Below the pieces are notes generated by a model, which was not told the DNA's origin, ran no database searches, and saw nothing but the letters and a program-made list of their open reading frames with translations. Below, in pieces: positions 1-64,000 of a stretch of DNA of 64,000 nucleotides (position 1 is the stretch's first letter; every line of letters starts with the position of its first letter). Both the position numbers and the translations under genes were made by a program. This stretch comes from Bacteroidales bacterium (GTDB lineage: Bacteria > Bacteroidota > Bacteroidia > Bacteroidales > F082). The stretch lies in NCBI GenBank assembly GCA_017395365.1, contig JAFPUN010000003.1, positions 62,001 to 126,000 of the forward strand, given 5' to 3'.

Positions 1-22
1 TTCTATGATAAAGGGAACAAAA

Positions 23-57
23 AAGAAGAGGATGACTTGCGCGGTCATCCTCTTCTT
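23..57 (-). terminator. Intrinsic terminator after the barrel-protein gene
   Basis: Perfect 14-bp inverted repeat (AAGAAGAGGATGAC, 7-nt loop, then its complement). Read on the minus strand it is followed by a T-rich run, and it lies 19 bases past the stop of the gene at 76-666. Confidence 0.85.
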
Positions 58-75
58 GTATTTCAGCTGAGTCTA

Positions 76-666
76 TCAGAAATTATAGTACAAGCCGAAT
101 GTGGCTGTAGATGCTGAGAAATCAACACTAAAGCCTGGGTCATAGGGGAAGGGAAAATTGTCAATACCGCCCAAGCTACCTTTGCTGTAGCCGATGAACC
201 CGATATGGAACACGGCTGCCCATTTCTCTGTGGGATGGAAGGCGATGCCTGGCTTGATGCCGGCCTGCCACGTCTTTTGTAAATCTCTGCCGTATGTGAT
301 TTCTCCATCAACGTTGTATTTGTCTCTCCAACCAATGAAGTCGAATGCTCCGTCAAGGAACAAAGTGAACTTTTCAATATTGTAGACATTGTAACGCACA
401 TAAGGCATGACATAGAAGGCATTGACAATATACTTGTTTGTCGGGCCTCCTATATGCGAAGTGATACCTGATGAGTAACCAAGCGCGGTGGCCACTGACC
501 AGTTACCGAAGCTGTAACCCACTTCGGGACCGAGGAAATAATACGTGCCACGAGTATCCTCATACTTGTTGGTGTTGAAAGCCAAACTGCCGCCCAACCA
601 TACTTGGGCATTGGCCGCGAAGATGCCTGTAAAGGCAAGGACTAAGGTTAAGAGAACTTTTTTCAT
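76..666 (-). CDS. Small outer-membrane beta-barrel protein
   Basis: A 196-residue protein with a clear N-terminal signal peptide (MKKVLLTL..., cleavage after A-N-A-Q near residue 21). The rest is alternating aromatic/polar strands and ends in Y-Y-N-F, the C-terminal aromatic expected of an outer-membrane barrel. This looks like an OmpA/OprF-like 8-stranded porin-type fold without a periplasmic domain. It is monocistronic: its own terminator lies downstream, and the amidase upstream is separated by about 150 bases. Function unknown; a structural or small-porin role is inferred from fold only. A similar small barrel protein is at 10349-10921. Confidence 0.75.
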   Translation of the reverse strand: MKKVLLTLVLAFTGIFAANAQVWLGGSLAFNTNKYEDTRGTYYFLGPEVGYSFGNWSVATALGYSSGITSHIGGPTNKYIVNAFYVMPYVRYNVYNIEKFTLFLDGAFDFIGWRDKYNVDGEITYGRDLQKTWQAGIKPGIAFHPTEKWAAVFHIGFIGYSKGSLGGIDNFPFPYDPGFSVDFSASTATFGLYYNF

Positions 667-818
667 TTGTTTAATGGTTTAATGTGAAACAATAATGTTT
701 GAATTGTAGAATAAACGGCTTGATATGCCGCTTATTGCTTACAAATCAAAATAAGTAGATGCCTGGCGCTCGCAGGTCAGTTTAGCGGCTCTGCCGCGGT
801 ACGACAGCCTTAAACAAA

Positions 819-1919
819 TCATTTCTTCAATGCTTCCTCAGCCTGTTTGATGGTGCCGCGTTCGCCGTTGACGAAGGCCACAATGAAGGCGTCTTTATAC
901 CCTAGGTTACGCACTTCGGTCTGCCGTTTGGTAGCGGCATCTTTGCTCGTAAACTTTCCTGAGATGTAACGGTAAGCACCGCCGTATTCATACACATCGA
1001 CCTCCTTCACACCCTTGAACGCCTTGCCCGTGTCGTCCTCTTTCTTGTCGCGGCTGGCAAACTGAACGGTAAAATAGGTGTTGCCGACATTGCTGTTGGA
1101 AGGCTTCTCACTGACTTCAGGCTGGCTAGAGGTGTGGTTCTCCGACTCAAACTCCCGCTTATACTCTTCAAAAGCACGGTAAAGTGCGAGCGCCATTTGG
1201 GTCTGGCCTTTCTCGGAGTTGAGAAATTGTTCTTCCTTAGTGTTGTTGATGAAACCCAATTCAACGAGAATGCTCGGCATAGCCGTCTTCCAAAGCACCA
1301 AGAAACCGGCTTGTTGCACGCCACGGTCGTGGCGACCCACTTTTTTGCCAAACTGGTTCTGCACCTTGCCTGCCAAATCGAGGCTTTGGCTTTGGTAGAG
1401 ACTCTGCGTCAGCGAGAAGATGATGTAGGCCTCGGTGCTATTGGGATCGAAATTGTCGTAGGCATCGGTATTGTCTTCCAACAAGATAGCGGCATTCTCC
1501 TTCTTTGCGACGGCTAGGTTTTTCTCGTTTTTCGACTCACCCATCACAAAGGTCTCGGCGCCAGAGGCCGAGTTGGGCGTCTCCGTCGAATTGCAATGGA
1601 TCGAGACAAACACATCGGCGTTGTTACGGTTGGCGATGTTGGCGCGTTCGCTCAATTCGATGAACTTGTCGGTCTTACGCGTATAGATCACCTTCACGTC
1701 GGGGAGGTTCTCTTCGATATAGGCGCCAAACTTAAGCGCGACGGCCAGATTCAGCGCCTTCTCGGTCGTCACCTTGCCCAAGGCACCGGTGTCCTTGCCA
1801 CCGTGACCTGCGTCGATGACGATGGTCTGTATCTTCTCGCCCTTCTGTGCCCAGACGCACAAAGGCAGCATAAAAATCAGGAAAAAAACACCAAATCGGG
1901 AAATCTTTCGTTCTATCAT
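819..1919 (-). CDS. N-acetylmuramoyl-L-alanine amidase with SPOR domain
   Basis: A 366-residue secreted amidase (Amidase_3, AmiC-like) that cleaves the amide bond between MurNAc and the stem peptide in peptidoglycan. A signal peptide (IFMLPLCVWAQ) is followed by the catalytic domain with the zinc motif IDAGHGGKDTGA near residues 36-47, the second histidine in VSIHCNS, and the catalytic glutamate in ILVELGFINN. A linker rich in S/E/N leads to a C-terminal SPOR-type domain (YFTVQFASRDKK... to the end) that would target septal denuded glycan. Divergent from lptD. The short 3' spacer has no obvious terminator. Confidence 0.9.
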   Translation of the reverse strand: MIERKISRFGVFFLIFMLPLCVWAQKGEKIQTIVIDAGHGGKDTGALGKVTTEKALNLAVALKFGAYIEENLPDVKVIYTRKTDKFIELSERANIANRNNADVFVSIHCNSTETPNSASGAETFVMGESKNEKNLAVAKKENAAILLEDNTDAYDNFDPNSTEAYIIFSLTQSLYQSQSLDLAGKVQNQFGKKVGRHDRGVQQAGFLVLWKTAMPSILVELGFINNTKEEQFLNSEKGQTQMALALYRAFEEYKREFESENHTSSQPEVSEKPSNSNVGNTYFTVQFASRDKKEDDTGKAFKGVKEVDVYEYGGAYRYISGKFTSKDAATKRQTEVRNLGYKDAFIVAFVNGERGTIKQAEEALKK

Positions 1920-1952
1920 ATTGAGTTCGTTTATTTATGCGCGAAGAAAAAC

Positions 1953-1960
1953 TATCTTTG
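1953..1960 (+). promoter_or_regulatory. Bacteroidetes -7 element for lptD
   Basis: TATCTTTG matches TAnnTTTG. It lies downstream of the first possible ATG (1816) of the LptD frame, so translation must begin later, at TTG 1999 or ATG 2062. Confidence 0.65.
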
Positions 1961-1998
1961 CAGCGGATTTCAATCGCACAAAAGTAATCGTTTTCACC

Positions 1999-4866
1999 TT
2001 GTCAGAACGCACGACACATAAGAATTATTTTCACAAGGCGGCCTTTTCTTTACTCGCTGCCATGGTCGTGTTGTTTTATGGATGTAAACAACTATCTCAT
2101 ACAGAGAAAGATAAATACGATTTCGAGACCCCAGTGGTGGACAGCGTCCTTATCGTCCCCGAACGCATCGTCGACACCATCACGATAACACAAGACAGCA
2201 TTGCTGCCTTCGACACGGTCCCTGTTTTGGACACCCTTCCCCTATCGGATTCCATTGCGGTTTCGGAATTGGATTCGATTAATGTAGAGACGCAAGATCT
2301 TGCGTCTCTACAAGATTCGTTACACACCGACACCTTGACACAGGCAAAACCTCGCCGCATCACACCTCACCGTTCAGAATCGGCCATCGAGACCAAGGTC
2401 ATCTGTTCGGCGGCCGACTCGTCGTATCGCGACATGAACAAGAAGAAGATCTTCTATTACGGCAATGCCGAGGCCAAATACGACGACATCGTCCTGAAGG
2501 CCGATTATCTGGAATTCGACCTCGAGACCAGCACCTGCACGGCGCGTGGCGTGGCCGACTCGTTGGGAAAGATACAAGGCCGTCCCGTCTTCACCCAAGG
2601 GGAATCGACCTTTGAAGCCATGGAGATGCAATACAACTTCAAGTCGAAGAAAGGCATCATCACCAAGGTGTGGACCGAGGAGAGCGGCGGTTACCTCCAT
2701 GGCGAACGCATCAAGCGCATGGACGACAACACCATCCACATCCGCACGGGCGGCTACACCACCTGCGACCTCAAGGACCATCCCCACTACCAGTTCAAGT
2801 TCACCAAGGCCAAGGTCATCCCCGACGACAAGATCGTCACGGGTCCCATCTATATGACCATCGCCGACATCCCACTGCCGCTGGCCCTTCCCTTTGCCAT
2901 GATTCCCAACACCAAAGGCAAGAAGTCGGGACTCATCATCCCCACCTACGGCGAGTCGGCCAACCGCGGCTTCTACCTTGAAAACGGTGGCTATTACTGG
3001 GCCATCAACGACAACTACGACTTGCAAATCTTGGGCGACATCTACACCCGTGGCTCGTGGGGCATCAAGCCGACCTTCCGCTACAACAAACGCTATCGTT
3101 TCAACGGCTCGATGGCCTTAGGCTTCGCCGTGAACAAAATCGGCACCAAAGGTGCGGCCGACTACCAGGAGAGCACCGACTTCAAGATCCATTGGACCCA
3201 CAAACAAGACCCCAAGTCGCATCCGCGGCGCAACTTCTCGGCCGACGTGAACATCGTGAGCTCCAATTTCAACAAATACAACGCCCAGACCACCACCGAC
3301 CAGTTGAGCAACACCTTTAGGTCAAGTATCGCCTATCAAACCAATTTTGGCGGCAAGGTCTATCTCACCCTCAACGCCAGCCACAGCCAAAACACACTGA
3401 CACGCCAGGTGACTGCCTCGTTGCCTGAGTTGACCCTGACGGTCAACACCTTCTATCCTCTTAAGAATGTCGGCAAGGCAGGCAAGAAACGCTGGTACCA
3501 AAGCCTCAGCATGGGCTATACAATGAACGGAAAAGCATATATCAACGATGCGGACACCGTGCTCTTCCGCGGCTTCACCGACGACTTTGGCGGTTGGGCC
3601 CGAACGATGATACGCGACCATGTGCAAACAGGCATCTCGCACAGGGTACCCATCAGCGCTACCATCAAGCTGTTCAAGCACTTCTCGTGGACCAACAACC
3701 TGACCTTCAACGACTACATGTACTTCAAACGCATCGAGAAGCAATGGGTCCAGGACAGCGTGCAGACCGATACCATCCACGGCTTCCGCAACCTAGTCGA
3801 CTTCAGTGCAAGCACCAACCTCACCACCAAAATCTACGGTATGGTGAACTTCGCCAACGGTCCCATCCGCGCCATTCGACATGTGTTCACCCCCACCATC
3901 GGCTTCACCTACCGTCCCGACTTCAGCGACCCGCGATGGGGCGTCTACGGCACCTATGTCGATGGTGAAGGAAAGGAGCAGGTCTACAACAAATACGAAA
4001 AGGCGCTCTATGGAACGCCGTCGCAAAACCAGCAGGGACTTCTGACCTATAGCTTCGGCAACAACCTGGAGATCAAAGTGCCCTCGCGTAGCGACACCAT
4101 CACCGGCATCAAGAAAATCCCGATTTTGGAATCGTTCAGCATCTCGGGCAACTACGATGTCACCAAAGACTCGGTCAACTTCTCACCAGTCTCCATCAGC
4201 GGGCGCACCACCTTGTTCAAGAAATTAGGCATCAACTACAGCAGCTCGTGGGATCCCTATGCCGCCGACTCGTTGGGTCGCCGCATCAACCGCTTCGAGG
4301 TCGTCGAAAACGGGAGGCTGTTCCGCAAAGAGCGTTCCTCTTGGAGTTTCAGCATGAGCTACTCCTTCAACCAAAACGACCTCAAGAAACTGAAAGGGGA
4401 GAAGGGCAGCCAGGCCTTACGCGACGAAATCAACGAAAACGCCAAGAAATCGGGCATGTTCGACCCCGACGAACTCAACGAGATCCTTGGCAACCCCAAT
4501 GCCTATATCGACTGGACGACGCCGTGGTCGCTTTCCTTAAGCTACAACCTTACCTACACCACATCTTTAGCCTATGCCGCCTTCATGGGCATTGCCACCA
4601 ACACGGTAGTGCACACCATTGGCCTCAACGGCAATATCAGCATCACGCCCAAATGGAAAGTCACCTTCTCGACCGGCTGGGACTTCGTGAACAACAACAT
4701 CACCTACACCAACCTCAGCGTCTATCGCGACCTGCACTGTTGGGAGATGCGCTTCAACTGGATTCCCATCGGCAGCTACAAGAGCTGGAACTTCACCATC
4801 AATGTGAAGGCGCAGGCGTTGAAGGACTTGAAGTATGAGAAGAAGAAGGATTATCGGGATAATTAG
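1999..4866 (+). CDS. lptD: LPS assembly outer-membrane protein LptD (OstA-like)
   Basis: Large outer-membrane translocon that delivers lipopolysaccharide to the cell surface. The protein has a hydrophobic leader ending in L-F-Y-G-C (lipobox-like), a low-complexity D/S/T-rich stretch, an OstA/LptA-like beta-jellyroll region (from IFYYGNAEAKYDDIVLKA), and a long C-terminal barrel rich in aromatic strands. The frame is open back to ATG 1816, but that would overlap the divergent amidase and precede the promoter at 1953. TTG 1999 gives a complete signal sequence and is my choice, with ATG 2062 as the alternative. A 28-bp palindromic repeat (2284-2311) is inserted in frame at about residues 95-104 (V-E-T-Q-D-L-A-S-L-Q), in the disordered linker before OstA. 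Confidence 0.85.
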   Translation: MSERTTHKNYFHKAAFSLLAAMVVLFYGCKQLSHTEKDKYDFETPVVDSVLIVPERIVDTITITQDSIAAFDTVPVLDTLPLSDSIAVSELDSINVETQDLASLQDSLHTDTLTQAKPRRITPHRSESAIETKVICSAADSSYRDMNKKKIFYYGNAEAKYDDIVLKADYLEFDLETSTCTARGVADSLGKIQGRPVFTQGESTFEAMEMQYNFKSKKGIITKVWTEESGGYLHGERIKRMDDNTIHIRTGGYTTCDLKDHPHYQFKFTKAKVIPDDKIVTGPIYMTIADIPLPLALPFAMIPNTKGKKSGLIIPTYGESANRGFYLENGGYYWAINDNYDLQILGDIYTRGSWGIKPTFRYNKRYRFNGSMALGFAVNKIGTKGAADYQESTDFKIHWTHKQDPKSHPRRNFSADVNIVSSNFNKYNAQTTTDQLSNTFRSSIAYQTNFGGKVYLTLNASHSQNTLTRQVTASLPELTLTVNTFYPLKNVGKAGKKRWYQSLSMGYTMNGKAYINDADTVLFRGFTDDFGGWARTMIRDHVQTGISHRVPISATIKLFKHFSWTNNLTFNDYMYFKRIEKQWVQDSVQTDTIHGFRNLVDFSASTNLTTKIYGMVNFANGPIRAIRHVFTPTIGFTYRPDFSDPRWGVYGTYVDGEGKEQVYNKYEKALYGTPSQNQQGLLTYSFGNNLEIKVPSRSDTITGIKKIPILESFSISGNYDVTKDSVNFSPVSISGRTTLFKKLGINYSSSWDPYAADSLGRRINRFEVVENGRLFRKERSSWSFSMSYSFNQNDLKKLKGEKGSQALRDEINENAKKSGMFDPDELNEILGNPNAYIDWTTPWSLSLSYNLTYTTSLAYAAFMGIATNTVVHTIGLNGNISITPKWKVTFSTGWDFVNNNITYTNLSVYRDLHCWEMRFNWIPIGSYKSWNFTINVKAQALKDLKYEKKKDYRDN
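2284..2311. repeat. SDR-like palindrome, copy 1 (inside lptD)
   Basis: Perfect 28-bp palindrome with arms GTAGAGACG/CGTCTCTAC and core centre CAAGATCTTG. It is 30 bp perfect if the flanking T and A are counted. Translated in frame as VETQDLASLQ. Confidence 0.9.
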
Positions 4867-4996
4867 AGATTCCCTTCAGGAATGGAGTGGCTTTTGTTTT
4901 GTCAACTGCGGCGGCATAAGTCAGTTACCATTTTGTAGTACCTCCGGCCGCCGCATATAACGATATGACTTTACTCCATTCCCCGAGGGGAATCTC
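4866..4996. repeat. About 130-bp imperfect palindrome, copy 1
   Basis: Outer arms GAGATTCCCTTC.GGAATGGAG and its complement; inner arms TGCGGCGGC / GCCGCCGCA. The last base of the lptD stop codon is the first base of the repeat. It ends 38 bases before the -7 element of the next gene. A second copy with the same layout is at 59260-59388. Confidence 0.8.
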
Positions 4997-5033
4997 ATAA
5001 TAACGAAATTGATATGTTTTGTACAAAAATCAT

Positions 5034-5041
5034 TATCTTTG
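5034..5041 (+). promoter_or_regulatory. -7 element for the T9SS thioredoxin-like gene
   Basis: TATCTTTG, 30 bases before ATG 5071. Confidence 0.7.
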
Positions 5042-5070
5042 TCGCGTAAAACCTAATTAAACAAACTCCT

Positions 5071-6459
5071 ATGAAAAAACTATTTACCCTTATTCTCGCG
5101 CTGGCCTTTGGTTTTGGCCTGAAAGCGCAATGTCCGCTCACCACCGCCGTCGACTTCACGGCCACGGACGTTCACGGCACCGAAGTGCACCTGTTCGACA
5201 TCCTCGATGGTGGACAAGCCGTCCTCATCGATTTCTTCTTTACTACCTGCGGCCCTTGCCAGCAAGCCACCCCGAAAATTGTCGAGTCCTACTATGCTAT
5301 GGGTTGCAACATGCATGATGTGTTCTATATGGAAATCGCCACCGGCGACAGCGATGCGGCTTGTCTCAATTGGGTCAACACCTATGGTGTGGAGTACCCC
5401 ACCATCAGCGGGCAGGCTGGCGGTACGGGCATTTGCAGCCAATATGGCATTGGCCAATACCCCACTGTCATCCTCATCATGCCTGACCATCAAATCGTCA
5501 TCCAAGACCTTTGGCCTATCAACAATGCTCAGACCGTCATCAATCAACTTGAAGCTCATGGCCTTCAGCAGCACGACTGCAACACGCCGAGCTACGACCC
5601 GCAGGTGAGCATCAACATCGACGATGTGACTGACTCCAGCGTCACGGCCACGTTTACGCCTAACGAGGACTGTGTCTCATACAGATATATGCTGACCACC
5701 GAAAGCGCCATGGAAGGCTGGGTGCAAATGATGGGTCTCTCTGTGCCAGAAATCGTAAACACACTTGGCATCCTTGGCGAAGGGGTCTTCACCAATACCT
5801 TCCCCAACTTGGAGCCCAACATGGATTTTGCCATTTATGCCGTGCCTTCCGACATTAATGGAGAACTGGGCGAGGTTGTGCTTGCAACCTTCACCACCCT
5901 GCCGATGCTTGACGAAACGCTGACCTTCAGCATGGATACGGTAACGTTGCCTTGGTGCGAAGTGACTTGGATCACCGTTTACAACAACACCGCCGAAGAC
6001 GCCACCATTGTGAAAATCTGTGATGATCGCTATGAATTGGGTTTCTACATTGGTTCAGACGCGATTCTTTCTTGCAATGAAACAGAGATTACCATTCCAC
6101 AAGGCGGTTCCATTGAACTTGGCATCGAGTGCTGTGTGACTGGCAAGAGCATCGTCCCCGATGTTGTTACCGTTTCTAGCAACCTGGCTGATGCCCAATT
6201 CGTGGTTATGGTGGACGACACTTGGTCGGTGGGAGAGAACAATGCCACAGTCACGCTCTTCCCCAATCCCGCCAATGACTTCGTGACCCTCAAGGGCGAA
6301 AGCATCGGCACGGTGCGCGTCTTCAACACCATTGGACAAAAGGTGGATGAATTCGAAGCCAATGGCAGCGAACTCCGCATCAACACCACTGGTTATGAGA
6401 ACGGCTTGTATGTCGTCAAGGCTGGCGAACAGACTTTGAGGTTTGTGGTGAAGCATTAA
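5071..6459 (+). CDS. Secreted thioredoxin-like protein with T9SS sorting domain
   Basis: A 462-residue protein. Signal peptide (ends ..LKAQ), then a TlpA/AhpC-type thioredoxin domain with the redox pair in FFTTCGPCQQATP near residues 57-69 and the cis-Pro-type segment GIGQYPTVIL. A beta-sandwich middle region follows. The C-terminus is a T9SS type A sorting domain (LFPNPANDFVTL ... NTIGQKVDEF ... GYENGLYVVKAG). Such proteins are exported across the outer membrane and anchored or released at the surface; oxidoreductase activity is inferred from the intact CxxC. Monocistronic with its own promoter. Confidence 0.85.
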   Translation: MKKLFTLILALAFGFGLKAQCPLTTAVDFTATDVHGTEVHLFDILDGGQAVLIDFFFTTCGPCQQATPKIVESYYAMGCNMHDVFYMEIATGDSDAACLNWVNTYGVEYPTISGQAGGTGICSQYGIGQYPTVILIMPDHQIVIQDLWPINNAQTVINQLEAHGLQQHDCNTPSYDPQVSINIDDVTDSSVTATFTPNEDCVSYRYMLTTESAMEGWVQMMGLSVPEIVNTLGILGEGVFTNTFPNLEPNMDFAIYAVPSDINGELGEVVLATFTTLPMLDETLTFSMDTVTLPWCEVTWITVYNNTAEDATIVKICDDRYELGFYIGSDAILSCNETEITIPQGGSIELGIECCVTGKSIVPDVVTVSSNLADAQFVVMVDDTWSVGENNATVTLFPNPANDFVTLKGESIGTVRVFNTIGQKVDEFEANGSELRINTTGYENGLYVVKAGEQTLRFVVKH

Positions 6460-6480
6460 ACTAAAAAAGACACCCTTCCG

Positions 6481-6582
6481 CCTCTTGTCCTCATGGCGGA
6501 GGAACATCCGCCATCCCTCGTGCAGAATCGTTATCCAAAAGCACGAGGGATTGCGGGTCAAGCCCGCAATGAGGACAAGGGG
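6481..6582. repeat. Compound-hairpin intergenic repeat, copy 1
   Basis: Outer arms CTTGTCCTCAT/ATGAGGACAAG enclose three hairpins: GGCGG..CCGCC, ATCCCTCGTGC/GCACGAGGGAT and TGCGGG..CCCGCA. Same architecture as the copies at 15427, 38498 and 51117. Confidence 0.8.
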
Positions 6583-6600
6583 AATAAAGACCCATACCCC

Positions 6601-7851
6601 ATGAAAATAATCATCCTTCGTTCCTCGTTCCAGACGGATGAATTCGTCAGGAATGAATATGCCGAATTGATTCAACGGCTGGAAAATGAATGCCATGCTG
6701 AAATCAAAATCATCGGTGACGAATCGGTAGAGACGCAAAATTTTGCGTCTCTACAGGCGTTACCCGATGCATTTATGATCGCCACCGGCGGTGTCGAAAA
6801 CCTGTTCAAACGCATCTGGACGATGATTGATGTAGAGATGGTGTGCACACCGTCTCTACGGAAAAACGTCACAATGATTGCCGACGGGCGCAACAATTCC
6901 TTGGCTGCAGCATTGGAGATATTGACCTATTTGGGCAATGTCGGGGTGGAAGGTAAGATTTTGCATGGGACGAATGTTGAAATTATATCGGCCGTGGTAG
7001 AGACGTGGCGCGCCGCGTCTCTACAAGGCAGAATCGGGTTGTTCGGCAAACCGTCGGATTGGCTGATTGCCAGCGGCGTGGACCGCGGTTTCCTTCGCCA
7101 ACATTACGGCATCGAAACCATCGACATCGACCTGCAACGTCTCATCGAGGGCATCAAAACCGTGTCAAAAACCGAGGCGGAGGAAGTGATGCAGACCTTG
7201 CTGAAACGCGCCAAGGCCGTCGAAGAGCCCACCAGTGCCGATTTGCTAGAGGCCGCCAAGGCCTATCTCGCCATCAAACGCATCTGCCAAGAGGAACGCC
7301 TGGATGCCATGACCATCCGCTGCTTCGACATCGTGAAGACCTGCGGCACGACGAGCTGCTTGGCCTTGGCCTTGCTCAACGACGAAGGCATCGTGGCGGG
7401 ATGCGAGGGCGACATGCAGACGCTGATGAGCATGTATCTGGCCAAGCGTTTGTGTGGCGAAGCGGCCTTCATGGCCAATCCTTCTAACCTCACCGACGAG
7501 ACCTCCATGCTGGCGCACTGCACCATCCCGCTGACAATGTGCGCCGAGACTGTAGTGCGCTCGCATTTCGAGTCGGGCATCGGGGTGGCCATCCAAGGCT
7601 TGCTGCCACTTACCGACTATACCTTATTTAAATGGGGTGGCCCGAAACTAGACCGTTTTTTTGTCGCCGAAGCACAAGCCATAGAGGCGCCCTACAGCGA
7701 CCATTTCTGCCGCACGCAAATCACGCTCAACGTGAACTTGAAGCCCTATCTGTTGCAGCATTCCATCGGCAACCACCACGTCATCATTCGCGGACGGCAT
7801 GCCGACGCAATCAAGCGGTTCATGCTCGAAAACGGGGCGGTTGAATGCTGA
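6601..7851 (+). CDS. L-fucose/L-arabinose isomerase-like protein
   Basis: A 416-residue cytosolic protein from ATG 6601 (MKIIILRSS...). An earlier in-frame ATG at 6493 lies inside the intergenic repeat and is rejected. The C-terminal half resembles the FucI/AraA C-terminal fold (KTCGTTSCLALALLND, ..GCEGDMQTLMSMYL.., MLAHCTIPL, IGNHHVIIRG). The exact sugar substrate cannot be read from sequence, and it may be a non-canonical family member. Three palindromic repeats are inserted in frame in the N-terminal half (residues about 42-51, 77-86 and 132-141), adding about 30 residues. The enzyme otherwise looks intact. No sugar-kinase or aldolase partner is adjacent. Confidence 0.7.
   Translation: MKIIILRSSFQTDEFVRNEYAELIQRLENECHAEIKIIGDESVETQNFASLQALPDAFMIATGGVENLFKRIWTMIDVEMVCTPSLRKNVTMIADGRNNSLAAALEILTYLGNVGVEGKILHGTNVEIISAVVETWRAASLQGRIGLFGKPSDWLIASGVDRGFLRQHYGIETIDIDLQRLIEGIKTVSKTEAEEVMQTLLKRAKAVEEPTSADLLEAAKAYLAIKRICQEERLDAMTIRCFDIVKTCGTTSCLALALLNDEGIVAGCEGDMQTLMSMYLAKRLCGEAAFMANPSNLTDETSMLAHCTIPLTMCAETVVRSHFESGIGVAIQGLLPLTDYTLFKWGGPKLDRFFVAEAQAIEAPYSDHFCRTQITLNVNLKPYLLQHSIGNHHVIIRGRHADAIKRFMLENGAVEC
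6727..6754. repeat. SDR-like palindrome, copy 2
   Basis: Perfect 28-bp palindrome with core CAAAATTTTG. In frame in the isomerase-like gene as VETQNFASLQ. Confidence 0.9.
6832..6859. repeat. SDR-like palindrome, copy 3
   Basis: Core GGTGTGCACACC with one arm mismatch (GAGATG instead of GAGACG). In frame as VEMVCTPSLR. Confidence 0.85.
6997..7024. repeat. SDR-like palindrome, copy 4
   Basis: Core TGGCGCGCCG with one mismatch. In frame as VETWRAASLQ. Confidence 0.85.
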
Positions 7852-7856
7852 ATGAT

Positions 7857-7894
7857 GGATGCGGAATGTTGCGTCTCTGCAACATTCCGCATCC
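7857..7894. other. Strong hairpin between convergent genes
   Basis: A perfect 16-bp stem (GGATGCGGAATGTTGC and its complement) with a 6-nt loop GTCTCT lies between the 3' ends of the isomerase-like gene and the patatin gene. There is no good T-run on either side, so it may be a bidirectional transcript end or RNA-stability element rather than a classic terminator. Confidence 0.55.
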
Positions 7895-7923
7895 TCAACT
7901 CCCAACTTCTAACTCCTACCTAT

Positions 7924-10230
7924 TCAGAACGTATATCCAAACGAGAAGTAAGCTCCGAAGAAGTTATTGCTATCAAGACGACGCCAGTGGGCCGTCAGTG
8001 AGATAGGTCCCAGCATGCTATCGTAGGAGTATTTCACGCCGGCACCTTGTGCAATGAAATAGAACCAGTCGCTCCACGCCATTCCTCCATTTCCCATTAT
8101 ACTCCATGGCAAGGAGGCATTATACATGGCCGTCAGATAATGCTTGCCGTAAAAGTTGTATCGAAAGTCACAACGCAAAATGGTAACATTGTTAAGCAAG
8201 AAATAGTCTTCGACGCTGGTTAGACCGATAAAAGGCATTTGGCTCTCGAAGTGTCGCCCTGCAATCTCTCCACCGCAGCAATTCATCAAGTTATAGTATC
8301 TGGTGTTGGTCACATAGCGACCATACATCTGTGGGATAATCGTGAAGCGCCCGTTGTGTGGTGTAATGTAAGCTTGCAATCCATAGCTGATGTCGAAATG
8401 CTTTTCTTTAGTGGAAGGCATGTAGTAGAAATGGCTACCTGCATTCAACAGGACACCATGTTTGGCAAAATAGTCATCGTCCAAGTTGTCATATTTAAGG
8501 GTGACGTAAGGAGACAACATGGAATTGTTCACATAATAGGCAGAGTCGAAATCGCTAAACTCAAAAGAGGATTTGTCGTATGTCGTATAGAGATAGGAAA
8601 CGCCAACATTTGTGTTGAAGTTGAGCAGGTGAAACTGCGAAATGTAGCCGCTGACCTTGGTTTGGCGGTAATGCAAATTGACATACTTGTCGAAGATGCT
8701 TCTTGACCTGAAATGCTCGTTCCTATAATCAATGGCAAGGTTGAAGTTGGCCAGCGATGAACGTGAATAGGTATAAGTCAAGTTGAGTTTCGGGTTATAA
8801 CTCAGTTTTGCAGTTAAATTGAGTTTTGAGCCGTTGAATTTCTTCTCGTTTAGGCCGACATTAAGCAGCATGGCTGCGCCTTCTTCGGTGTCGTAGCGTA
8901 TGCCCAGTCCAAAGATATGCGGTTTGGAAGGTTTCATGTTGATGCTCAAGTCATAGGCATCCGAAAGGCCAGAGCCGAAATGGATGGAGTCGCTTTCTTT
9001 GACTTGATAGGTAACCTCATCGAAGCATCCCGTGCCACGATACACGTTCATGGCGCGTTCGATATCTTGTTCAGAATAACTGTTGCCCACTTCCAACCCG
9101 CCTTTACGGATGAGCCAACGGCAGTCACGGTCGCTTACATTGTTGATGGTGATTGAGCGAATCAGCACCGACTCTTGGGCCAGGTTCTTGGCATGAGGGG
9201 CATGGAGTGTCTTGCTTACAGGATGCCCTGCCGAGGCGTCAACAGCTTGTTTAATGGCAAGGAGCTGGTCGTGAAAATCGTTTGCTCGTTTATAGCCTCT
9301 CCCCACCAAAGTGTCGATAGCCTCGGGGGTGAAACTGAGCATGCCAAAGCCACTGATGTCGGGGACAATATGCACGGAACACATCTCGCGGTTTTCCTTT
9401 CGTTTCGAACTCGTGCTATTGGTGACCAAACGGGCAAACACTTGAGGCAACGACTGCAAGTCGTCGACGGTGACATCCTTGGTAGAGGTCACCTCCACGC
9501 CAATGATGATGTCGGCGCCCATCTCCTTCAGCACATCGGCCGGGAAGTTGTTGACCAAGCCGCCGTCGACAAGCACCTTATCGCCCATGTTCACTGGGGA
9601 GAACACACCGGGAATGGCCATGCTGGCACGCATTGCAGTAGACACGCTGCCGCTCCGTAGCACCACTTCGTTGCCCGTAATCATGTCGGTAGCCACGCAA
9701 GCAAATGGAATGGGCAAGTCGTTGAAGTCCATCTCTTCTTGATAGCCTACACACAGGTCGTTGAACAAGTTAATCAAAGAGCTGTTGTTGACGTATGCAC
9801 TCGGCAACTGGCTGATAAAGGTAGAGTTGGGGTCGTGGTCAAAGAGGCTTTCGTGGCTAAAAGGCACTTGAAGCAGCAAGGTGCTATTGCGTTGTCTTGT
9901 CTCTTCAGACATACGGGGACGTTCGATTTTGTTGCCGATATATTCCGACCAGTTCATGCCGCTAATCAGTTCTGTGAGTTCATCGGGTGAATACCCCAAG
10001 GCATAGAATCCCCCAATGATGGAACCCATGCTGGTGCCTGCCACATAATCGACGGGGATGCCCATCTCTTCGATGTATTTCAGCACACCGATATGGGATG
10101 CGCCCTTGGCACCACCACCCCCTAACACCACACCTACTTTGAGACGAGGCGGACGTAAATTGGTGTTGGGCTGGGCTTGCAAGAATAGGGTCGCTGATAA
10201 AAGAGCAAGGACTAAATAAACTTTCTTCAT
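7924..10230 (-). CDS. Patatin-like phospholipase with BamA-type barrel
   Basis: A 768-residue outer-membrane protein of the PlpD/type Vd autotransporter kind. A signal peptide (from ATG 10230, ...LFLQAQ) is followed by the patatin domain with oxyanion loop GGGGAKG, nucleophile motif GTSMGS and catalytic aspartate in DGGLVNNFP. A POTRA-like segment follows, then a C-terminal 16-strand surface-antigen barrel ending in G-Y-T-F. The lipase domain would be delivered to the cell surface. ATG 10230 gives a proper signal peptide; the 22-codon upstream extension overlaps the -7 element at 10252 and is rejected. Confidence 0.9.
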   Translation of the reverse strand: MKKVYLVLALLSATLFLQAQPNTNLRPPRLKVGVVLGGGGAKGASHIGVLKYIEEMGIPVDYVAGTSMGSIIGGFYALGYSPDELTELISGMNWSEYIGNKIERPRMSEETRQRNSTLLLQVPFSHESLFDHDPNSTFISQLPSAYVNNSSLINLFNDLCVGYQEEMDFNDLPIPFACVATDMITGNEVVLRSGSVSTAMRASMAIPGVFSPVNMGDKVLVDGGLVNNFPADVLKEMGADIIIGVEVTSTKDVTVDDLQSLPQVFARLVTNSTSSKRKENREMCSVHIVPDISGFGMLSFTPEAIDTLVGRGYKRANDFHDQLLAIKQAVDASAGHPVSKTLHAPHAKNLAQESVLIRSITINNVSDRDCRWLIRKGGLEVGNSYSEQDIERAMNVYRGTGCFDEVTYQVKESDSIHFGSGLSDAYDLSINMKPSKPHIFGLGIRYDTEEGAAMLLNVGLNEKKFNGSKLNLTAKLSYNPKLNLTYTYSRSSLANFNLAIDYRNEHFRSRSIFDKYVNLHYRQTKVSGYISQFHLLNFNTNVGVSYLYTTYDKSSFEFSDFDSAYYVNNSMLSPYVTLKYDNLDDDYFAKHGVLLNAGSHFYYMPSTKEKHFDISYGLQAYITPHNGRFTIIPQMYGRYVTNTRYYNLMNCCGGEIAGRHFESQMPFIGLTSVEDYFLLNNVTILRCDFRYNFYGKHYLTAMYNASLPWSIMGNGGMAWSDWFYFIAQGAGVKYSYDSMLGPISLTAHWRRLDSNNFFGAYFSFGYTF

Positions 10231-10251
10231 AATAGTCATGATTAAGGCAAA

Positions 10252-10259
10252 CAAAAATA
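10252..10259 (-). promoter_or_regulatory. -7 element for the patatin gene
   Basis: TATTTTTG on the minus strand, 22 bases before ATG 10230. Confidence 0.65.
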
Positions 10260-10281
10260 CGGTTTTTGGAAAAACAAAACA

Positions 10282-10310
10282 AAAAAAAGAGGCCACTATT
10301 TTGCGGCCTC
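10282..10310 (-). terminator. Intrinsic terminator after the second barrel gene
   Basis: GAGGCC/GGCCTC stem with a 10-nt spacer, followed on the minus strand by a run of eight T. Confidence 0.75.
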
Positions 10311-10348
10311 CATGTGTTCTTTATGAAAAATCGGTTCTTCGCCTATGC

Positions 10349-10921
10349 TTAATCTTTGAGATTCATGAGATTCAGCGAGATATTGCCGTAAACGGCGTGA
10401 GCGGTGCAAACACCACCAATCTCAAGCCATTCAATAGGCTTCACAGAAACGCCAACACCATAGTTGAAGTGGTTGTACCTGTGTTCGACGTCATAATCAT
10501 GGTAGACAGAATGGTTTTCAAAATCTATGTTGAGGGTGCTGCAATCCGTCCAACCCGTGGTTTCGTTGCTATAGCCGATGAGCGGCGTGACATTCAGCCA
10601 ACGCAAGACGGGAATCTTATAACCTGCATTGATGGTCAAGGCTGTGTGATCGTGATAAACCATGGGGGAAATATTTCTGCCCCAACGGTGTTCAGGCGCT
10701 TGGTAGATAAAGTCGACATAAACACCTAATAATGAAAAGCTTGCTCCAATCCCAAAATCATTATACTCCTTGTTGATGCTGCCATCGAAATGATAGCCAA
10801 CGGCACCCAAGTTAAGGCCGACAGTGGCATCGTCACTGTTGTTCGAGAAATCGAACCATTGCGCTTTGGCACTCAATGTCATCATGGTGAACAGTGCCAC
10901 AAATAATGCTATTTTCTTCAT
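10349..10921 (-). CDS. Small outer-membrane protein
   Basis: A 190-residue exported protein. The chosen ATG (10921) gives signal peptide MKKIALFVALFTMM...AKAQ; the longer open frame would include the promoter at 10976. After cleavage the protein is a set of short amphipathic strands with many aromatic and glycine residues (VGLNLGAVGYHFDG, FNYGVGVSVKP). This suggests an 8-stranded barrel similar to the gene at 76-666. Function unknown. Confidence 0.7.
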   Translation of the reverse strand: MKKIALFVALFTMMTLSAKAQWFDFSNNSDDATVGLNLGAVGYHFDGSINKEYNDFGIGASFSLLGVYVDFIYQAPEHRWGRNISPMVYHDHTALTINAGYKIPVLRWLNVTPLIGYSNETTGWTDCSTLNIDFENHSVYHDYDVEHRYNHFNYGVGVSVKPIEWLEIGGVCTAHAVYGNISLNLMNLKD

Positions 10922-10975
10922 AATTGATTTAATTGATGTGATTTGACTTTTTTCAAGTTGACTAGAAATAATGCG

Positions 10976-10983
10976 CAAAAGTA
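10976..10983 (-). promoter_or_regulatory. -7 element for the gene at 10349-10921
   Basis: TACTTTTG on the minus strand, 54 bases before ATG 10921. Confidence 0.65.
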
Positions 10984-11169
10984 CAAAAAACAAGAATATC
11001 CCAATCAGTTTGTACATTTTTACCACTCAACTTGGCATCAGCAGACTGACGTTAAGGCAAGACCAGCGCCTCAGGGTATCAGCACCGACACCGTAAGGCA
11101 GTGTTGAGGCGCGTTTTAAATCCAAGCGCATATCGTTACGACCCAACGAAAACCATCAGATCATAAACC

Positions 11170-11197
11170 AAAACCCGCCTCGATTGAGACGGGTTTT
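11170..11197 (-). terminator. Terminator of the mmd operon
   Basis: AAAACCCG/CGGGTTTT outer stem with inner CTC/GAG pairing, 22 bases after the mmdB stop. The minus strand continues with a T-rich stretch. Confidence 0.75.
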
Positions 11198-11219
11198 GCT
11201 ATTAATAACTAAGGTGTAA

Positions 11220-12959
11220 TTACATCATCAGGAACGACATCATCACACCAGCTGCCACTGCCGAGCCGATAACGCCGGAGACGTTCGGGGCCATGGCATG
11301 CATGAGCAGGTGGTTTGACGGGTCGTACTTCTGACCTTCTACTTCGACGACACGGGCGCTGTCGGGAACGGCCGACACACCAGCGGCACCAATCATCGGG
11401 TTGATCTTCTCCTTCAGGAAGAGGTTCATGAACTTGGCACCCAGCAGACCGCCGGCGGTAGCCACGCAGAACGAGGCAGCACCCAAGGCAAAGATCTTGA
11501 TGGAGCTTGAGGTCAGGAACACGGAGGCTTGCGTCGAAGCACCCACCGTGAGACCCAAAATCATGGTCACAATGTCAATCAACGGGTTGGATGCGGTGTT
11601 TTGCAAACGCTTCACCACGCCCGACTCCTTGATGATATTGCCGAAGAACAGCATACCCAGCAGCGGCAGGGCCGTGGGGCTGATGAAGGTGGTCAGGATG
11701 AGGCCGACGACGGGGAACATCACCTTTTCGGTCTTGTTCACCATACGCGGGGCGCGCATCTTGATGAGACGTTCTTCCTTGGTGGTCAGCAGACGGATGA
11801 TGGGCGGCTGGATCACAGGCACCAAGGCCATGTAGGAATAGGCTGCGATGGCGATGGGGCCGATGAGGTTGCGCGTGCCGTTCATACCGTTGGCCAAACG
11901 CGACGAGAGGAAGATGGCGGTGGGACCGTCGGCACCACCGATGATACCGATAGCGCCAGCCTCACGCAGGTTGAAGCCCAGATACAAGGCGCCGATGAAG
12001 GTGAGGAACACACCCAACTGGGCGGCGGCACCGAGGATCATCAGCTTGGGGTTGGCGATGAGCGACGAGAAGTCGGTCATGGCACCGATGCCTAGGAAAA
12101 TCAAAGGTGGATACACACCCGAGGTCACACCGAAGTACAGGTAGTTCAGCACACTGCCTTTCTGGTAGAGACCCGTCTGGAGGTTCAGTTCTCCGCTTTG
12201 GAACACACTCGTCATGAAGCCTTTAACGCCTTCGATGTCGTTGTTGTTCAAGCCATAGTCAGCCATATTGAGGTGTTCGACCGACTTGATAGCTTCACTC
12301 AGCACCATGTGTTTGTCGCCCGGGTTGTCGCCGAAGACGGCCACCAACAAGGCTTTAGCCGTGTCCAAATCGAAATTGAGTGTGGCTGGATCTAGCGCTT
12401 GCAAATTGGCTATGGCATCGGCGAAGCTGATACCCGTCCCTTGGAAGAACGGGATGTTACCGCAAATGATACCCGTGCCAATCGGGATGAGCAGCATGGG
12501 TTCAAACTCGAAGCGGATGGCCAGGAAAATGAACAGGATGCCCACCAAGATCATGATGAGGTTACCGATCTTGCAGTTGCGGAAGCCGGTGAGCAGCCAG
12601 AAGTTACTCAAGCCTTCCTTGAGTCGGTCTTTCGTCGACATCTCCTTGACTTCTTCTTTGGCGGCCACATGAGTCTTGGCGTTTTTGCTCTCCAGCGTGG
12701 TCACGCGTTGGTTGAGGTTCTCGATCTGTTGGCCCAGTTCGGCTGTCTTTTCAGCGACGATGGCGTCGGCCATCTCAGCCAGCTGGGCGTTGCTTTCCTG
12801 CGGGGTCATCTCGCTGACCTGCTCGGTCTTTCCTCCCAAGTCAGCGACCCTGGTGGCGAACATCGGGTTGTTGACCACCACGAGGTTGAGCAGCATCAGG
12901 AGCACCAACGAGCCGAGGATGACCGCAGGTTTTCTGTAAATGCTTTTCTTTCCTAACAT
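11220..12959 (-). CDS. mmdB: Methylmalonyl-CoA (oxaloacetate-type) decarboxylase beta subunit, sodium pump
   Basis: A 579-residue integral membrane subunit that decarboxylates carboxybiotin and exports sodium. The core (from about residue 110) is a multi-pass OadB/MmdB protein with the conserved IIGGADGPTAIFLSS segment carrying the key aspartate, PVIQPPIIRLLTTKEER, and GAAGVSAVPDSARVV near the end. Canonical beta subunits are about 375-430 residues. Here an N-terminal extension adds a separate transmembrane helix (residues 12-30) and a coiled coil rich in E/Q/L (about 50-95). It is the last gene of the mce-mmdA-mmdD-mmdC-mmdB operon, 4 bases after mmdC. Confidence 0.92.
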   Translation of the reverse strand: MLGKKSIYRKPAVILGSLVLLMLLNLVVVNNPMFATRVADLGGKTEQVSEMTPQESNAQLAEMADAIVAEKTAELGQQIENLNQRVTTLESKNAKTHVAAKEEVKEMSTKDRLKEGLSNFWLLTGFRNCKIGNLIMILVGILFIFLAIRFEFEPMLLIPIGTGIICGNIPFFQGTGISFADAIANLQALDPATLNFDLDTAKALLVAVFGDNPGDKHMVLSEAIKSVEHLNMADYGLNNNDIEGVKGFMTSVFQSGELNLQTGLYQKGSVLNYLYFGVTSGVYPPLIFLGIGAMTDFSSLIANPKLMILGAAAQLGVFLTFIGALYLGFNLREAGAIGIIGGADGPTAIFLSSRLANGMNGTRNLIGPIAIAAYSYMALVPVIQPPIIRLLTTKEERLIKMRAPRMVNKTEKVMFPVVGLILTTFISPTALPLLGMLFFGNIIKESGVVKRLQNTASNPLIDIVTMILGLTVGASTQASVFLTSSSIKIFALGAASFCVATAGGLLGAKFMNLFLKEKINPMIGAAGVSAVPDSARVVEVEGQKYDPSNHLLMHAMAPNVSGVIGSAVAAGVMMSFLMM

Positions 12960-12963
12960 GACC

Positions 12964-13401
12964 TTATCCGATTACGATTAAAGTATCACCTTGCAGCACA
13001 TTGTCGCCCTGACGGCAGTTGATGGCGGTGATGGTACCGTCAGCTTCGGCCAGCAGGTTGTTTTCCATCTTCATGGCTTCGTACATAAGCAGCTTGTCGC
13101 CCTTCTTCACGGCGTCGCCTTGCTTGACGAAGATCTGCATGATGGTTCCGGGAAGCGGAGCGGCCATCTTGTAGCCTGCGCCACCGGCGGCGGCAGGTTT
13201 CGGAGCGGCACTATGGGTAGGTGCGCTTGCGGCGGGCTTGGCTGCCGGACGGGCCACGGGAGCCACCACAGGAGCGGCCTGCTCTTCCATCTCCACTTGA
13301 TATTCGGTGCCATTCACATTGACGGTGGCGATGTTGCCCTCAATGTTCTGGACTTCTACTTCGTATGGTTTCCCACTAATGGTGAATTTGAATTTTTTCA
13401 T
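12964..13401 (-). CDS. mmdC: Biotin carrier subunit of the decarboxylase
   Basis: A 145-residue biotin carboxyl carrier protein. The N-terminal 40 residues form a small beta domain, followed by an Ala/Pro-rich flexible linker (about 42-75), then a biotinyl/lipoyl domain with the biotinylation motif EAMKMEN, lysine at residue 111. It shuttles CO2 from the alpha subunit to the membrane beta subunit. It sits tightly between mmdD and mmdB. Confidence 0.93.
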   Translation of the reverse strand: MKKFKFTISGKPYEVEVQNIEGNIATVNVNGTEYQVEMEEQAAPVVAPVARPAAKPAASAPTHSAAPKPAAAGGAGYKMAAPLPGTIMQIFVKQGDAVKKGDKLLMYEAMKMENNLLAEADGTITAINCRQGDNVLQGDTLIVIG

Positions 13402-13412
13402 TGTTGTTCAGT

Positions 13413-13790
13413 TTAACGTTTCCAGTGTCTAACTCCGTAATTCTTGTCGTTCCACGAGGTCTGCCGACGCTCGATGGTGATGACGTTGCTCTCCTCGTCG
13501 TGGAGGTTGGTCGTAAGGTACAGGGCCATACCGATGGCGGCTTGCACCTCAGCGGGGATTTCGCCTTCAGCCAGCTTGGTGACAGGCTTCACCGTGGCAG
13601 GTTTCACCTCCTTCACCTCGTTCTTCTGGGCGTCTTTCTTCTTGAAATAAGAAGCCACGCCGCTAAAGATCATCGAAAGGATGGCGAGGGCGAGGATGAC
13701 GATGAGGAATCCTGCGATGGTGACGATCCAGCCTTTGGTGTAGACCCAGTCTTCGTGAGCCAACAGTAATGTAAATTGTAACAGTTTCAT
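13413..13790 (-). CDS. mmdD: OadG-like small membrane subunit of the decarboxylase
   Basis: A 125-residue protein with one transmembrane helix (about residues 22-42, IVTIAGFLIVILALAILS), a charged lysine-rich linker and a short hydrophilic C-terminal domain (VQAAIGMALYLTTNLHDEES...). This is the layout of OadG/MmdD subunits that hold the alpha and biotin subunits to the membrane. Assignment rests on size, topology and its position between mmdA and mmdC. Confidence 0.85.
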   Translation of the reverse strand: MKLLQFTLLLAHEDWVYTKGWIVTIAGFLIVILALAILSMIFSGVASYFKKKDAQKNEVKEVKPATVKPVTKLAEGEIPAEVQAAIGMALYLTTNLHDEESNVITIERRQTSWNDKNYGVRHWKR

Positions 13791-13808
13791 CGTTTCAAGA
13801 ATTTACGG

Positions 13809-15368
13809 TTACAGCGGGATGTTCGAATGTTTCTTCTCGGGGTTGGCGAGGCGCTTCGTCTCAAGCGTACGCAAGGCGCGGATGACACGGAAACGGGTGT
13901 TGCGCGGCTCGATCACGTCGTCGATGTAGCCGAACTTGGCGGCCTCGTACGGGTTGGCGAACTTCTTGGTGTATTCATCCACCTTCTTGGCAACGAACTC
14001 AGCGCGCTCTTCGGGGTTCTCGATTTCGGCAATCTTCTTGCCATCGAGCACCTCAACGGCACCGCTGGCACCCATGACGGCGATCTCGGCGGTCGGCCAA
14101 GCGTAGTTGACGTCGTTACGGAGCTGCTTGCAGCCCATCACGAGGTGTGAACCACCGTAGGACTTACGCAGCGTGACGGTCACCTTCGGCACGGTCGATT
14201 CGCCGTAGGCATACAGCAACTTGGCGCCGTGGACGATGATACCGGCATATTCTTGGCCTGTGCCAGGCAGGAAGCCGGGGACGTCGACCAAGGTCACGAT
14301 CGGGATATTGAAGGCGTCGCAGAAACGGACGAAACGAGCGCCCTTACGCGAAGCGTCGCAGTCCAACACACCAGCGAAAAAGGCCGGGTTGTTGGCCACG
14401 ATACCGACCGACATGCCATCGAAGCGGGCGAAGCCGACGATGATGTTCTTGGCGTAGTTCTTGTGGATCTCGAGGAAGTCGCCGTTGTCGACGATGGCGT
14501 TGATGATGTCGCCAACGTTGTAAGGCTTGTTTGGGTTGTCGGGGATGATCTGGTTCAAGGCATCCTCCATACGGTCGATGGGATCGTTGCACTCCACCAG
14601 CGGAGCGTTCTCCATATTGTTCTGCGGGATGAAGGAGATAAGTCTGCGGATGATGGCAAGACCTTCCTCCTCGGTTTCGGCAGCGAAGTGGGCCACGCCC
14701 GACTTCTGGCTGTGGATGCGAGCGCCACCGAGGTCGTCGGTGGAGACATCCTCGCCGATGACGGTCTTCACCACCTTCGGGCCAGTGAGGAACATATAAC
14801 TGTTCGTGTTGGTCATGATGATGAAGTCGGTCAGGGCGGGAGAATACACGGCACCGCCGGCGCAGGGACCGAAGATGGCCGAAATCTGCGGGATGACACC
14901 CGAAGCGTTGATGTTGCGCTGGAAGATCTCAGCATAGCCGGCGAGGGAACGAGAGCCTTCCTGGATACGGGCACCGCCCGAGTCACAAATGCCGATGACG
15001 GGAGCCCCAACCTTCATGGCTTGGTCCATCACCTTGCAGATCTTGAGGGACATGGTCTCACTCAAGGCACCGCCAAACACGGTGAAGTCCTGAGCGTAGA
15101 CATAGACGACTCGGCCGTCGATGGTGCCGTGACCGGTGACAACGCCGTCGCCGAGGTACTGTTGCTTGTCGAGACCGAAATCGACGGTGCGATGGGTCAC
15201 GAACATGTCAGTCTCTTCGAAGCTGCCTTCGTCGAGCAGGATGGCGATACGCTCGCGTGCCGTCATCTTACCTTTGGCATGTTGGGAGTCGATGCGCTTC
15301 TGGCCGCCACCGAGACGGGCCTCGTTGCGCTTCTCCAACAATTCCTGGATTTTCTGTTCTATTAACAT
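13809..15368 (-). CDS. mmdA: Methylmalonyl-CoA decarboxylase alpha subunit (carboxyltransferase)
   Basis: A 519-residue acyl-CoA carboxyltransferase that moves the carboxyl group from (S)-methylmalonyl-CoA to biotin, giving propionyl-CoA. Two crotonase-like halves are visible, with oxyanion glycines in [11 protein letters not shown] and [13 protein letters not shown] (N half) and [14 protein letters not shown] and [11 protein letters not shown] (C half). Start ATG 15368 ([14 protein letters not shown]) matches the family start; the 15-codon upstream extension is not conserved-looking. An intergenic compound-hairpin repeat lies between it and mce. Confidence 0.93.
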
Positions 15369-15426
15369 AGTATTGTGTGTTATGATTATTATATCTTTGT
15401 TGACCTTCAACACAGGTCCTTTTTAT

Positions 15427-15514
15427 CGTCATGGCGGAGGAACATCCGCCATCTCCTAAAGGAAGAGGACACCCTTCTGTTTGGGAGATTGCGGGTCTAT
15501 CGCCCGCAATGACG
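15427..15514. repeat. Compound-hairpin intergenic repeat, copy 2
   Basis: Outer arms CGTCAT/ATGACG; hairpins GGCGG..CCGCC, ATCTCC/GGAGAT and TGCGGG..CCCGCA. It lies inside the mce-mmdA spacer. Confidence 0.8.
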
Positions 15515-15548
15515 GCAAGGGGTGGTGTTGGTCCCGTGGTTCAGTGTC

Positions 15549-15965
15549 TTACTTGTTCTTGTTTTCGCAAAGTTCGGTCAGCACGCCGAAGGTCGATTTC
15601 GGGTGCAGGAAGGCGATGCTCAAGCCCTCGGCGCCTGGACGCGGAGCCTGGTCGATGAGGCGGATGCCCAATTCCTTGGCTTCTTCAAGATGGCCTTCGA
15701 TGTTCTCCACGGCAAAGGCGATGTGGTGCATGCCACCGCGACCGTTGTTGTTCTCGATGAACTTAGCGATGGTGCTTTCGGGGCTGGTGGGCTCCAGAAG
15801 CTCGATTTTGGTCTGGCCGCAGCGCAAGAAAGCGGTCTTTACCTTTTGGTCGGCGACTTCTTCGATGGCATAGCACTTGGTGCCAAGCAGCTTTTCAAAG
15901 AAAGGAATGCTCTCGTCGAGGCTTGTGACGGCGATTCCAATGTGTTCAATGTGAGAGGGATGCAT
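15549..15965 (-). CDS. mce: Methylmalonyl-CoA epimerase
   Basis: A 138-residue vicinal-oxygen-chelate enzyme that interconverts (R)- and (S)-methylmalonyl-CoA. Two VOC repeats are visible, with metal ligands in IEHIGIAV (His 8), GGMHHIAFAV and the C-terminal glutamate in VLTELCE. First gene of the propionate operon. The mutase that feeds it is not in the window. Confidence 0.93.
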   Translation of the reverse strand: MHPSHIEHIGIAVTSLDESIPFFEKLLGTKCYAIEEVADQKVKTAFLRCGQTKIELLEPTSPESTIAKFIENNNGRGGMHHIAFAVENIEGHLEEAKELGIRLIDQAPRPGAEGLSIAFLHPKSTFGVLTELCENKNK

Positions 15966-16017
15966 AATTTATTCGAATAATTTATGGTTAAAAAAATACG
16001 TATTTATTAAATCGGTG

Positions 16018-16025
16018 CAAAGGTA
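16018..16025 (-). promoter_or_regulatory. -7 element of the mce-mmd operon
   Basis: TACCTTTG on the minus strand, about 53 bases before the mce ATG. Confidence 0.65.
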
Positions 16026-16596
16026 CAACAAATAATTGGGGTTTGCAATTTTATTTGATGATATTTGGAGCGGTTTTACTCAATTCATTATTTGAGGGGA
16101 ATAATGTGTTATTTCGCTTGGGAGTCAGACAACTTCCCTCAAAAAGACAAATATCTGAAGAAACATAAGCCTTGGTAGATGAAACGCTGAGGCGGCACTT
16201 TGTTGCCTTTCTTGCAATTTGTTAATGAAAAAGAAAACGGTTTGCGGCAGATAAACCGCAAAATCTGCGGCTTATTCACCGCAAACTGCACAATAAAGGC
16301 ATACATTACCGCACCGATGATTCACCCTTTATGGCTGATTCTTATTATCACGCGAATCCACATCGGAACAAAAATCTTTGATATTCAATGACTTCCAATT
16401 TTCACACGAATCTACCTGCATCGTTTTAATGGGGTATTAAAATGAAGCAAAAGGAATAAAGCGAAGGCCTCAAAAAGTGTCAAATTCGATCAAAAACCAT
16501 ATTACACCTTATTGCTTCTTCTAAACCCATCCATATCCCGAGTTGCCCAAAACGTTAAAAAATCAAATTACTCCTTGCGGGTTGTTGAAAAAGTTG

Positions 16597-16604
16597 TATT
16601 TTTG
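16597..16604 (+). promoter_or_regulatory. -7 element for a candidate small RNA
   Basis: TATTTTTG followed by GCAG, the commonest context of such elements in this window. No start codon with a credible coding frame follows. Confidence 0.6.
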
Positions 16605-16609
16605 CAGAG

Positions 16610-16712
16610 TCGTTCTGGCACGTTAAGGACGTACAGCGTCACGACCCGAAAGGTAGCAGATAGCACCGGAAGACGAAAAACATTGGCGGTTAACACTTAA
16701 CCGCCAATTTTT
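16610..16712 (+). ncRNA. Candidate structured small RNA
   Basis: About 100 nt between a -7 element (16597-16604) and a strong intrinsic terminator. The terminator is an 11-bp stem TTGGCGGTTAA/TTAACCGCCAA at 16683-16707 with a 3-nt loop and then TTTTTG. Visible internal structure: GTCGT pairs with ACGAC around two ACGT repeats, and a CC-GAAA-GG tetraloop hairpin follows. I do not recognise a named family. It could instead be a leader remnant or attenuator, but no gene follows on this strand. Confidence 0.5.
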
Positions 16713-17131
16713 GTTTTGTAGAAGGTCTTCATGGCCAACCTTTTCCTTCCTGTACGGGTACATTCCACATAATAGTATTCTTTTTCCAACGTTTTGCGAT
16801 AGACCACTGTGTCAGGGTATTTTCCTTGTGTGATATCATCTGCGGCGTCAATAATCATTGGAATTAGGCAGAAGTCGGCCTCGGTTATGTTTGGATGCTT
16901 CTTGCGCGAATGCTTCACGGCTGAGATATCGACCATTCGTTGAAATCCAGTCACATCGCAGCCCAACAAGGCATTCAATTTTTTTACCTCCTTTGGAGTA
17001 GGTTCCCCAAGAATCACCCAACGATTGTTTTTCCATTCCGTTTCTGAGGCTTCCCTCACAAGTTTGAGGATGCGTTCTTCAACGCTGACGAAGTCTTTTA
17101 TTTCTTTGTTGTCGGTTTGCTTTGCTTCCAT
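16697..17131 (-). CDS. Orphan protein with PBECR-like (phage barnase/EndoU/RelE-like) domain
   Basis: A 144-residue protein from ATG 17131; an ATG at 17167 would add 12 residues. The C-terminal half (DISAVKHSRKKHPNITEADF, a Pro-containing helix, then a Y-rich pair of strands and ECTRTGRKRLAMKTFYK) resembles the PBECR nuclease-like domain, usually found at the end of phage head-morphogenesis proteins or as toxin domains. There are no phage genes nearby. Its last four codons and stop lie in the right arm of the terminator hairpin of the convergent small RNA. It may be a domesticated phage fragment or a stand-alone effector. The family call is by motif memory only. Confidence 0.5.
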   Translation of the reverse strand: MEAKQTDNKEIKDFVSVEERILKLVREASETEWKNNRWVILGEPTPKEVKKLNALLGCDVTGFQRMVDISAVKHSRKKHPNITEADFCLIPMIIDAADDITQGKYPDTVVYRKTLEKEYYYVECTRTGRKRLAMKTFYKTKIGG

Positions 17132-17322
17132 AATGCAGTGTCTTTGTGTTTCGCTGCAAAGATGCAAACCTTGTCAAGACCAATCCGTTGAACAAATGTT
17201 TGTTGTCGACAGTAGTCGTTTGTTGTCGTTTGCTGTCGGGTATAGTGTTGTAAAATAGTATGATACAATAATATGCATTCGTAGATGCCCGCCACCACAC
17301 CAACCCTCGCAAACCAAAAAAA

Positions 17323-17345
17323 GAGCCGTAACAAGGTTACGGCTC
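17323..17345 (-). terminator. Terminator of gatD
   Basis: Perfect 10-bp stem GAGCCGTAAC/GTTACGGCTC with a 3-nt loop. The minus strand continues with seven T. Confidence 0.85.
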
Positions 17346-17386
17346 AACATTTTTGCTTTTGGCGGACGCATAATGCGTCCTTACAA

Positions 17387-18775
17387 TTACTTGTGTACTT
17401 TTCTAACAAACTCCTCCACCTCGGGCACACCGCCTTGGTAGACCAAGTAGCCGTTGTAAGGCTCTCTCGGGGTGATCTCGCTGTTGACGGGGGTGAGCAT
17501 GATGTTCTTCACCTCCTCGCGGTCGTGCGTCTGGCCCAAGGCCCAGCCCAACTTGATGTAAGCGGTCTCGGCGAGCATGTTGCCAGCAGGGATGATGCCT
17601 CTATCCATCAGGTCACGGCCGGTGTCGTAGACGAACATGTGGGCATAGCCCCAGATGGTCTGCACGGTCATATACTGGTGCACACCCTTGTCGGTGGCGC
17701 GCTGGATGGCGTCGAACATGCCACGGTTGACGTGACCCAAGCCGGTGCCGTCCCAAACGATGCCCTGATAGCCGTTGTCGACCAGTGCGTCAAGCACATC
17801 GGGCTTCATGCCAGGATAGTAGTAGAGGATGGCCACACGGTCGTCGAAGGTCGGGATGATCTTCACGTCACGGTCGGCGCGGCGGTGGTTATAGACTTCC
17901 TTGTTCGGCACCACACCACGCTTGCGGTCGACGGTAGCCACGGGGGTGTCACCGATGGTGCGGAAGGTACTGCGATAAGAGGAGTGCATCTTACGTACAC
18001 GCGTGCCACGGTGCAGGAAGCCGTACTCGTCGGAGGTGGGACCAAACATGCAGACCATCACCTCGGCCACGTCGCCGTGACCGGCAGCGGTCATGGCATG
18101 CATGAGGTTCAGGGCAGCGTCAGATGACGGACGGTCTGACGAACGCTGTGAGCCGACCAAGACAATCGGCACAGGCAGGTTCTGGCACATGAAGGTCAGG
18201 GCGGCGGCGGTGTGGGCCAAGGTGTCGGTGCCGTGGCCAATGACGATGCCGTCGATGCCGTTTTGGATCTCCTCGCCAATCTTCTTGGCCAGGGCGATGT
18301 ATTCCTTGGGCGACATGTTCTCGGAGAACACGGCAAACACCTTCTCGGTGTCGAGGTTGCAGATGTCGGCCAGCTCCGGCACGGCGCCATACAACTCACC
18401 AGGTGAGAAAGCGGGAATCACGGCACCGGTGCGGTAGTCCAAACGCGAGGCGATGGTGCCGCCCGTGCCAAGCAGCTTCACATGCGGAAGTCCCTCGGTG
18501 TAAGGGAATTCCTTTTCCGGAATGTGGTAGTTGGCTTTCTTGTAGTCGGTCTCCACCATGCCCGTGATGGTGCTGATGTCGACACCGATGTTGTAGCCCG
18601 TGTTGACCTTCATGACGATATGCTGGTCGTCCTGGAAGGCGGCGCGAGGCAGGATCGTGCCTTTGAAGAGGCCACCCGTGGTCTGGCACTCGGCCTGACT
18701 CCACACGCGGCAGTTATATTTCTTGAGCACCTCAAGCGAGGCACCCCAATATCCTTGGAAAAAATCTTCAGCCAT
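17387..18775 (-). CDS. gatD: Glu-tRNA(Gln) amidotransferase subunit D, archaeal type
   Basis: A 462-residue asparaginase-like subunit that frees ammonia from glutamine or asparagine for GatE. A small N-terminal beta domain (about 1-90, with the GatD-style VMKVNTGYNIGVDI strand) precedes an L-asparaginase I fold. The catalytic set is Thr107 (TGGTIAS), Thr183-Asp184 (GHGTDT) and Lys262 (RVRKMHS); this spacing matches archaeal GatD. The extra N-domain and the segment SQRSSDRPSSDA distinguish it from plain asparaginase. Its partner gatE is about 11 kb upstream on the same strand, past four tandem T9SS genes. Confidence 0.9.
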   Translation of the reverse strand: MAEDFFQGYWGASLEVLKKYNCRVWSQAECQTTGGLFKGTILPRAAFQDDQHIVMKVNTGYNIGVDISTITGMVETDYKKANYHIPEKEFPYTEGLPHVKLLGTGGTIASRLDYRTGAVIPAFSPGELYGAVPELADICNLDTEKVFAVFSENMSPKEYIALAKKIGEEIQNGIDGIVIGHGTDTLAHTAAALTFMCQNLPVPIVLVGSQRSSDRPSSDAALNLMHAMTAAGHGDVAEVMVCMFGPTSDEYGFLHRGTRVRKMHSSYRSTFRTIGDTPVATVDRKRGVVPNKEVYNHRRADRDVKIIPTFDDRVAILYYYPGMKPDVLDALVDNGYQGIVWDGTGLGHVNRGMFDAIQRATDKGVHQYMTVQTIWGYAHMFVYDTGRDLMDRGIIPAGNMLAETAYIKLGWALGQTHDREEVKNIMLTPVNSEITPREPYNGYLVYQGGVPEVEEFVRKVHK

Positions 18776-18816
18776 AGTTTGCGGTTTAATTAAGTGATTT
18801 CATTTTAAATGAGGTG

Positions 18817-18824
18817 CAAATATA
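18817..18824 (-). promoter_or_regulatory. -7 element for gatD
   Basis: TATATTTG on the minus strand, about 42 bases before ATG 18775, so gatD need not depend on read-through from the array. Confidence 0.6.
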
Positions 18825-18950
18825 GGGTTATTTCCGATTGAAATCACAATGATGCGCATTTTTTTCGACCGACCCGATAAAGAAATGCCTCCCGCTGTAC
18901 CGTCAACACCATCGAGAGGAATTTCCCTTGCACAAATCTCATTCTCTATC

Positions 18951-21900
18951 TTATTCCACCATGACTTTCTTTGTGGCAATTGCACCGTTTCCATCCGTGA
19001 TGCGGAGCAAATACACGCCTTGCGTCAAATCTTTTAGGTCAATTTCGTTTGTATCATTGAAGGCTTTCACCAATTGCCCTAAAGCGTTGTAAACCCTAAT
19101 CTCGGAGGCAACCATGCCATCTATGTAGACGATTCCATTTGTAGGGTTGGGGGAAAGGGTTACGACATAGTCGTTTTCTAGCTTTTCTCCAATACCAGTA
19201 ATGCCAACAGTAGCGCAAACAGGCTCTGATTCCTCGTCGCCATAGACCGCTGTGATGCAATATTCCACATCAAAGTTCCGGGTCAACTCCGCATCGATGT
19301 AATAGGTTTGAAAAGCGAAAGGAATCGTCGCAATCAAATCACCATTGCGATAGACTCGGTAGCCTGTTAATCCCTCTGCGACTCCTTGCCCATTTGGATT
19401 GGTTAGCGTTGAGGATATGCACAAATTATAATAATGATTAAAGTGCCAGTAATTGGGATTGCATTCCGATTGATTACTATATACTTGGATGAGGGCACTT
19501 TTACCCTCGTATGTAGAAGATTGACTATCAAATGCCCATGTGTATCGTGTATATTGATCCAAATAGTAACCTACTCTTAGTTCCGAATTTGCGTCAACAA
19601 GGACATCAGAATCCAACGTGACTGTCAGAGGCCTTCCAAATACTGGATTCTCAATCAGTTGCTCATACACCATTGTCAAATCGGTATCATCACCTTTCCA
19701 AATTCTTATGAAATAGTTACCGAGAGGAGGATAAGTAGTGTCGTATGGTGATATTAATACGCTGTCATAAGGTGACAAAATAACGGTTACATCTTCAATC
19801 TTCCATCCGTCCAAGATCCTCAAATCCATAGTGTCGAAACGTTGGACTTGGTCAGTTGCACATTGGGCTGCTTGAAAACCGAAACAATCAACCATGTCCA
19901 TGTTGCTCCAAGACAATGTCATTTCCGAAAGATTCCCTTCTGGATAATTCCATGTAAGTAATACCTCATTGTTTTCCATAATCTCCGTACTCAGATTAGC
20001 AACCGTGGGGTGATTCCTTTTGACAATTGTCATAGGAGCATCCCTTCTTGGCAATGCTTCTAGTAAAAGCTTGGTGTTCTCATCATGCCCTATTCTTGAT
20101 ACAGGCCTATATTGTGGCATCCTTCCCATGAAACCTCTCGTCGAATCCATCTCAAGATAAAGATTGCCCAAATCAATGACAGCATATACACTATCTTCAT
20201 ATGACGCAGGATTAATAAGGATATTCTCATACCAAGAAATGGCATTGAGCCAATTTTCCAGCATTTCGTCACATTTGTTGTAAAGGTTGTCAGCCAATGC
20301 CAATAAGGTCGTATCTGTAATTTGACCGTAATAGTCTTTCAAATTGTCATATCCGTTTTGAAGTAGGTTTTCCGCATACAGCAATTGTTTCATCGCTGCT
20401 TGTGCGTAACTTGAATTGGGGTAGGTGCTAATGACAAGGCGATACAAGGAATCGGCTTCATCGTGCCTTCCTGCCATCAACGATGTTTCTGCATCTTGGT
20501 ACAATTGGCGTTCGGGGGAATTTGCCGACCTTCCGTCCCAAACTGGATCGTAATCAAACAAACCATACGGATTCAAATCCTCGGATGGATTGAAACATGT
20601 TCCCCAATAGTTATGTTCAATGTCAAATACCGTTGGGGCAGCATCTATCGCTCCCGTACCATAAAGCAGCAATGGGTCGGTGGGATTCCCAAGGTTGTCC
20701 TCATCAACAATCCTGTTGTATTCGAAACGCGAAGGGAAAGAGTTGCCGGAAACATAAACCTCAATCCCAATGTTATCGTTGATACGCTGTCCGTTCCCTG
20801 TCGTACTGCCGTATACACTCATATTGGAGATATTGTCAAAACGCATACCTATTCCATTGCCAGATATTTCGTTGTCGAAAACCGTCCCTCTGGATGAATA
20901 CGCTTGAATGCCAGAAGAACAGCCTGTGACGGTATTGTTGGAAATCAACGAAGTTGCCAGCACATACCTGCCACACATGAAAACATAGATTCCAGGATAG
21001 TTATTCGCTGTAATGGAGTTGTTTGAAACCTCATAGTTCATGTAATTTGTCAACGAAACGCCAACATGGTTAAGATTATTGATGCTACAATTAGAGACCA
21101 ACGCCGTCTTAGAAACGACATAGGATGGCGTGTTTGCAACAATCGAGCTTTCCGTAAAAGAGCAATAATTAGCTGAAAAGTCACCTGTCGGGTTCACTTG
21201 GCAATTGCTGAACAGGCAATTGCGTAAAACAATATCACTTGCAGAGGATGACGAGACAGAACAGTTTGTGAATCTAACTGCATCAACAATTTGTTGTGAT
21301 GTGGTATTAAGAAAACTAACTTCCAAGGTGCTCCCATCTTCAGCAATAAAGCTGACGTCGTCCCCGAACTCAATATCACCACTGACATAGACATGACAAC
21401 TCCCACTCCTCGCAATGATGCTTGTTCTATCACCCAAGGTCAAGGTCGATCCTTCATTCACATAAAGGTTTGCATCGAACAGGAACAGCTTTGAATCAGC
21501 ATCTAGTTCCAAAGCAGCATTATTTGTCAAGCGGAAATTGTCCTCAACATGAAAACTTCCGCTTACGGTTTGGCTGTTTGTCACATTGCCCGTAATTCCT
21601 CTTAAGCTAAGTAAATCCTCAATAAAACCGCAATTGTAATTATTGACAGCTCTAAGACTATCAAATTGGACATCGAAAGAACAAAATTTTATTAGTTCAT
21701 CTATTTCATGCAATCCGTTGTTGTTTCCCCATGTTTCATCATAATTTTGTTCAGGTTTAGTGAATGGGAAGTTAGGATGATGTCCAATATTTGCACCCGC
21801 AATCCAAGGTTCAGAAGGTATGGGATAACTTCCCCTTAGAGCAGAACAGCATAAAAAAGGATATGAAGGCATTCCATTTGAATTCTCAAAGGAAGGCTGA

Positions 21901-22865
21901 ATCATATACTGATTGTCTCCTGTGCAAGCAAGAACCGAATACTTGGTACCCGATGGGAAAGCGTTGACTAAATCCTCCACAAAAGCTCCAGCATAACATG
22001 CATGTATGTTAACAATAATCTCTGAGCATTTTAATCTGCTTAATAGTCCGGCATAACTTGTGATTGTGAAAGGATATCCCCAGCCTTCTTCGCCCCATAG
22101 CAAAAGGTTCTTTGCTCCTGTTGGGTAATGCTCCCCATGAGATAAGGACATAACATAGAGTATGTCACCTTCCTTCATTTTTATTGATAATGAGTCAAAA
22201 ATAGCACACAAATTCGCACTATCGCATGGTCTGTTCATAATATCTGGAATATTATCACCATCGAGGTCCATCATGGGATTCGTATTGGTTGTACCATTGT
22301 GAGATAGCACATAGATGTTTTCTTTTGGATACCCTTGTTCCACCAAGGCGCAGTACATATGGCTTATAGCATTCCAAAAAACCCAGTAACTAGAATTGTC
22401 ACAACAAAACAAAACGGCGTATTTGCCATTATTAACATCAGCAACGGGCGTTACCACATGGTAATTATTCCCATAATTTGGTGCTGATAGTATTTCATCG
22501 GTATTGGAGATGACTTCATAAGTACTAGGCCAATGTGTCGGAGGTTTTTGTTTGGAGACCGACAGTAACGAACCATTGGCAGCATCAACAAACACATAAC
22601 GACAAGCATGGCACCACATATATGAAGGCATATCGTCAATGAAGAACAGCCAATAGGAGGCATAAGGTGATTGGATAGAATCGAATGGGCTCGTCACATA
22701 ATAAGTATTGGATTGCAACAAAGGTTCCATATACACATTTACGTTTGTTGAATCGCTGCCAACAATCGAATCCATGACGATTTCAACGGCATTCTGCTTG
22801 CTCACTTGGGTAAAGCCGAGGAATGACATTACGAGCATTCCCAAAAGGAGTAGTACTTTTTTCAT
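18951..22865 (-). CDS. T9SS-exported clan-CD protease-like protein with beta-helix (array gene D)
   Basis: A 1304-residue secreted multidomain protein. ATG 22865 gives a signal peptide (MKKVLLLLG..GFTQ); the ORF upstream of it is promoter. Order: propeptide-like segment (about 25-150); C13/C25-like caspase-fold domain with His in MSLSHGEH and Cys in NIHACYAGAF; right-handed parallel beta-helix (many N-N-S/T-I turns); helical TPR-like stretch (SSYAQAAMKQLLYAENLLQNGY); two beta-sandwich domains; T9SS sorting domain (LSPNPTNGIVYIDG ... GVYLLRITDG). It is the promoter-distal copy and the only one whose 3' end is not fused to a copied gatE tail. Autoprocessing or surface proteolysis is an inference. 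Confidence 0.75.
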   Translation of the reverse strand: MKKVLLLLGMLVMSFLGFTQVSKQNAVEIVMDSIVGSDSTNVNVYMEPLLQSNTYYVTSPFDSIQSPYASYWLFFIDDMPSYMWCHACRYVFVDAANGSLLSVSKQKPPTHWPSTYEVISNTDEILSAPNYGNNYHVVTPVADVNNGKYAVLFCCDNSSYWVFWNAISHMYCALVEQGYPKENIYVLSHNGTTNTNPMMDLDGDNIPDIMNRPCDSANLCAIFDSLSIKMKEGDILYVMSLSHGEHYPTGAKNLLLWGEEGWGYPFTITSYAGLLSRLKCSEIIVNIHACYAGAFVEDLVNAFPSGTKYSVLACTGDNQYMIQPSFENSNGMPSYPFLCCSALRGSYPIPSEPWIAGANIGHHPNFPFTKPEQNYDETWGNNNGLHEIDELIKFCSFDVQFDSLRAVNNYNCGFIEDLLSLRGITGNVTNSQTVSGSFHVEDNFRLTNNAALELDADSKLFLFDANLYVNEGSTLTLGDRTSIIARSGSCHVYVSGDIEFGDDVSFIAEDGSTLEVSFLNTTSQQIVDAVRFTNCSVSSSSASDIVLRNCLFSNCQVNPTGDFSANYCSFTESSIVANTPSYVVSKTALVSNCSINNLNHVGVSLTNYMNYEVSNNSITANNYPGIYVFMCGRYVLATSLISNNTVTGCSSGIQAYSSRGTVFDNEISGNGIGMRFDNISNMSVYGSTTGNGQRINDNIGIEVYVSGNSFPSRFEYNRIVDEDNLGNPTDPLLLYGTGAIDAAPTVFDIEHNYWGTCFNPSEDLNPYGLFDYDPVWDGRSANSPERQLYQDAETSLMAGRHDEADSLYRLVISTYPNSSYAQAAMKQLLYAENLLQNGYDNLKDYYGQITDTTLLALADNLYNKCDEMLENWLNAISWYENILINPASYEDSVYAVIDLGNLYLEMDSTRGFMGRMPQYRPVSRIGHDENTKLLLEALPRRDAPMTIVKRNHPTVANLSTEIMENNEVLLTWNYPEGNLSEMTLSWSNMDMVDCFGFQAAQCATDQVQRFDTMDLRILDGWKIEDVTVILSPYDSVLISPYDTTYPPLGNYFIRIWKGDDTDLTMVYEQLIENPVFGRPLTVTLDSDVLVDANSELRVGYYLDQYTRYTWAFDSQSSTYEGKSALIQVYSNQSECNPNYWHFNHYYNLCISSTLTNPNGQGVAEGLTGYRVYRNGDLIATIPFAFQTYYIDAELTRNFDVEYCITAVYGDEESEPVCATVGITGIGEKLENDYVVTLSPNPTNGIVYIDGMVASEIRVYNALGQLVKAFNDTNEIDLKDLTQGVYLLRITDGNGAIATKKVMVE

Positions 22866-22892
22866 GGGATTATTATTTTTTTGTTTTCGCTG

Positions 22893-22900
22893 CAAAAATA
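22893..22900 (-). promoter_or_regulatory. -7 element for array gene D
   Basis: TATTTTTG then GCAGCG on the minus strand, 28 bases before ATG 22865. Confidence 0.7.
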
Positions 22901-22978
22901 ATCAAGTTTTTCAAAAAAAGCAAGACAAATGGATCTATTTTGCCATAAGTCTTGAAAGGAAAACACTAGAATGAAAAC

Positions 22979-23010
22979 CGCCGCACAAGACCAAAAAGCC
23001 CTATGCGGCG
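22979..23010 (-). terminator. Terminator after array gene C
   Basis: CGCCGCA..TGCGGCG stem-loop followed by GGTTTTCATT on the minus strand; copy of the gatE terminator. Confidence 0.75.
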
Positions 23011-23063
23011 ATTCTAATAATTCGAATTAGAAAAACGCTATTTGATGTTGTTAGCCAATTCTT

Positions 23064-26000
23064 TCATTTCACCACAATCCTCCTCGTGACCGTCGAGCCC
23101 TCGCCGCCCGTCATGTGGAGCAGGTAGAGGCCAGCGGGCAGGCCAGAGACGGAGAACGTGTTTGAATTTCGGATGGTTTTCAATGTTTGCCCCAAGATAT
23201 TACAAACTCGAAGCTCGGCGACATTCATGCCGTCAATGCGGACTAAGCCGTTGGTGGGATTGGGGGAAACGGTGACATTTCCTGTATCACTGGAATCATT
23301 CACACCATCATAAGCGAACGTAACACTAACAGGTTCCGATTCTGCATCTCCATACATTGCAGTGACAGAATAGGTTACAGTTTCACCTATCGAATAACCA
23401 TTGTCAAAAGAATAGGTTTGGAATCGCCTACCGATTTCTTCAATAAGTTGACCGTCCTTATAAACTTTATAACCAGTCAACGTTTCTTCATCTTTTTGGC
23501 TTAGTGTTAACACTTCTCCTTCAGGACTTTCTATGATAGTGTTAATGCACCAGTTATACATTGGAGGATAGGGTTCCCAACCCAAGAAGTAATTGTTATT
23601 CATGTTTCCTTTTCCGTTACCTGGGCCAGCGTCAATTGCATTATAGTAACCTGACCAGTATGGCAACGACGGATCACATAGAACACGATAGCCAATCAAG
23701 TATTCCTTCCCCGCTTCAATAATAATGCTTTGATTTAGCTCATGGAGGTTTTCTTCAAAAAGAACCGTATCCACCAATGGATCTTGATAAATCTGAACAA
23801 ATTCTTGTCCTTCGTTCACCCACACAGAGGCGTAATAGATAACATGGCTGTCCACGGGAATAATGCCTATTGATTTGATTTTCCATCCAACAAAGTGTCT
23901 CAAATCCAGAGAATCATACCTATGGGCATTATCTTCATATATGTCAGGTTGTAAATAAGAACCCGATTGGGAAAACATATCACCGCTCCACGAAAGAGTC
24001 TCCCTTACTGGTTGGTATGTTGTCGGGAAGTCCCAAGTTAATAGAATTGAATCATTATGGTAATTTGCTGACAAGTTTGTTATAGGTGCAAAATCGAAGA
24101 ATGGAGATTTTTTAAGTTTTGGCAAAGTTGACAATAACGCCAGTGCTTTTTCATAATGTTGTTTTTTTGATATAGGCCTATATTGTTGCATTTTTCCCAT
24201 ACAACCTTTTGTCGAATCCATCTCAAGATAAAGATTGCCCAAATCGATGACAGCATATACACTGTCTTCGTATGAGGCAGGATTGATTAGGACATTTTCA
24301 TACCAAGAAATGGCATTCGACCAGTTTTCTAGCATTTCGTCACATTTGTTGGATAGATGGTCGGCCAAAATCAATAAAGCAGTGTCTGTAATATGATTAT
24401 AAAAACCTTTCAAATTGTCATACCCATTCTGTAGGAGATTCTCTGCATACATCAACTGTTTCATTGCCGCTTGCGCGTAACTTGAATTTGGATAACTGGT
24501 GATGATGAAGCGGTATAAGGAGTCTGCGGCTTCTTGTCTGCCTGCTGACAACGCGGTTTCAGCATCTTCGTACAATTGCCTTTCAGGGGAATTCGCAGAC
24601 CTTCCATCCCAAACGGGATCATAATCAAACAAACTATATGGATTCAAATCCTCGGTTGGATTGAAACTTGTTCCCCAATAGTTATGTTCGATGTCAAACA
24701 CCATAGAAGCATTGTCAGAGCCAGCACTTAAATCGTATAACAATAACGGGTCGTTGGGATTCCCTGAGTTGTCCTCATCAACAATCCTGTTGTATTCAAA
24801 GAGGGATGGGAATGAGTTGCCCGAAACATAAACTTCAATCCCGCTGTTATCAGCGATACGCTGACCGTTCCCTGTCGTACTGCCGCAAACACTCATATTG
24901 GAGATATTGTCAAAGCGCAGTCCTGTTCCATTGCCAAATATTTGATTGCCGGAAAGCGTCCCTCTGGAAGAATACGCTTGAATGCCAGTCGAACAGCCAG
25001 TGACGATATTGTTGGAAATCAACGCGGTTGCCTGCACATACCTGCCACACATGAAAACATAGATTCCAGGAAAACCGTTCGCTGAAATATGGTTGTTTGA
25101 AACCTCATAGTTCATATAATTGGTCAATGAAACGCCAATATGGTTAAGATTACTGAAGTTACAATTTGAAACCAACGCCGTCTTTGAAATGACATAGGAT
25201 GGAGTGTTTGCAACAATCGAGCTTTCCGTAAAAGAGCAATAATTAGCTGAAAAGTCACCTGTTGGGTTCACTTGGCAATTGCTGAATAGGCAATTGCGTA
25301 AACTAATATCACTTGTAGAGGATGACGAGATAGAACAGTTTGTGAATCTAACTGAATCAACAATTTGTTGTGATGTAGTATTCAGAAAACTAACTTCCAG
25401 GGTGCTTCCATCTTCTGCAATAAAACTGACGCCGTCCCCGAACTCAATGTCACCACTTACATATACATGACAATTCCCGCTTCTTGCGACAATGCTTGTA
25501 CCATCTCCCAAAATCAAGGTTGACCCTTCATTCACATAAAGGTTCGCATTGAAGAGGAACAGTTTTGAATCAGTATCTAGTTCCAAAGCAGCATTGTTTG
25601 TCACACGGAAATTGTCCTCAATATGAAAACTTCCGCTTATGGTTTGGCTGTTTGTCACATTCCCCGTAATTCCTCTTAAGCTAAGTAAATCCTCAACAAA
25701 TCCACAATTATAATTATTGGCGGCCAAAAGGCTGTCAAATTGATAATCAAAGGAGCAAAATTTTATAACCTCGCCAATCTCATGAATTCCATTGTTATTA
25801 CCTCCAACTAAATCATAGTTAATTTCATGATTGTTCATACCAAATAAAGTTTCGAAATACGGATAATTTCCGATATTATAGGCAATATGCCAGGGCTCAA
25901 TTGGGTCTGGGTAACCGCCTCTAAAAGCAGAACAGCTAAGTAAGGAATATGGATCCATACCAGTCATCTCAACATACAAAATGGGGTAACTATATTGATG

Positions 26001-26948
26001 GTATGCATCCGTGCTAGAAAGCAACGCATATTTTGTACTTTGTGAGAATGATGATTTTAAATCATTGGTAAAACCACCAGAATAACACGACTGAATATTA
26101 ATAGTAATTTCAGAGCAATTCAAGTTTGAAAACATGTCTGCAAAATCGGCACTGGAGAATTTTTGCTGATTCCATAAAGAAAACTCAAGATTGTTAGAGA
26201 AAGGGTCATGGCCAGCATGTGAAATAACAAAGACATGAAGGATATCTCCGAAACGCATACTTTCTTCTAATGAGCTAAACACCGACTCAATGTTTTGCCT
26301 ATTACAAGGTTTATTTTCCATTATATCATTTTCAGAATCATTGTCCAAATCTAAACTATAATTTGTAGCTGTAGTGCCATCATAAGAAAGAACAAAAATA
26401 TTGGATTTAGGATATCCTTGTTCAATCAAAGCACAATACATGTGGCTAAGAGCCCTCCAAAAAACATCATAATTAATATTATCAGTGCAAAGTAAAACTG
26501 CGTACTTCCCATCATTTACATTAGCAATTGGTGTTGCTAAATGATAAGAATTACCAAAACTAGTAACAGTGACGTCATCAAATGCCGAAGAGACCTCTGT
26601 CATGGTAGTATTAATGCTTAACGGAGGCAGGTATCCTTGGAATATGCTAAATAATCCATTAGTGCAATTTAAAAATACATATCGGCAATCGTGATACCAC
26701 ATGTATTCTGGCATGTCGTCTATGAAGAACAGCCAATAGCTGGCGAATGGAGAATGGATTGAGTCGTAGGGACTCATTACATAGTAAGGATTCGTTTGCG
26801 ACAAGGACTCCATGTAAACATTCACATTGGTGGCGTCGCTTCCGACCACTGAATCCATAACAATTTGAATGGCCTGCTGCTTGCTTACTTGTGCAAAGCC
26901 AACAAACGACAGGGAAAGCATTCCCAAAAGGAGTAGTACTTTTTTCAT
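23064..26948 (-). CDS. T9SS-exported clan-CD protease-like protein with beta-helix (array gene C)
   Basis: A 1294-residue paralogue of gene D with the same domain order. The beta-helix and helical regions are almost identical to D over several hundred residues, while the protease-like domain and the last sandwich domain differ. In the protease-like domain the presumed His lies in VISHAGHD (HAG rather than the usual HG) and the Cys in NIQSCYSGGF. The C-terminus is a T9SS sorting domain (VSPNPTNGLVRIDG ... GLYLLHMTGGEG ... RRIVVK). The stop codon is formed at the junction with a copied gatE tail. Confidence 0.75.
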   Translation of the reverse strand: MKKVLLLLGMLSLSFVGFAQVSKQQAIQIVMDSVVGSDATNVNVYMESLSQTNPYYVMSPYDSIHSPFASYWLFFIDDMPEYMWYHDCRYVFLNCTNGLFSIFQGYLPPLSINTTMTEVSSAFDDVTVTSFGNSYHLATPIANVNDGKYAVLLCTDNINYDVFWRALSHMYCALIEQGYPKSNIFVLSYDGTTATNYSLDLDNDSENDIMENKPCNRQNIESVFSSLEESMRFGDILHVFVISHAGHDPFSNNLEFSLWNQQKFSSADFADMFSNLNCSEITINIQSCYSGGFTNDLKSSFSQSTKYALLSSTDAYHQYSYPILYVEMTGMDPYSLLSCSAFRGGYPDPIEPWHIAYNIGNYPYFETLFGMNNHEINYDLVGGNNNGIHEIGEVIKFCSFDYQFDSLLAANNYNCGFVEDLLSLRGITGNVTNSQTISGSFHIEDNFRVTNNAALELDTDSKLFLFNANLYVNEGSTLILGDGTSIVARSGNCHVYVSGDIEFGDGVSFIAEDGSTLEVSFLNTTSQQIVDSVRFTNCSISSSSTSDISLRNCLFSNCQVNPTGDFSANYCSFTESSIVANTPSYVISKTALVSNCNFSNLNHIGVSLTNYMNYEVSNNHISANGFPGIYVFMCGRYVQATALISNNIVTGCSTGIQAYSSRGTLSGNQIFGNGTGLRFDNISNMSVCGSTTGNGQRIADNSGIEVYVSGNSFPSLFEYNRIVDEDNSGNPNDPLLLYDLSAGSDNASMVFDIEHNYWGTSFNPTEDLNPYSLFDYDPVWDGRSANSPERQLYEDAETALSAGRQEAADSLYRFIITSYPNSSYAQAAMKQLMYAENLLQNGYDNLKGFYNHITDTALLILADHLSNKCDEMLENWSNAISWYENVLINPASYEDSVYAVIDLGNLYLEMDSTKGCMGKMQQYRPISKKQHYEKALALLSTLPKLKKSPFFDFAPITNLSANYHNDSILLTWDFPTTYQPVRETLSWSGDMFSQSGSYLQPDIYEDNAHRYDSLDLRHFVGWKIKSIGIIPVDSHVIYYASVWVNEGQEFVQIYQDPLVDTVLFEENLHELNQSIIIEAGKEYLIGYRVLCDPSLPYWSGYYNAIDAGPGNGKGNMNNNYFLGWEPYPPMYNWCINTIIESPEGEVLTLSQKDEETLTGYKVYKDGQLIEEIGRRFQTYSFDNGYSIGETVTYSVTAMYGDAESEPVSVTFAYDGVNDSSDTGNVTVSPNPTNGLVRIDGMNVAELRVCNILGQTLKTIRNSNTFSVSGLPAGLYLLHMTGGEGSTVTRRIVVK

Positions 26949-26975
26949 AGGATTATTATTTTTTTGTTTTCGCTG

Positions 26976-26983
26976 CAAAAATA
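26976..26983 (-). promoter_or_regulatory. -7 element for array gene C
   Basis: TATTTTTG on the minus strand, 28 bases before ATG 26948. Confidence 0.7.
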
Positions 26984-27061
26984 ATCAAGTTTTTCAAAAA
27001 AAGCAAGACAAATGGATCTATTTTGCCATAAGTCTTGAAAGGAAAACACTAGAATGAAAAC

Positions 27062-27093
27062 CGCCGCACAAGACCGTAAAGTCCTATGCGGCG
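27062..27093 (-). terminator. Terminator after array gene B
   Basis: CGCCGCA..TGCGGCG stem-loop followed by GGTTTTCATT; copy of the gatE terminator. Confidence 0.75.
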
Positions 27094-27146
27094 ATTCTAA
27101 CAGTTCGAAATGGAAAACCGCTACTTGATGTTGTTAGCCAATTCTT

Positions 27147-28451
27147 TCATTTCACCACAATCCTCCTCGTGACCGTCGCGCCCTCGCCGCCCGTCATGTG
27201 GAGCAGGTAGAGGCCTGCGGGCAGGCCAGAGACGGAGAACGTGTTTGAATTTCGGATGGTTTTCAATGTTTGCCCCAAGATATTACAAACTCGAAGCTCG
27301 GCGACATTCATGCCGTCAATGCGGACGAGGCCGTTTGTTGGGTTAGGCAATACGGTGACACCGTCGTTTTCATGTTCTTCTACGACACCCGTTATGGTGG
27401 CCGTGGCGCAAACAGGTTCCGATTCTTCCTCGCCGTAAACTGCTGTGACACAATATTCAACGTCAAATCCTTTCATAAACTCGGTGTCGGTGAAATGGGT
27501 TACCACAGTGTATGGGATTTCCTTGATAATCTCACCATCGCGATATACACGATAGCCAGTAAGAGTTAGGCCTTGCGTACCATTTTCATTAGGATTGATG
27601 AGGGTTGCAGCGACACATAGATTATTGGGTAAAACATATTGATCATACCATCTGTTATCGGGAAAACACTCGTGTAACTCATTGTTGTCATTATGATAAA
27701 GTTGTAGGCTCAAACATCCATTACCTTCTTGAGGCATTGACCGAAAATCACAAGCCCATGTGTAAGACCTGTATCTATCGGTGAAATAGCCAATTCGCAG
27801 ATTTACGTCTTCGTCAATAATAACATTGGTGTCTAATGGAATGGTCTGGACAGATCCATAAATGGGATGATTTACATATTGGTCACAAACCAGTAACGGA
27901 TTGTCCCCTTCTTTCCATACGCGAATGTAATAGTTAGGATAATCAGGTTGATAGCCCCCAAGGGTATCGTCTGGACAAAATATAACCGAAACATCTTTAA
28001 TGCCCCATCCTACGAAAGGCCTCAACAGCGACGACAAGAACAACTGGCTAATATCGCTGGCACATTGCCCTGCAGCAGTTCCAATATAATCCCAAACTTG
28101 CATATTGCTCATGGTCAAAACGGCTTCATCCACGTTATTAGGCAAATTCCAAGATAGTGATACTGTGTCATTGTGGCCGACAGAAATTTCTAGATTCGAG
28201 ATGGATGGCAAATCATAATAAATAGGCTTTTCATCTTTCTCCTTTGGCAGCAATGAAAGGGCGTAATCGGTCTGCTTTCTGTGTATAGCGTCTGATTCGG
28301 GCTTGTATTGCAACAGTTTTCCTACCGCCTTTTCGCCTATAGTTCCGACCACTGAATCCATAACAATTTGAATGGCCTGCTGCTTGCTTACTTGTGCAAA
28401 GCCAACAAACGACAGGGAAAACATTCCCAAAAGGAGTAGTGCTTTTTTCAT
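27147..28451 (-). CDS. Short T9SS protein, internally deleted relative of genes C/D (array gene B)
   Basis: A 434-residue secreted protein. The signal peptide and first residues (..KQQAIQIVMDSVVG) match gene C. The sequence then jumps to the region after the helical repeats (GKLLQYKPES... LPSISNLEISVGHNDTVSLSWNLP). The protease-like domain, beta-helix and most of the helical stretch are missing, and two beta-sandwich domains plus the T9SS sorting domain remain. The reading frame is intact, so this is a viable shortened product rather than a pseudogene. Function unknown; likely a surface adhesin or binding module. Confidence 0.75.
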   Translation of the reverse strand: MKKALLLLGMFSLSFVGFAQVSKQQAIQIVMDSVVGTIGEKAVGKLLQYKPESDAIHRKQTDYALSLLPKEKDEKPIYYDLPSISNLEISVGHNDTVSLSWNLPNNVDEAVLTMSNMQVWDYIGTAAGQCASDISQLFLSSLLRPFVGWGIKDVSVIFCPDDTLGGYQPDYPNYYIRVWKEGDNPLLVCDQYVNHPIYGSVQTIPLDTNVIIDEDVNLRIGYFTDRYRSYTWACDFRSMPQEGNGCLSLQLYHNDNNELHECFPDNRWYDQYVLPNNLCVAATLINPNENGTQGLTLTGYRVYRDGEIIKEIPYTVVTHFTDTEFMKGFDVEYCVTAVYGEEESEPVCATATITGVVEEHENDGVTVLPNPTNGLVRIDGMNVAELRVCNILGQTLKTIRNSNTFSVSGLPAGLYLLHMTGGEGATVTRRIVVK

Positions 28452-28478
28452 GGGATTATTATTTTTTTGTTTTCGCTG

Positions 28479-28486
28479 CAAAAATA
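28479..28486 (-). promoter_or_regulatory. -7 element for array gene B
   Basis: TATTTTTG on the minus strand, 28 bases before ATG 28451. Confidence 0.7.
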
Positions 28487-28565
28487 ATCAAGTTTTTCAA
28501 AAAAAGCAAGACAAATGGATCTATTTTGCCATAAGTCTTGAAAGGAAAACACTAGAATGAAAAAC

Positions 28566-28597
28566 GCCGCACAAGACCGTAAAGTCCTATGCGGCGA
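28566..28597 (-). terminator. Terminator after array gene A
   Basis: CGCCGCA..TGCGGCG stem-loop; minus strand continues GTTTTTCATT. Confidence 0.75.
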
Positions 28598-28649
28598 TTC
28601 TAACAATTCGAATTAGAAAAACGCTACTTGATGTTGTTAGCCAATTCTT

Positions 28650-29756
28650 TCATTTCACCACAATCCTCCTCGTGACCGTCGAGCCCTCGCCGCCCGTCAT
28701 GTGGAGCAGGTAGAGGCCTGCAGGCAGGCCTGCGACGGAGAATGTGTTTGAATTGTGGATGGTTTTCAATGTTTGCCCCAAGATATTACAAACTCGAAGC
28801 TCGGCGACTTGCATGCCGTCAATGCGGACGAGGCCGTTTGTTGGGTTAGGCAATACGGTGACACCGTCGTCCTCATGTTCTTCTGCGACACCCGTTATCG
28901 TTGCCGTAACGCAAACCGGTTCCGACTCTTCATCACCGTAAACCGCTGTGACGCAATATTCCACATCAATGCCTTTCGTGAATTCGGTGTCAATAAAATA
29001 GGTCTGGAAAGTGTAAGGGATTTCGGCTATCATAGTACCGTCGCGATAAACACGATAACCAGTCAAAGCATCGCCTCCGGGGGCCGCCTTTGCAACAAGA
29101 CCTTCTTCGCTTTCCAGCACTGTAGAAATCATAAAATTACCATAATAATATCCCGTTGTCATCCATCCCTGATTGGGATTATACTCAATCAAATCACCTT
29201 TATTATGAACCACTGGCTTATCATCCATAGGAAGGAAATACCCTCCAGGTGCGTATGCCTTGTAACCCATAAAATACTCCTGCCCGTTTTCTATGTATAT
29301 GTCTTCGTCAATTGCAACAGAAGTCCATCCTTGCAGTATAGGATATTCAACTACTTTGCTATAAACCAATGAATAGTTTTCCAGCGTACCCTTCCAGATT
29401 CGAATCTCATAGACATCAACTTCTCGCCACGGAATAATCGAAACCGACTTTATCTTCCATCCGATAAGACCCTCTAAGTCTCTTTCTTCATAACGATGAG
29501 CCACGCTCCAATTGCATTCTGCACAAGGACCTCCCCACTGATCATATACATTCCCAATGCTCCATGAAAGACTTTGTTCATTTTGAGGCTCAAACGATTC
29601 AGGATAATACCAATTGAGAGAAATAGTATCGTTTTCGCCAACTGAAATCTCCAAGTTTGAGACCGAGAGAAATTCTATAGCTTGTTGCTTGCTTATTTGT
29701 GCAAAGCCAACAAACGATAAGGAAAGCATTCCCATGAGTAGTAGTAGTTTTTTCAT
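28650..29756 (-). CDS. Short T9SS protein, most reduced relative (array gene A)
   Basis: A 368-residue secreted protein. The signal peptide and ISKQQAIEF are joined directly to the sandwich-domain region (LSVSNLEISVGENDTISLNW). The deletion is larger than in gene B and also removes the short linker. The sandwich domain (jellyroll/carbohydrate-binding-like, with IGWKIKSVSIIPW and IRIWKG) and the T9SS sorting domain (VLPNPTNGLVRIDG ... VVK) are intact. Its last 170 residues are nearly the same as in genes B and C. First gene downstream of gatE. Confidence 0.75.
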   Translation of the reverse strand: MKKLLLLMGMLSLSFVGFAQISKQQAIEFLSVSNLEISVGENDTISLNWYYPESFEPQNEQSLSWSIGNVYDQWGGPCAECNWSVAHRYEERDLEGLIGWKIKSVSIIPWREVDVYEIRIWKGTLENYSLVYSKVVEYPILQGWTSVAIDEDIYIENGQEYFMGYKAYAPGGYFLPMDDKPVVHNKGDLIEYNPNQGWMTTGYYYGNFMISTVLESEEGLVAKAAPGGDALTGYRVYRDGTMIAEIPYTFQTYFIDTEFTKGIDVEYCVTAVYGDEESEPVCVTATITGVAEEHEDDGVTVLPNPTNGLVRIDGMQVAELRVCNILGQTLKTIHNSNTFSVAGLPAGLYLLHMTGGEGSTVTRRIVVK

Positions 29757-29780
29757 ATGATTATGGTTTTATTGTCGCAG

Positions 29781-29788
29781 CGAAAATA
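29781..29788 (-). promoter_or_regulatory. Degenerate -7 element for array gene A
   Basis: TATTTTCG on the minus strand, one mismatch from TAnnTTTG, at the place where the other array genes have TATTTTTG. Confidence 0.5.
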
Positions 29789-29866
29789 ATCATTTTTTTC
29801 AAAGAAAGCAAGAATAGTAACTCTTTTTTGCCCTATGTCTTAAAAGGAAAGTATTATAATGAAAAC

Positions 29867-29898
29867 CGCCGCACAAGACCGTAAAGTCCTATGCGGCG
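29867..29898 (-). terminator. Terminator of gatE
   Basis: CGCCGCA..TGCGGCG stem-loop followed by GGTTTTCATT on the minus strand, 28 bases past the gatE stop. Confidence 0.8.
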
Positions 29899-29925
29899 AT
29901 TCTAACAGTTCGAAATGGGAAATCG

Positions 29926-31872
29926 CTACTTGATATTGTTAGCCAATTCTTTCATTTCGATGTTGCCCATCGCTTCCTTCATCTGACCCATGATCCAGTT
30001 CATGCGGTCGAGGTCGGTGCAGGACTTCTTCTTTGGGGCGAAGCCAGCGCAAAGGTTGTCGAGTTTGGTGAGCAGGTCGTCTTTCGCATAACGCTTGAAG
30101 CCAATCTTGTTCAACACTTGCTCCATTGGCAGCGATGCGTCGTCGACCAATGAAGGAGCCATATTCCAAGCCAGACGATAGTCGAGACCTTGCTCCTTCA
30201 GGAAAGCGAAGAGCTTGTACAAAGTCTCGCCGTTGAACTTCGAAGCGGGGTTCTTGCCCAGCAGGTGCTTGAGTCTCATACCGACGAAGCGGCCCACGGT
30301 GCGACCATCCACGCCGAGTTTCTCGACGATTTCGGCCATGATGGGGAACCAGTTCTTTGCGAAGATGTAACGGAAGCAGTCCTCCGGCACGTTCCACTCC
30401 TTGAGTTTGTAGTAACGGTCGATGATCTCGGTAGGCATCTCGGCACGCAAAGCCTTGATGAAGGCAGGGTCGAGCGGGATGGGAGCCGAGTCGGTGTCGG
30501 GGTACATACGGTCAGCACCAGGGAGCACGCGCTCGAAGATGGTGATGCCGTTGCAGACGGCCTTACGGGTCTCCTTCGGCACGCCGTCGAAGGCCATGAG
30601 GCAACGCTCTTCGATGGTCTCGATGGCGGTGGGCATGTCGTTTTGCGGACCCCACACGAGGATGAGGGCATCTTCGTCGGTGGCATGGACACGCTTGGCC
30701 AGCTTATGCCATTGCGAATGGGTCAGCACGGGTTCCAGCATCTCGTCGTGGAGCATGTTGGGACGCTCGAGGCAGGCGATGACCTTCAGGCGGTCGGCGA
30801 TTTCGTCGGCGAACATCTTGCCAGGTTGGGTGAAGTGCGAAAGCACGCCACGGAACTTCGGCAACTTGACGAGTTTCAAGGCGCCGCCCTTGGCTTTGTT
30901 GTCGAGGATGGGCAGGTAGTCGGTCGGGAAGGACACATCGGCCACTTCCACCTTCCAGCCTTCCTTGCCGACCTCGCGGTTGAGGCGCTCTTGCAGCTGC
31001 ACCAACGACCACTGGCGGAAGCACTCGTTGTGCGACAACTCGGGAATCCACTTGGCATGTTGCACACCCTTCAACTCGATACGGGTGCCACCCGTGCAGC
31101 TCACGTTGACGTCTTGGCGACCAGCGCCCATGCCCGTGCGGACCAGACCCGTGCTGCGGCCGAGGAAGCGGATGTATTCGCAGGTCTCGCGCAGCTCATC
31201 GGGGTTTTTGCAGTCGGGATAAGTGACGGTCTCAATCAACGGCACGCCGAGACGGTCCGTCTGATAGATACGGCGGTGGCCAATGTCGCTAATCTCGCGG
31301 CAGGCGTCCTCCTCGATGCTCAGCTGGATGAGTCGGATGTCCTTCTTCGGCAGTTTGAGCAGGCCTTCCACGCCGACGATGGCGGTACGCTGGAAGCCCG
31401 TCGGGATGGAGCCGTCTAAGTATTGTTTACGGGTGATATGCACCTCGCCCACGATGTTCAGGTTGGAACGCAGGGCGATGATGATGGCGTTGTGCAAAGC
31501 CTCGCGGTTGATGGGGAACGGCGGGGTGTCGTCGATGTCGTAGGTGCAGGCGGTGCCGTTCTTGATGCGGTAGACGATTTCCTTCTTCGTCTTGAACTCC
31601 ATCAAGGCCGTGCCGTCGTATTCGCCTAATTCCGAAAGGGTTGGGCGCATGTGACGGATCAGCTCGGCATCGTAGTCCTCAAACTTGTTGAATTGTCCGG
31701 CGGGACAGTGGCAAAACAGCTTCTCCTTGGTCTTGATCTGCTGGTGCACTTCGAGTCCCGACATGAAGCCTATGCGGTCATAGTCTTCCTGTGTGGCTTT
31801 CTTGCGCTCGACGTAGCCGGCCTGTTGCTTGGTCAGCTCGTAGTTGGCGCGTGGGTCAAAGTTGGTGCTCAT
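29926..31872 (-). CDS. gatE: Glu-tRNA(Gln) amidotransferase subunit E, archaeal type
   Basis: A 648-residue tRNA-binding and kinase/transamidase subunit that converts Glu-tRNA(Gln) to Gln-tRNA(Gln) with ammonia from GatD. The GatB/E catalytic cradle is seen (GFMSGLEVHQQIKTKEKLFC, TGMGAGRQDVNVSC, GTRIELKGVQ). An inserted GAD domain (about 290-420) ends with GADRMYPDTDSAPIPL, diagnostic of GatE rather than GatB. The C-terminus has helical and YqeY-like tail domains. ATG 31872 (MSTNFDPRANY) preferred; ATG 31893 is possible. No GatCAB or GlnRS gene is in the window. Confidence 0.92.
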   Translation of the reverse strand: MSTNFDPRANYELTKQQAGYVERKKATQEDYDRIGFMSGLEVHQQIKTKEKLFCHCPAGQFNKFEDYDAELIRHMRPTLSELGEYDGTALMEFKTKKEIVYRIKNGTACTYDIDDTPPFPINREALHNAIIIALRSNLNIVGEVHITRKQYLDGSIPTGFQRTAIVGVEGLLKLPKKDIRLIQLSIEEDACREISDIGHRRIYQTDRLGVPLIETVTYPDCKNPDELRETCEYIRFLGRSTGLVRTGMGAGRQDVNVSCTGGTRIELKGVQHAKWIPELSHNECFRQWSLVQLQERLNREVGKEGWKVEVADVSFPTDYLPILDNKAKGGALKLVKLPKFRGVLSHFTQPGKMFADEIADRLKVIACLERPNMLHDEMLEPVLTHSQWHKLAKRVHATDEDALILVWGPQNDMPTAIETIEERCLMAFDGVPKETRKAVCNGITIFERVLPGADRMYPDTDSAPIPLDPAFIKALRAEMPTEIIDRYYKLKEWNVPEDCFRYIFAKNWFPIMAEIVEKLGVDGRTVGRFVGMRLKHLLGKNPASKFNGETLYKLFAFLKEQGLDYRLAWNMAPSLVDDASLPMEQVLNKIGFKRYAKDDLLTKLDNLCAGFAPKKKSCTDLDRMNWIMGQMKEAMGNIEMKELANNIK

Positions 31873-32013
31873 ATTATCTATTTGTTGATTCAAAGATTTA
31901 AAGATTCAAAATTTAAAAATCGAAGAATTTCATTCGTCTTCAAAAACAATCGGCTAAAATAGAAAATATTTGGATTGGTTGAGAAAAATGCGTTAGAAAA
32001 ATGTATTAAAAAT

Positions 32014-32041
32014 GTAGAGACGCGATCAATCGCGTCTCTAC
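32014..32041. repeat. SDR-like palindrome, copy 5 (intergenic)
   Basis: Arms GTAGAGACGCGAT/ATCGCGTCTCTAC around CA. Lies 4 bases beyond the stop of the ABC transporter gene. Confidence 0.9.
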
Positions 32042-32045
32042 AGGG

Positions 32046-33842
32046 TTAATTCTTGTCTTCTATCGTCCTTGCAATCTTCTCGATGTTCAGGCTGCGGGCC
32101 GAGGCGTCGATGATGTCCTTGTAGATGCCGCCTTTCTTGTAGATGCTATCGGGGTCGCCATCCTCTTCAACGCGGCCTTGCTGCAAGGCATAGATATAGT
32201 CGGCGTCGATGATCTGCGAGATGCTGTGGGAGATGATGATGACGGTGCGGTCTTTCTTGATGGCGTCGATGCTGTTCTTGATCTGCTCGGTGGCGATGGC
32301 ATCGAGGCTGGCGGTGGGCTCGTCCAAGAAGATGATGGGCGGATTTTTGAGGAACATACGCGCGATGGCCACACGCTGCTGCTGACCGCCCGAGAGGTCG
32401 GCGGCATTATTGTTGAACTGCTTCGGCAGCTCCATCACTTGGTCGTAGAGATGCGACTTCTTGGCGGCCTCTATCACATCTTCATGTGTGGCGTTGGGGT
32501 TGCCATAAAGGATGTTCTCTTCGATGGTGCCGTCGAAAATATGGTTCTTTTGCAGCACGAGGCCGATGTTCTCGCGGAGGTACTGCGTGTCGTATTCGCG
32601 CAAATCCACGCCATCGAGGAGAATCTGTCCCACTTGTGGCTCATAGAACTTGTCCAACAGGTTGACGATGGTACTCTTGCCTGCTCCAGAGAGTCCAACC
32701 AAGGCGGTAATCCTGCCTGGATCAATGGTCATATTCACATCGAAAAGGGCTTGGTTTCCATTGGGATAAGTGAAGTCGACATGCTTGATTTCGAACTTGC
32801 CGTGAATCTTCTCTGGGCGGTAACTACCCGAAGGCTCCACGTCCTCCTTCGAATCGATGATGCTGAAGAAACCCTCCGCATAAATCAGGGCGTCGTTCAC
32901 GTCATCGAAGATACGCTGCAGCTGGGTGATGGGCGCGATGACATTGCTGAACAGCATCACGTGGTACATGATCTTACCGATGGTCATGCCCGGATAGCCT
33001 ATTAATACAAGGTAAGCCGTCAGGATGATGACCAACACGGTACCCACCTGCTTCACGAAGCTCTTCACACCATTGTAATAGAACGCCACACGGCGTGTCT
33101 TCATCTGGTTTTCAGTCACTTGGTTCTGGATATCCAACTGCTTTTGGGCTTCGATCTTCTCACGGTTGAAACTCTTGATGACGTTGATGGAGTCGATGAT
33201 ATTCTTGATGCCTTGGCTCTTGGTCTCCAAGTGGCCGCGCATCTCACGACGCCAGCCCTTGAGCCGACGGGCCTGCCGGTAGGTGATCCAGAAATAGACG
33301 GGCACGATGGCCAAGGCCACCAAGCCGACATACACATTGGCAATGAACATCAGTATCAAGGCCAAAAGGGCACTCGTGAACAATGGCAACAAGTCGATGA
33401 AGAAGTTCTGCACCGTGCGCGAGAGGCTGCTCACGCCTTGGTCGATACGAGCCTGAAGCTTGCCTGTGGCGTTGTCGCCCGTGTTGAAGAAGGCCATCTT
33501 GAAGGTGAGCACCTTCTCGATGACGCTTTGTGCGAGGTCGCGGCTGACGAAGATACGCATCCGCTCGCCAAAGTAGTTCTGCGCAAAGGTGATCAACGCG
33601 GAAAGGATTTCCTTGCCCAGCAACACCACCGAAATCATAATCACGATGTGGGCAGCGGCTTGGCCCCACTTCTCCCCTGCCGTGACCAAGCCATTCACCT
33701 GGTCGACCGTCCAGTCCAACACGATGGCGTTGACCTGGGCCATAAGTGAGCCCAAGAGGGTCAACAACAAAGTGATGAAGACCAACCATTTGTAGGGCTT
33801 CACGAATGGACTTACATTTTTAAAGAGCTGAAAGAGGTTCAT
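32046..33842 (-). CDS. ABC exporter, fused permease and ATPase (MsbA-like)
   Basis: A 598-residue half-transporter. Six transmembrane helices lie in the first about 310 residues (type I exporter fold, e.g. WLVFITLLLTLLGSLMAQ). The ATPase has Walker A GLSGAGKST, signature LSGGQQQR, Walker B PPIIFLDEPTASLD and the switch His in IISHSISQ. It probably works as a homodimer. Substrate (lipid, peptide or drug) cannot be told. It starts 12 bases after the U32 gene stop, so the two are probably co-transcribed. Confidence 0.9.
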   Translation of the reverse strand: MNLFQLFKNVSPFVKPYKWLVFITLLLTLLGSLMAQVNAIVLDWTVDQVNGLVTAGEKWGQAAAHIVIMISVVLLGKEILSALITFAQNYFGERMRIFVSRDLAQSVIEKVLTFKMAFFNTGDNATGKLQARIDQGVSSLSRTVQNFFIDLLPLFTSALLALILMFIANVYVGLVALAIVPVYFWITYRQARRLKGWRREMRGHLETKSQGIKNIIDSINVIKSFNREKIEAQKQLDIQNQVTENQMKTRRVAFYYNGVKSFVKQVGTVLVIILTAYLVLIGYPGMTIGKIMYHVMLFSNVIAPITQLQRIFDDVNDALIYAEGFFSIIDSKEDVEPSGSYRPEKIHGKFEIKHVDFTYPNGNQALFDVNMTIDPGRITALVGLSGAGKSTIVNLLDKFYEPQVGQILLDGVDLREYDTQYLRENIGLVLQKNHIFDGTIEENILYGNPNATHEDVIEAAKKSHLYDQVMELPKQFNNNAADLSGGQQQRVAIARMFLKNPPIIFLDEPTASLDAIATEQIKNSIDAIKKDRTVIIISHSISQIIDADYIYALQQGRVEEDGDPDSIYKKGGIYKDIIDASARSLNIEKIARTIEDKN

Positions 33843-33854
33843 CTTATCTAATTA

Positions 33855-35639
33855 TTATTGTTTTGTTTCTGTTGCACACACATACATCAGGCAATTCCGA
33901 CAGTCGAATTCGAGACGGAAGGTATGGCTCCCGTTACGGATCAACAAAGGCGTTGCCTTCTGTCCAGTTTCCTTGCTGCACATCCCGTTGGCATAGCGGA
34001 TGCAATGGTGGCAGGTCATCAGATGGTCGGGGATGGCGTCGGGGTCGGTGTGGACAATCGTGGTAGAGACGCGGCGCGCCACGTCTCTACATTCACGATT
34101 ATTCCGATGGTTTTCAATCAATGTATCGGTTAATTGTTCCACCAATTGGCGTTTCATCTCACCGATGACGGAAGCAGGGATGAGGCGCGGTTCGGCGAAT
34201 TGCAATTCCAGATTGACGGGATTGAACACCGTGTCGCCCCATTGCAGGGCCTTTTTCCGGATGTTTTCGGTGGCCTTCTCGGGGTTGTTGGCAGTGATTT
34301 TTTCAGATTGAATGCTGGTAGAGACGCGATTAATCGCGTCTCTACAAACAGCGACCATTTCATAACCAGTTTCTGTTTCCTTCAATATCAAATCAATGTC
34401 AATTTTGCGGTTACCTGCCGAGGCATCCACCTGTTTTTGCCATTCGAGGTCATAATTGCGATAGATTTTCGCACCGCGATGTGCACCATGGGGTCTGTTT
34501 GTAGAGACGGTGTGCACACCGTCTCTACCTGTATTCACAACATCGGCGCGAAGGCCTATCAATTCATTGTCCTGGTTCAGAAAACACAAACCGTCACCGT
34601 TATGTAGAGACGTGCCATGGCGCGTCTCTACCTTAATTTCCATGCGCAACGGGTTGCACCACACGACCTCGCCGATGTATTCGCCCATCGATTTAGGCGT
34701 GAAAGGAGCATCAATGCCCTTCTGCCGCCCGTTGATGAAGAAATCGGTGAAACCCCGGTTGAACGATTTCTCCGGATTGACCTCAAATGTGGAGACGTGG
34801 CGCGCCGCGTCTCTACAAGAGGATTGTATATATTCCGGGCGGCGTTCGAAAATTTCATCCAGTTTCTGACGATAGAACGCCGTCACATTCTTCACATAAT
34901 CAGCGTCTTTCATCCTGCCTTCAATCTTGAAGCTGGTGATGCCCGCATCCATCAATTCCTCCAGATGCTCGCTATTGTTAAGGTCTTTCAGGCAGAGCAA
35001 ATGCCGGTTTTTGATCAGCACATTACCATCTCCGTCAAGAAGGTCATAGGGGAGACGGCAAGGCTGGGCGCAGGCACCACGGTTGGCACTGCGGTTGCCG
35101 ATATATTGGCTCAAATAGCACTGCCCGCTGTGGCTGACACACAAGGCACCATGGATGAAAAATTCCAGCGGCACGGTGGTCTTCTCCCGAATCTCGCGAA
35201 TCTGTTTAAGGCTCAACTCGCGACCCAAAACAACTTGACTAAACCCCAATTGTTCAAGGAGTTGTACCTTTTCCACGCTCAGGTTGTCGCATTGCGTGCT
35301 GGCATGAAGCGGGATGGGCGGCAAGTCGAGTTGCAGGAGCTGCATATCCTGCACGATCAGTGCATCGACACCGACGTTCCAGCAGTCGTAAACCAGCTGT
35401 CGTGCGCGCTCTAACTCATTTTCATATAACAAAGTGTTGAGCGTGACATAGACCTTGGCGTCAAACAAAGCGGCATGACGACAAAGGCGTTCGATGTCGG
35501 CCATGCTGTTGGAGGCCTTCTCGCGAGCTCCAAAAGAAGGTCCGCCGATATAGACGGCATCGGCACCATGATTAATGGCAGCCATACCCACCTCGGCATC
35601 CTTGGCGGGCGAAAGCAGTTCTATCTTCTTCACATTCAT
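33855..35639 (-). CDS. U32 peptidase-family protein (RlhA/TrhP-like) with five repeat-encoded insertions
   Basis: A 594-residue member of the U32 family, whose bacterial members YdcP/RlhA and YegQ/TrhP take part in hydroxylation of 23S rRNA or tRNA. N-terminal TIM-like domain (IELLSPAKDAEVGMAAINHGADAVYIG), prephenate-dependent-type core with HGALCVSHSGQCYLSQ and CAQPCRLPY cysteines, then a DUF3656-like region (NRGFTDFFINGRQKG) and a C-terminal Cys cluster (CHHCIRYANGMC, DCRNCLMYV). Five palindromic repeats are inserted in frame at residues about 274-283, 336-345, 370-379, 431-440 and 516-525, together about 50 residues. All sit after the conserved N-terminal core. Confidence 0.85.
   Translation of the reverse strand: MNVKKIELLSPAKDAEVGMAAINHGADAVYIGGPSFGAREKASNSMADIERLCRHAALFDAKVYVTLNTLLYENELERARQLVYDCWNVGVDALIVQDMQLLQLDLPPIPLHASTQCDNLSVEKVQLLEQLGFSQVVLGRELSLKQIREIREKTTVPLEFFIHGALCVSHSGQCYLSQYIGNRSANRGACAQPCRLPYDLLDGDGNVLIKNRHLLCLKDLNNSEHLEELMDAGITSFKIEGRMKDADYVKNVTAFYRQKLDEIFERRPEYIQSSCRDAARHVSTFEVNPEKSFNRGFTDFFINGRQKGIDAPFTPKSMGEYIGEVVWCNPLRMEIKVETRHGTSLHNGDGLCFLNQDNELIGLRADVVNTGRDGVHTVSTNRPHGAHRGAKIYRNYDLEWQKQVDASAGNRKIDIDLILKETETGYEMVAVCRDAINRVSTSIQSEKITANNPEKATENIRKKALQWGDTVFNPVNLELQFAEPRLIPASVIGEMKRQLVEQLTDTLIENHRNNRECRDVARRVSTTIVHTDPDAIPDHLMTCHHCIRYANGMCSKETGQKATPLLIRNGSHTFRLEFDCRNCLMYVCATETKQ
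34063..34090. repeat. SDR-like palindrome, copy 6
   Basis: Core CGGCGCGCCA. In frame in the U32 gene as CRDVARRVST. Confidence 0.9.
34318..34345. repeat. SDR-like palindrome, copy 7
   Basis: Perfect palindrome, core GCGATTAATCGC. In frame as CRDAINRVST. Confidence 0.9.
34501..34528. repeat. SDR-like palindrome, copy 8
   Basis: Perfect palindrome, core GGTGTGCACACC. In frame as GRDGVHTVST. Confidence 0.9.
34604..34631. repeat. SDR-like palindrome, copy 9
   Basis: Core TGCCATGGCG, one mismatch. In frame in the other permitted phase as VETRHGTSLH. Confidence 0.9.
34789..34816. repeat. SDR-like palindrome, copy 10
   Basis: Core TGGCGCGCCG, left arm GTGGAGACG (one change). In frame as CRDAARHVST. 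Confidence 0.85.
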
Positions 35640-35643
35640 GCCG

Positions 35644-35651
35644 CAAAATTA
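35644..35651 (-). promoter_or_regulatory. -7 element for the U32-ABC operon, next to the start codon
   Basis: TAATTTTG on the minus strand is followed by CGGC and then ATG 35639. Transcription should start at or within a few bases of the start codon, so the message is probably leaderless. Confidence 0.55.
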
Positions 35652-35682
35652 CGCTTTTTCAGTTCGATGCCGATAAATTTCG

Positions 35683-35690
35683 TATTTTTG
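35683..35690 (+). promoter_or_regulatory. -7 element for the acetylation locus
   Basis: TATTTTTG then GCAA, 22 bases before ATG 35712; divergent from the U32 promoter. Confidence 0.7.
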
Positions 35691-35711
35691 CAAGTTATTT
35701 TCATCCTGAAA

Positions 35712-36971
35712 ATGAAAAGTCGCATCCCAGTCATATTGTTCGCCCTGACTGCCGTCCTGCTCTTCGCCTCGATGATACAGCAGGCAACGGGGGTGTTTCG
35801 TTTCAAGGAATTGAACGGTGTGACCAAGGAAACGATTATCCCGGAGGCCAACTTCGCGAATTTCTGCGACCGAAGCCTGCAAGACTCGACCGAGGCTTAT
35901 CTGAAGATGCACTACGGCTTCCGCGAGCCATTGACCCGACTCCATAACCAGACGCAATGGACGCTATTCCGCTATTCCCAAGTGGAAGAGGATCAACGCA
36001 TCGTCATCACACCCGACAACTGGATCTTCGAGCCTTGGACGGTAGAGGAATACTACCAAAGCCATGCCTACCAACATGCCAAAGACTCGGTTGAGATGGC
36101 AGAGAAACTGGAGGCAGAGGCGCAACGACTGCTTGAAATCCAAGAGTTTCTGGAGCCTTACGGTACCCATCTTTTCGTAGCCTTACTGCCTGGCAAGGAA
36201 CAGGTTTGTGGTGAGCACATGCCTAAAAACACAGCGTATTTCCTGGACAAGAAAATCACGGCATACGACTTCTATAAGAATCGTTTTAAAGAATTGGGCG
36301 TCAACCATATAGACCTTGGCGAATGGTTCGTGCAGATGAAAGACACGGTGAGTTATCCGCTGTTTCCTCAGACAGGCACACATTGGAGCAACTTAGCCGC
36401 CATCCATTCTGCCGACACCCTGGTCCGTTATATGGAATGGCTGAGCGACTCCAATTTGGTCAACATCTGTATTGACAAAACTTTCAGGAGAACATTGAAA
36501 CCTGATGCCGACCTTGAGAGTTTGATGAATCTGATTTGGCCCTTGCAGAAAGAACCCAATTATTTGGCCTCGGCCACCTACGACTACGACACCACCGCTT
36601 GGCGGCCACGGTTGATCACCATCGGCGACTCGTTCTACTGGAACATCCTCAACTACACACCCGTATGGGATGTTTTTGAAAGCGTCCCCTTCTGGTATTA
36701 TTTCAGCACCGCCTATTTTGATGACGAAGACCTTAAAGTGGCCCATAAAATCAGCGACTTGGACGTGCTTCAAGAAGTCATCGATGCCGACTTCGTCATG
36801 CTCTCCTACTCCACCGTGTCGCTCTACAAAATGAGCAACGGGTTCAGCGAACAGATACTTCATGAATTAAAAAACAAAACAAATATAGGACGCGAGACTG
36901 CGAGACACGAGACACGAGACCATAAAGATGTCCCGTGTCAAAATGTCACGCGTCCCGTGTCAAAAAACTAA
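35712..36971 (+). CDS. AlgJ/DHHW-like polysaccharide O-acetylation protein 1
   Basis: A 419-residue periplasmic SGNH-type protein with an N-terminal signal anchor (residues 5-22). Known AlgJ/AlgX proteins take acetyl groups supplied through an AlgI-type MBOAT and place them on exopolysaccharide. Motifs: HYGFREPLTRLHNQ, FPQTGTHW (His224), and ITIGDSF with the nucleophile Ser307. The C-terminal helical module found in its paralogues is missing. The protein instead ends in a Arg/Thr/His-rich tail (residues 391-419) encoded by a repetitive GAGACACGAGACACGAGAC-type stretch. ATG 35712 follows its promoter. The stop is 4 bases from the next gene, an MBOAT. Confidence 0.8.
   Translation: MKSRIPVILFALTAVLLFASMIQQATGVFRFKELNGVTKETIIPEANFANFCDRSLQDSTEAYLKMHYGFREPLTRLHNQTQWTLFRYSQVEEDQRIVITPDNWIFEPWTVEEYYQSHAYQHAKDSVEMAEKLEAEAQRLLEIQEFLEPYGTHLFVALLPGKEQVCGEHMPKNTAYFLDKKITAYDFYKNRFKELGVNHIDLGEWFVQMKDTVSYPLFPQTGTHWSNLAAIHSADTLVRYMEWLSDSNLVNICIDKTFRRTLKPDADLESLMNLIWPLQKEPNYLASATYDYDTTAWRPRLITIGDSFYWNILNYTPVWDVFESVPFWYYFSTAYFDDEDLKVAHKISDLDVLQEVIDADFVMLSYSTVSLYKMSNGFSEQILHELKNKTNIGRETARHETRDHKDVPCQNVTRPVSKN
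36886..36966. repeat. Low-complexity inverted repeat at the end of AlgJ-like gene 1
   Basis: Direct copies of GAGACACGAGACAC followed by CCCGTGTC ... CCCGTGTC, forming imperfect inverted repeats. It encodes the unusual C-terminal tail of the protein. Confidence 0.6.
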
Positions 36972-36975
36972 CATT

Positions 36976-38433
36976 ATGGTATTCAGCAGCAACGTATTCC
37001 TACTCTATTTCATGCCAGCATTCTTCCTGGTGTATTTCCTCATGCCAAAGAAAATCCGCAACTATGTGCTACTGTTGGCATCGCTCATCTTCTATGCTTG
37101 GGGAGCGCCCGAGTTCATCATACAATTGGTGGTTTCCACCATCTTGAACTTCTTGTTGGTCAAGTGGATGTGTGCTACCCAAAACATACGAGGACGCAAA
37201 TGGCTTTGCGGCATCTCCATCGCCATACCACTCGGGCTGCTGTTCGTTTACAAATACGGCAACTTCACGATGGAGAACCTCAACGCCTTGATTGGCTTGA
37301 CAGGACATGCGCCACTGTCGTGGAAACGTATCATGCTACCCATCGGTATCTCGTTCTTCTCGTTCCAGAGTGTCACCTACACTTTGGACACCTATCGTGG
37401 CGTCAACCCACCTTTGAAGAAGTTGAGCGACTACATGCTCTACATCACCATGTTCCCGCAACTCATCGCAGGTCCCATCGTGCGCTACTGCGACGTAGCT
37501 GACCAAATCCGCCAACGTGAATCCACCATGGCCGACCGCATGCAGGGCTTCTACCGCTTTGTCATCGGCTTGAGCAAAAAGATTCTCATCGCCGATGTTA
37601 TTGGCCTCTGCGTCGACAAGATGCTAGGGCCTGCTGCACTCGATGCCTCGCAGGTAGGCGACATCATGACGCGCATCGCCACGTTGGACACGGGCACGGC
37701 CTGGCTTGTGGCCTTGGCATATACCTTCCAAATCTATTTCGACTTCGCGGGTTATTCCGACATGGCTATCGGCTTGGGCCGCATTATGGGTTTCAAGTTT
37801 CCCGAGAACTTCAACAATCCTTACAACTCTCGTTCCATCACAGAGTTCTGGAGACGTTGGCACATGACGCTTGGCGCCTTCATCATGAACTACCTTTACA
37901 TCCCGTTGGGAGGCAATCGCAAGGGCAAGGGACGCATGTACCTCAACCTGTGGCTCTGCTTCCTGCTTAGCGGTTTGTGGCACGGCGCTTCGTGGAACTT
38001 CGTCATCTGGGGCGCCTTGCATGGCCTCTTCATCTGCCTCGACAAACTCTTCCTCGGCAAGGTGATGAAGAAAATCGGCACGGTGCCGTCGGTCATCCTC
38101 ACCTTCATCACGGTTTGCGTCATCTGGGTGTTCTTCCGCATCGAGAACCTCGGCATGGCTTGGACTTTTGTCACCCGCATGTTCGCCTTCGACTTCAGCG
38201 GTTTTATCTTCGAGGGCAACGCCATGGTATACACCACCCTGATTATCGCCGCCCTCTTCTCGTTCCTCACCCTGACGGGATGGGGCAAGAAAGTGGAGCA
38301 AAAGGTCTACTACACCGACTACAGCGGACGCCAACATATCTGGGTGTGGATTATTGCCGCCATCGCGTTCATCTTCTGCGTGGCCGCCCTCAATGCCACT
38401 AGCTTTAGCCCGTTTATTTACTTCAGGTTCTAG
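36976..38433 (+). CDS. AlgI-like MBOAT O-acyltransferase 1
   Basis: A 485-residue polytopic membrane protein of the MBOAT family (about 10-12 helices) that would move acyl groups across the inner membrane for polysaccharide acetylation. Motifs: PIGISFFSFQSVTYTLD, FPQLIAGPIVRY, FDFAGYSDMAIGLG, FWRRWHMTLG and the catalytic-His segment SGLWHGASWNFVIWG. It ends with SPFIYFRF, as do all three MBOAT copies here. Start ATG 36976 (MVFSSNVF). The first 40 bases are nearly identical to those of the MBOAT at 40435. Confidence 0.9.
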   Translation: MVFSSNVFLLYFMPAFFLVYFLMPKKIRNYVLLLASLIFYAWGAPEFIIQLVVSTILNFLLVKWMCATQNIRGRKWLCGISIAIPLGLLFVYKYGNFTMENLNALIGLTGHAPLSWKRIMLPIGISFFSFQSVTYTLDTYRGVNPPLKKLSDYMLYITMFPQLIAGPIVRYCDVADQIRQRESTMADRMQGFYRFVIGLSKKILIADVIGLCVDKMLGPAALDASQVGDIMTRIATLDTGTAWLVALAYTFQIYFDFAGYSDMAIGLGRIMGFKFPENFNNPYNSRSITEFWRRWHMTLGAFIMNYLYIPLGGNRKGKGRMYLNLWLCFLLSGLWHGASWNFVIWGALHGLFICLDKLFLGKVMKKIGTVPSVILTFITVCVIWVFFRIENLGMAWTFVTRMFAFDFSGFIFEGNAMVYTTLIIAALFSFLTLTGWGKKVEQKVYYTDYSGRQHIWVWIIAAIAFIFCVAALNATSFSPFIYFRF

Positions 38434-38497
38434 ACAAATGAGCAGATTTGGTTTGCATATTAAGTCATTAACCAAGGATGAAACATCTCCCTTTACT

Positions 38498-38584
38498 CGT
38501 CATAGCGGACAAGGATCCGCCATCTCCTGCGCAAGAAGGATCACCTTTGCGTTCAGGAGATTGCGGATCAAGTCCGCAATGACT
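38498..38584. repeat. Compound-hairpin intergenic repeat, copy 3
   Basis: Outer CGTCAT/ATGAC, hairpins GCGGA..TCCGC, ATCTCCTG/CAGGAGAT, TGCGGA..TCCGCA. A partial extra arm (GCCCGCAATGACGG) follows at about 38620-38635. Confidence 0.75.
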
Positions 38585-38660
38585 CCGTGGGGCAATCGCG
38601 GTTCTGAAACTGCGATGAAGCCCGCAATGACGGCTTGGTCTTCTTTTGGACAGTAAGAGC

Positions 38661-40400
38661 ATGAGAAAAAAGCGCATATATGATCTCGTACTTTTCAGCA
38701 TCTTGATGGTGCTGCTCTTCCTGCCTTTGCTGCAAGCCCATGTCTTGCACATCCCCCTGAAACCCTTGAACGGTGTTACCATGGAAACAGAACAACCCAA
38801 ATTCAATCTTGTCTCCTATCGTTCAGGCGATTACGCCAAACAAGAAGAGGCTTATGTGGGCGAACATTTCGGCTTCCGCGAACCCGTCATTCGACTTTAT
38901 AACCAATATCTTTGGAGCTGCTACAAGAAAACCTATGCCCACGACGTAGTGGCGGGCAAACAAGGCTGGCTCTACACGCCCGAGAGCGTCAGCGACTACT
39001 ACGGCAACGAACTGCTCCGTTGGCAACCCTCACCCGAAGAGGCTCGACAGCACTTCGACCGCGAAATCAGATACATGAACCGTGTGCGCACCATCCTCAA
39101 GGAAAACGACGTGGAGATGCTGGCCTTCATCGCGCCCGAAAAGAGTTTCCTCTATCCCGAGTATCTCCCCAAACAAGAATACAATACATCCACCTTCAAT
39201 GCCAGCGAATACTTTTTGGAAAAATTCAAGGAGACAGGATTTCCTTGCATTGACATGACGGGCTGGTTCAGGCAGATGAAAGACACCGTCAACTATCCGT
39301 TGATACCGCAGACAGGCGCCCACTGGGTCTTCCCCGCCGTGTATGCCGCCGACTCGCTATTCAGGTTCATGGGTGACCTAAAAGGCATCGAACTGCCCCA
39401 TCTGAAAATAGGTGAACTGCACGAAGGCGACAACCATGGTGCGGACAACGACTTGGAGAAACTGCTCAACCTAGCGCTACCCATCCGAAAACGCCAAGGC
39501 TATAGTCCCATCGCAGATGTCACGGTGGAAAGCGGTCCGAACAGCGTCAAACCCAAGGTGCTCTTCATCGGCAACTCGTTCATGTGGGGCATCGTCAACC
39601 AAGTGCCGATGAAGGATGTGTTTGACGAAATGGAGTTTTGGTATTATTTCTCTACCGCCTATACTGGCGATCCGTTGATGCCCAATGGCAATGTCGTCGA
39701 CCTCAACCTGTTAGAGAAAATGCTTGATTTCGACTACATCGTATGGTTCACCACGGGCAACCAATTGAACAAAGGCACCAATGGCTTTGCCAATTCTGCC
39801 ATCCTTACGCTTGGCGTTGATGACAGCATAAGAAGGGAATATATCAATACTATTACCGATTCGCTCCGTAGAGACGCGATTAATCGCGCCTCTACAGACA
39901 CCATCCTCCGACAAGAGGCCATCGCCATCCTGCACAGCCACCCTGAAATCATCCCCGAATTGAACGCCGAAACACTGACCACACAAAACCGCAACATTCC
40001 TTACGCCAAGGTTATCAAGGACATCCGCAAGGACAGCACTTGGATGGCCGCCTTGAAGGCACAAGCATTTTTGCGCTCCGCAACAATGGACCAGATACTC
40101 CATGCCGAAGTGGACCGTATCAAGGCGGGCAAGCCGCTCTACAAAGACCAAACAGATGAGATCCGGTTTTCTTTCCAAGTCCAAGAAGAAGTCCAGCAAC
40201 GCATAAAAAGAATCCCCAATTACGAGAAATTGATGGAAATCATCCGCGAAAAAGCCATAAAACAAAACAAGCCCCTCGAAAAGGCCATCGAAGACGATGC
40301 CATTTGGATGACTATGGAGATCTATGGCCTCGACCATTGCCGCCTAGACGACGACCCCGATGCCGTTATTCCCATACCCAAAGATTTTCAATTGAAATAA
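38661..40400 (+). CDS. AlgJ/DHHW-like polysaccharide O-acetylation protein 2
   Basis: A 579-residue periplasmic protein with signal anchor (MRKKRIYDLVLFSILMVLLF). SGNH-type core with HFGFREPVIRLYNQ, IPQTGAHW and LFIGNSF, where the nucleophile Ser is kept in GNS form. The long C-terminal part is helical and carries two copies of the locus-specific module (D-S-T-W-M-A-A-L-K-A-Q-A and YEKLMEIIREKAIKQNKPLE). A palindromic repeat at 39868-39895 is inserted in frame around residues 402-411 (RRDAINRAST). Start ATG 38661; a start 15 bases earlier is less likely. Confidence 0.8.
   Translation: MRKKRIYDLVLFSILMVLLFLPLLQAHVLHIPLKPLNGVTMETEQPKFNLVSYRSGDYAKQEEAYVGEHFGFREPVIRLYNQYLWSCYKKTYAHDVVAGKQGWLYTPESVSDYYGNELLRWQPSPEEARQHFDREIRYMNRVRTILKENDVEMLAFIAPEKSFLYPEYLPKQEYNTSTFNASEYFLEKFKETGFPCIDMTGWFRQMKDTVNYPLIPQTGAHWVFPAVYAADSLFRFMGDLKGIELPHLKIGELHEGDNHGADNDLEKLLNLALPIRKRQGYSPIADVTVESGPNSVKPKVLFIGNSFMWGIVNQVPMKDVFDEMEFWYYFSTAYTGDPLMPNGNVVDLNLLEKMLDFDYIVWFTTGNQLNKGTNGFANSAILTLGVDDSIRREYINTITDSLRRDAINRASTDTILRQEAIAILHSHPEIIPELNAETLTTQNRNIPYAKVIKDIRKDSTWMAALKAQAFLRSATMDQILHAEVDRIKAGKPLYKDQTDEIRFSFQVQEEVQQRIKRIPNYEKLMEIIREKAIKQNKPLEKAIEDDAIWMTMEIYGLDHCRLDDDPDAVIPIPKDFQLK
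39868..39895. repeat. SDR-like palindrome, copy 11
   Basis: Core GCGATTAATCGC, right arm CGCCTCTAC (one change). In frame in AlgJ-like gene 2. Confidence 0.88.
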
Positions 40401-40404
40401 TTAC

Positions 40405-40412
40405 TACTTTTG
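40405..40412 (+). promoter_or_regulatory. -7 element before MBOAT 2
   Basis: TACTTTTG then GCAA, 22 bases before ATG 40435, in the 34-base gap after AlgJ-like gene 2. It could start a second transcript for the tightly packed genes 40435-47686. Confidence 0.6.
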
Positions 40413-40434
40413 CAACCTAAAACGAAAGACTGAT

Positions 40435-41904
40435 ATGGTATTCAGCAGCAACGTATTTCTACTCTATTTCATGCCGGTTTTCTTCCTGGTGTATTTCATC
40501 CTGCCGAGAAAAGCCCGCAACTATTTCCTGCTGTTAGCCTCGTTGGTCTTCTACGCCTACGGCGCACCCGAGTTCATCATCCATCTCATCGTCTCCGTAA
40601 TCGCCAACTTCTATTTGGTACGATGGATGAACAAGGTCGAGAAACCAAGGGTGAAGAAATTGCTTTGCGGCATTAGCATCGCCATCAGCATCGGGCTACT
40701 GTTCTACTTCAAGTACGGCAACTTCACCATGCAAAACATCAACTCGGTGTTAGGTTGGTTTGGAGGCCAGCCATTGCATTGGACCAAGATCCTGCTGCCC
40801 ATCGGCATCTCGTTCTTCTCGTTCCAAAGCGTCACCTACACGCTCGACACCTATCGTGGTGTCAATGCTCCGATGAAGCGGCTGAGCGACTACATGCTCT
40901 ACATCGTCATGTTCCCGCAACTCATCGCCGGCCCCATCGTGCGCTACTGCGACATCGCCGACCAAATCCGCAACCGCGAGTCTCTATACACCGATCGTTT
41001 GCATGGCTTCTACCGCTTCGTCATCGGCTTGGCCAAAAAGGTATTGATCGCCGATGTCATCGGCTTCCAAGTCGACCAAGTGCTAGGGCCTTCCAACTAC
41101 GATGTGTTGACTTCCGCCCAACTCGCCGATATCGCCAACAAGATTGCCACCATCGACTCGACCACCGCCTGGATTGCCATCTTCGCCTTCACCTTCCAAA
41201 TCTATTTCGACTTTGCTGGTTATTCCGACATGGCCATCGGCTTGGGCCGCATGATGGGTTTCAAATTCCCGGAGAACTTCGACAACCCATACGTATCAAC
41301 CACCATCTCGGAGTTTTGGCGTCGTTGGCACCAGACCTTCAGCGTGTTCATCAAGAACTACCTCTACTTCCCTTTGGGTGGTAGCCGTGTGAAGACCGAA
41401 GCACGCAAATACTTCAACCTGTGGTTCTGCTTCCTCATCAGCGGCTTGTGGCATGGCGCGGCGTGGAACTTCGTGGTCTATGGTGCCTTGCAAGGCATCT
41501 TCATCTGCGCCGACAAACTGTTTTTGAAGAAATTCAACGAACGTTTAGGTCGTATCCCGAGCGTGTTCTTCACCTTCCTCATCATCGTGTTGACACGCTG
41601 CTTCTTCCGTATTGAGCGCATCGACCTATCGTGGCTCTTCATCAAGCGCCTCTTTGCCTTCGACTTTGCGCCATTCCATTTCAGCGACAACCCGCACCTC
41701 TACGTCACCATGCTTGTGGCAGCCTTCTTCTCGTTCTTCACCCTGTCGAAGCTCGGCCTCAAGGTGCAGGACAAGGTCTACTTCACCGAGTACAACAAGC
41801 GCCAGCATATCATCGCGTTTGTGGTCAGCATCCTAGCCTTTGTCTTCTGCCTTGGCGCGTTGAACGCCAGTGGTTTCAGTCCGTTCATTTACTTTAGATT
41901 CTAA
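40435..41904 (+). CDS. AlgI-like MBOAT O-acyltransferase 2
   Basis: A 489-residue polytopic membrane acyltransferase, closely related to copy 1 (same PIGISFFSFQSVTYTLD, FPQLIAGPIVRY, FDFAGYSDMAIGLG, SGLWHGAAWNFVVYG). The re-entrant segment is slightly different (YFPLGGSRVKTEARK instead of YIPLGGNRKGKGR), which may reflect a different partner or substrate. Eleven bases separate it from the next AlgJ-like gene. Confidence 0.9.
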   Translation: MVFSSNVFLLYFMPVFFLVYFILPRKARNYFLLLASLVFYAYGAPEFIIHLIVSVIANFYLVRWMNKVEKPRVKKLLCGISIAISIGLLFYFKYGNFTMQNINSVLGWFGGQPLHWTKILLPIGISFFSFQSVTYTLDTYRGVNAPMKRLSDYMLYIVMFPQLIAGPIVRYCDIADQIRNRESLYTDRLHGFYRFVIGLAKKVLIADVIGFQVDQVLGPSNYDVLTSAQLADIANKIATIDSTTAWIAIFAFTFQIYFDFAGYSDMAIGLGRMMGFKFPENFDNPYVSTTISEFWRRWHQTFSVFIKNYLYFPLGGSRVKTEARKYFNLWFCFLISGLWHGAAWNFVVYGALQGIFICADKLFLKKFNERLGRIPSVFFTFLIIVLTRCFFRIERIDLSWLFIKRLFAFDFAPFHFSDNPHLYVTMLVAAFFSFFTLSKLGLKVQDKVYFTEYNKRQHIIAFVVSILAFVFCLGALNASGFSPFIYFRF

Positions 41905-41915
41905 CCCTAACAGCT

Positions 41916-43115
41916 ATGAAAACAAAACCAAGACATATCATCTTTACTGTTTGCCTTGTGGCAACGATTGCAGCATGCATGTATAAAGGTTTTCCTAGGT
42001 TTTGGGAACGCTGTTATAATCAGGTGGCTTATTCCTTTTTCGGCAATACCATCAATCCGTATGTCGTCAAAGGGAGAGCTAACGAGCTGTTTTTAAAGCC
42101 CAATATCGATGACATCTCGGGGAAAACACTCCTGGACCATTATGGCAGCATAGAAAATGCCAAAGCCGAGGCCCAAAAAAACGTTGAAGCCACCAAGAGA
42201 CTCATCGACACCCTTCATCGGCATGGAAGTGATTTTTTGTTTGTTTTTTGTCCCACAAAACCAGCTGTCTATCCAGAATATCTGCCCAAAGACATACAAA
42301 AACAAATCTCAGGGTTTTCGATGGCCGATTATTACATCCAACTGTTCAAGGAAAACGGTATTCCCCATATTGATTTTTATAGTCACTTCAAAAATGTCAA
42401 AAACAGTTTCCCGTATCCACTTTACACACGATATGGCAGTCATTGGGCAGAATCCACTATACCTTTCGTTGGCGATTCCATCTACAGGAAGTTGGAAGAG
42501 ATAGCTGGCATTGAACTCCCCTCCATCCGCACTATCGATCTTAATCTCACCAAGGATTATTCCATCCAAGACGATGAATTGGAACCGGGACTCAACCTGC
42601 TTTTTTCTTTACCCAAGCCCAAACTTCCCCGTCCCATTTGCTCATTGACCGACACCTTGGGCAAAGATCGTCCCAATCTTTTAGTCATTTGTGATGGCTA
42701 TTTTACTCCTTTAGCCAATTCGTGTTTTTTGGATGCTTTTCACCATTGGGATTATTGGATATATAACCGCGATACGTATTCCTCAAGGCCCGCCTACCAT
42801 TGGCGACATCTGGACATGCTGTATGAAGCCGCAGAAATCTTGGAGGAAGCCGACATCGTCATCGCTCTCTATACCTCAAATTACTTGTTCGATTATTTAC
42901 ATGGATTTACGGAAAGCGCCCAAGACTTATTGCAACATGGGAAATATGACAGACAAGAATCCATCCAATTAATCATCGAGCAAATCAAGGCCAACCCACA
43001 ATGGATGGAGGCCGTTGAGCAACAGGCCAGGGAACGAGGCCTATCCACAGAGGAAAACCTCTATCAAAACGCCGAATATATATTCAACCAAAATGAAATG
43101 AAAAAAGAGCAATAG
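41916..43115 (+). CDS. AlgJ-like protein 3, catalytic serine replaced
   Basis: A 399-residue paralogue of the gene at 44537 with two differences. About 50 residues after the signal anchor are missing, including the F-R-E-x-x-I-R-x-Y-N-Q segment's first half. At the nucleophile position the sequence is LLVICDGY, so Gly261 stands where paralogues have Ser (LLVIADSY). The His motif YGSHW (His176) and the C-terminal module (NPQWMEAVEQQARERGLSTE) are kept, and the frame is intact. It may be a carbohydrate-binding or regulatory paralogue without esterase/transferase activity, or an early-decaying copy. Confidence 0.75.
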   Translation: MKTKPRHIIFTVCLVATIAACMYKGFPRFWERCYNQVAYSFFGNTINPYVVKGRANELFLKPNIDDISGKTLLDHYGSIENAKAEAQKNVEATKRLIDTLHRHGSDFLFVFCPTKPAVYPEYLPKDIQKQISGFSMADYYIQLFKENGIPHIDFYSHFKNVKNSFPYPLYTRYGSHWAESTIPFVGDSIYRKLEEIAGIELPSIRTIDLNLTKDYSIQDDELEPGLNLLFSLPKPKLPRPICSLTDTLGKDRPNLLVICDGYFTPLANSCFLDAFHHWDYWIYNRDTYSSRPAYHWRHLDMLYEAAEILEEADIVIALYTSNYLFDYLHGFTESAQDLLQHGKYDRQESIQLIIEQIKANPQWMEAVEQQARERGLSTEENLYQNAEYIFNQNEMKKEQ

Positions 43116-43117
43116 CC

Positions 43118-44533
43118 ATGGTCTTCAGTAGCAACATATTCCTTTTCTTTTTTTTGCCCGTATTCCTTGCGGCGTATTTCATCACGCCAAGGAAGTTCAG
43201 GAACTACACGCTCTTGCTGTTTTCCCTCATCTTCTACGCCTATGGCGCCCCCGACTTCGTTTTCCTGCTCGTCGGGGAATGCATCGTCAACTACTTCATC
43301 GTGCGAGGCATGGCCAAGACCGAGAAGACAGGCACGAAGAAATGGCTCTGTGCTTTGTCTATCGTCATGGCCTTGGGGTTGCTGCTGTACTTCAAGTATG
43401 CCAACTTCTTCATGGAGAACCTCAACGCCATCCTTGGTTGGATGCACCACGAGCCTATAGGCTGGATGAAAGTGGCGTTGCCCATCGGCATTAGCTTCTT
43501 CACCTTCCAAAGCATCACCTACACCATAGACGTGTATCGTGGCACCACGCCGCCGAGCAACAAGCTGACCGACTATGTGCTGTATATCATGATGTTTCCG
43601 CAACTCATCGCGGGTCCCATCGTCAACTACAACAGCGTGGCGGCGCAACTCGTGGAGCGCACCAGCACCATGGAAGACCGCGTGGTGGGCTTCTACCGCT
43701 TCATCATCGGCTTGGGCAAGAAAGTGCTCATCGCCAACACCTTGGCCGCCTATGCCGACCAGGTCTTCGCCATGAACTACGGCGACTTGGCCACGGGTAC
43801 AGCATGGATCGGCATCCTCTCCTACACCTTCCAGATCTACTTCGACTTCTCGGGCTACAGCGACATGGCCATCGGTCTCGGCAAGATGATGGGATTCAAG
43901 TTCCCCGAAAACTTCAACGACCCCTACACCAGCCGCAGCGTCACCGAGTTCTGGAAACGCTGGCACATGACCCTCGGCAACTTCATCATGAACTACCTCT
44001 ACATCCCGCTGGGTGGCAACCGCAAGGGCAAAGGGCGCATGTACCTCAACCTGTGGCTCTGCTTCCTGCTCTCGGGACTGTGGCACGGCGCCAGCTGGAC
44101 CTTCGTCCTCTGGGGTGCCTTCCACGGCCTGTTCATCTGCGCTGACAAGCTCTTCCTGAAAGACCTGCTGAAGAAGGCGGGCAAGTGGCCTGCCGTCATC
44201 CTCACCTTCTTCGTCGTCAACATGGGATGGGTGCTGTTTCGCGTCGACACCGCCGCCGATGCAGGTGGCTTCTACCAAGCCCTGTTCTCCTTCAAGGGCG
44301 GCATGACACAACCCGGCGACATCCTGTTCTGGTTTACCTTCGCCTTGGCCGTGGTGTTCTCGTTCCTCACGCTCTTCAAGGGCGGACAAAAACTGCAGGA
44401 CGCCATCTTCGCCGACCATTACTCCAAAGGCCTGTCATGGACGATGTTTGCCCTTTGCTTGGTGCTGTTTATCCTCTCTGCCGGCTCCTTATGTGTCTCC
44501 GACTTCAATCCCTTCATCTACTTCAGATTCTAA
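43118..44533 (+). CDS. AlgI-like MBOAT O-acyltransferase 3
   Basis: A 471-residue MBOAT, more divergent in its first half than copies 1 and 2 (PIGISFFTFQSITYTID, FPQLIAGPIVNY). Its middle part is practically identical to copy 1 (FWKRWHMTLGNFIMNYLYIP, GGNRKGKGRMYLNLWLCF, SGLWHGASWTFVLWG). This suggests gene conversion or a shared functional surface. It starts 2 bases after AlgJ-like gene 3 and ends 3 bases before AlgJ-like gene 4, so translation is probably coupled. Confidence 0.9.
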   Translation: MVFSSNIFLFFFLPVFLAAYFITPRKFRNYTLLLFSLIFYAYGAPDFVFLLVGECIVNYFIVRGMAKTEKTGTKKWLCALSIVMALGLLLYFKYANFFMENLNAILGWMHHEPIGWMKVALPIGISFFTFQSITYTIDVYRGTTPPSNKLTDYVLYIMMFPQLIAGPIVNYNSVAAQLVERTSTMEDRVVGFYRFIIGLGKKVLIANTLAAYADQVFAMNYGDLATGTAWIGILSYTFQIYFDFSGYSDMAIGLGKMMGFKFPENFNDPYTSRSVTEFWKRWHMTLGNFIMNYLYIPLGGNRKGKGRMYLNLWLCFLLSGLWHGASWTFVLWGAFHGLFICADKLFLKDLLKKAGKWPAVILTFFVVNMGWVLFRVDTAADAGGFYQALFSFKGGMTQPGDILFWFTFALAVVFSFLTLFKGGQKLQDAIFADHYSKGLSWTMFALCLVLFILSAGSLCVSDFNPFIYFRF

Positions 44534-44536
44534 GCC

Positions 44537-45892
44537 ATGAATAAGAAGCCTCGATTCCTCATCCAATTCGTATGCTTTGCGGCAGTCTTTCTAGCCATAC
44601 TGCTGCAAAGCTTTACAGGCTTTGTCAAGATGAACCCTTTGCAAGGCTTTGACAAAGAAGAGTCAACACCTGTTGCACTAACGTTCAAGAACTACTATGA
44701 CGGCTCCTATCAAGGCTATCTGACCGAACATGCCAAGCGCAACACGGGCTTTCGCGAGTTCTTTATCCGCAGCTACAACCAAATGGCTTATTCCTGCTTC
44801 GGCAAAATCACCAACGACAATATTGTGGAAGGACGCAACCATGAGTTGTATCTCAAGATGTATCTGAACGATATCACGGGCAAAACGCTAGAGAAAGAAT
44901 TCGGCACTGTTGATCAAGCCAAGGTCGCAGCCCAAAAAAACGTAGAGGAAACCTTGCGCCTCATCGACACGCTGCATCGGCACGGCACCGAGTTCCTGTT
45001 TGTGTTTGCCCCTTCGAAGACTTGGGTCTATCCCGAAAACATGCCCAAAGCCTACCGTCACCATGTTTCCGACTTCTCGTTGGAAGAATATTACATCCAA
45101 CTCTTCAAGGAAAACGGCATCGCTCATATCGACTTCCTCGACTATTTCAGGAACAACAAGGAAGCCTTAAAAAACACGCCTTATTATCCACTCTTCCCTC
45201 GCACGGGGACACATTGGGCCGAGGCCACCATTCCCCTCGTGGCCGACTCTATACTGAGAAAGCTGTCGGCCATCACGGATTACTCCTTGCCTTCGGTACA
45301 TTATATTGACGAGAACCTCACCACTGACTATTCCGTGCAGGATGGTGAGCTGGAGGCCTCGATGAACTTGCTCTTCCCTTTGAAAAAGCCAGCCATCCCC
45401 AAGCCCATCTTCACCCTGACCGATACCATAGGCAAAGACAAGCCCAATCTACTCGTCATCGCCGACAGCTATTTCGTTCAACTTAGGATTTCGGACTTCT
45501 CCAAGGCTTTCAACCATTGGGACTATTGGGCGTATAACCGCGACGTGCAGGCATCACGAAAGGAATACCGATGGCTGGAGCTGAAATACCTCGCCGACGC
45601 CCCTACCATCTTGAAAGAGGCCGACATCGTTCTGGCCTTATTCACCGCTCCCATGTTGTATAACTACATGTTCGGCTTCACACAGTCGGCACAAGAGCTT
45701 TATCAAAAAGGAGAGCCTACATTCGACGAACGCGTGCAAATGACCATCCATCAAATCAAGTTGGATCCGCAATGGATGAAAGCTGTCGAAAAACAAGCGG
45801 CTGAATTAGGCATTTCCGTCGAAGAAAACTTGATACGCAATGCGAAATATGTCGTTGAAATAAAACAAAGGAAGGCATCCCAAAATGACTAG
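44537..45892 (+). CDS. AlgJ-like polysaccharide O-acetylation protein 4
   Basis: A 451-residue periplasmic SGNH-type protein with signal anchor (residues 8-26). Motifs: NTGFREFFIRSYNQ, FPRTGTHW (His226) and LLVIADSY (Ser311). The C-terminal module DPQWMKAVEKQAAELGISVE is present once. Paired with the MBOAT immediately before it. Confidence 0.82.
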   Translation: MNKKPRFLIQFVCFAAVFLAILLQSFTGFVKMNPLQGFDKEESTPVALTFKNYYDGSYQGYLTEHAKRNTGFREFFIRSYNQMAYSCFGKITNDNIVEGRNHELYLKMYLNDITGKTLEKEFGTVDQAKVAAQKNVEETLRLIDTLHRHGTEFLFVFAPSKTWVYPENMPKAYRHHVSDFSLEEYYIQLFKENGIAHIDFLDYFRNNKEALKNTPYYPLFPRTGTHWAEATIPLVADSILRKLSAITDYSLPSVHYIDENLTTDYSVQDGELEASMNLLFPLKKPAIPKPIFTLTDTIGKDKPNLLVIADSYFVQLRISDFSKAFNHWDYWAYNRDVQASRKEYRWLELKYLADAPTILKEADIVLALFTAPMLYNYMFGFTQSAQELYQKGEPTFDERVQMTIHQIKLDPQWMKAVEKQAAELGISVEENLIRNAKYVVEIKQRKASQND

Positions 45893-45898
45893 GAGAAG

Positions 45899-47686
45899 AT
45901 GAAGAAACGCGGTTCTATATTCTACGGCATTTTGTTTGGCCTCTTGTTGGTCTTCCTGTTCTCGTTCATGATACAAGAACACTTTAAGCCATTCAAGACC
46001 AAAGAGTTGATGGGGTATTTCCTGAAACCCAACAAACCCCAATTCCGCTGGGAGTGGTACAAAAACAGCTATTTCCAACAAAGCCTCGAAAAATACATCA
46101 CCAACAACTACGGTTTCCGCGAGCCTATCATAAGACTCTACCACCAATATTGTTGGGACTTCTACGGCAAGGAATATGTGAGCTACATCCATTCGGGCAA
46201 GGAAAGGTGGCTCTATTACGGCCACAACATCGAAGACTATTATGGCACCGAGATGTACCATTGGTATCCCGATGCTGAGGCGGCACGACAAGGCTATGAG
46301 CAGGAAGTGCGCCTGATGAACAAAGTGAAAGGCATCTTGGACGAGTATGACGTCACTTTATTGACCTTCATCGCACCCAGCAAGAGCATCATCTACCCCG
46401 AATATCTGCCTCGACGCGAACACGACACCACCACGCTCAACGCGAGGGAATACTTCATCAAACGTTTTGCCGAAACGGATCTGCCCTGTTTCGACATGAA
46501 CGAATACTTCCTGCGAATGAAGGACACTTGCTCGTTCTACCTTTTCCCGCCCACGGGCGACCACTGGAACTTCTCCTGCGTTTATGCCACCGACTCGCTG
46601 CTGCGCTTCATGGAGACACAACGCAACATTCATATGCCTCGCATCGAATATGGAAACGATTGGCACACGGAATGTCGCATCGGCGACGACCAAAACCGTG
46701 ACCTCGAAGGCGAACTCAACCTCATTCGACCCATCAAATTCAATCCAAAATTCGACTACAAGGAACGCGATTACTGGCTGACTTCCGATTCCACGACGGT
46801 CAAGCCCTCAGCCCTGTTCATTGGTAACTCGTTTTTGCTGAGAACAATGGCCTATATCCCACCCAAAGAGGTGTTTTCCGACTTCCAGTTCTGGTATTAC
46901 AACCGTGTGGCTTATCAGGATGTCGACAAAATCATCGACAGTGTCAACACGCTCGACCGCCTCGATTATCTCCTTGATGCCGACTATATTGTTTGGTTCT
47001 CAAGCAGCAGCCAGATGTACCGCGCCACCGAAGGCTTTGCCGAGGACGCCATCATCCAGCTATGCATCGGCGAAGAGCGTTTCCGCCAACGGCAAGAACA
47101 ACTCATCGACAGCCTCTTCCACGACCAAAACGCCCACAACACCATCGCCTGGAACTATCCCGACTCGCTATATAGAATCAAGTTGGAAAGCTATACACTC
47201 AACCTGCTACGGAAAAATCCCGAGGCTTATTTCCCAGAAATTGCTGGCGAGGGCATCCCCTCGGCACGTAATCCCAAATTGTTGGACGATGTTTATTGGA
47301 AGAAGCGCGAAATACGCCGCCAAATCAAGCGCGACCCTGATTGGTTGACCAGTGTCTCCGGCTTCATGGTGACTCAAGACATCACCTTGCAACAGGCCAT
47401 CGACCAAGAAACCGACAATGTGTTTTGCGGACGCCCACTCATGCGCGATACCAAAGTAGGGAACAAAGAATATCGAGAAATCCTCATCCGGCAAACGGAG
47501 CAGCAAATCAGAAACTATAAGGAATGGTATGATGCAGTAAAAGCCGACGCCGAACAACGAGGCATTACTGTCGAAGAAGCCGTAACCCTTCATGCCACCT
47601 ATTTTGTTGACAAGCAAATCCGCGAAGGGAAAACAATACTTCCCGAAGCCGATACAATCCTAGAGAAGAAGCATTCTGACAAATAA
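45899..47686 (+). CDS. AlgJ/DHHW-like polysaccharide O-acetylation protein 5
   Basis: A 595-residue periplasmic protein with signal anchor (about 7-24). SGNH core with NYGFREPIIRLYHQ, FPPTGDHW and LFIGNSF. The C-terminal region has two copies of the locus module (DPDWLTSVSGFMVTQDITLQ and YKEWYDAVKADAEQRGITVE) separated by FCGRPLMRD, a linker also present in the gene at 49405. Six bases after gene 4, the last gene of this run. A short hairpin (AATAATCC/GGATTATT) overlaps the stop region towards the convergent gene. Confidence 0.82.
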   Translation: MKKRGSIFYGILFGLLLVFLFSFMIQEHFKPFKTKELMGYFLKPNKPQFRWEWYKNSYFQQSLEKYITNNYGFREPIIRLYHQYCWDFYGKEYVSYIHSGKERWLYYGHNIEDYYGTEMYHWYPDAEAARQGYEQEVRLMNKVKGILDEYDVTLLTFIAPSKSIIYPEYLPRREHDTTTLNAREYFIKRFAETDLPCFDMNEYFLRMKDTCSFYLFPPTGDHWNFSCVYATDSLLRFMETQRNIHMPRIEYGNDWHTECRIGDDQNRDLEGELNLIRPIKFNPKFDYKERDYWLTSDSTTVKPSALFIGNSFLLRTMAYIPPKEVFSDFQFWYYNRVAYQDVDKIIDSVNTLDRLDYLLDADYIVWFSSSSQMYRATEGFAEDAIIQLCIGEERFRQRQEQLIDSLFHDQNAHNTIAWNYPDSLYRIKLESYTLNLLRKNPEAYFPEIAGEGIPSARNPKLLDDVYWKKREIRRQIKRDPDWLTSVSGFMVTQDITLQQAIDQETDNVFCGRPLMRDTKVGNKEYREILIRQTEQQIRNYKEWYDAVKADAEQRGITVEEAVTLHATYFVDKQIREGKTILPEADTILEKKHSDK

Positions 47687-47697
47687 TCCATTCAGGA

Positions 47698-49236
47698 TTA
47701 TTGGATTTGGAGCATCCAATCGATGTCTCTATCAATGGCCTCGTCCAAAGAAATGCCCTTGTCCCTTGCTTTCTCACGAATAGCATCCAACCATTCCTGA
47801 TTATTGTAGATCTGCCTACGATACTCTATGTGGACGCTATCCCGAAGACTGGATTGTACCTTGGCGACATGGTTGCTTCGACACGAAGGCGCCTCCAACT
47901 CATTGAACTCTTTAAAAAAACGGCCTGGGTTGCTCATAAGAACATATTGGGCTTTCTTCTCAAGCACCACTTCCACATCATTGCCATCGGCAAGAGCCTC
48001 TTGCTCAATAGTGGCATACCATTCTGGTGAACTTTTGATTTCCTGCTTGATTGTTTCAATCTTTGCGTCCACAACACCCTCTTCGTAATAAAAGGCAAGG
48101 AGGGCTTTTGTAAGAAAGTCGCGGTTCAGGTTATAAAGATTCGAAGGCGAATACAACAACATGACGACATCCGTTGAAAGCAACTCTCTTATCATATCCA
48201 CCTCATTGACATTGGAATGCAAGGGGTCGTTATAGACCGTGTTTCCATAATACCAATAGTGATGGGAGTCAAACATCTGTTCCAAAGGAAGGCCATATTG
48301 CCAAGGCCAATAATAAGAGTCGCCCACGACTAACCATCTCGGCCTAACCGCAGTAGTATCATCGTCGATTGTGACATCAACATAGTAATTCTTATTGCTT
48401 CCAACGGGCCAAAGCAGATTCATCAGTTCTTCAAGGTCGGCATCGGGATAGCGAGTCTTTGCAAGATAAGGTTCACCATAATTTAGGTTGTGCATGTTGA
48501 ATCCACTCAATGCCTCCATATAGCGCACCAAAGTGTCGGCAACATAACAAGCCGACTGTTGGCTCCAGTGAAACGAGGACTTAAGGTAAAGCGGATAGGA
48601 AACCGTGTCCTTAATATTCATATAATACGCTGACAAATTTAAATAGTTGATGCCCAACGAGTCGAACAAAGGAGGAAAGAAATCGATGGCAACTACTCCT
48701 GACGGGCGATCATACACTCTTTCGCGCTTATCCATATACGCTTCACAAACCCTATCTTTGGTTGGAGAAAGACAAACAAAGAAAGAAACACCCTGTTCCT
48801 TCAACACCTCTTGAAGTTGACACAACAAAACGGCGGAAGCTCTCATCTGCCGAACCACCTCGTCACTGCTTCCCCCGTAATCATAGACAAGCTGACCGTC
48901 ATGATGCCGAGTCAGAATATCACTGAAAAGCCACCTATCCCTACCCACAAAAACCCTTTTGTTTTGAGGCAGTCGAAACAAAGACCATGAAACCTGGTTA
49001 TAACAGCGGACAAGCAGCTCCCGAAAGCCAATGTTTTCCGCCAAGTATTGCTCTTCCTGACGCTGATATTCCCCCGTCATGAAAGACTTGACGCTCAGCT
49101 TGGGCCGTACGGTAGCAACAGTCACTCCATGAAGTGGCTTAAGCTTGAACCATTTGGTATGCTGCTGAACGGCAGGTAGCACAAGTATCACGACTGTCAA
49201 AGCGAGAAGCGTGTTGTATATTATTTTGCTTTTCAT
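47698..49236 (-). CDS. AlgJ/DHHW-like polysaccharide O-acetylation protein 6
   Basis: A 512-residue paralogue on the opposite strand. It has a signal anchor (about 7-25), NIGFRELLVRCYNQ, the His motif as SSFHW (neither Asp nor Gly at -2), and LVVGDSYYW with the Ser nucleophile. Two C-terminal modules are seen (SPEWYATIEQEALADGNDVE and NQEWLDAIREKARDKGISLD). It is convergent with gene 5 and divergent from gene 7, so it was inverted after duplication. It has its own promoter at 49274. Confidence 0.8.
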   Translation of the reverse strand: MKSKIIYNTLLALTVVILVLPAVQQHTKWFKLKPLHGVTVATVRPKLSVKSFMTGEYQRQEEQYLAENIGFRELLVRCYNQVSWSLFRLPQNKRVFVGRDRWLFSDILTRHHDGQLVYDYGGSSDEVVRQMRASAVLLCQLQEVLKEQGVSFFVCLSPTKDRVCEAYMDKRERVYDRPSGVVAIDFFPPLFDSLGINYLNLSAYYMNIKDTVSYPLYLKSSFHWSQQSACYVADTLVRYMEALSGFNMHNLNYGEPYLAKTRYPDADLEELMNLLWPVGSNKNYYVDVTIDDDTTAVRPRWLVVGDSYYWPWQYGLPLEQMFDSHHYWYYGNTVYNDPLHSNVNEVDMIRELLSTDVVMLLYSPSNLYNLNRDFLTKALLAFYYEEGVVDAKIETIKQEIKSSPEWYATIEQEALADGNDVEVVLEKKAQYVLMSNPGRFFKEFNELEAPSCRSNHVAKVQSSLRDSVHIEYRRQIYNNQEWLDAIREKARDKGISLDEAIDRDIDWMLQIQ

Positions 49237-49273
49237 ATCGGAAAAACCAAACAGCTCTTATAGAAAACAAATG

Positions 49274-49281
49274 CAAAAATA
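49274..49281 (-). promoter_or_regulatory. -7 element for AlgJ-like gene 6
   Basis: TATTTTTG then GCAT on the minus strand, 38 bases before ATG 49236. Confidence 0.65.
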
Positions 49282-49369
49282 CACTTTTTTCCATTTCACT
49301 CCAATCCTTTAAATCCAACTATCAAAACAATAAAAAAACCAACAAGTCCCTTAACAATCGAATTTTCGC

Positions 49370-49377
49370 TATTTTTG
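49370..49377 (+). promoter_or_regulatory. -7 element for AlgJ-like gene 7
   Basis: TATTTTTG then GCAA, 28 bases before ATG 49405. Confidence 0.7.
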
Positions 49378-49404
49378 CAACTTCATTTGGCAAATAGGAA
49401 GAAC

Positions 49405-51108
49405 ATGAAAAACCGCCTCTGCACCATATTATGCATCCTGACGATGTTAGGTTTCGTGCTCGTCTTCGTGCAGGAAAAATGGCATCCCTTCAAGCTGAAT
49501 CCATTGGCGGGCGTCACTTTTGCCACCGAGAAACCCGAACTGACGCTGAAGAACTTCGCCTCGGGCCAATACCAAAGCCAAGCGGAACAGTATAGCCGTG
49601 AGAACTTCGGTTTCCGTGAATGGCATATCAAACTCTACAACCAAGTCAACTATAGCCTTTTCAACCAGACCACCTGCCATTTCATCACCCCGGGCAAGGA
49701 TGGCTGGCTGTTTTACGCTGAAGCCTACCGTGACTATTACGGCATCGAGCCCATCAACCAATACAAGACCTACGACCGCGCCCGCGAATGGGCAAGGAAA
49801 AACGTCAGGATGATGAATAAGCTCAGGTATGTGCTGAAAGACTACGGCATTGAATTCCTGTGTTTTATGGCACCCAACAAGGCGGAAGTATATCCCGAAT
49901 ACCTACCTTATCACCAACCCTCACCCGCCGATGCCATCCACACGGCAGCCTATTACGACTCACTAATGACGGCCATCGACTTTCCCCATGTGGAGATGAC
50001 CAAGTGGTACCAAAGCATGAAAGACACCGCCTCTTTCTTGCTGTTTCCCAAGCGTGACACCCATTGGCGTTATTCTGCCGTCTATGGCTACGACAGTCTG
50101 TTCAGCTACATGAATAGCCTCAACGACTTTGGCATCCCCGACATCCATATCGACAGGTTGGTCAAACTCGACACAATATATCCCGAAAACGACGAGAAAA
50201 CCCTCAACCTCATCTTCCCCATTGGCAACGACTCGCCGAAATACCGTGCCGACATCAGCGTCGATTGTGGCGAAGGCTGCCGCAAGCCTAAGGTGCTTTT
50301 CGTTGGCGATTCCTTCGTTTGGGACTTGGAGACCTACATGCCTTGGAAACAATTCATGGATTATGTCGAAATCTGGTTCTACAACAAGTCCGCCTTCTTG
50401 GGCTTCGAGAAAGAGAAGCATCCTATTGGCGACATCAACCGCCTGCGTTCCATCCTCAATTCCGACTTTGTCGTTTGGTATTCTTCGGGCTATCAATGGG
50501 GTCTATCATCCTACGACTTCGTGGAAGACGCCTTGCTACGCCTTTGCGTCAGCGACAGCCTGTTTGATGCGCAAATCCCTTGGGTGATGGACAGTTTGAG
50601 CCACGATAGTACTTTCTGGAAAAACCATTACCAATGGCGCTATTCCGAGCACCGTGATGACAGCCTGAGGCAATACGCTGTCAAGACATTGAGAGACGAC
50701 CCTGAACTCATTCCTGGTCTCCGTGGTGAAACCATGCCGACCATCCGCAATACGCAAGCCATCCAGTTAGTGCAACAGGCTAATGCCATCGCCAACGACA
50801 AGTCGTGGAACACCGCCTTGCGCATCCAAGCCTCAAGGACTGGCCGCCTCTTCGATGATATCCTGGACGAAGAAGCAGAAAACGTACTACTCGGTCGCCC
50901 CTTGATGCGCCAGGAAATCCAAGTGGACACCGCTTCCATCATCGAGTTTGAGGTGAACAAACTCATGGAACAATGGCGCAACAATCCTGAGAGCATCAAA
51001 TTCTTGGAAAATAAAGCCCAAGAGAACGGCAAGACCTTTGAAACCGTCCTCGAAGAAGACGCCCGCTGGGTGGTTAATGAACGCCTGAGAAACGGGGAAC
51101 TTTTCTAA
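49405..51108 (+). CDS. AlgJ/DHHW-like polysaccharide O-acetylation protein 7
   Basis: A 567-residue periplasmic protein, signal anchor at residues 6-23. It is the only copy in the locus with the canonical Asp-x-His-Trp motif (RDTHW, Asp218/His220). The nucleophile is Ser303 in LFVGDSF. NFGFREWHIKLYNQ and two C-terminal modules (DKSWNTALRIQASRTGRLFD and NPESIKFLENKAQENGKTFE) are present. Own promoter, so it can be expressed apart from the 36-47 kb run. ATG 49405 chosen; the upstream in-frame ATG lies in the promoter. Confidence 0.83.
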   Translation: MKNRLCTILCILTMLGFVLVFVQEKWHPFKLNPLAGVTFATEKPELTLKNFASGQYQSQAEQYSRENFGFREWHIKLYNQVNYSLFNQTTCHFITPGKDGWLFYAEAYRDYYGIEPINQYKTYDRAREWARKNVRMMNKLRYVLKDYGIEFLCFMAPNKAEVYPEYLPYHQPSPADAIHTAAYYDSLMTAIDFPHVEMTKWYQSMKDTASFLLFPKRDTHWRYSAVYGYDSLFSYMNSLNDFGIPDIHIDRLVKLDTIYPENDEKTLNLIFPIGNDSPKYRADISVDCGEGCRKPKVLFVGDSFVWDLETYMPWKQFMDYVEIWFYNKSAFLGFEKEKHPIGDINRLRSILNSDFVVWYSSGYQWGLSSYDFVEDALLRLCVSDSLFDAQIPWVMDSLSHDSTFWKNHYQWRYSEHRDDSLRQYAVKTLRDDPELIPGLRGETMPTIRNTQAIQLVQQANAIANDKSWNTALRIQASRTGRLFDDILDEEAENVLLGRPLMRQEIQVDTASIIEFEVNKLMEQWRNNPESIKFLENKAQENGKTFETVLEEDARWVVNERLRNGELF

Positions 51109-51116
51109 ACCTCAGT

Positions 51117-51204
51117 CGTCATGGCGGGCTTGACCCGCCATCTCCTAAGCGACATAGACAAACATTCGCGTAAAGGAGATGGCGGATCCTTGTCCGCCAT
51201 GACG
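51117..51204. repeat. Compound-hairpin intergenic repeat, copy 4
   Basis: Outer CGTCAT/ATGACG, hairpins GGCGGGcttgaCCCGCC, ATCTCCT/AGGAGAT, GGCGGAtccttgTCCGCC. Fills the gap between convergent genes. Confidence 0.8.
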
Positions 51205-51224
51205 GTATAGGCTTTGGGTAAATC

Positions 51225-53198
51225 TTATTCCACCACTATCTCATAAACCCTACCTTCAATATCACTCTTATTATAAGGAATAAGTCCTTGTTCCCAAACG
51301 ATGGGCGGCCACCATTCGCTGTAATGGTATTCCTGCGTGACGATAGCCTTCATTTGGTTGTTCGGAATCGAGGTGTATTCGTTGTTCATGTAGCCCATCA
51401 CCCGCATCTTGTCGGGGCTGGGGCCGAGACGCCAAATGATTTCGGTGGGTCGCCACTCGATTTCGTAGTAATACCATTGCTCCTTGAAGGCCTTGTTGCT
51501 CATGGGAGAGCGCTCGGTAAGGGCCTTATAGAGCTTATACCAGCGCAGGGTTTCAAACTTATGGTCTTTATCGTAAGGAATAGAGTCAATGCCCCATGAG
51601 AAATATTTGGGCGAAGGCACAGCTAAGTCCCAATTGGTGCAGCAATACATCACATCGTCGTTTAAGGTCTCGTCTTGCTCCACGCAGATGCTGTCGGCAC
51701 GCTTGCCATAATAGTCTCTCGGCCAAAAACGCGAGGCTTTCACAATCTCGATATCAATCTCGGAATAATGGTAGTCGGGACGACGCACGGGGTTCTCCGA
51801 GTCGTCGTTCTTGTCCACATAACCGCCTTCGGCCTCGTCGTGACGACGGTTGTTCCAAGCATGGTTATCACTGTAAATCAACCAGAAAGCGTATGTTAGA
51901 CCATTCCATACGTTTTCCTCGTTAAGCATCACAGGGAACTTGATCTTGCCACGGAACTTGCCGTAGGTGAAACCCACGCGAGTGCGGATGCCTGTCGACT
52001 CCTTATGCAGATTGCTCAAGTCATCATTGCCTGGATTGATGAGAGAGATATAACTGCCATCATCGGAAAGGCGCACCGTTTGGCAAGGCGTTTCGCTCAC
52101 CACCGGCCAATTCATCTGCAACTCGGTACTGTCGAAACGGTTGCGGTTGGCTTCATACTGTTCACGGGTATAAGGTTTTTCGCCCACCACATCTTGAATG
52201 ACGGGGATGTTACGCAGGGTATATTGCTTGCTGATGGAACTGAAAAACTGCTCGTAGAGCGCACTACGATAAAGACTGTCATCGTTACCGCAGTGGCAAT
52301 TAGTGGTATCCAAATGATAACCGATATTATTCACCTTCGACTCGTCGATAAACACGCCCTTGTCGACGGCAATAACAGCACGCGTCTTCAACTTGCGTTT
52401 CGAGCGGATGACCTTGATGTTTTTCGAGGGATGCTTCTCAAACCAACCATAAGGGTTCACAAACTGCCCGTTTTCGTCTGTCTTCCCTATATATTGCACA
52501 TAATCAGGGATTTCCTTTAAGCCCTCTTCCTTGCAAAGCACCAAAATAAAGCTGTATTCGCCCACACGTGGATTGCGTTTCCAACGGTGGTTCACGTCAC
52601 CATTGTTCCTGTTATCGCTGATGACCCACAAAGCGTCTTTGTAGAGTTGCTCATCGACACTACAGCCATTTTTCTCCGCTTTTTCCACAATGGAATTATA
52701 CCATTCAGGCACATTGTGAATGGAGTTGATGACCTGTTGAATATGCTCTGGACCGAAACTGTTCTCCGAGATGTCGGCACCATAGTATTGCTTTTCATCG
52801 CGAGGGTTGCCCACAATCCGGAATGCATCTTTTGTGCGGTGGTGCTCAATGGGCTTGAATCCGATATTCACATCCTCCCAACTGCCGTAAAAGTTCTCGC
52901 TAGCCAAAGGCAAAGTGTCGTCGAATTTATAGCTTTCGTTTTGGTAGTAAATCTTATAGTATTTATACTTTCTCGACAACGTGAAAAAGCGGAACTCAAA
53001 CAAACCCGAACCATCCTTGGTCTGATTCACCGAAGGCAAAGTTATACCTTCCAGCACGGCATTGTCCAAATCCATGTCGAGGGTGACCGTTCGACTGCGA
53101 CCAAAGTTCGACATGGGACGGAAATAATTGGTTTTCAAGAAGAACAAACCCAATAGCAACAATAAGAGCCACCAATACTTTCTGCGGTTTTTTTTCAT
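51225..53198 (-). CDS. Membrane-anchored GH16-like protein with locus-specific helical module
   Basis: A 657-residue protein with N-terminal anchor (W-W-L-L-L-L-L-L-G, residues 9-21). The C-terminal 260 residues look like a GH16/concanavalin-type glycosidase: the catalytic signature E-I-D-I-E is Glu480, Asp482, Glu484, followed by the typical YYEIEWRPTEIIWRLG strand and many Trp. N-terminal half is unfamiliar but carries, at residues about 152-196, the same helical module (VPEWYNSIVEKAEKNGCSVD ... DALWVI) that ends the AlgJ-like proteins upstream. It is the third gene of an operon behind two CotH genes (15-base gap). Polysaccharide trimming or remodelling, as AlgL does for alginate, is an inference. 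Confidence 0.65.
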   Translation of the reverse strand: MKKNRRKYWWLLLLLLGLFFLKTNYFRPMSNFGRSRTVTLDMDLDNAVLEGITLPSVNQTKDGSGLFEFRFFTLSRKYKYYKIYYQNESYKFDDTLPLASENFYGSWEDVNIGFKPIEHHRTKDAFRIVGNPRDEKQYYGADISENSFGPEHIQQVINSIHNVPEWYNSIVEKAEKNGCSVDEQLYKDALWVISDNRNNGDVNHRWKRNPRVGEYSFILVLCKEEGLKEIPDYVQYIGKTDENGQFVNPYGWFEKHPSKNIKVIRSKRKLKTRAVIAVDKGVFIDESKVNNIGYHLDTTNCHCGNDDSLYRSALYEQFFSSISKQYTLRNIPVIQDVVGEKPYTREQYEANRNRFDSTELQMNWPVVSETPCQTVRLSDDGSYISLINPGNDDLSNLHKESTGIRTRVGFTYGKFRGKIKFPVMLNEENVWNGLTYAFWLIYSDNHAWNNRRHDEAEGGYVDKNDDSENPVRRPDYHYSEIDIEIVKASRFWPRDYYGKRADSICVEQDETLNDDVMYCCTNWDLAVPSPKYFSWGIDSIPYDKDHKFETLRWYKLYKALTERSPMSNKAFKEQWYYYEIEWRPTEIIWRLGPSPDKMRVMGYMNNEYTSIPNNQMKAIVTQEYHYSEWWPPIVWEQGLIPYNKSDIEGRVYEIVVE

Positions 53199-53213
53199 AG
53201 CATTAATAGTTTC

Positions 53214-55052
53214 CTAATACTTTACAATTATCTTTCCCGTTCTGCCAATTCTCAACACATAAACTCCTGCCTCCAAATTGGGTTGAATCACAATGTCATC
53301 ATGACCTTGTTGAATCATGCAACTTTGAGAGAACACTTTCCTGCCCATCAAGTCGTAAATGGCAATCTCATTTGCAACGAGATCATCAGCGGCAATGCTG
53401 ACACGAATCTCACCCGAGAAAGGATTGGGATAACAAGAGAAACCAACCCATTCTTCTTCTGGCAAACTCCAGAAAGCCTCTATCTGTTCCACCATACGAT
53501 TGTTCCTGGACCGAAGATAGTCATCCACTTCACCTATTTGGCCTAACCATTTCGAAACACTGGAGGGGAAACCAAACCTATCGCTTTGGCAGGCAACTTC
53601 GCCTTCGATTTCATCTCGCATGACCGACAAAATGGGACCTGTGTGGGCGTAATTCAACCTGTGATTCAGCAAATCCTCGAAACGGGTGCGGAGTCTTTCC
53701 ACAAAACCATCATTCTTCAACAATCGCCGGTAAAACAACGTAGCAGTGGCATTGGACGGATTTAAATGATCACTAGTGTCAACGATATTGGCGAACACAT
53801 CCCAATCGCGGAAAAAGCAACCGTCGCCATCATAGAACATCCACCGCCACTTCCTGTCATCGGTTTGCCAGCAGCGGAGATTGTTGGCCGGCCAGTCGAC
53901 ATTGGCGGAATACAACTCGAAGATGAGATAATCGATGAAATTATTCATGTCGATTTTCGAGCACAGGTAGTCGTAGTCCTCGACCTGCGACAAGTCGGCG
54001 GTCTCCATCCAGTCATAAAGATTGCGCCATTCCGTATCGTCGCCTTCATCCAAGGTCGTCCAATTCTTGATGATATTGCAACTGTCGGGGTTGACATCAT
54101 AATGGTCCTCCAAATAATGCCCATCCGTCGCTTCTTCCATGTAATAGACCCCCCAATACTCGCCGTTCAAGAAAACTACAACAGCCCTTGTACCCAACAC
54201 GTCAATATCCAACAGGCGCGCCACGCGATGGGAGAAAGCGTCGTTCAGTCCCGTCTGCAACCAGTTGCTGCACCTGAATGGTTTGAGATTGAAATGCTTG
54301 ATGTTGTCAATCGGGGTATCGCTGAAAAACGAGTGCTTGAAGCGTTTCTTGCCATATTCTTCCCGTGCAAACAGCTTCATGCCTTTCTGTTGGAATCGAC
54401 GCGAGGCACCGCCATGGGTACGCAATCCCGCCTGCTGATTGACGCCACGATTATCCTGCTCATAAAACTCCACGTTGCAAAGGCGCTCCCATGCCATACC
54501 CTTGCCGAAATAATTGCCCGTCCAAAGCGGCATCGTTGGAGAGCACCAAGCGCCAGGCACAAAAATGCCCCTGTGGTAATCGAACAGGTCCAGTGAATCG
54601 GCGCAAATCGAAATGACAGGCAGTCCGTGCGTGTCGCAACCCAGTGCCTTGATGAAATAACTATTCGTCACGACCTGACTGATGCACTGGCCAGCGTCGT
54701 TGAAAACCGCCGCGCGGATAACGATGCAATGCTGCACCGAATCCACGGCGAAGAACTCATTACTTGGACAATTGACGATAGTGAAAATATCCGATTTTGA
54801 ATAGTTTCGCTCATCAAGCATCAAGGGTTCGTCATATAGTGGCGACTGTGCCGTAGGGCGATTGCCGTTCACCGTATATCGGATATGGTTCTGTGGGTAA
54901 TAGTTGAATAGTTCAAGCGCAAAGGCATCGTCATAAAAACCGCCTCGCGCCGAAAACAGCACCGTGTCGTTCTGGGCAAGGCCTATCAAAGGCAACGCAA
55001 GCAGAGCGACAAGCAGGAAACAGTTCCTTATTTTGGCAAAACACTTCTTCAT
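53214..55052 (-). CDS. Secreted CotH-kinase-like protein with T9SS sorting domain, copy 2
   Basis: A 612-residue exported protein. Signal peptide (..LPLIGLAQ), then a chitobiase/hexosaminidase C-terminal-like beta domain (FSARGGFYDDAFALELFNYY ... YTVNGNRPTAQSPLY). The CotH domain follows (NQQAGLRTHGGASRRFQQKG, LNGEYWGVYYMEEATDGHYL, WRWMFYDGDGCF with the DxD-type metal site) and a T9SS sorting domain ends it (CYPNPFSGEIRVS ... GVYVLRIGRTG). CotH proteins are atypical protein kinases related to Fam20C; the target here is unknown. Its ATG overlaps the stop of the upstream copy by 4 bases (ATGA). Confidence 0.85.
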   Translation of the reverse strand: MKKCFAKIRNCFLLVALLALPLIGLAQNDTVLFSARGGFYDDAFALELFNYYPQNHIRYTVNGNRPTAQSPLYDEPLMLDERNYSKSDIFTIVNCPSNEFFAVDSVQHCIVIRAAVFNDAGQCISQVVTNSYFIKALGCDTHGLPVISICADSLDLFDYHRGIFVPGAWCSPTMPLWTGNYFGKGMAWERLCNVEFYEQDNRGVNQQAGLRTHGGASRRFQQKGMKLFAREEYGKKRFKHSFFSDTPIDNIKHFNLKPFRCSNWLQTGLNDAFSHRVARLLDIDVLGTRAVVVFLNGEYWGVYYMEEATDGHYLEDHYDVNPDSCNIIKNWTTLDEGDDTEWRNLYDWMETADLSQVEDYDYLCSKIDMNNFIDYLIFELYSANVDWPANNLRCWQTDDRKWRWMFYDGDGCFFRDWDVFANIVDTSDHLNPSNATATLFYRRLLKNDGFVERLRTRFEDLLNHRLNYAHTGPILSVMRDEIEGEVACQSDRFGFPSSVSKWLGQIGEVDDYLRSRNNRMVEQIEAFWSLPEEEWVGFSCYPNPFSGEIRVSIAADDLVANEIAIYDLMGRKVFSQSCMIQQGHDDIVIQPNLEAGVYVLRIGRTGKIIVKY

Positions 55053-56857
55053 AGTCTCACTATTCTTTGCATGTGCCCCCCAATGCGCAACACATAAACG
55101 CCAGCAGGCAAAGAGGGATTAATGCTTATCTCATTCATGCCATTGATTGAACGGGAGAAAACTTTCCTACCCATCAAGTCGTATATGGCAATTTCGCCTA
55201 AGATACCTGTATCAAAACAGAGATGAATAACGCCTGAAGACGGGTTGGGGTAGCACAACAGAGCATCTTGGTACGATTCTGGCAACTCCAAAAACGCATC
55301 CAAAGGTTCAAGTATGTCGTCCCCTCTTTTCATCAAAAACCAATTTACCCTTCCCATGTCATCATTCCAAGCCTCCATACTGGTAGGAAAGTTGAATCTG
55401 TCCGACTGGAGCGGGATTTCATCAATAATGTCTGCTCTGATACTATCAAATATCGGGCGGGTGGTTTCATAACTGAATGCCGATCCCAACAGCTCATGAA
55501 AACGAGCATCAAAATGCTCCTTAAACACATCGTTTTCAAGCAATCTCCTGAAAAACAATGTTGCCCTCCAATGGGACGGCCAAGTCTCGTTTCCTTCATA
55601 AACTGCATTTTCAAAGGCATAAAACGATGACCAACGCAAGCACGCATCGCCATCAAAGAAAATCCAACGCCATTTGCCGTCACCTAATTGCCAGCAACGC
55701 ATGTTGTTCGCTGGCCAGTCGGTGTTTTCAGAGAACAATTCAAATATCTGATAATCAATAAAATTATCCAAGTCTATCTGGGTCGACACAAAAGCATAAT
55801 TGTCCGCATCAACCAAGTCGGCCGTCTCCATCCATTGGAACAAAGCGCTGAAATTCTCCACCGAACCATGGTCGACAATAGGATTCCAACCACTAATGAG
55901 GTTGATATTGTTGATATCCACCCCAAAATGGTCTTCAAGATAACGCTCGTCAGGTCTTTCATGAATATAATAGATGCCCCAATACTCGCCATTGAGGAAC
56001 AACACAACGGGGCGAGACGCCAACGTTTCCAAGTCCAAGCGCGAAGCGATTTGATTGCAAATATGGTCGTTCACCCCTGATTGGTGCCACGATGCGGCAA
56101 ATGGTTTTAACACCAAATGCTTGAAATTGTTATTTGGTATTGTCTTAAAGAAATTGTGCTTGAAACGCTTTTTGCCATATTCCTCACGGGCATAGATTTT
56201 CACGCATTTCTGCTGAAAACGACGGCCGTTGCCGCCATGGGTTCGCATTCCTGCTTGCTGGTTGATACCCGTATTGTCCAATTCATAAAACTCTATATTC
56301 ATTGGACGTTCCCACTCCCTACCTTCTTCATAATAATTACCCGTCCAATTGGGATTCAACGGATCGTAGTAAACGCCTGGCACAAAGATGCCCGTTTCAT
56401 AGTCAAACAAATCCAGCGAGTCGGCGCAAAGCGAAACGGCAGGCAAGCCATGCGTGTCGCAACCCAAGGCACGTATGAAATAACTATGGGTCATCACTGA
56501 ACTGACGCAGCTATCGTTTTCATCGAACGCCGCAGCACGAATCACAATGCAATGCTGAACCGAGTCGGGGAGATAAAAGTCTTGCTCGGGACAATTGATG
56601 ACTGTATAAATGTCTGCATTTGAATAAAGATGCTCGTCCAACATCAATGATTCCTCATACAGTGGCGACTCTGCCGTAGGCTTGTTTCCATTGGTGGTAT
56701 AACGGATGTGATGTTGCGGATAATAGTTGAACAATTCCAACTGGAACGCATCCTCATAGAAACCACCCGAAGCCGAGAAGATGACCGTGTCGTTTTGGGC
56801 CATGGCCACAAAAGCGACCGACAGGGCGAATAATATGAAACAGAGACGTTTGCGCAT
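55049..56857 (-). CDS. Secreted CotH-kinase-like protein with T9SS sorting domain, copy 1
   Basis: A 602-residue paralogue of the next gene with the same architecture: signal peptide (FVAMAQ), chitobiase-like beta domain, CotH core (NQQAGMRTHGGNGRRFQQKC, LNGEYWGIYYIHERPDERYL, WRWIFFDGDACL), T9SS domain (CYPNPSSGVIHLCF ... GVYVLRIGG). First gene of the CotH-CotH-GH16-like operon. ATG 56857 lies 17 bases after the -7 element; the 16-codon upstream extension would include the promoter and is rejected. Confidence 0.85.
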   Translation of the reverse strand: MRKRLCFILFALSVAFVAMAQNDTVIFSASGGFYEDAFQLELFNYYPQHHIRYTTNGNKPTAESPLYEESLMLDEHLYSNADIYTVINCPEQDFYLPDSVQHCIVIRAAAFDENDSCVSSVMTHSYFIRALGCDTHGLPAVSLCADSLDLFDYETGIFVPGVYYDPLNPNWTGNYYEEGREWERPMNIEFYELDNTGINQQAGMRTHGGNGRRFQQKCVKIYAREEYGKKRFKHNFFKTIPNNNFKHLVLKPFAASWHQSGVNDHICNQIASRLDLETLASRPVVLFLNGEYWGIYYIHERPDERYLEDHFGVDINNINLISGWNPIVDHGSVENFSALFQWMETADLVDADNYAFVSTQIDLDNFIDYQIFELFSENTDWPANNMRCWQLGDGKWRWIFFDGDACLRWSSFYAFENAVYEGNETWPSHWRATLFFRRLLENDVFKEHFDARFHELLGSAFSYETTRPIFDSIRADIIDEIPLQSDRFNFPTSMEAWNDDMGRVNWFLMKRGDDILEPLDAFLELPESYQDALLCYPNPSSGVIHLCFDTGILGEIAIYDLMGRKVFSRSINGMNEISINPSLPAGVYVLRIGGHMQRIVRL

Positions 56858-56874
56858 GTCGTTATTTAACGACG

Positions 56875-56882
56875 CAAAAATA
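56875..56882 (-). promoter_or_regulatory. -7 element of the CotH/GH16-like operon
   Basis: TATTTTTG then GCGTCG on the minus strand. Confidence 0.65.
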
Positions 56883-56890
56883 CAAAAAAT

Positions 56891-56918
56891 GTAGAGACGT
56901 AGCACGCCACGTCTCTAC
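56891..56918. repeat. SDR-like palindrome, copy 12 (intergenic)
   Basis: Arms GTAGAGACGT/ACGTCTCTAC with an imperfect core AGCACGCC. Lies directly upstream of the CotH promoter, where the -33 element would be. Confidence 0.88.
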
Positions 56919-56944
56919 AAACGTTTTCAATCGGAAATCACCAA

Positions 56945-59158
56945 TTAGATTTTCTCCTCTTCCACGCGCAGCGGCTTGGGTTCGCTACGACGGATGTCGA
57001 GCTCGTCGATGAGGTTGGTGGCACCAGCGTACTTGTCGATGATGAAGAGCACGTAACGCACATCCACGTTGATGGTACGTTGGAGTTTGGGCTCGAAGTT
57101 GACGTCACCGCTCATGGCTTCCCAGTTGCCGTCGAAGGCCAAGCCAATGAGTTCGCCCTTGCCATTCATGATGGGGCTACCAGAGTTACCACCCGTGATG
57201 TCGTTGGTCGAAAGGAAGCAAACCACGAGTTCGCCATTGTCGTCGGCATAGGCGCCGAAGTCCTTCTTCTCAATGAGTTCGATGAGGTGCTTAGGAGCGT
57301 CAAACTCGTAGTCACCAGGCACATACTTTTCAAGGATACCGTTGGCAGTGCACACATAGTCGTAATGCACGGCATCGGCGGGCATGTAGTCTTGCACCGA
57401 GCCATAGCTCATACGCATGGTCGAGTTGGCATCGGGATAGAGGCTCTTGTCAGGCTGGGTGGCGGCGTAGTACTCGCGCAGACCCTTGACAAAGATATGG
57501 TCGTTCTCGGCCACAGTCTGCATCGCTGCACGATAATCACCCATGTGGTTCATGATGACATCCATCATCGAAGTGTTCATGATGTAAGCATAGTCTTTAC
57601 CGATCTTCTTGGGATTGGGTTTGGCCAAGAAAGCCTTGATGCTTTCAGGCGTGGCAAAGATGGAGTTGGTATAGACATCATCAGCAAAGGCATCAATGTC
57701 ACCCTTGAACTTCTTGTCAATGATGGTATAGATTTCAGGCAGCTCCTCGCCCTTGAAAGCGTTCTTGTAGGTCTTCAGCATCTCGGCGAAGGTCTTTTTC
57801 TCCACTTGCGGATCGGTCTCGGCAAAGAGTTCGTCCACATTCATCTGCTGGAGCAGCATGAGTGCCATTTCTTGGGCTTCCTTGTCCTTGTTCACATAGG
57901 CATCATAATAAGAAGCAAACTGGGCAGCGATGCCAGCAGCACCAACGCTGGAAACGAAGTTGGGATAATAGATGTACTTGGCCACTTCGCCAAGGCTCTT
58001 ATAGGATTTTTTCAGGTTGGGCAATGCCTTGGCATATTCGGTCTTACCATTATTGTTGACCCACTTGGTGAAGTCGTTCTCCAAGGCGACTTTAGTCTCG
58101 CTGACCTTGTTCTTACGAAGCATGGTGCACTGGCCGATGAAGTTCTTCCAAGTGTTGGCCAAGCCAGCATGGTTGTCGGCATACATCAGGTTGATGTGCT
58201 CGTCCACTTTCATGTATTCTTCCATCACTTCGAGTTCCTTACCGAAAATGTCGATGATGGTGGGATAGAACGTGTCGACATTATAGTCGATACCGTAACT
58301 CGACATGTAACGCTCGGTGCTGCCGGGGAAACCCCAAATCATGGTGAAGTCGTCCTTCTGCACGCCGTCGAGGCTGATGGGCAGGTGGTGCTTGGGGGTC
58401 AACGGCACGTTGTCCTTGCTGTAAGCGGCGGGATTGCCGTCCTTGTCAGCATAAACGCGGAAGATTGAGAAGTCGCCGGTATGACGGGGCCACATCCAGT
58501 TGTCGGTGTCGCCACCAAACTTACCAATTGAAGAGTTGGCCACACCCACGAGACGCACATCGGGGAACACTTGATAAACGAACATGTAGTACTCGTTGCC
58601 TTCAAAGAAGCCCTTGATGACGGGGTTGTACTTGCCGTCTTCCGAAGCAGCGGTTTCGAGTTCCTTGATCTTCTTGCGGATCGCAGCCTGTTGATCCAGG
58701 TAGTCCATGTCATCGGTGACCACACCGAGGATGTCCTTGGTCACATCTTCCATACGGATGAGGAAGCTGGCGGTCATTTCGGGAGCGGGCAGTTCCTCAC
58801 CGTAGTTCTTGGCCCAGAAGCCGTCGCGAAGATAGTCGTGTTGGTCGGAGCTCAACTTTTGGATGGCTCCATAGCCGCAGTGGTGGTTGGTGAAGAGCAA
58901 ACCATGTTCGCTCACAATCTCACCGGTGCAGAAGAAGCCACGCGGCATGGCATCGCTGCCAAGGCCCACGATAGCGTCTTTCAGACTGCTGTGGTTGATG
59001 CTGTAAAGCTCTTCAGGGGTCAGTTGCAGCCCCATCTTCTGCATGTCAACATAGTTCAGGCGCTCGACGAACATCGGGAGCCACATGCCTTCATCGGCAT
59101 ACACGCGACCCACCGAAACCATGATGGCCATCGCGATGATTCCTAATACTTTTTTCAT
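56945..59158 (-). CDS. dpp7: S46 family dipeptidyl peptidase, DPP7 type
   Basis: A 737-residue periplasmic serine exopeptidase that removes dipeptides from oligopeptides, feeding amino-acid fermentation. Signal peptide (..GRVYA), chymotrypsin-like double barrel with the catalytic His in LFTNHHCGYG (about residue 92), and Ser in TGGNSGSP (about residue 659). An alpha-helical cap lies between the two lobes. Eighteen residues after the Ser stands Gly (AFDGNW), as in DPP7, which prefers hydrophobic P1 residues. DPP11 has Arg at that place for Asp/Glu. Monocistronic. Confidence 0.92.
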   Translation of the reverse strand: MKKVLGIIAMAIMVSVGRVYADEGMWLPMFVERLNYVDMQKMGLQLTPEELYSINHSSLKDAIVGLGSDAMPRGFFCTGEIVSEHGLLFTNHHCGYGAIQKLSSDQHDYLRDGFWAKNYGEELPAPEMTASFLIRMEDVTKDILGVVTDDMDYLDQQAAIRKKIKELETAASEDGKYNPVIKGFFEGNEYYMFVYQVFPDVRLVGVANSSIGKFGGDTDNWMWPRHTGDFSIFRVYADKDGNPAAYSKDNVPLTPKHHLPISLDGVQKDDFTMIWGFPGSTERYMSSYGIDYNVDTFYPTIIDIFGKELEVMEEYMKVDEHINLMYADNHAGLANTWKNFIGQCTMLRKNKVSETKVALENDFTKWVNNNGKTEYAKALPNLKKSYKSLGEVAKYIYYPNFVSSVGAAGIAAQFASYYDAYVNKDKEAQEMALMLLQQMNVDELFAETDPQVEKKTFAEMLKTYKNAFKGEELPEIYTIIDKKFKGDIDAFADDVYTNSIFATPESIKAFLAKPNPKKIGKDYAYIMNTSMMDVIMNHMGDYRAAMQTVAENDHIFVKGLREYYAATQPDKSLYPDANSTMRMSYGSVQDYMPADAVHYDYVCTANGILEKYVPGDYEFDAPKHLIELIEKKDFGAYADDNGELVVCFLSTNDITGGNSGSPIMNGKGELIGLAFDGNWEAMSGDVNFEPKLQRTINVDVRYVLFIIDKYAGATNLIDELDIRRSEPKPLRVEEEKI

Positions 59159-59221
59159 TGATTTAACTTAATTTATTATGTATCTGATAATTATAAACAA
59201 TCACACCCTTGGGGGCGAGTG

Positions 59222-59229
59222 CAAAGATA
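59222..59229 (-). promoter_or_regulatory. -7 element for dpp7
   Basis: TATCTTTG then GCAC on the minus strand, 64 bases before ATG 59158. Confidence 0.65.
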
Positions 59230-59259
59230 AAGAATTATTCAATACCTTTATAACTTCTT

Positions 59260-59388
59260 GAGATTCCCTTCGGGAATGGAGAATCGTTTTCTTTTTCTGC
59301 GGCGGCATGTGATGTTTACCCTTTGCACACTTTATCAGCCGCCGCTTAATAACACACAGAATATATCCATTCCCGAGGGAATCTCCAA
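59260..59388. repeat. About 130-bp imperfect palindrome, copy 2
   Basis: Outer arms GAGATTCCCTTCGGGAATGGAG / CATTCCCGAGGGAATCTC, inner TGCGGCGGC / GCCGCCGC. As in copy 1 it ends just before a plus-strand -7 element (18 bases here). Confidence 0.8.
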
Positions 59389-59405
59389 ATTCAATAATAT
59401 TCACT

Positions 59406-59413
59406 ACCTTTGC
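59406..59413 (+). promoter_or_regulatory. -7 element for the RNA methyltransferase gene
   Basis: TACCTTTG then CAGC, 17 bases before ATG 59430. Confidence 0.7.
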
Positions 59414-59429
59414 AGCAAATTTAACCCCA

Positions 59430-60604
59430 TGGAAGACAATTACCAATTAATAACCAAGACCGCCGCTGGGCTTGAAGATGTTCTCGTCCGTGAAATTAAG
59501 GCTTTAGGCGCCAAGAATGTGCGCCCCATGCACCGCGCCGTCATCTGTGAAGGCAACAAGGAGTTGATGTATCGCATTAATTACGAGGTGCGCACCGCCC
59601 TCAAGGTGCTGAAGCCTTTCAAGACCTTCACCGCCAAAAACGATGACGAACTCTACAAGAAAGTGCAGGAAATCAACTGGTGCGAACTGCTACGCACCGA
59701 CCAGACCTTCTGCATCGACGCGGTGACAAGCGGACGCTTCTTCACGCACTCGCAATACGCCAGCCTGCGCATGAAGGACGCCATCGTCGACCAGTTCCGC
59801 GATGTGTATGGCATACGTCCGAACATCAATACCTTGAACCCCGACCTGCGCATCAGCCTGCATATCCGTGAGGACAAGGTGACGTTGCTTTTCGACAGTT
59901 CGGGCGAGTCGTTGCACCACCGCGGCTACCGCAAACAAGTCGACAAGGCCCCGATGAACGAGGTGCTGGCGGCAGGTCTCATCCAACTCACGGGGTGGAA
60001 AGCCGATTGCAACTTCCTCGACTGCATGTGCGGTTCAGGCACTTTGCCCATCGAGGCGGCCATGTATGCCATGAAGATCCCGCCGGGCTATTACCGCAAG
60101 CAATGGGGTTTCATGAAATGGGATGACTACGATGCCGAGCTGTGGCAACGCATCCGCCAAGAGGCCGATGAAAAGATCTGTGATTTCGACTACGAGATTT
60201 GGGCCTCCGACCGTTCGCCGAAGGCCGTCGCCATCGCCGAAGGCAACATCAACTATGCCCATTTGCAACACGACATCCATCTGATGAAGAAGGACATGCA
60301 CGACCTCACACCCCCCGAGGGCGGCGGCATTGTCATCATCAACCCACCTTACGGCGACCGTCTGGAGGAAGATGATATCGACCAACTTTATGAAGAGATT
60401 GGCCACACGCTGAAACACAACTTCCAGGGCTTCCAGTGCTGGCTCATCACCGACGACGCTGTGGCACTGCGTCATGTGGGGCTGAAGCCTACGGCCAAAA
60501 TCCCTGTCTGGAACGGTCCGCTGGAGTGCCGTTTCGTGAGGTTTGATATTTTTGAAGGATCCTTGAAGGATAAGAAGGCCAGAGAGGCAGAGGATAACAA
60601 TTAA
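59430..60604 (+). CDS. THUMP-domain class I RNA methyltransferase (RlmL-like)
   Basis: A 391-residue enzyme that methylates a guanine N2 in 23S rRNA (E. coli RlmL N-half makes m2G2445). N-terminal ferredoxin-like and THUMP domains (ITKTAAGLEDVLVREIKALG ... SLHIREDKVTLLFDSSG) precede a Rossmann methyltransferase with SAM motif DCMCGSGTLPIEAAMYA and catalytic NPPYGDRL. ATG 59430 chosen: it follows the -7 element, and the earlier frame runs through the palindromic repeat. Its stop overlaps that of the convergent pth by 4 bases. Confidence 0.9.
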
Positions 60605-61230
60605 CGTTTATTATACTGATTCATCGTCCTGTCCACCCCTTGGGTGACGAAACTCTTGATGATTTCGACAGCCTCGTCGCATTTTTGGTCGACGATAGGT
60701 TCCTCGGAAGGTTTCCATTGGCCTAGCACGAAATCCACTTGACGGCCGCGCGGGAAGTCATCGCCAAGACCGAAACGCAAACGGCAGAACACATTGGTAC
60801 CCAGTTTCTCAATGATGTCGGTCAGACCGTTGTGGCCGCCGTCAGCGCCTTGCTTGCGGAGGCGCAACGTACCCAAAGGCAAAGCAATGTCATCGTTGAC
60901 AACCAAAAGATTCTCGATTGGAATCTTCTCCTGCTGCAACCAGTATTTTACCGCCTTGCCGCTGAGATTCATGTAGGTCGTCGGCTTGATGACAAGTAAA
61001 GTCTTGCCCTTAAATTTCATCTCTGAGGTTTGGGCAAGACGGTTCGTGGTGAAGGAACCCTCCAGGTCCTTCGCCAGGCGGTCGGCAATCTTAAAACCAA
61101 TGTTGTGTCGCGTGTTGTCGTACTCGGCACCTATGTTTCCCAAACAGGCAATCAGGTATTTCATTTCGTCGGGTTGTTCTTGTTTCCGCTTGCGGAATAA
61201 CCATGCAAAGATACTATTAATAAATGACAT
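60601..61230 (-). CDS. pth: Peptidyl-tRNA hydrolase
   Basis: A 209-residue enzyme that recycles peptidyl-tRNA. Motifs: CLGNIGAEYDNTRHNIGF with the catalytic His, KPTTYMNLSGKAV, DDIALPLGTLRLR and GADGGHNGLTDI. The standard bacterial start would be the internal ATG at 61164 (MKYLIACLGN). The 22-residue N-terminal extension with a short hydrophobic and Arg/Lys-rich patch resembles those often annotated in Bacteroidetes Pth, so I keep the longer start with moderate certainty. Confidence 0.92.
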   Translation of the reverse strand: MSFINSIFAWLFRKRKQEQPDEMKYLIACLGNIGAEYDNTRHNIGFKIADRLAKDLEGSFTTNRLAQTSEMKFKGKTLLVIKPTTYMNLSGKAVKYWLQQEKIPIENLLVVNDDIALPLGTLRLRKQGADGGHNGLTDIIEKLGTNVFCRLRFGLGDDFPRGRQVDFVLGQWKPSEEPIVDQKCDEAVEIIKSFVTQGVDRTMNQYNKR

Positions 61231-61250
61231 GATGCATTATTGTCATAAGG

Positions 61251-61318
61251 GCAGGTCCCTAAGCCTGCCGAAGGGCCTGTTGATATATAACGGTGCTTCG
61301 ACGGGCTCAGCAACCTGC
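61251..61318. repeat. TTCGACGGGCTCAG-type inverted repeat
   Basis: Left arm 61251-61274 (GCAGGTCCCTAAGCCTGCCGAAGG), right arm 61294-61318; imperfectly complementary. It resembles a palindromic intergenic repeat type common in many bacterial genomes; only one copy is in this window. Confidence 0.6.
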
Positions 61319-61335
61319 TTATTCCCAACTAAAAA

Positions 61336-61355
61336 AGGCCGCCCGAAGACGGCCT
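61336..61355 (-). terminator. Terminator of rplY
   Basis: AGGCCG/CGGCCT stem with 8-nt loop. The minus strand continues with TTTTT, 22 bases past the rplY stop. Confidence 0.8.
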
Positions 61356-61377
61356 ATTCGTATGGTTGAATAAAGGT

Positions 61378-61956
61378 TTACTCTTCGGTCTCTTCCTCGG
61401 CAACGACAGCGCCACGGGCAGCGTTGACGGCGAAGATAACAGTGTAGCCAGGAGTGATGGGCGTGACATTCTCGATGTCGAGGTCCTTCACCTTAATGGC
61501 TTCGTTGATGTTCACGTTGCTGATGTTGACCTTCACATAGTCGGGCAGATCCTTAATCAGACCACAAACTTTCACCTTCTTGATACCCATCTTGGGTTTA
61601 CCACCACGCATCACACCGGCAGCCGAGCCTTCGAGGGCGATAGGCAGCACCACAGTGATGGGTTGGTCTTCCTTCACGATGAGGAAATCGGCATGCAGCA
61701 CCTTGTCGGTCACAGGGTGATACTGAATGTCTTGCAGGATGGTCTTGTAAGTCTTACCATTGACTTCGAAGTCGATGATGTAAGTCTCAGGGGTAAAGAG
61801 GATTTTCGTGAAGTTCTTCTCGGAAGTGGCGAAGTGGATTTGCTCTTCACCAGCACCGTACATGACACATGGAACCATTTCGGCTTTACGCAAAGCCTTA
61901 GTATCCTTTTTCCCTACGTTCTCGCGAAGAGAACCGCTCAATGATACAGTTTTCAT
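61378..61956 (-). CDS. rplY: 50S ribosomal protein L25 (general stress protein Ctc type)
   Basis: A 192-residue long-form L25 that binds 5S rRNA. The N-terminal L25 beta domain (SLRENVGKKDTKALRKAEMVPCVMYG) is followed by a TL5/Ctc C-terminal beta domain (HADFLIVKEDQPITVVLPIALEG...) and an acidic tail (VVAEEETEE). Follows prs on the same strand. Confidence 0.93.
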   Translation of the reverse strand: MKTVSLSGSLRENVGKKDTKALRKAEMVPCVMYGAGEEQIHFATSEKNFTKILFTPETYIIDFEVNGKTYKTILQDIQYHPVTDKVLHADFLIVKEDQPITVVLPIALEGSAAGVMRGGKPKMGIKKVKVCGLIKDLPDYVKVNISNVNINEAIKVKDLDIENVTPITPGYTVIFAVNAARGAVVAEEETEE

Positions 61957-62004
61957 TGTGTTTAAATGTTTGGTTGTTAATGAATTGATTTGTTTATTGT
62001 TGTT

Positions 62005-62032
62005 GTAGAGACGCGGCGCGCCACGTCTCTAC
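62005..62032. repeat. SDR-like palindrome, copy 13 (intergenic)
   Basis: Arms GTAGAGACG/CGTCTCTAC with core CGGCGCGCCA. Lies between the prs stop and rplY start. Same core as copy 6 in the U32 gene. Confidence 0.9.
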
Positions 62033-62043
62033 AGGATTTTGCA

Positions 62044-62979
62044 TTATTTGAACAACGAACTGATGGATTCGTAGGATTCCACACGGTGGATGACATCGGC
62101 AAACAAGGGTGCGCAACTGACCACACGGATTTTCTTGGAGGCGTTGGCGGGCAACGGGATGGTGTCGGTGACTACCACTTCGCTGAACACCGAGTTGTCG
62201 AGACGTTCCATGGCGGGACCGCTGCACACGGCGTGGGTGGCGAAGGCGCGGACGCTCTTGGCTCCGTTGTCCATCATCACCTGACCGGCTTTCACGATAG
62301 TGCCAGCCGTGTCGATGATATCGTCAAGGATGATGACATTCTTGTCCTTCACATCGCCGATGAGGGTCATGCTTTCCACCACATTGGCACGCGCACGTTG
62401 TTTGTGGCACACAGCCAGGTCGCAACCCAAACGTTTGGCATAGGCTGAGGCGCGCTTGGAGGCACCCAGGTCAGGAGCGGCAATCAGCAGGTTGTCGATG
62501 TTCATCTTCTGGATATGATCGATGAAGATGCTGGAGGCATACAAGGCATCCATCGGGATATCGAAGAAGCCTTGGATCTGGTCGGCGTGAAGGTCCATCG
62601 TGATGATACGGTCCACATGGGCAGCAGTCAGCATGTTGGCCACCAACTTAGCGCCGATGCTCACGCGGGGCTGGTCCTTACGGTCCTGACGGGCCCAACC
62701 GAAATAAGGTATCACTGCTATGACTTTGTGCGCTGAGGCACGCTTGGCAGCGTCGATCATGAGCAAAAGCTCCATCAGGTTATCGGTGGAAGGCATGGTG
62801 GACTGCACGATGAACACATGATGACCACGGATGCTCTCCTCGAATGAAGGTTGGAACTCGCCATCGGAGAAGACGACGACCTGTGATTTACCTAGTTGAG
62901 TACCATAGGCTTCGGCAATCTTAGTGCCTAATTCCTTCGTGGCTCTACCAGCAAAAATGGAAACGAATCTTCCTGACAT
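62044..62979 (-). CDS. prs: Ribose-phosphate pyrophosphokinase (PRPP synthase)
   Basis: A 311-residue class I PRPP synthase making PRPP from ribose 5-phosphate and ATP. Motifs: FSDGEFQPSFEESIRG, the flexible-loop region WARQDRKDQPRVSIGAK, DLHADQIQGFFDIP, and the PRPP-binding loop VIILDDIIDTAGT. Followed by rplY with an 87-base gap that holds a palindromic repeat. Confidence 0.95.
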   Translation of the reverse strand: MSGRFVSIFAGRATKELGTKIAEAYGTQLGKSQVVVFSDGEFQPSFEESIRGHHVFIVQSTMPSTDNLMELLLMIDAAKRASAHKVIAVIPYFGWARQDRKDQPRVSIGAKLVANMLTAAHVDRIITMDLHADQIQGFFDIPMDALYASSIFIDHIQKMNIDNLLIAAPDLGASKRASAYAKRLGCDLAVCHKQRARANVVESMTLIGDVKDKNVIILDDIIDTAGTIVKAGQVMMDNGAKSVRAFATHAVCSGPAMERLDNSVFSEVVVTDTIPLPANASKKIRVVSCAPLFADVIHRVESYESISSLFK

Positions 62980-63023
62980 TTTTGAAGGATATTATGTTGA
63001 TTGTTACTCCGTTTTTCGGGCTG

Positions 63024-63031
63024 CAAAATTA
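63024..63031 (-). promoter_or_regulatory. -7 element for prs
   Basis: TAATTTTG then CAGC on the minus strand, 44 bases before ATG 62979. Confidence 0.65.
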
Positions 63032-63104
63032 GCGATTTTATCCGTGCGAACAAGACAAAAACAGAAATTTTTCTCAACTTGCTTGCGGTGAATAAAAAAA
63101 ACCG

Positions 63105-63112
63105 TATTTTTG
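63105..63112 (+). promoter_or_regulatory. -7 element for tRNA-Leu
   Basis: TATTTTTG then CAGC, 28 bases before the mature tRNA 5' end. Confidence 0.7.
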
Positions 63113-63140
63113 CAGCCGCGTTTGACGCGATGAAGCACAT

Positions 63141-63224
63141 GCCGAAGTGGCGGAATCGGTAGACGCGTCGGTCTCAAAAACCGATGAGGTAACACTCGTG
63201 CCGGTTCGATCCCGGCCTTCGGTA
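63141..63224 (+). tRNA. tRNA-Leu (anticodon CAA)
   Basis: An 84-nt class II tRNA. Acceptor GCCGAAG/CTTCGGT (G-U first pair) with discriminator A, D arm GGCGGAATCGGTAGACGC, anticodon stem TCGGT/ACCGA with loop CTCAAAA (anticodon CAA, reads UUG). The variable arm is TGAGGTAACACTCG-like, and the T arm has GGTTCGATCC. CCA is not encoded. Confidence 0.95.
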
Positions 63225-63232
63225 CTCCAAAA

Positions 63233-63276
63233 AAAACCTCTCACAACCAATTGGTTTTGAGAGGTTTATTATTTTT
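63233..63276 (+). terminator. Terminator of tRNA-Leu
   Basis: AAACCTCTCA/TGAGAGGTTT stem with inner CCAATTGG, then ATTATTTTT. Confidence 0.85.
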
Positions 63277-63373
63277 CACCACTTCTTTAAACGAGACAAA
63301 CAAAAGAATAAGGGCCCATGACAAATGTTGTGGAATCATGGATATGGAAGGTCTGCCACAGGCCCTATGCTTC

Positions 63374-64000
63374 TTATTCCAGATAGGCGGGTGCCTTGGC
63401 TGCCACTGCTTCGGCAATCAACGCATGACCGCGATCGTTGGGATGGATGCCATCGGCACAGAGGTAGTCGCTGTAGTTCACAGTCTCCAAAAACGGCGTC
63501 GTGATATCGATGATGGGCACACGCAGCTGGTTAGCCATCTTAAACAGTTCCACGTTGTACATCTCATGCCATTGATAGATACGCATGGTCTTGCCGCCAA
63601 GCCATCCCAAAATATTGTCCTTGTTCAATCCCAACGAGAGGAATTCGAAGAACCAATCCGGCTCAATGAGCGGCATCGACATGATGACCGGTTTGAGATT
63701 CAGCGAACGAACCTTATTAATAAGTGCCGCATATTGCTTCACGAAATTGCCGAGGGTCACTTTAGGTTGATGTGGCGCGTCAGGAGCGGCCGACACGGCC
63801 TTCCAATCGAAGTCGCAGTCGTTGCCGCCATACTCAAACACGGCAATATCACTCGATTTCACCTCTTCTTCATTCCTATTAATATATTTCATCCCCTGCG
63901 AGGTTGTGCTACCAAAACAAGCAAAATTAAAGATTTTGATGCCGAGACGCTGTTCGCAACGGCTCACAAAATTCGAATCCGAAATCTTGTAGACGGGCTT
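63374..64000 (-). CDS. SGNH/GDSL hydrolase, 5' end beyond the window
   Basis: The open frame continues to the window edge, so the N-terminus (including block I GDS) is missing; 208 residues are visible. Block III is YGGNDCDFDW and block V is DGIHPNDRGH (catalytic Asp/His). The central region MSMPLIEPDWFFEFLSLGLN fits a small esterase. The apparent ATG at 63967 is internal (SNFVSRCEQRL reads on through it). Likely a carbohydrate or lipid esterase. Confidence 0.8.
   Translation of the reverse strand, partial: KPVYKISDSNFVSRCEQRLGIKIFNFACFGSTTSQGMKYINRNEEEVKSSDIAVFEYGGNDCDFDWKAVSAAPDAPHQPKVTLGNFVKQYAALINKVRSLNLKPVIMSMPLIEPDWFFEFLSLGLNKDNILGWLGGKTMRIYQWHEMYNVELFKMANQLRVPIIDITTPFLETVNYSDYLCADGIHPNDRGHALIAEAVAAKAPAYLE

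What the first reader, a model, noticed from the sequence alone, without database searches (positions are those of the whole stretch)
2284..62032. A tiny palindromic repeat family (13 copies) inserts in frame into genes
Thirteen copies of an about 28-bp palindrome with fixed arms GTAGAGACG / CGTCTCTAC and a variable, itself palindromic, core (at least six core types: CAAGATCTTG, CAAAATTTTG, GGTGTGCACACC, GCGATTAATCGC, CGGCGCGCCA, TGCCATGGC). Ten lie inside four genes, three between genes. All ten genic copies keep the frame although 28 is not a multiple of 3, so net insertion must be 27 or 30 (many copies extend to 30 with flanking T/A). Only two of the three phases are used, giving peptides V-E-T-x4-S-L-Q or R-D-x5-S-T. 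The third phase reads TAG and would stop translation. It resembles from memory the small dispersed repeats of Nostoc-type cyanobacteria, which have very similar arms, although this genome is Bacteroidales. The variable cores could be swapped between copies by recombination.
Basis: partly seen in the sequence, partly recalled or inferred. Interest (0 to 1): 0.85.

Follow-up and report, generated by a model that had tools for sequence, protein, structure and literature searches.

The report
Tiny palindromes swapped inside genes
A family of 28-letter DNA palindromes, apparently spread by its own small transposase family, sits in frame inside ordinary bacterial genes, and related bacteria often keep the palindrome at the same spot while its middle is replaced by that of another copy.

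Summary
Confirmed: 13 palindromes (10 with exact arms, 3 with one mismatch), ten in four genes, 69 exact-arm copies in the assembly. All 36 same-genus genomes searched carry it, as do cyanobacteria (7 to 361 copies in 11 genomes).

Slots: in the isomerase-like gene, relatives carry the palindrome at the same place with different cores (11 cores in 13 genomes at 6997). Against genome G002 over 6718-7337, DNA outside the elements differs at 6 of 536 bases, arms 1 of 54, cores 24 of 30.

Mobiliser: a RAYT-like transposase group. Of 27 such genes read in this genus, 21 have the palindrome inside or within 400 bases, one in this genome with its commonest core. RAYTs with the same core are more alike (59% against 41% identity; 0 of 2000 permutations).

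Three gains measured +9, +12 and +15 bases, replacing native DNA.

Reading: a REP/RAYT-like system whose core is tied to the transposase lineage; as lineages change, old coding slots are overwritten. How one copy replaces another in place is inferred. New variant of a known kind.

The parts
2284..2311 (.). palindrome copy, core CAAGATCTTG, in LptD-like gene 1816-4866
6727..6754 (.). palindrome copy (slot 1), core CAAAATTTTG, peptide VETQNFASLQ
6832..6859 (.). palindrome copy (slot 2), one arm mismatch, core GTGTGCACAC, peptide VEMVCTPSLR
6997..7024 (.). palindrome copy (slot 3), core TGGCGCGCCG, peptide VETWRAASLQ
6493..7851 (+). host gene, AraA_central-like sugar isomerase; true start probably 6601
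6718..7337 (+). tract nearly identical to genome G002 outside the elements, with all three cores different
32014..32041 (.). intergenic copy, imperfect core CGATCAATCG, identical in G030 and G018 (inherited unchanged)
33855..35639 (-). host gene, peptidase U32 (DUF3656 domain)
34063..34090 (.). palindrome copy, core CGGCGCGCCA on +
34318..34345 (.). palindrome copy, core CGATTAATCG; in relatives the slot holds this or other cores, or other repeats
34501..34528 (.). palindrome copy, core GTGTGCACAC; +15 against orthologues of native length
34604..34631 (.). palindrome copy, core TGCCATGGCG; in none of the 12 orthologues compared; +12
34789..34816 (.). palindrome copy, one arm mismatch, core TGGCGCGCCG; +9
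39868..39895 (.). palindrome copy, one arm mismatch, core CGATTAATCG, in AlgX-like gene 38646-40400
56891..56918 (.). palindrome copy at the 5' edge of the CotH-domain gene 55049-56905 (minus strand)
62005..62032 (.). intergenic copy upstream of the phosphoribosyl pyrophosphokinase-like gene 62044-62979 (minus strand)

Best explanation
The palindrome is a non-autonomous micro-element of about 28 bp spread by a group of REP-associated tyrosine transposases (RAYTs). SHOWN: many RAYT genes of one group carry the palindrome in frame inside their own gene and beside it, and the core goes with the RAYT lineage. SHOWN: inside host genes the element occupies long-lived slots in tolerant loops; slot positions are older than the cores, and at many slots the core changes far faster than the DNA around it. 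SHOWN at three sites: gaining the element cost native bases (28 in; about 19, 16 and 13 out). INFERRED: the core is what a given RAYT recognises; as RAYT/core lineages replace each other in a genome, resident palindromes are overwritten, most likely because the common GTAG/CTAC arms serve the RAYT as cutting sites. Pure repair-made conversion through the arms, without a RAYT step, is the main rival.
For: Cognate RAYTs: 12 of the 117 palindrome stretches hold an ORF with an HxH motif; in 11 a palindrome (up to 2 mismatches per arm) overlaps that ORF, and of these 9 have it within the gene body by position. The 7 scanned against NCBIfam match NF047646, REP-associated tyrosine transposase (E 1e-12 to 1e-22; one of 7 reaches the curated cut-off). 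In the genus, 24 of 35 genomes have a match to this group; 30 loci were fetched, 27 showed an ORF with the motif, 19 have a palindrome inside it and 21 inside or within 400 bases. Own genome: G000:C6:8898-9461, intact 189-aa frame, with GTGTGCACAC palindromes 43 bases upstream and inside; this is the commonest core there (14 of 52). Same-core RAYTs are 59% identical, different-core 41% (23 and 355 pairs; 0 of 2000 permutations). Palindromes around one RAYT share the exact core in 41 of 62 pairs. Copies: median 25 in 21 genomes with a match at E 1e-37 or better, 8 in 14 without (p 0.004). Slots: 13 of 13 genomes filled at 6997 with 11 cores, 10 of 12 orthologues at identical spacing. W/G002 6718-7337: cores 24 of 30, arms 1 of 54, outside 6 of 536 bases differ. 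Flank (+-60 bp) divergence 0.087, 0.125, 0.175 goes with core divergence 0.49, 0.63, 0.58 and arm 0.06, 0.10, 0.13 (22, 32, 21 pairs); random copies of two genomes: 0.61-0.64. Weak target preference: 0.68 bit at -1.
Against: Eleven of 35 genus genomes have no match to the RAYT group yet carry 1 to 25 copies, among them G016 (94% complete, 11 copies), G025 (91%, 22) and G031 (93%, 17). Six of 27 RAYT loci have no palindrome nearby. The permutation test does not remove shared ancestry. The palindrome stretches were chosen for holding the palindrome. The cores in G002's slots (CGCCATGGCA, TTGCGCGCAA) are not that of its one RAYT locus fetched (CAAAATCTTG). Most slot pairs come from two slots of one gene. 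Cores were unchanged at 32014 in G030 and G018 (94 and 90% flanks), at 34318 among G015, G020 and G028, and at 34501 in G015 and G020. In Planktothrix (97-99.8% flanks), of 11 paired copies 9 were unchanged, 1 inverted, 1 unresolved. Three flank mismatches cluster just 3' of slot 3 in the W/G002 pair, so allele exchange between species may contribute. No intermediate was caught.
Confidence: 0.6

Rival explanations
1. The RAYT seeds new copies, but core turnover at slots is pure short-patch exchange by repair or replication (conversion or template switching through the arms), with no transposase step.
For: Gains replaced 13 to 19 native bases, which precise transposition does not predict. The arms are shared by all members. 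Different cores at slots are also seen in genomes without a match to the RAYT group, such as G006 and G003, both incomplete.
Against: Arms of 9 bases are short for recombination; the core follows the RAYT lineage.
Confidence: 0.25
2. Independent insertions in each lineage into the same hot spot.
For: Slots lie in variable loops and also receive other repeats.
Against: All 13 aligned genomes are filled at 6997, 10 of 12 orthologues at identical spacing; target preference is weak.
Confidence: 0.06
3. In-place hypermutation with hairpin-templated repair that keeps the palindrome.
For: 470 of 530 inner pairs are Watson-Crick in 106 copies of three genomes; paired arm changes in G020 slot 1 and G017 slot 3; one in-place inversion, which could also be two point changes.
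Against: Cores recur from a limited set tied to RAYT lineages; arms change little while cores saturate.
Confidence: 0.06
4. A binding or regulatory site with selected arms and a free core.
For: Arms diverge less than flanks in six of seven bins.
Against: A free core need not be palindromic; copies sit in unrelated genes and number 1 to 69 per genome within the genus.
Confidence: 0.03

Closest known systems
GTAG REPs with RAYTs / REPtrons (PMC3733652: abstract, passages and sections 5, 6, 15 read; PMC8266576: passages read)
   Same: Short high-copy palindromes with GTAG ends, a RAYT gene flanked by the repeat, compensated stem subfamilies, intragenic copies; different REPs reported at about the same site of recB in two Xanthomonas species.
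   Different: GTAG is paired with CTAC and present at both ends, with no loop; copies lie in frame inside the RAYT gene itself; core tied to RAYT lineage and in-place core turnover measured here. Cyanobacterial families GTAG-15 and GTAG-16 of that paper could not be compared, because figures are not held.
Small dispersed repeats (SDR) of cyanobacteria (Elhai 2008; recalled, not held)
   Same: Very small mobile repeats with compensatory changes; the present palindrome is common in cyanobacteria.
   Different: Consensus sequences not compared.
Rickettsia palindromic elements (passages of PMC3733652; size recalled)
   Same: Palindromic DNA in frame in protein genes.
   Different: RPE-1 longer (recalled); sequences not compared.
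PARCEL (PMC2996958, abstract read)
   Same: Palindromic coding repeat, patchy across phyla.
   Different: 25-residue tandem domains.
REPIN (PMC3116915, passages read)
   Same: Non-autonomous palindromic population depending on a RAYT.
   Different: A REPIN is an inverted pair of REPs; this is a single palindrome.

Membership tests
GTAG REP / REPtron | 20-40 bp palindrome in high copy | tested here: met
   28 bp, 69 exact-arm copies in 2.11 Mb
GTAG REP / REPtron | unpaired GTAG tag at one end | tested here: not met
   GTAG pairs with CTAC, on both strands of every exact-arm copy
GTAG REP / REPtron | RAYT gene associated with the repeat | tested here: met
   21 of 27 RAYT loci of one group in the genus have it inside or within 400 bases; only 4 palindromes in 84 loci found with the general Y1 family
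GTAG REP / REPtron | predominantly intergenic | tested here: inconclusive
   38 of 54 copies in ORFs of 150 aa or more, not all confirmed as genes
GTAG REP / REPtron | RAYT binds and cuts the single-stranded repeat | not testable with these tools
   needs the bench
SDR (cyanobacteria) | match to a named SDR consensus | not testable with these tools
   paper not held
SDR (cyanobacteria) | many copies in cyanobacteria | tested here: met
   7 to 361 copies in 11 genomes
RPE | in-frame palindromic insertion in genes | tested here: met
   ten genic copies in the window in open frames
RPE | RPE sequence or length class | not tested
   RPE sequences not compared
REPIN | two inverted REPs as a unit | tested here: not met
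   single palindromes; every exact arm of the window lies in one of the 13
MITE | 70-300 bp with terminal inverted repeats and spacer | tested here: not met
   28 bp without spacer
MITE | target site duplication | tested here: inconclusive
   no close empty site; gains replaced native bases

The most novel reading that the evidence does not exclude
Competing RAYT lineages, each with its own palindromic core, fight over a shared set of coding slots: a lineage spreads by overwriting the resident palindromes of its rivals in place and in frame, so conserved host proteins carry ten-codon loops that are rewritten at every takeover, and many of these RAYTs even encode their own palindrome as a loop of their own protein. 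The same contest runs across phyla.
Probability: 0.35. Interest if true: 0.85.

Novelty: new variant of a known kind. Interest (0 to 1): 0.68.

Why it matters
It links three things rarely seen together: a transposase gene that carries its own repeat in frame, a repeat core that goes with the transposase lineage, and coding slots whose position is inherited while the content turns over much faster than the gene around it. That makes the open question of how REP-like repeats spread testable slot by slot and core by core, and shows a rapid source of loop variation in ordinary proteins.

Tried and rejected
My first conclusion, that no transposase goes with the palindrome, was wrong. It rested on the general Y1 family PF01797, which scores the nine proteins of the cognate group scanned at E 4e-5 to 0.012 only. 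On rechecking I found that one of its three weak hits (L060) lay between palindromes, and followed it up; the odds were changed for that reason. The general Y1 search stays a contrast: 84 of the 163 Y1 matches were read, and held 4 palindromes in 263 kb, about the 5 expected at an assumed 20 per Mb; one lies 151 bases beyond a Y1 match (L337), none on both sides. Those 84 include L333 and L363, of the cognate group but without a palindrome. The two RAYT-type genes L019 and L020 have their own, different inverted repeats. Copy number correlates weakly with general Y1 count (rho 0.40) and with genome size (rho 0.34).

No clean strain-level empty site was found in Parabacteroides or Planktothrix. 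Phages: no match. Rfam: only a tRNA. Literature: three papers hold the arm sequence and 'palindrom', unrelated by title; none for the short-patch recombination terms tried. Dropped before counts: the chance hit at 38946, pairs with under 300 flank bases (and the listing), elements other than 28 bp, repeats of the same pair. In one search, of 41 loci seven gave no ORF under its stricter motif (L382, L383, L391, L395-L397, L403) and six had no palindrome to label them; 28 remained.
Full report
OBSERVATION. Ten palindromes with exact arms GTAGAGACG/CGTCTCTAC lie in the window (mean 0 in 100 shuffles), and three more have one arm mismatch. All 23 exact arms of the window are inside these 13. Ten copies lie in four genes: LptD-like, AraA_central-like isomerase, U32 peptidase, AlgX-like. 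The assembly (2.11 Mb, 72.6% complete) holds 69 exact-arm copies, and the backward pattern 0. I examined 54 copies, 48 of the 69 plus 6 with arm mismatches: 38 lie in ORFs of 150 aa or more, 18 in one phase and 20 in the other.

DISTRIBUTION. Of 60 genomes searched, the own genome included, 44 carry it: all 36 of the genus, with 1 to 69 copies, and 9 of 25 genera. The exact 28-mer with core CGATTAATCG occurs in all three groups. Eleven cyanobacterial genomes hold 7 to 361 copies and four Bacteroidota genomes 1 to 12. Of 72,556 plasmid records 36 match; the organisms named in the tally are Bacteroidota or cyanobacteria. Of 50,697 phage records none matches.

FIXED SLOTS, CHANGING CORES. In the isomerase-like gene the window was aligned with 12 same-genus orthologues. 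At 6997 all 13 carry a palindrome (up to 2 mismatches per arm) with 11 distinct ten-base cores, and 10 of the 12 orthologues have identical spacing to the flanks; at 6727 ten of 13 carry it with 8 cores; at 6832 only the window and G002 have a clean one, eight have a sequence of equal length and three lack it. Among 23 orthologous proteins the three slots are variable stretches of an otherwise well-conserved protein. By flank (+-60 bp) divergence of 0.087, 0.125, 0.175, 0.252 and 0.442, core divergence is 0.49, 0.63, 0.58, 0.57 and 0.71, and arm divergence 0.06, 0.10, 0.13, 0.11 and 0.04 (22, 32, 21, 23 and 26 pairs); the two closest bins hold 2 pairs each, core 0.50 and 0.55. The core is shared in 18 of the 128 pairs. 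Random copies of two genomes differ 0.61 to 0.64 and share the core in 6%. The clearest case is the window against G002, 6718-7337: 6 of 536 bases outside the elements differ, 1 of 54 arm bases, 24 of 30 core bases, and all three elements have changed. Around the tract most 50-base windows differ by roughly 15 to 30%, apart from another near-identical stretch at about 5950-6150. So the tract was recently shared, and the cores changed since or with it.

COUNTER-EVIDENCE. At 32014 (intergenic) the same imperfect core is kept in G030 and G018; 34318 is unchanged among G015, G020 and G028, and 34501 in G015 and G020, at 90-94% flank identity. In two Planktothrix genomes 20 copies of one were looked up against 20 stretches of the other: 11 paired; 9 identical, one exactly reverse-complemented in place, one unresolved. 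Turnover is thus not uniform.

GAINS REPLACE NATIVE DNA. At 34789 the window gene is 9 bases longer than 11 of 12 orthologues; at 34604 it is 12 longer than 10 of 12; at 34501 it is 15 longer than the five of 12 with native length, three others carrying the element and the rest longer repeats or a contig end. So 28 bases came in and about 19, 16 and 13 went out. Against distant orthologues the difference is +36 (one clean case) and +9 (a remnant) at 6727, and +39, +33 and +27 at 6832. A clean insertion followed by compensating deletions is not excluded.

THE MOBILISER. General Y1 genes are not enriched for the palindrome, and those of RAYT type in the own genome (L019, L020) have other repeats. 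But 12 of the 117 palindrome stretches hold an ORF with an HxH motif, and 11 of these overlap a palindrome. These 11 resemble each other; the 7 scanned match NF047646, REP-associated tyrosine transposase, one of them at the curated cut-off, and Pfam's Y1_Tnp only weakly. A profile of 13 such proteins finds matches in 24 of 35 genus genomes. Of 30 fetched loci, 27 show the ORF; 19 have a palindrome inside it, 21 inside or within 400 bases, 6 none. In the own genome a 189-aa frame at C6:8898-9461 has the GTGTGCACAC palindrome 43 bases upstream and again inside, where it encodes R-D-G-V-H-T-V-S-T shortly after the HxH motif; GTGTGCACAC is the commonest core of the genome (14 of 52). Palindromes around one RAYT share the exact core in 41 of 62 pairs, and RAYTs with the same core are more alike (59% against 41%; 0 of 2000 permutations, which do not correct for shared ancestry). 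Genomes with a good match have more copies (median 25 against 8; p 0.004), with exceptions such as G025 and G031.

STRUCTURE. The isomerase-like model (mean pLDDT 77.6) has low-confidence stretches at 80-87 and 136-139 and a dip at 41-50, matching the slot peptides at 43-52, 78-87 and 133-142.

COMPARISON. The anatomy is that of a REP/RAYT system (PMC3733652, sections read; PMC8266576, passages), and that literature already has intragenic REPs and different REPs at about the same site of recB. Here GTAG is paired and two-ended, so one defining feature is not met; I call it a REP/RAYT-like variant. SDR membership and identity with the published cyanobacterial families GTAG-15/16 are untested. 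I saw no report of in-place core turnover or of cores tied to RAYT lineages under the searches, which were made before the RAYT link was found.

VERDICT. A real and widespread RAYT-linked micro-palindrome with fast core turnover at old coding slots. The link to the RAYT group is well supported; the exchange step is inferred.

Noticed in passing
window 6718-7337: The recently shared tract with G002 begins within ten bases of palindrome slot 1; the palindrome may mark a recombination edge, or this may be chance.
   Followed up: partly
window 6481-6582, partial matches at 15423-15522, 38559-38582, 51115-51142: A different dispersed palindromic repeat of about 100 bp with many matches across the genus; it covers the annotated start of the isomerase ORF, so the true start is probably 6601.
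   Followed up: partly
L019 1036-1806, L020 1426-2145: Two other RAYT-type genes of this genome beside REPIN-like inverted repeats (CATTGTCGCCGACTGCG type).
   Followed up: partly
L300 and L304 (Planktothrix): The same palindrome copy is reverse-complemented in place with 99.5% identical flanks.
   Followed up: no
L034 (G022), slot matching window 6997: A palindrome with core GTGTGCACAC but arms TCAGGGGCG/CGCCCCTGA fills the slot, so arms may change too.
   Followed up: no
L199-L209, slots matching window 34063-34501: The U32 peptidase slots in relatives hold other repeats, such as GTAGGGACGCAC palindromes and a long one beginning GTCATTGCGAGG.
   Followed up: no
window 63141-63224: A tRNA gene, the only Rfam match in the window.
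   Followed up: no
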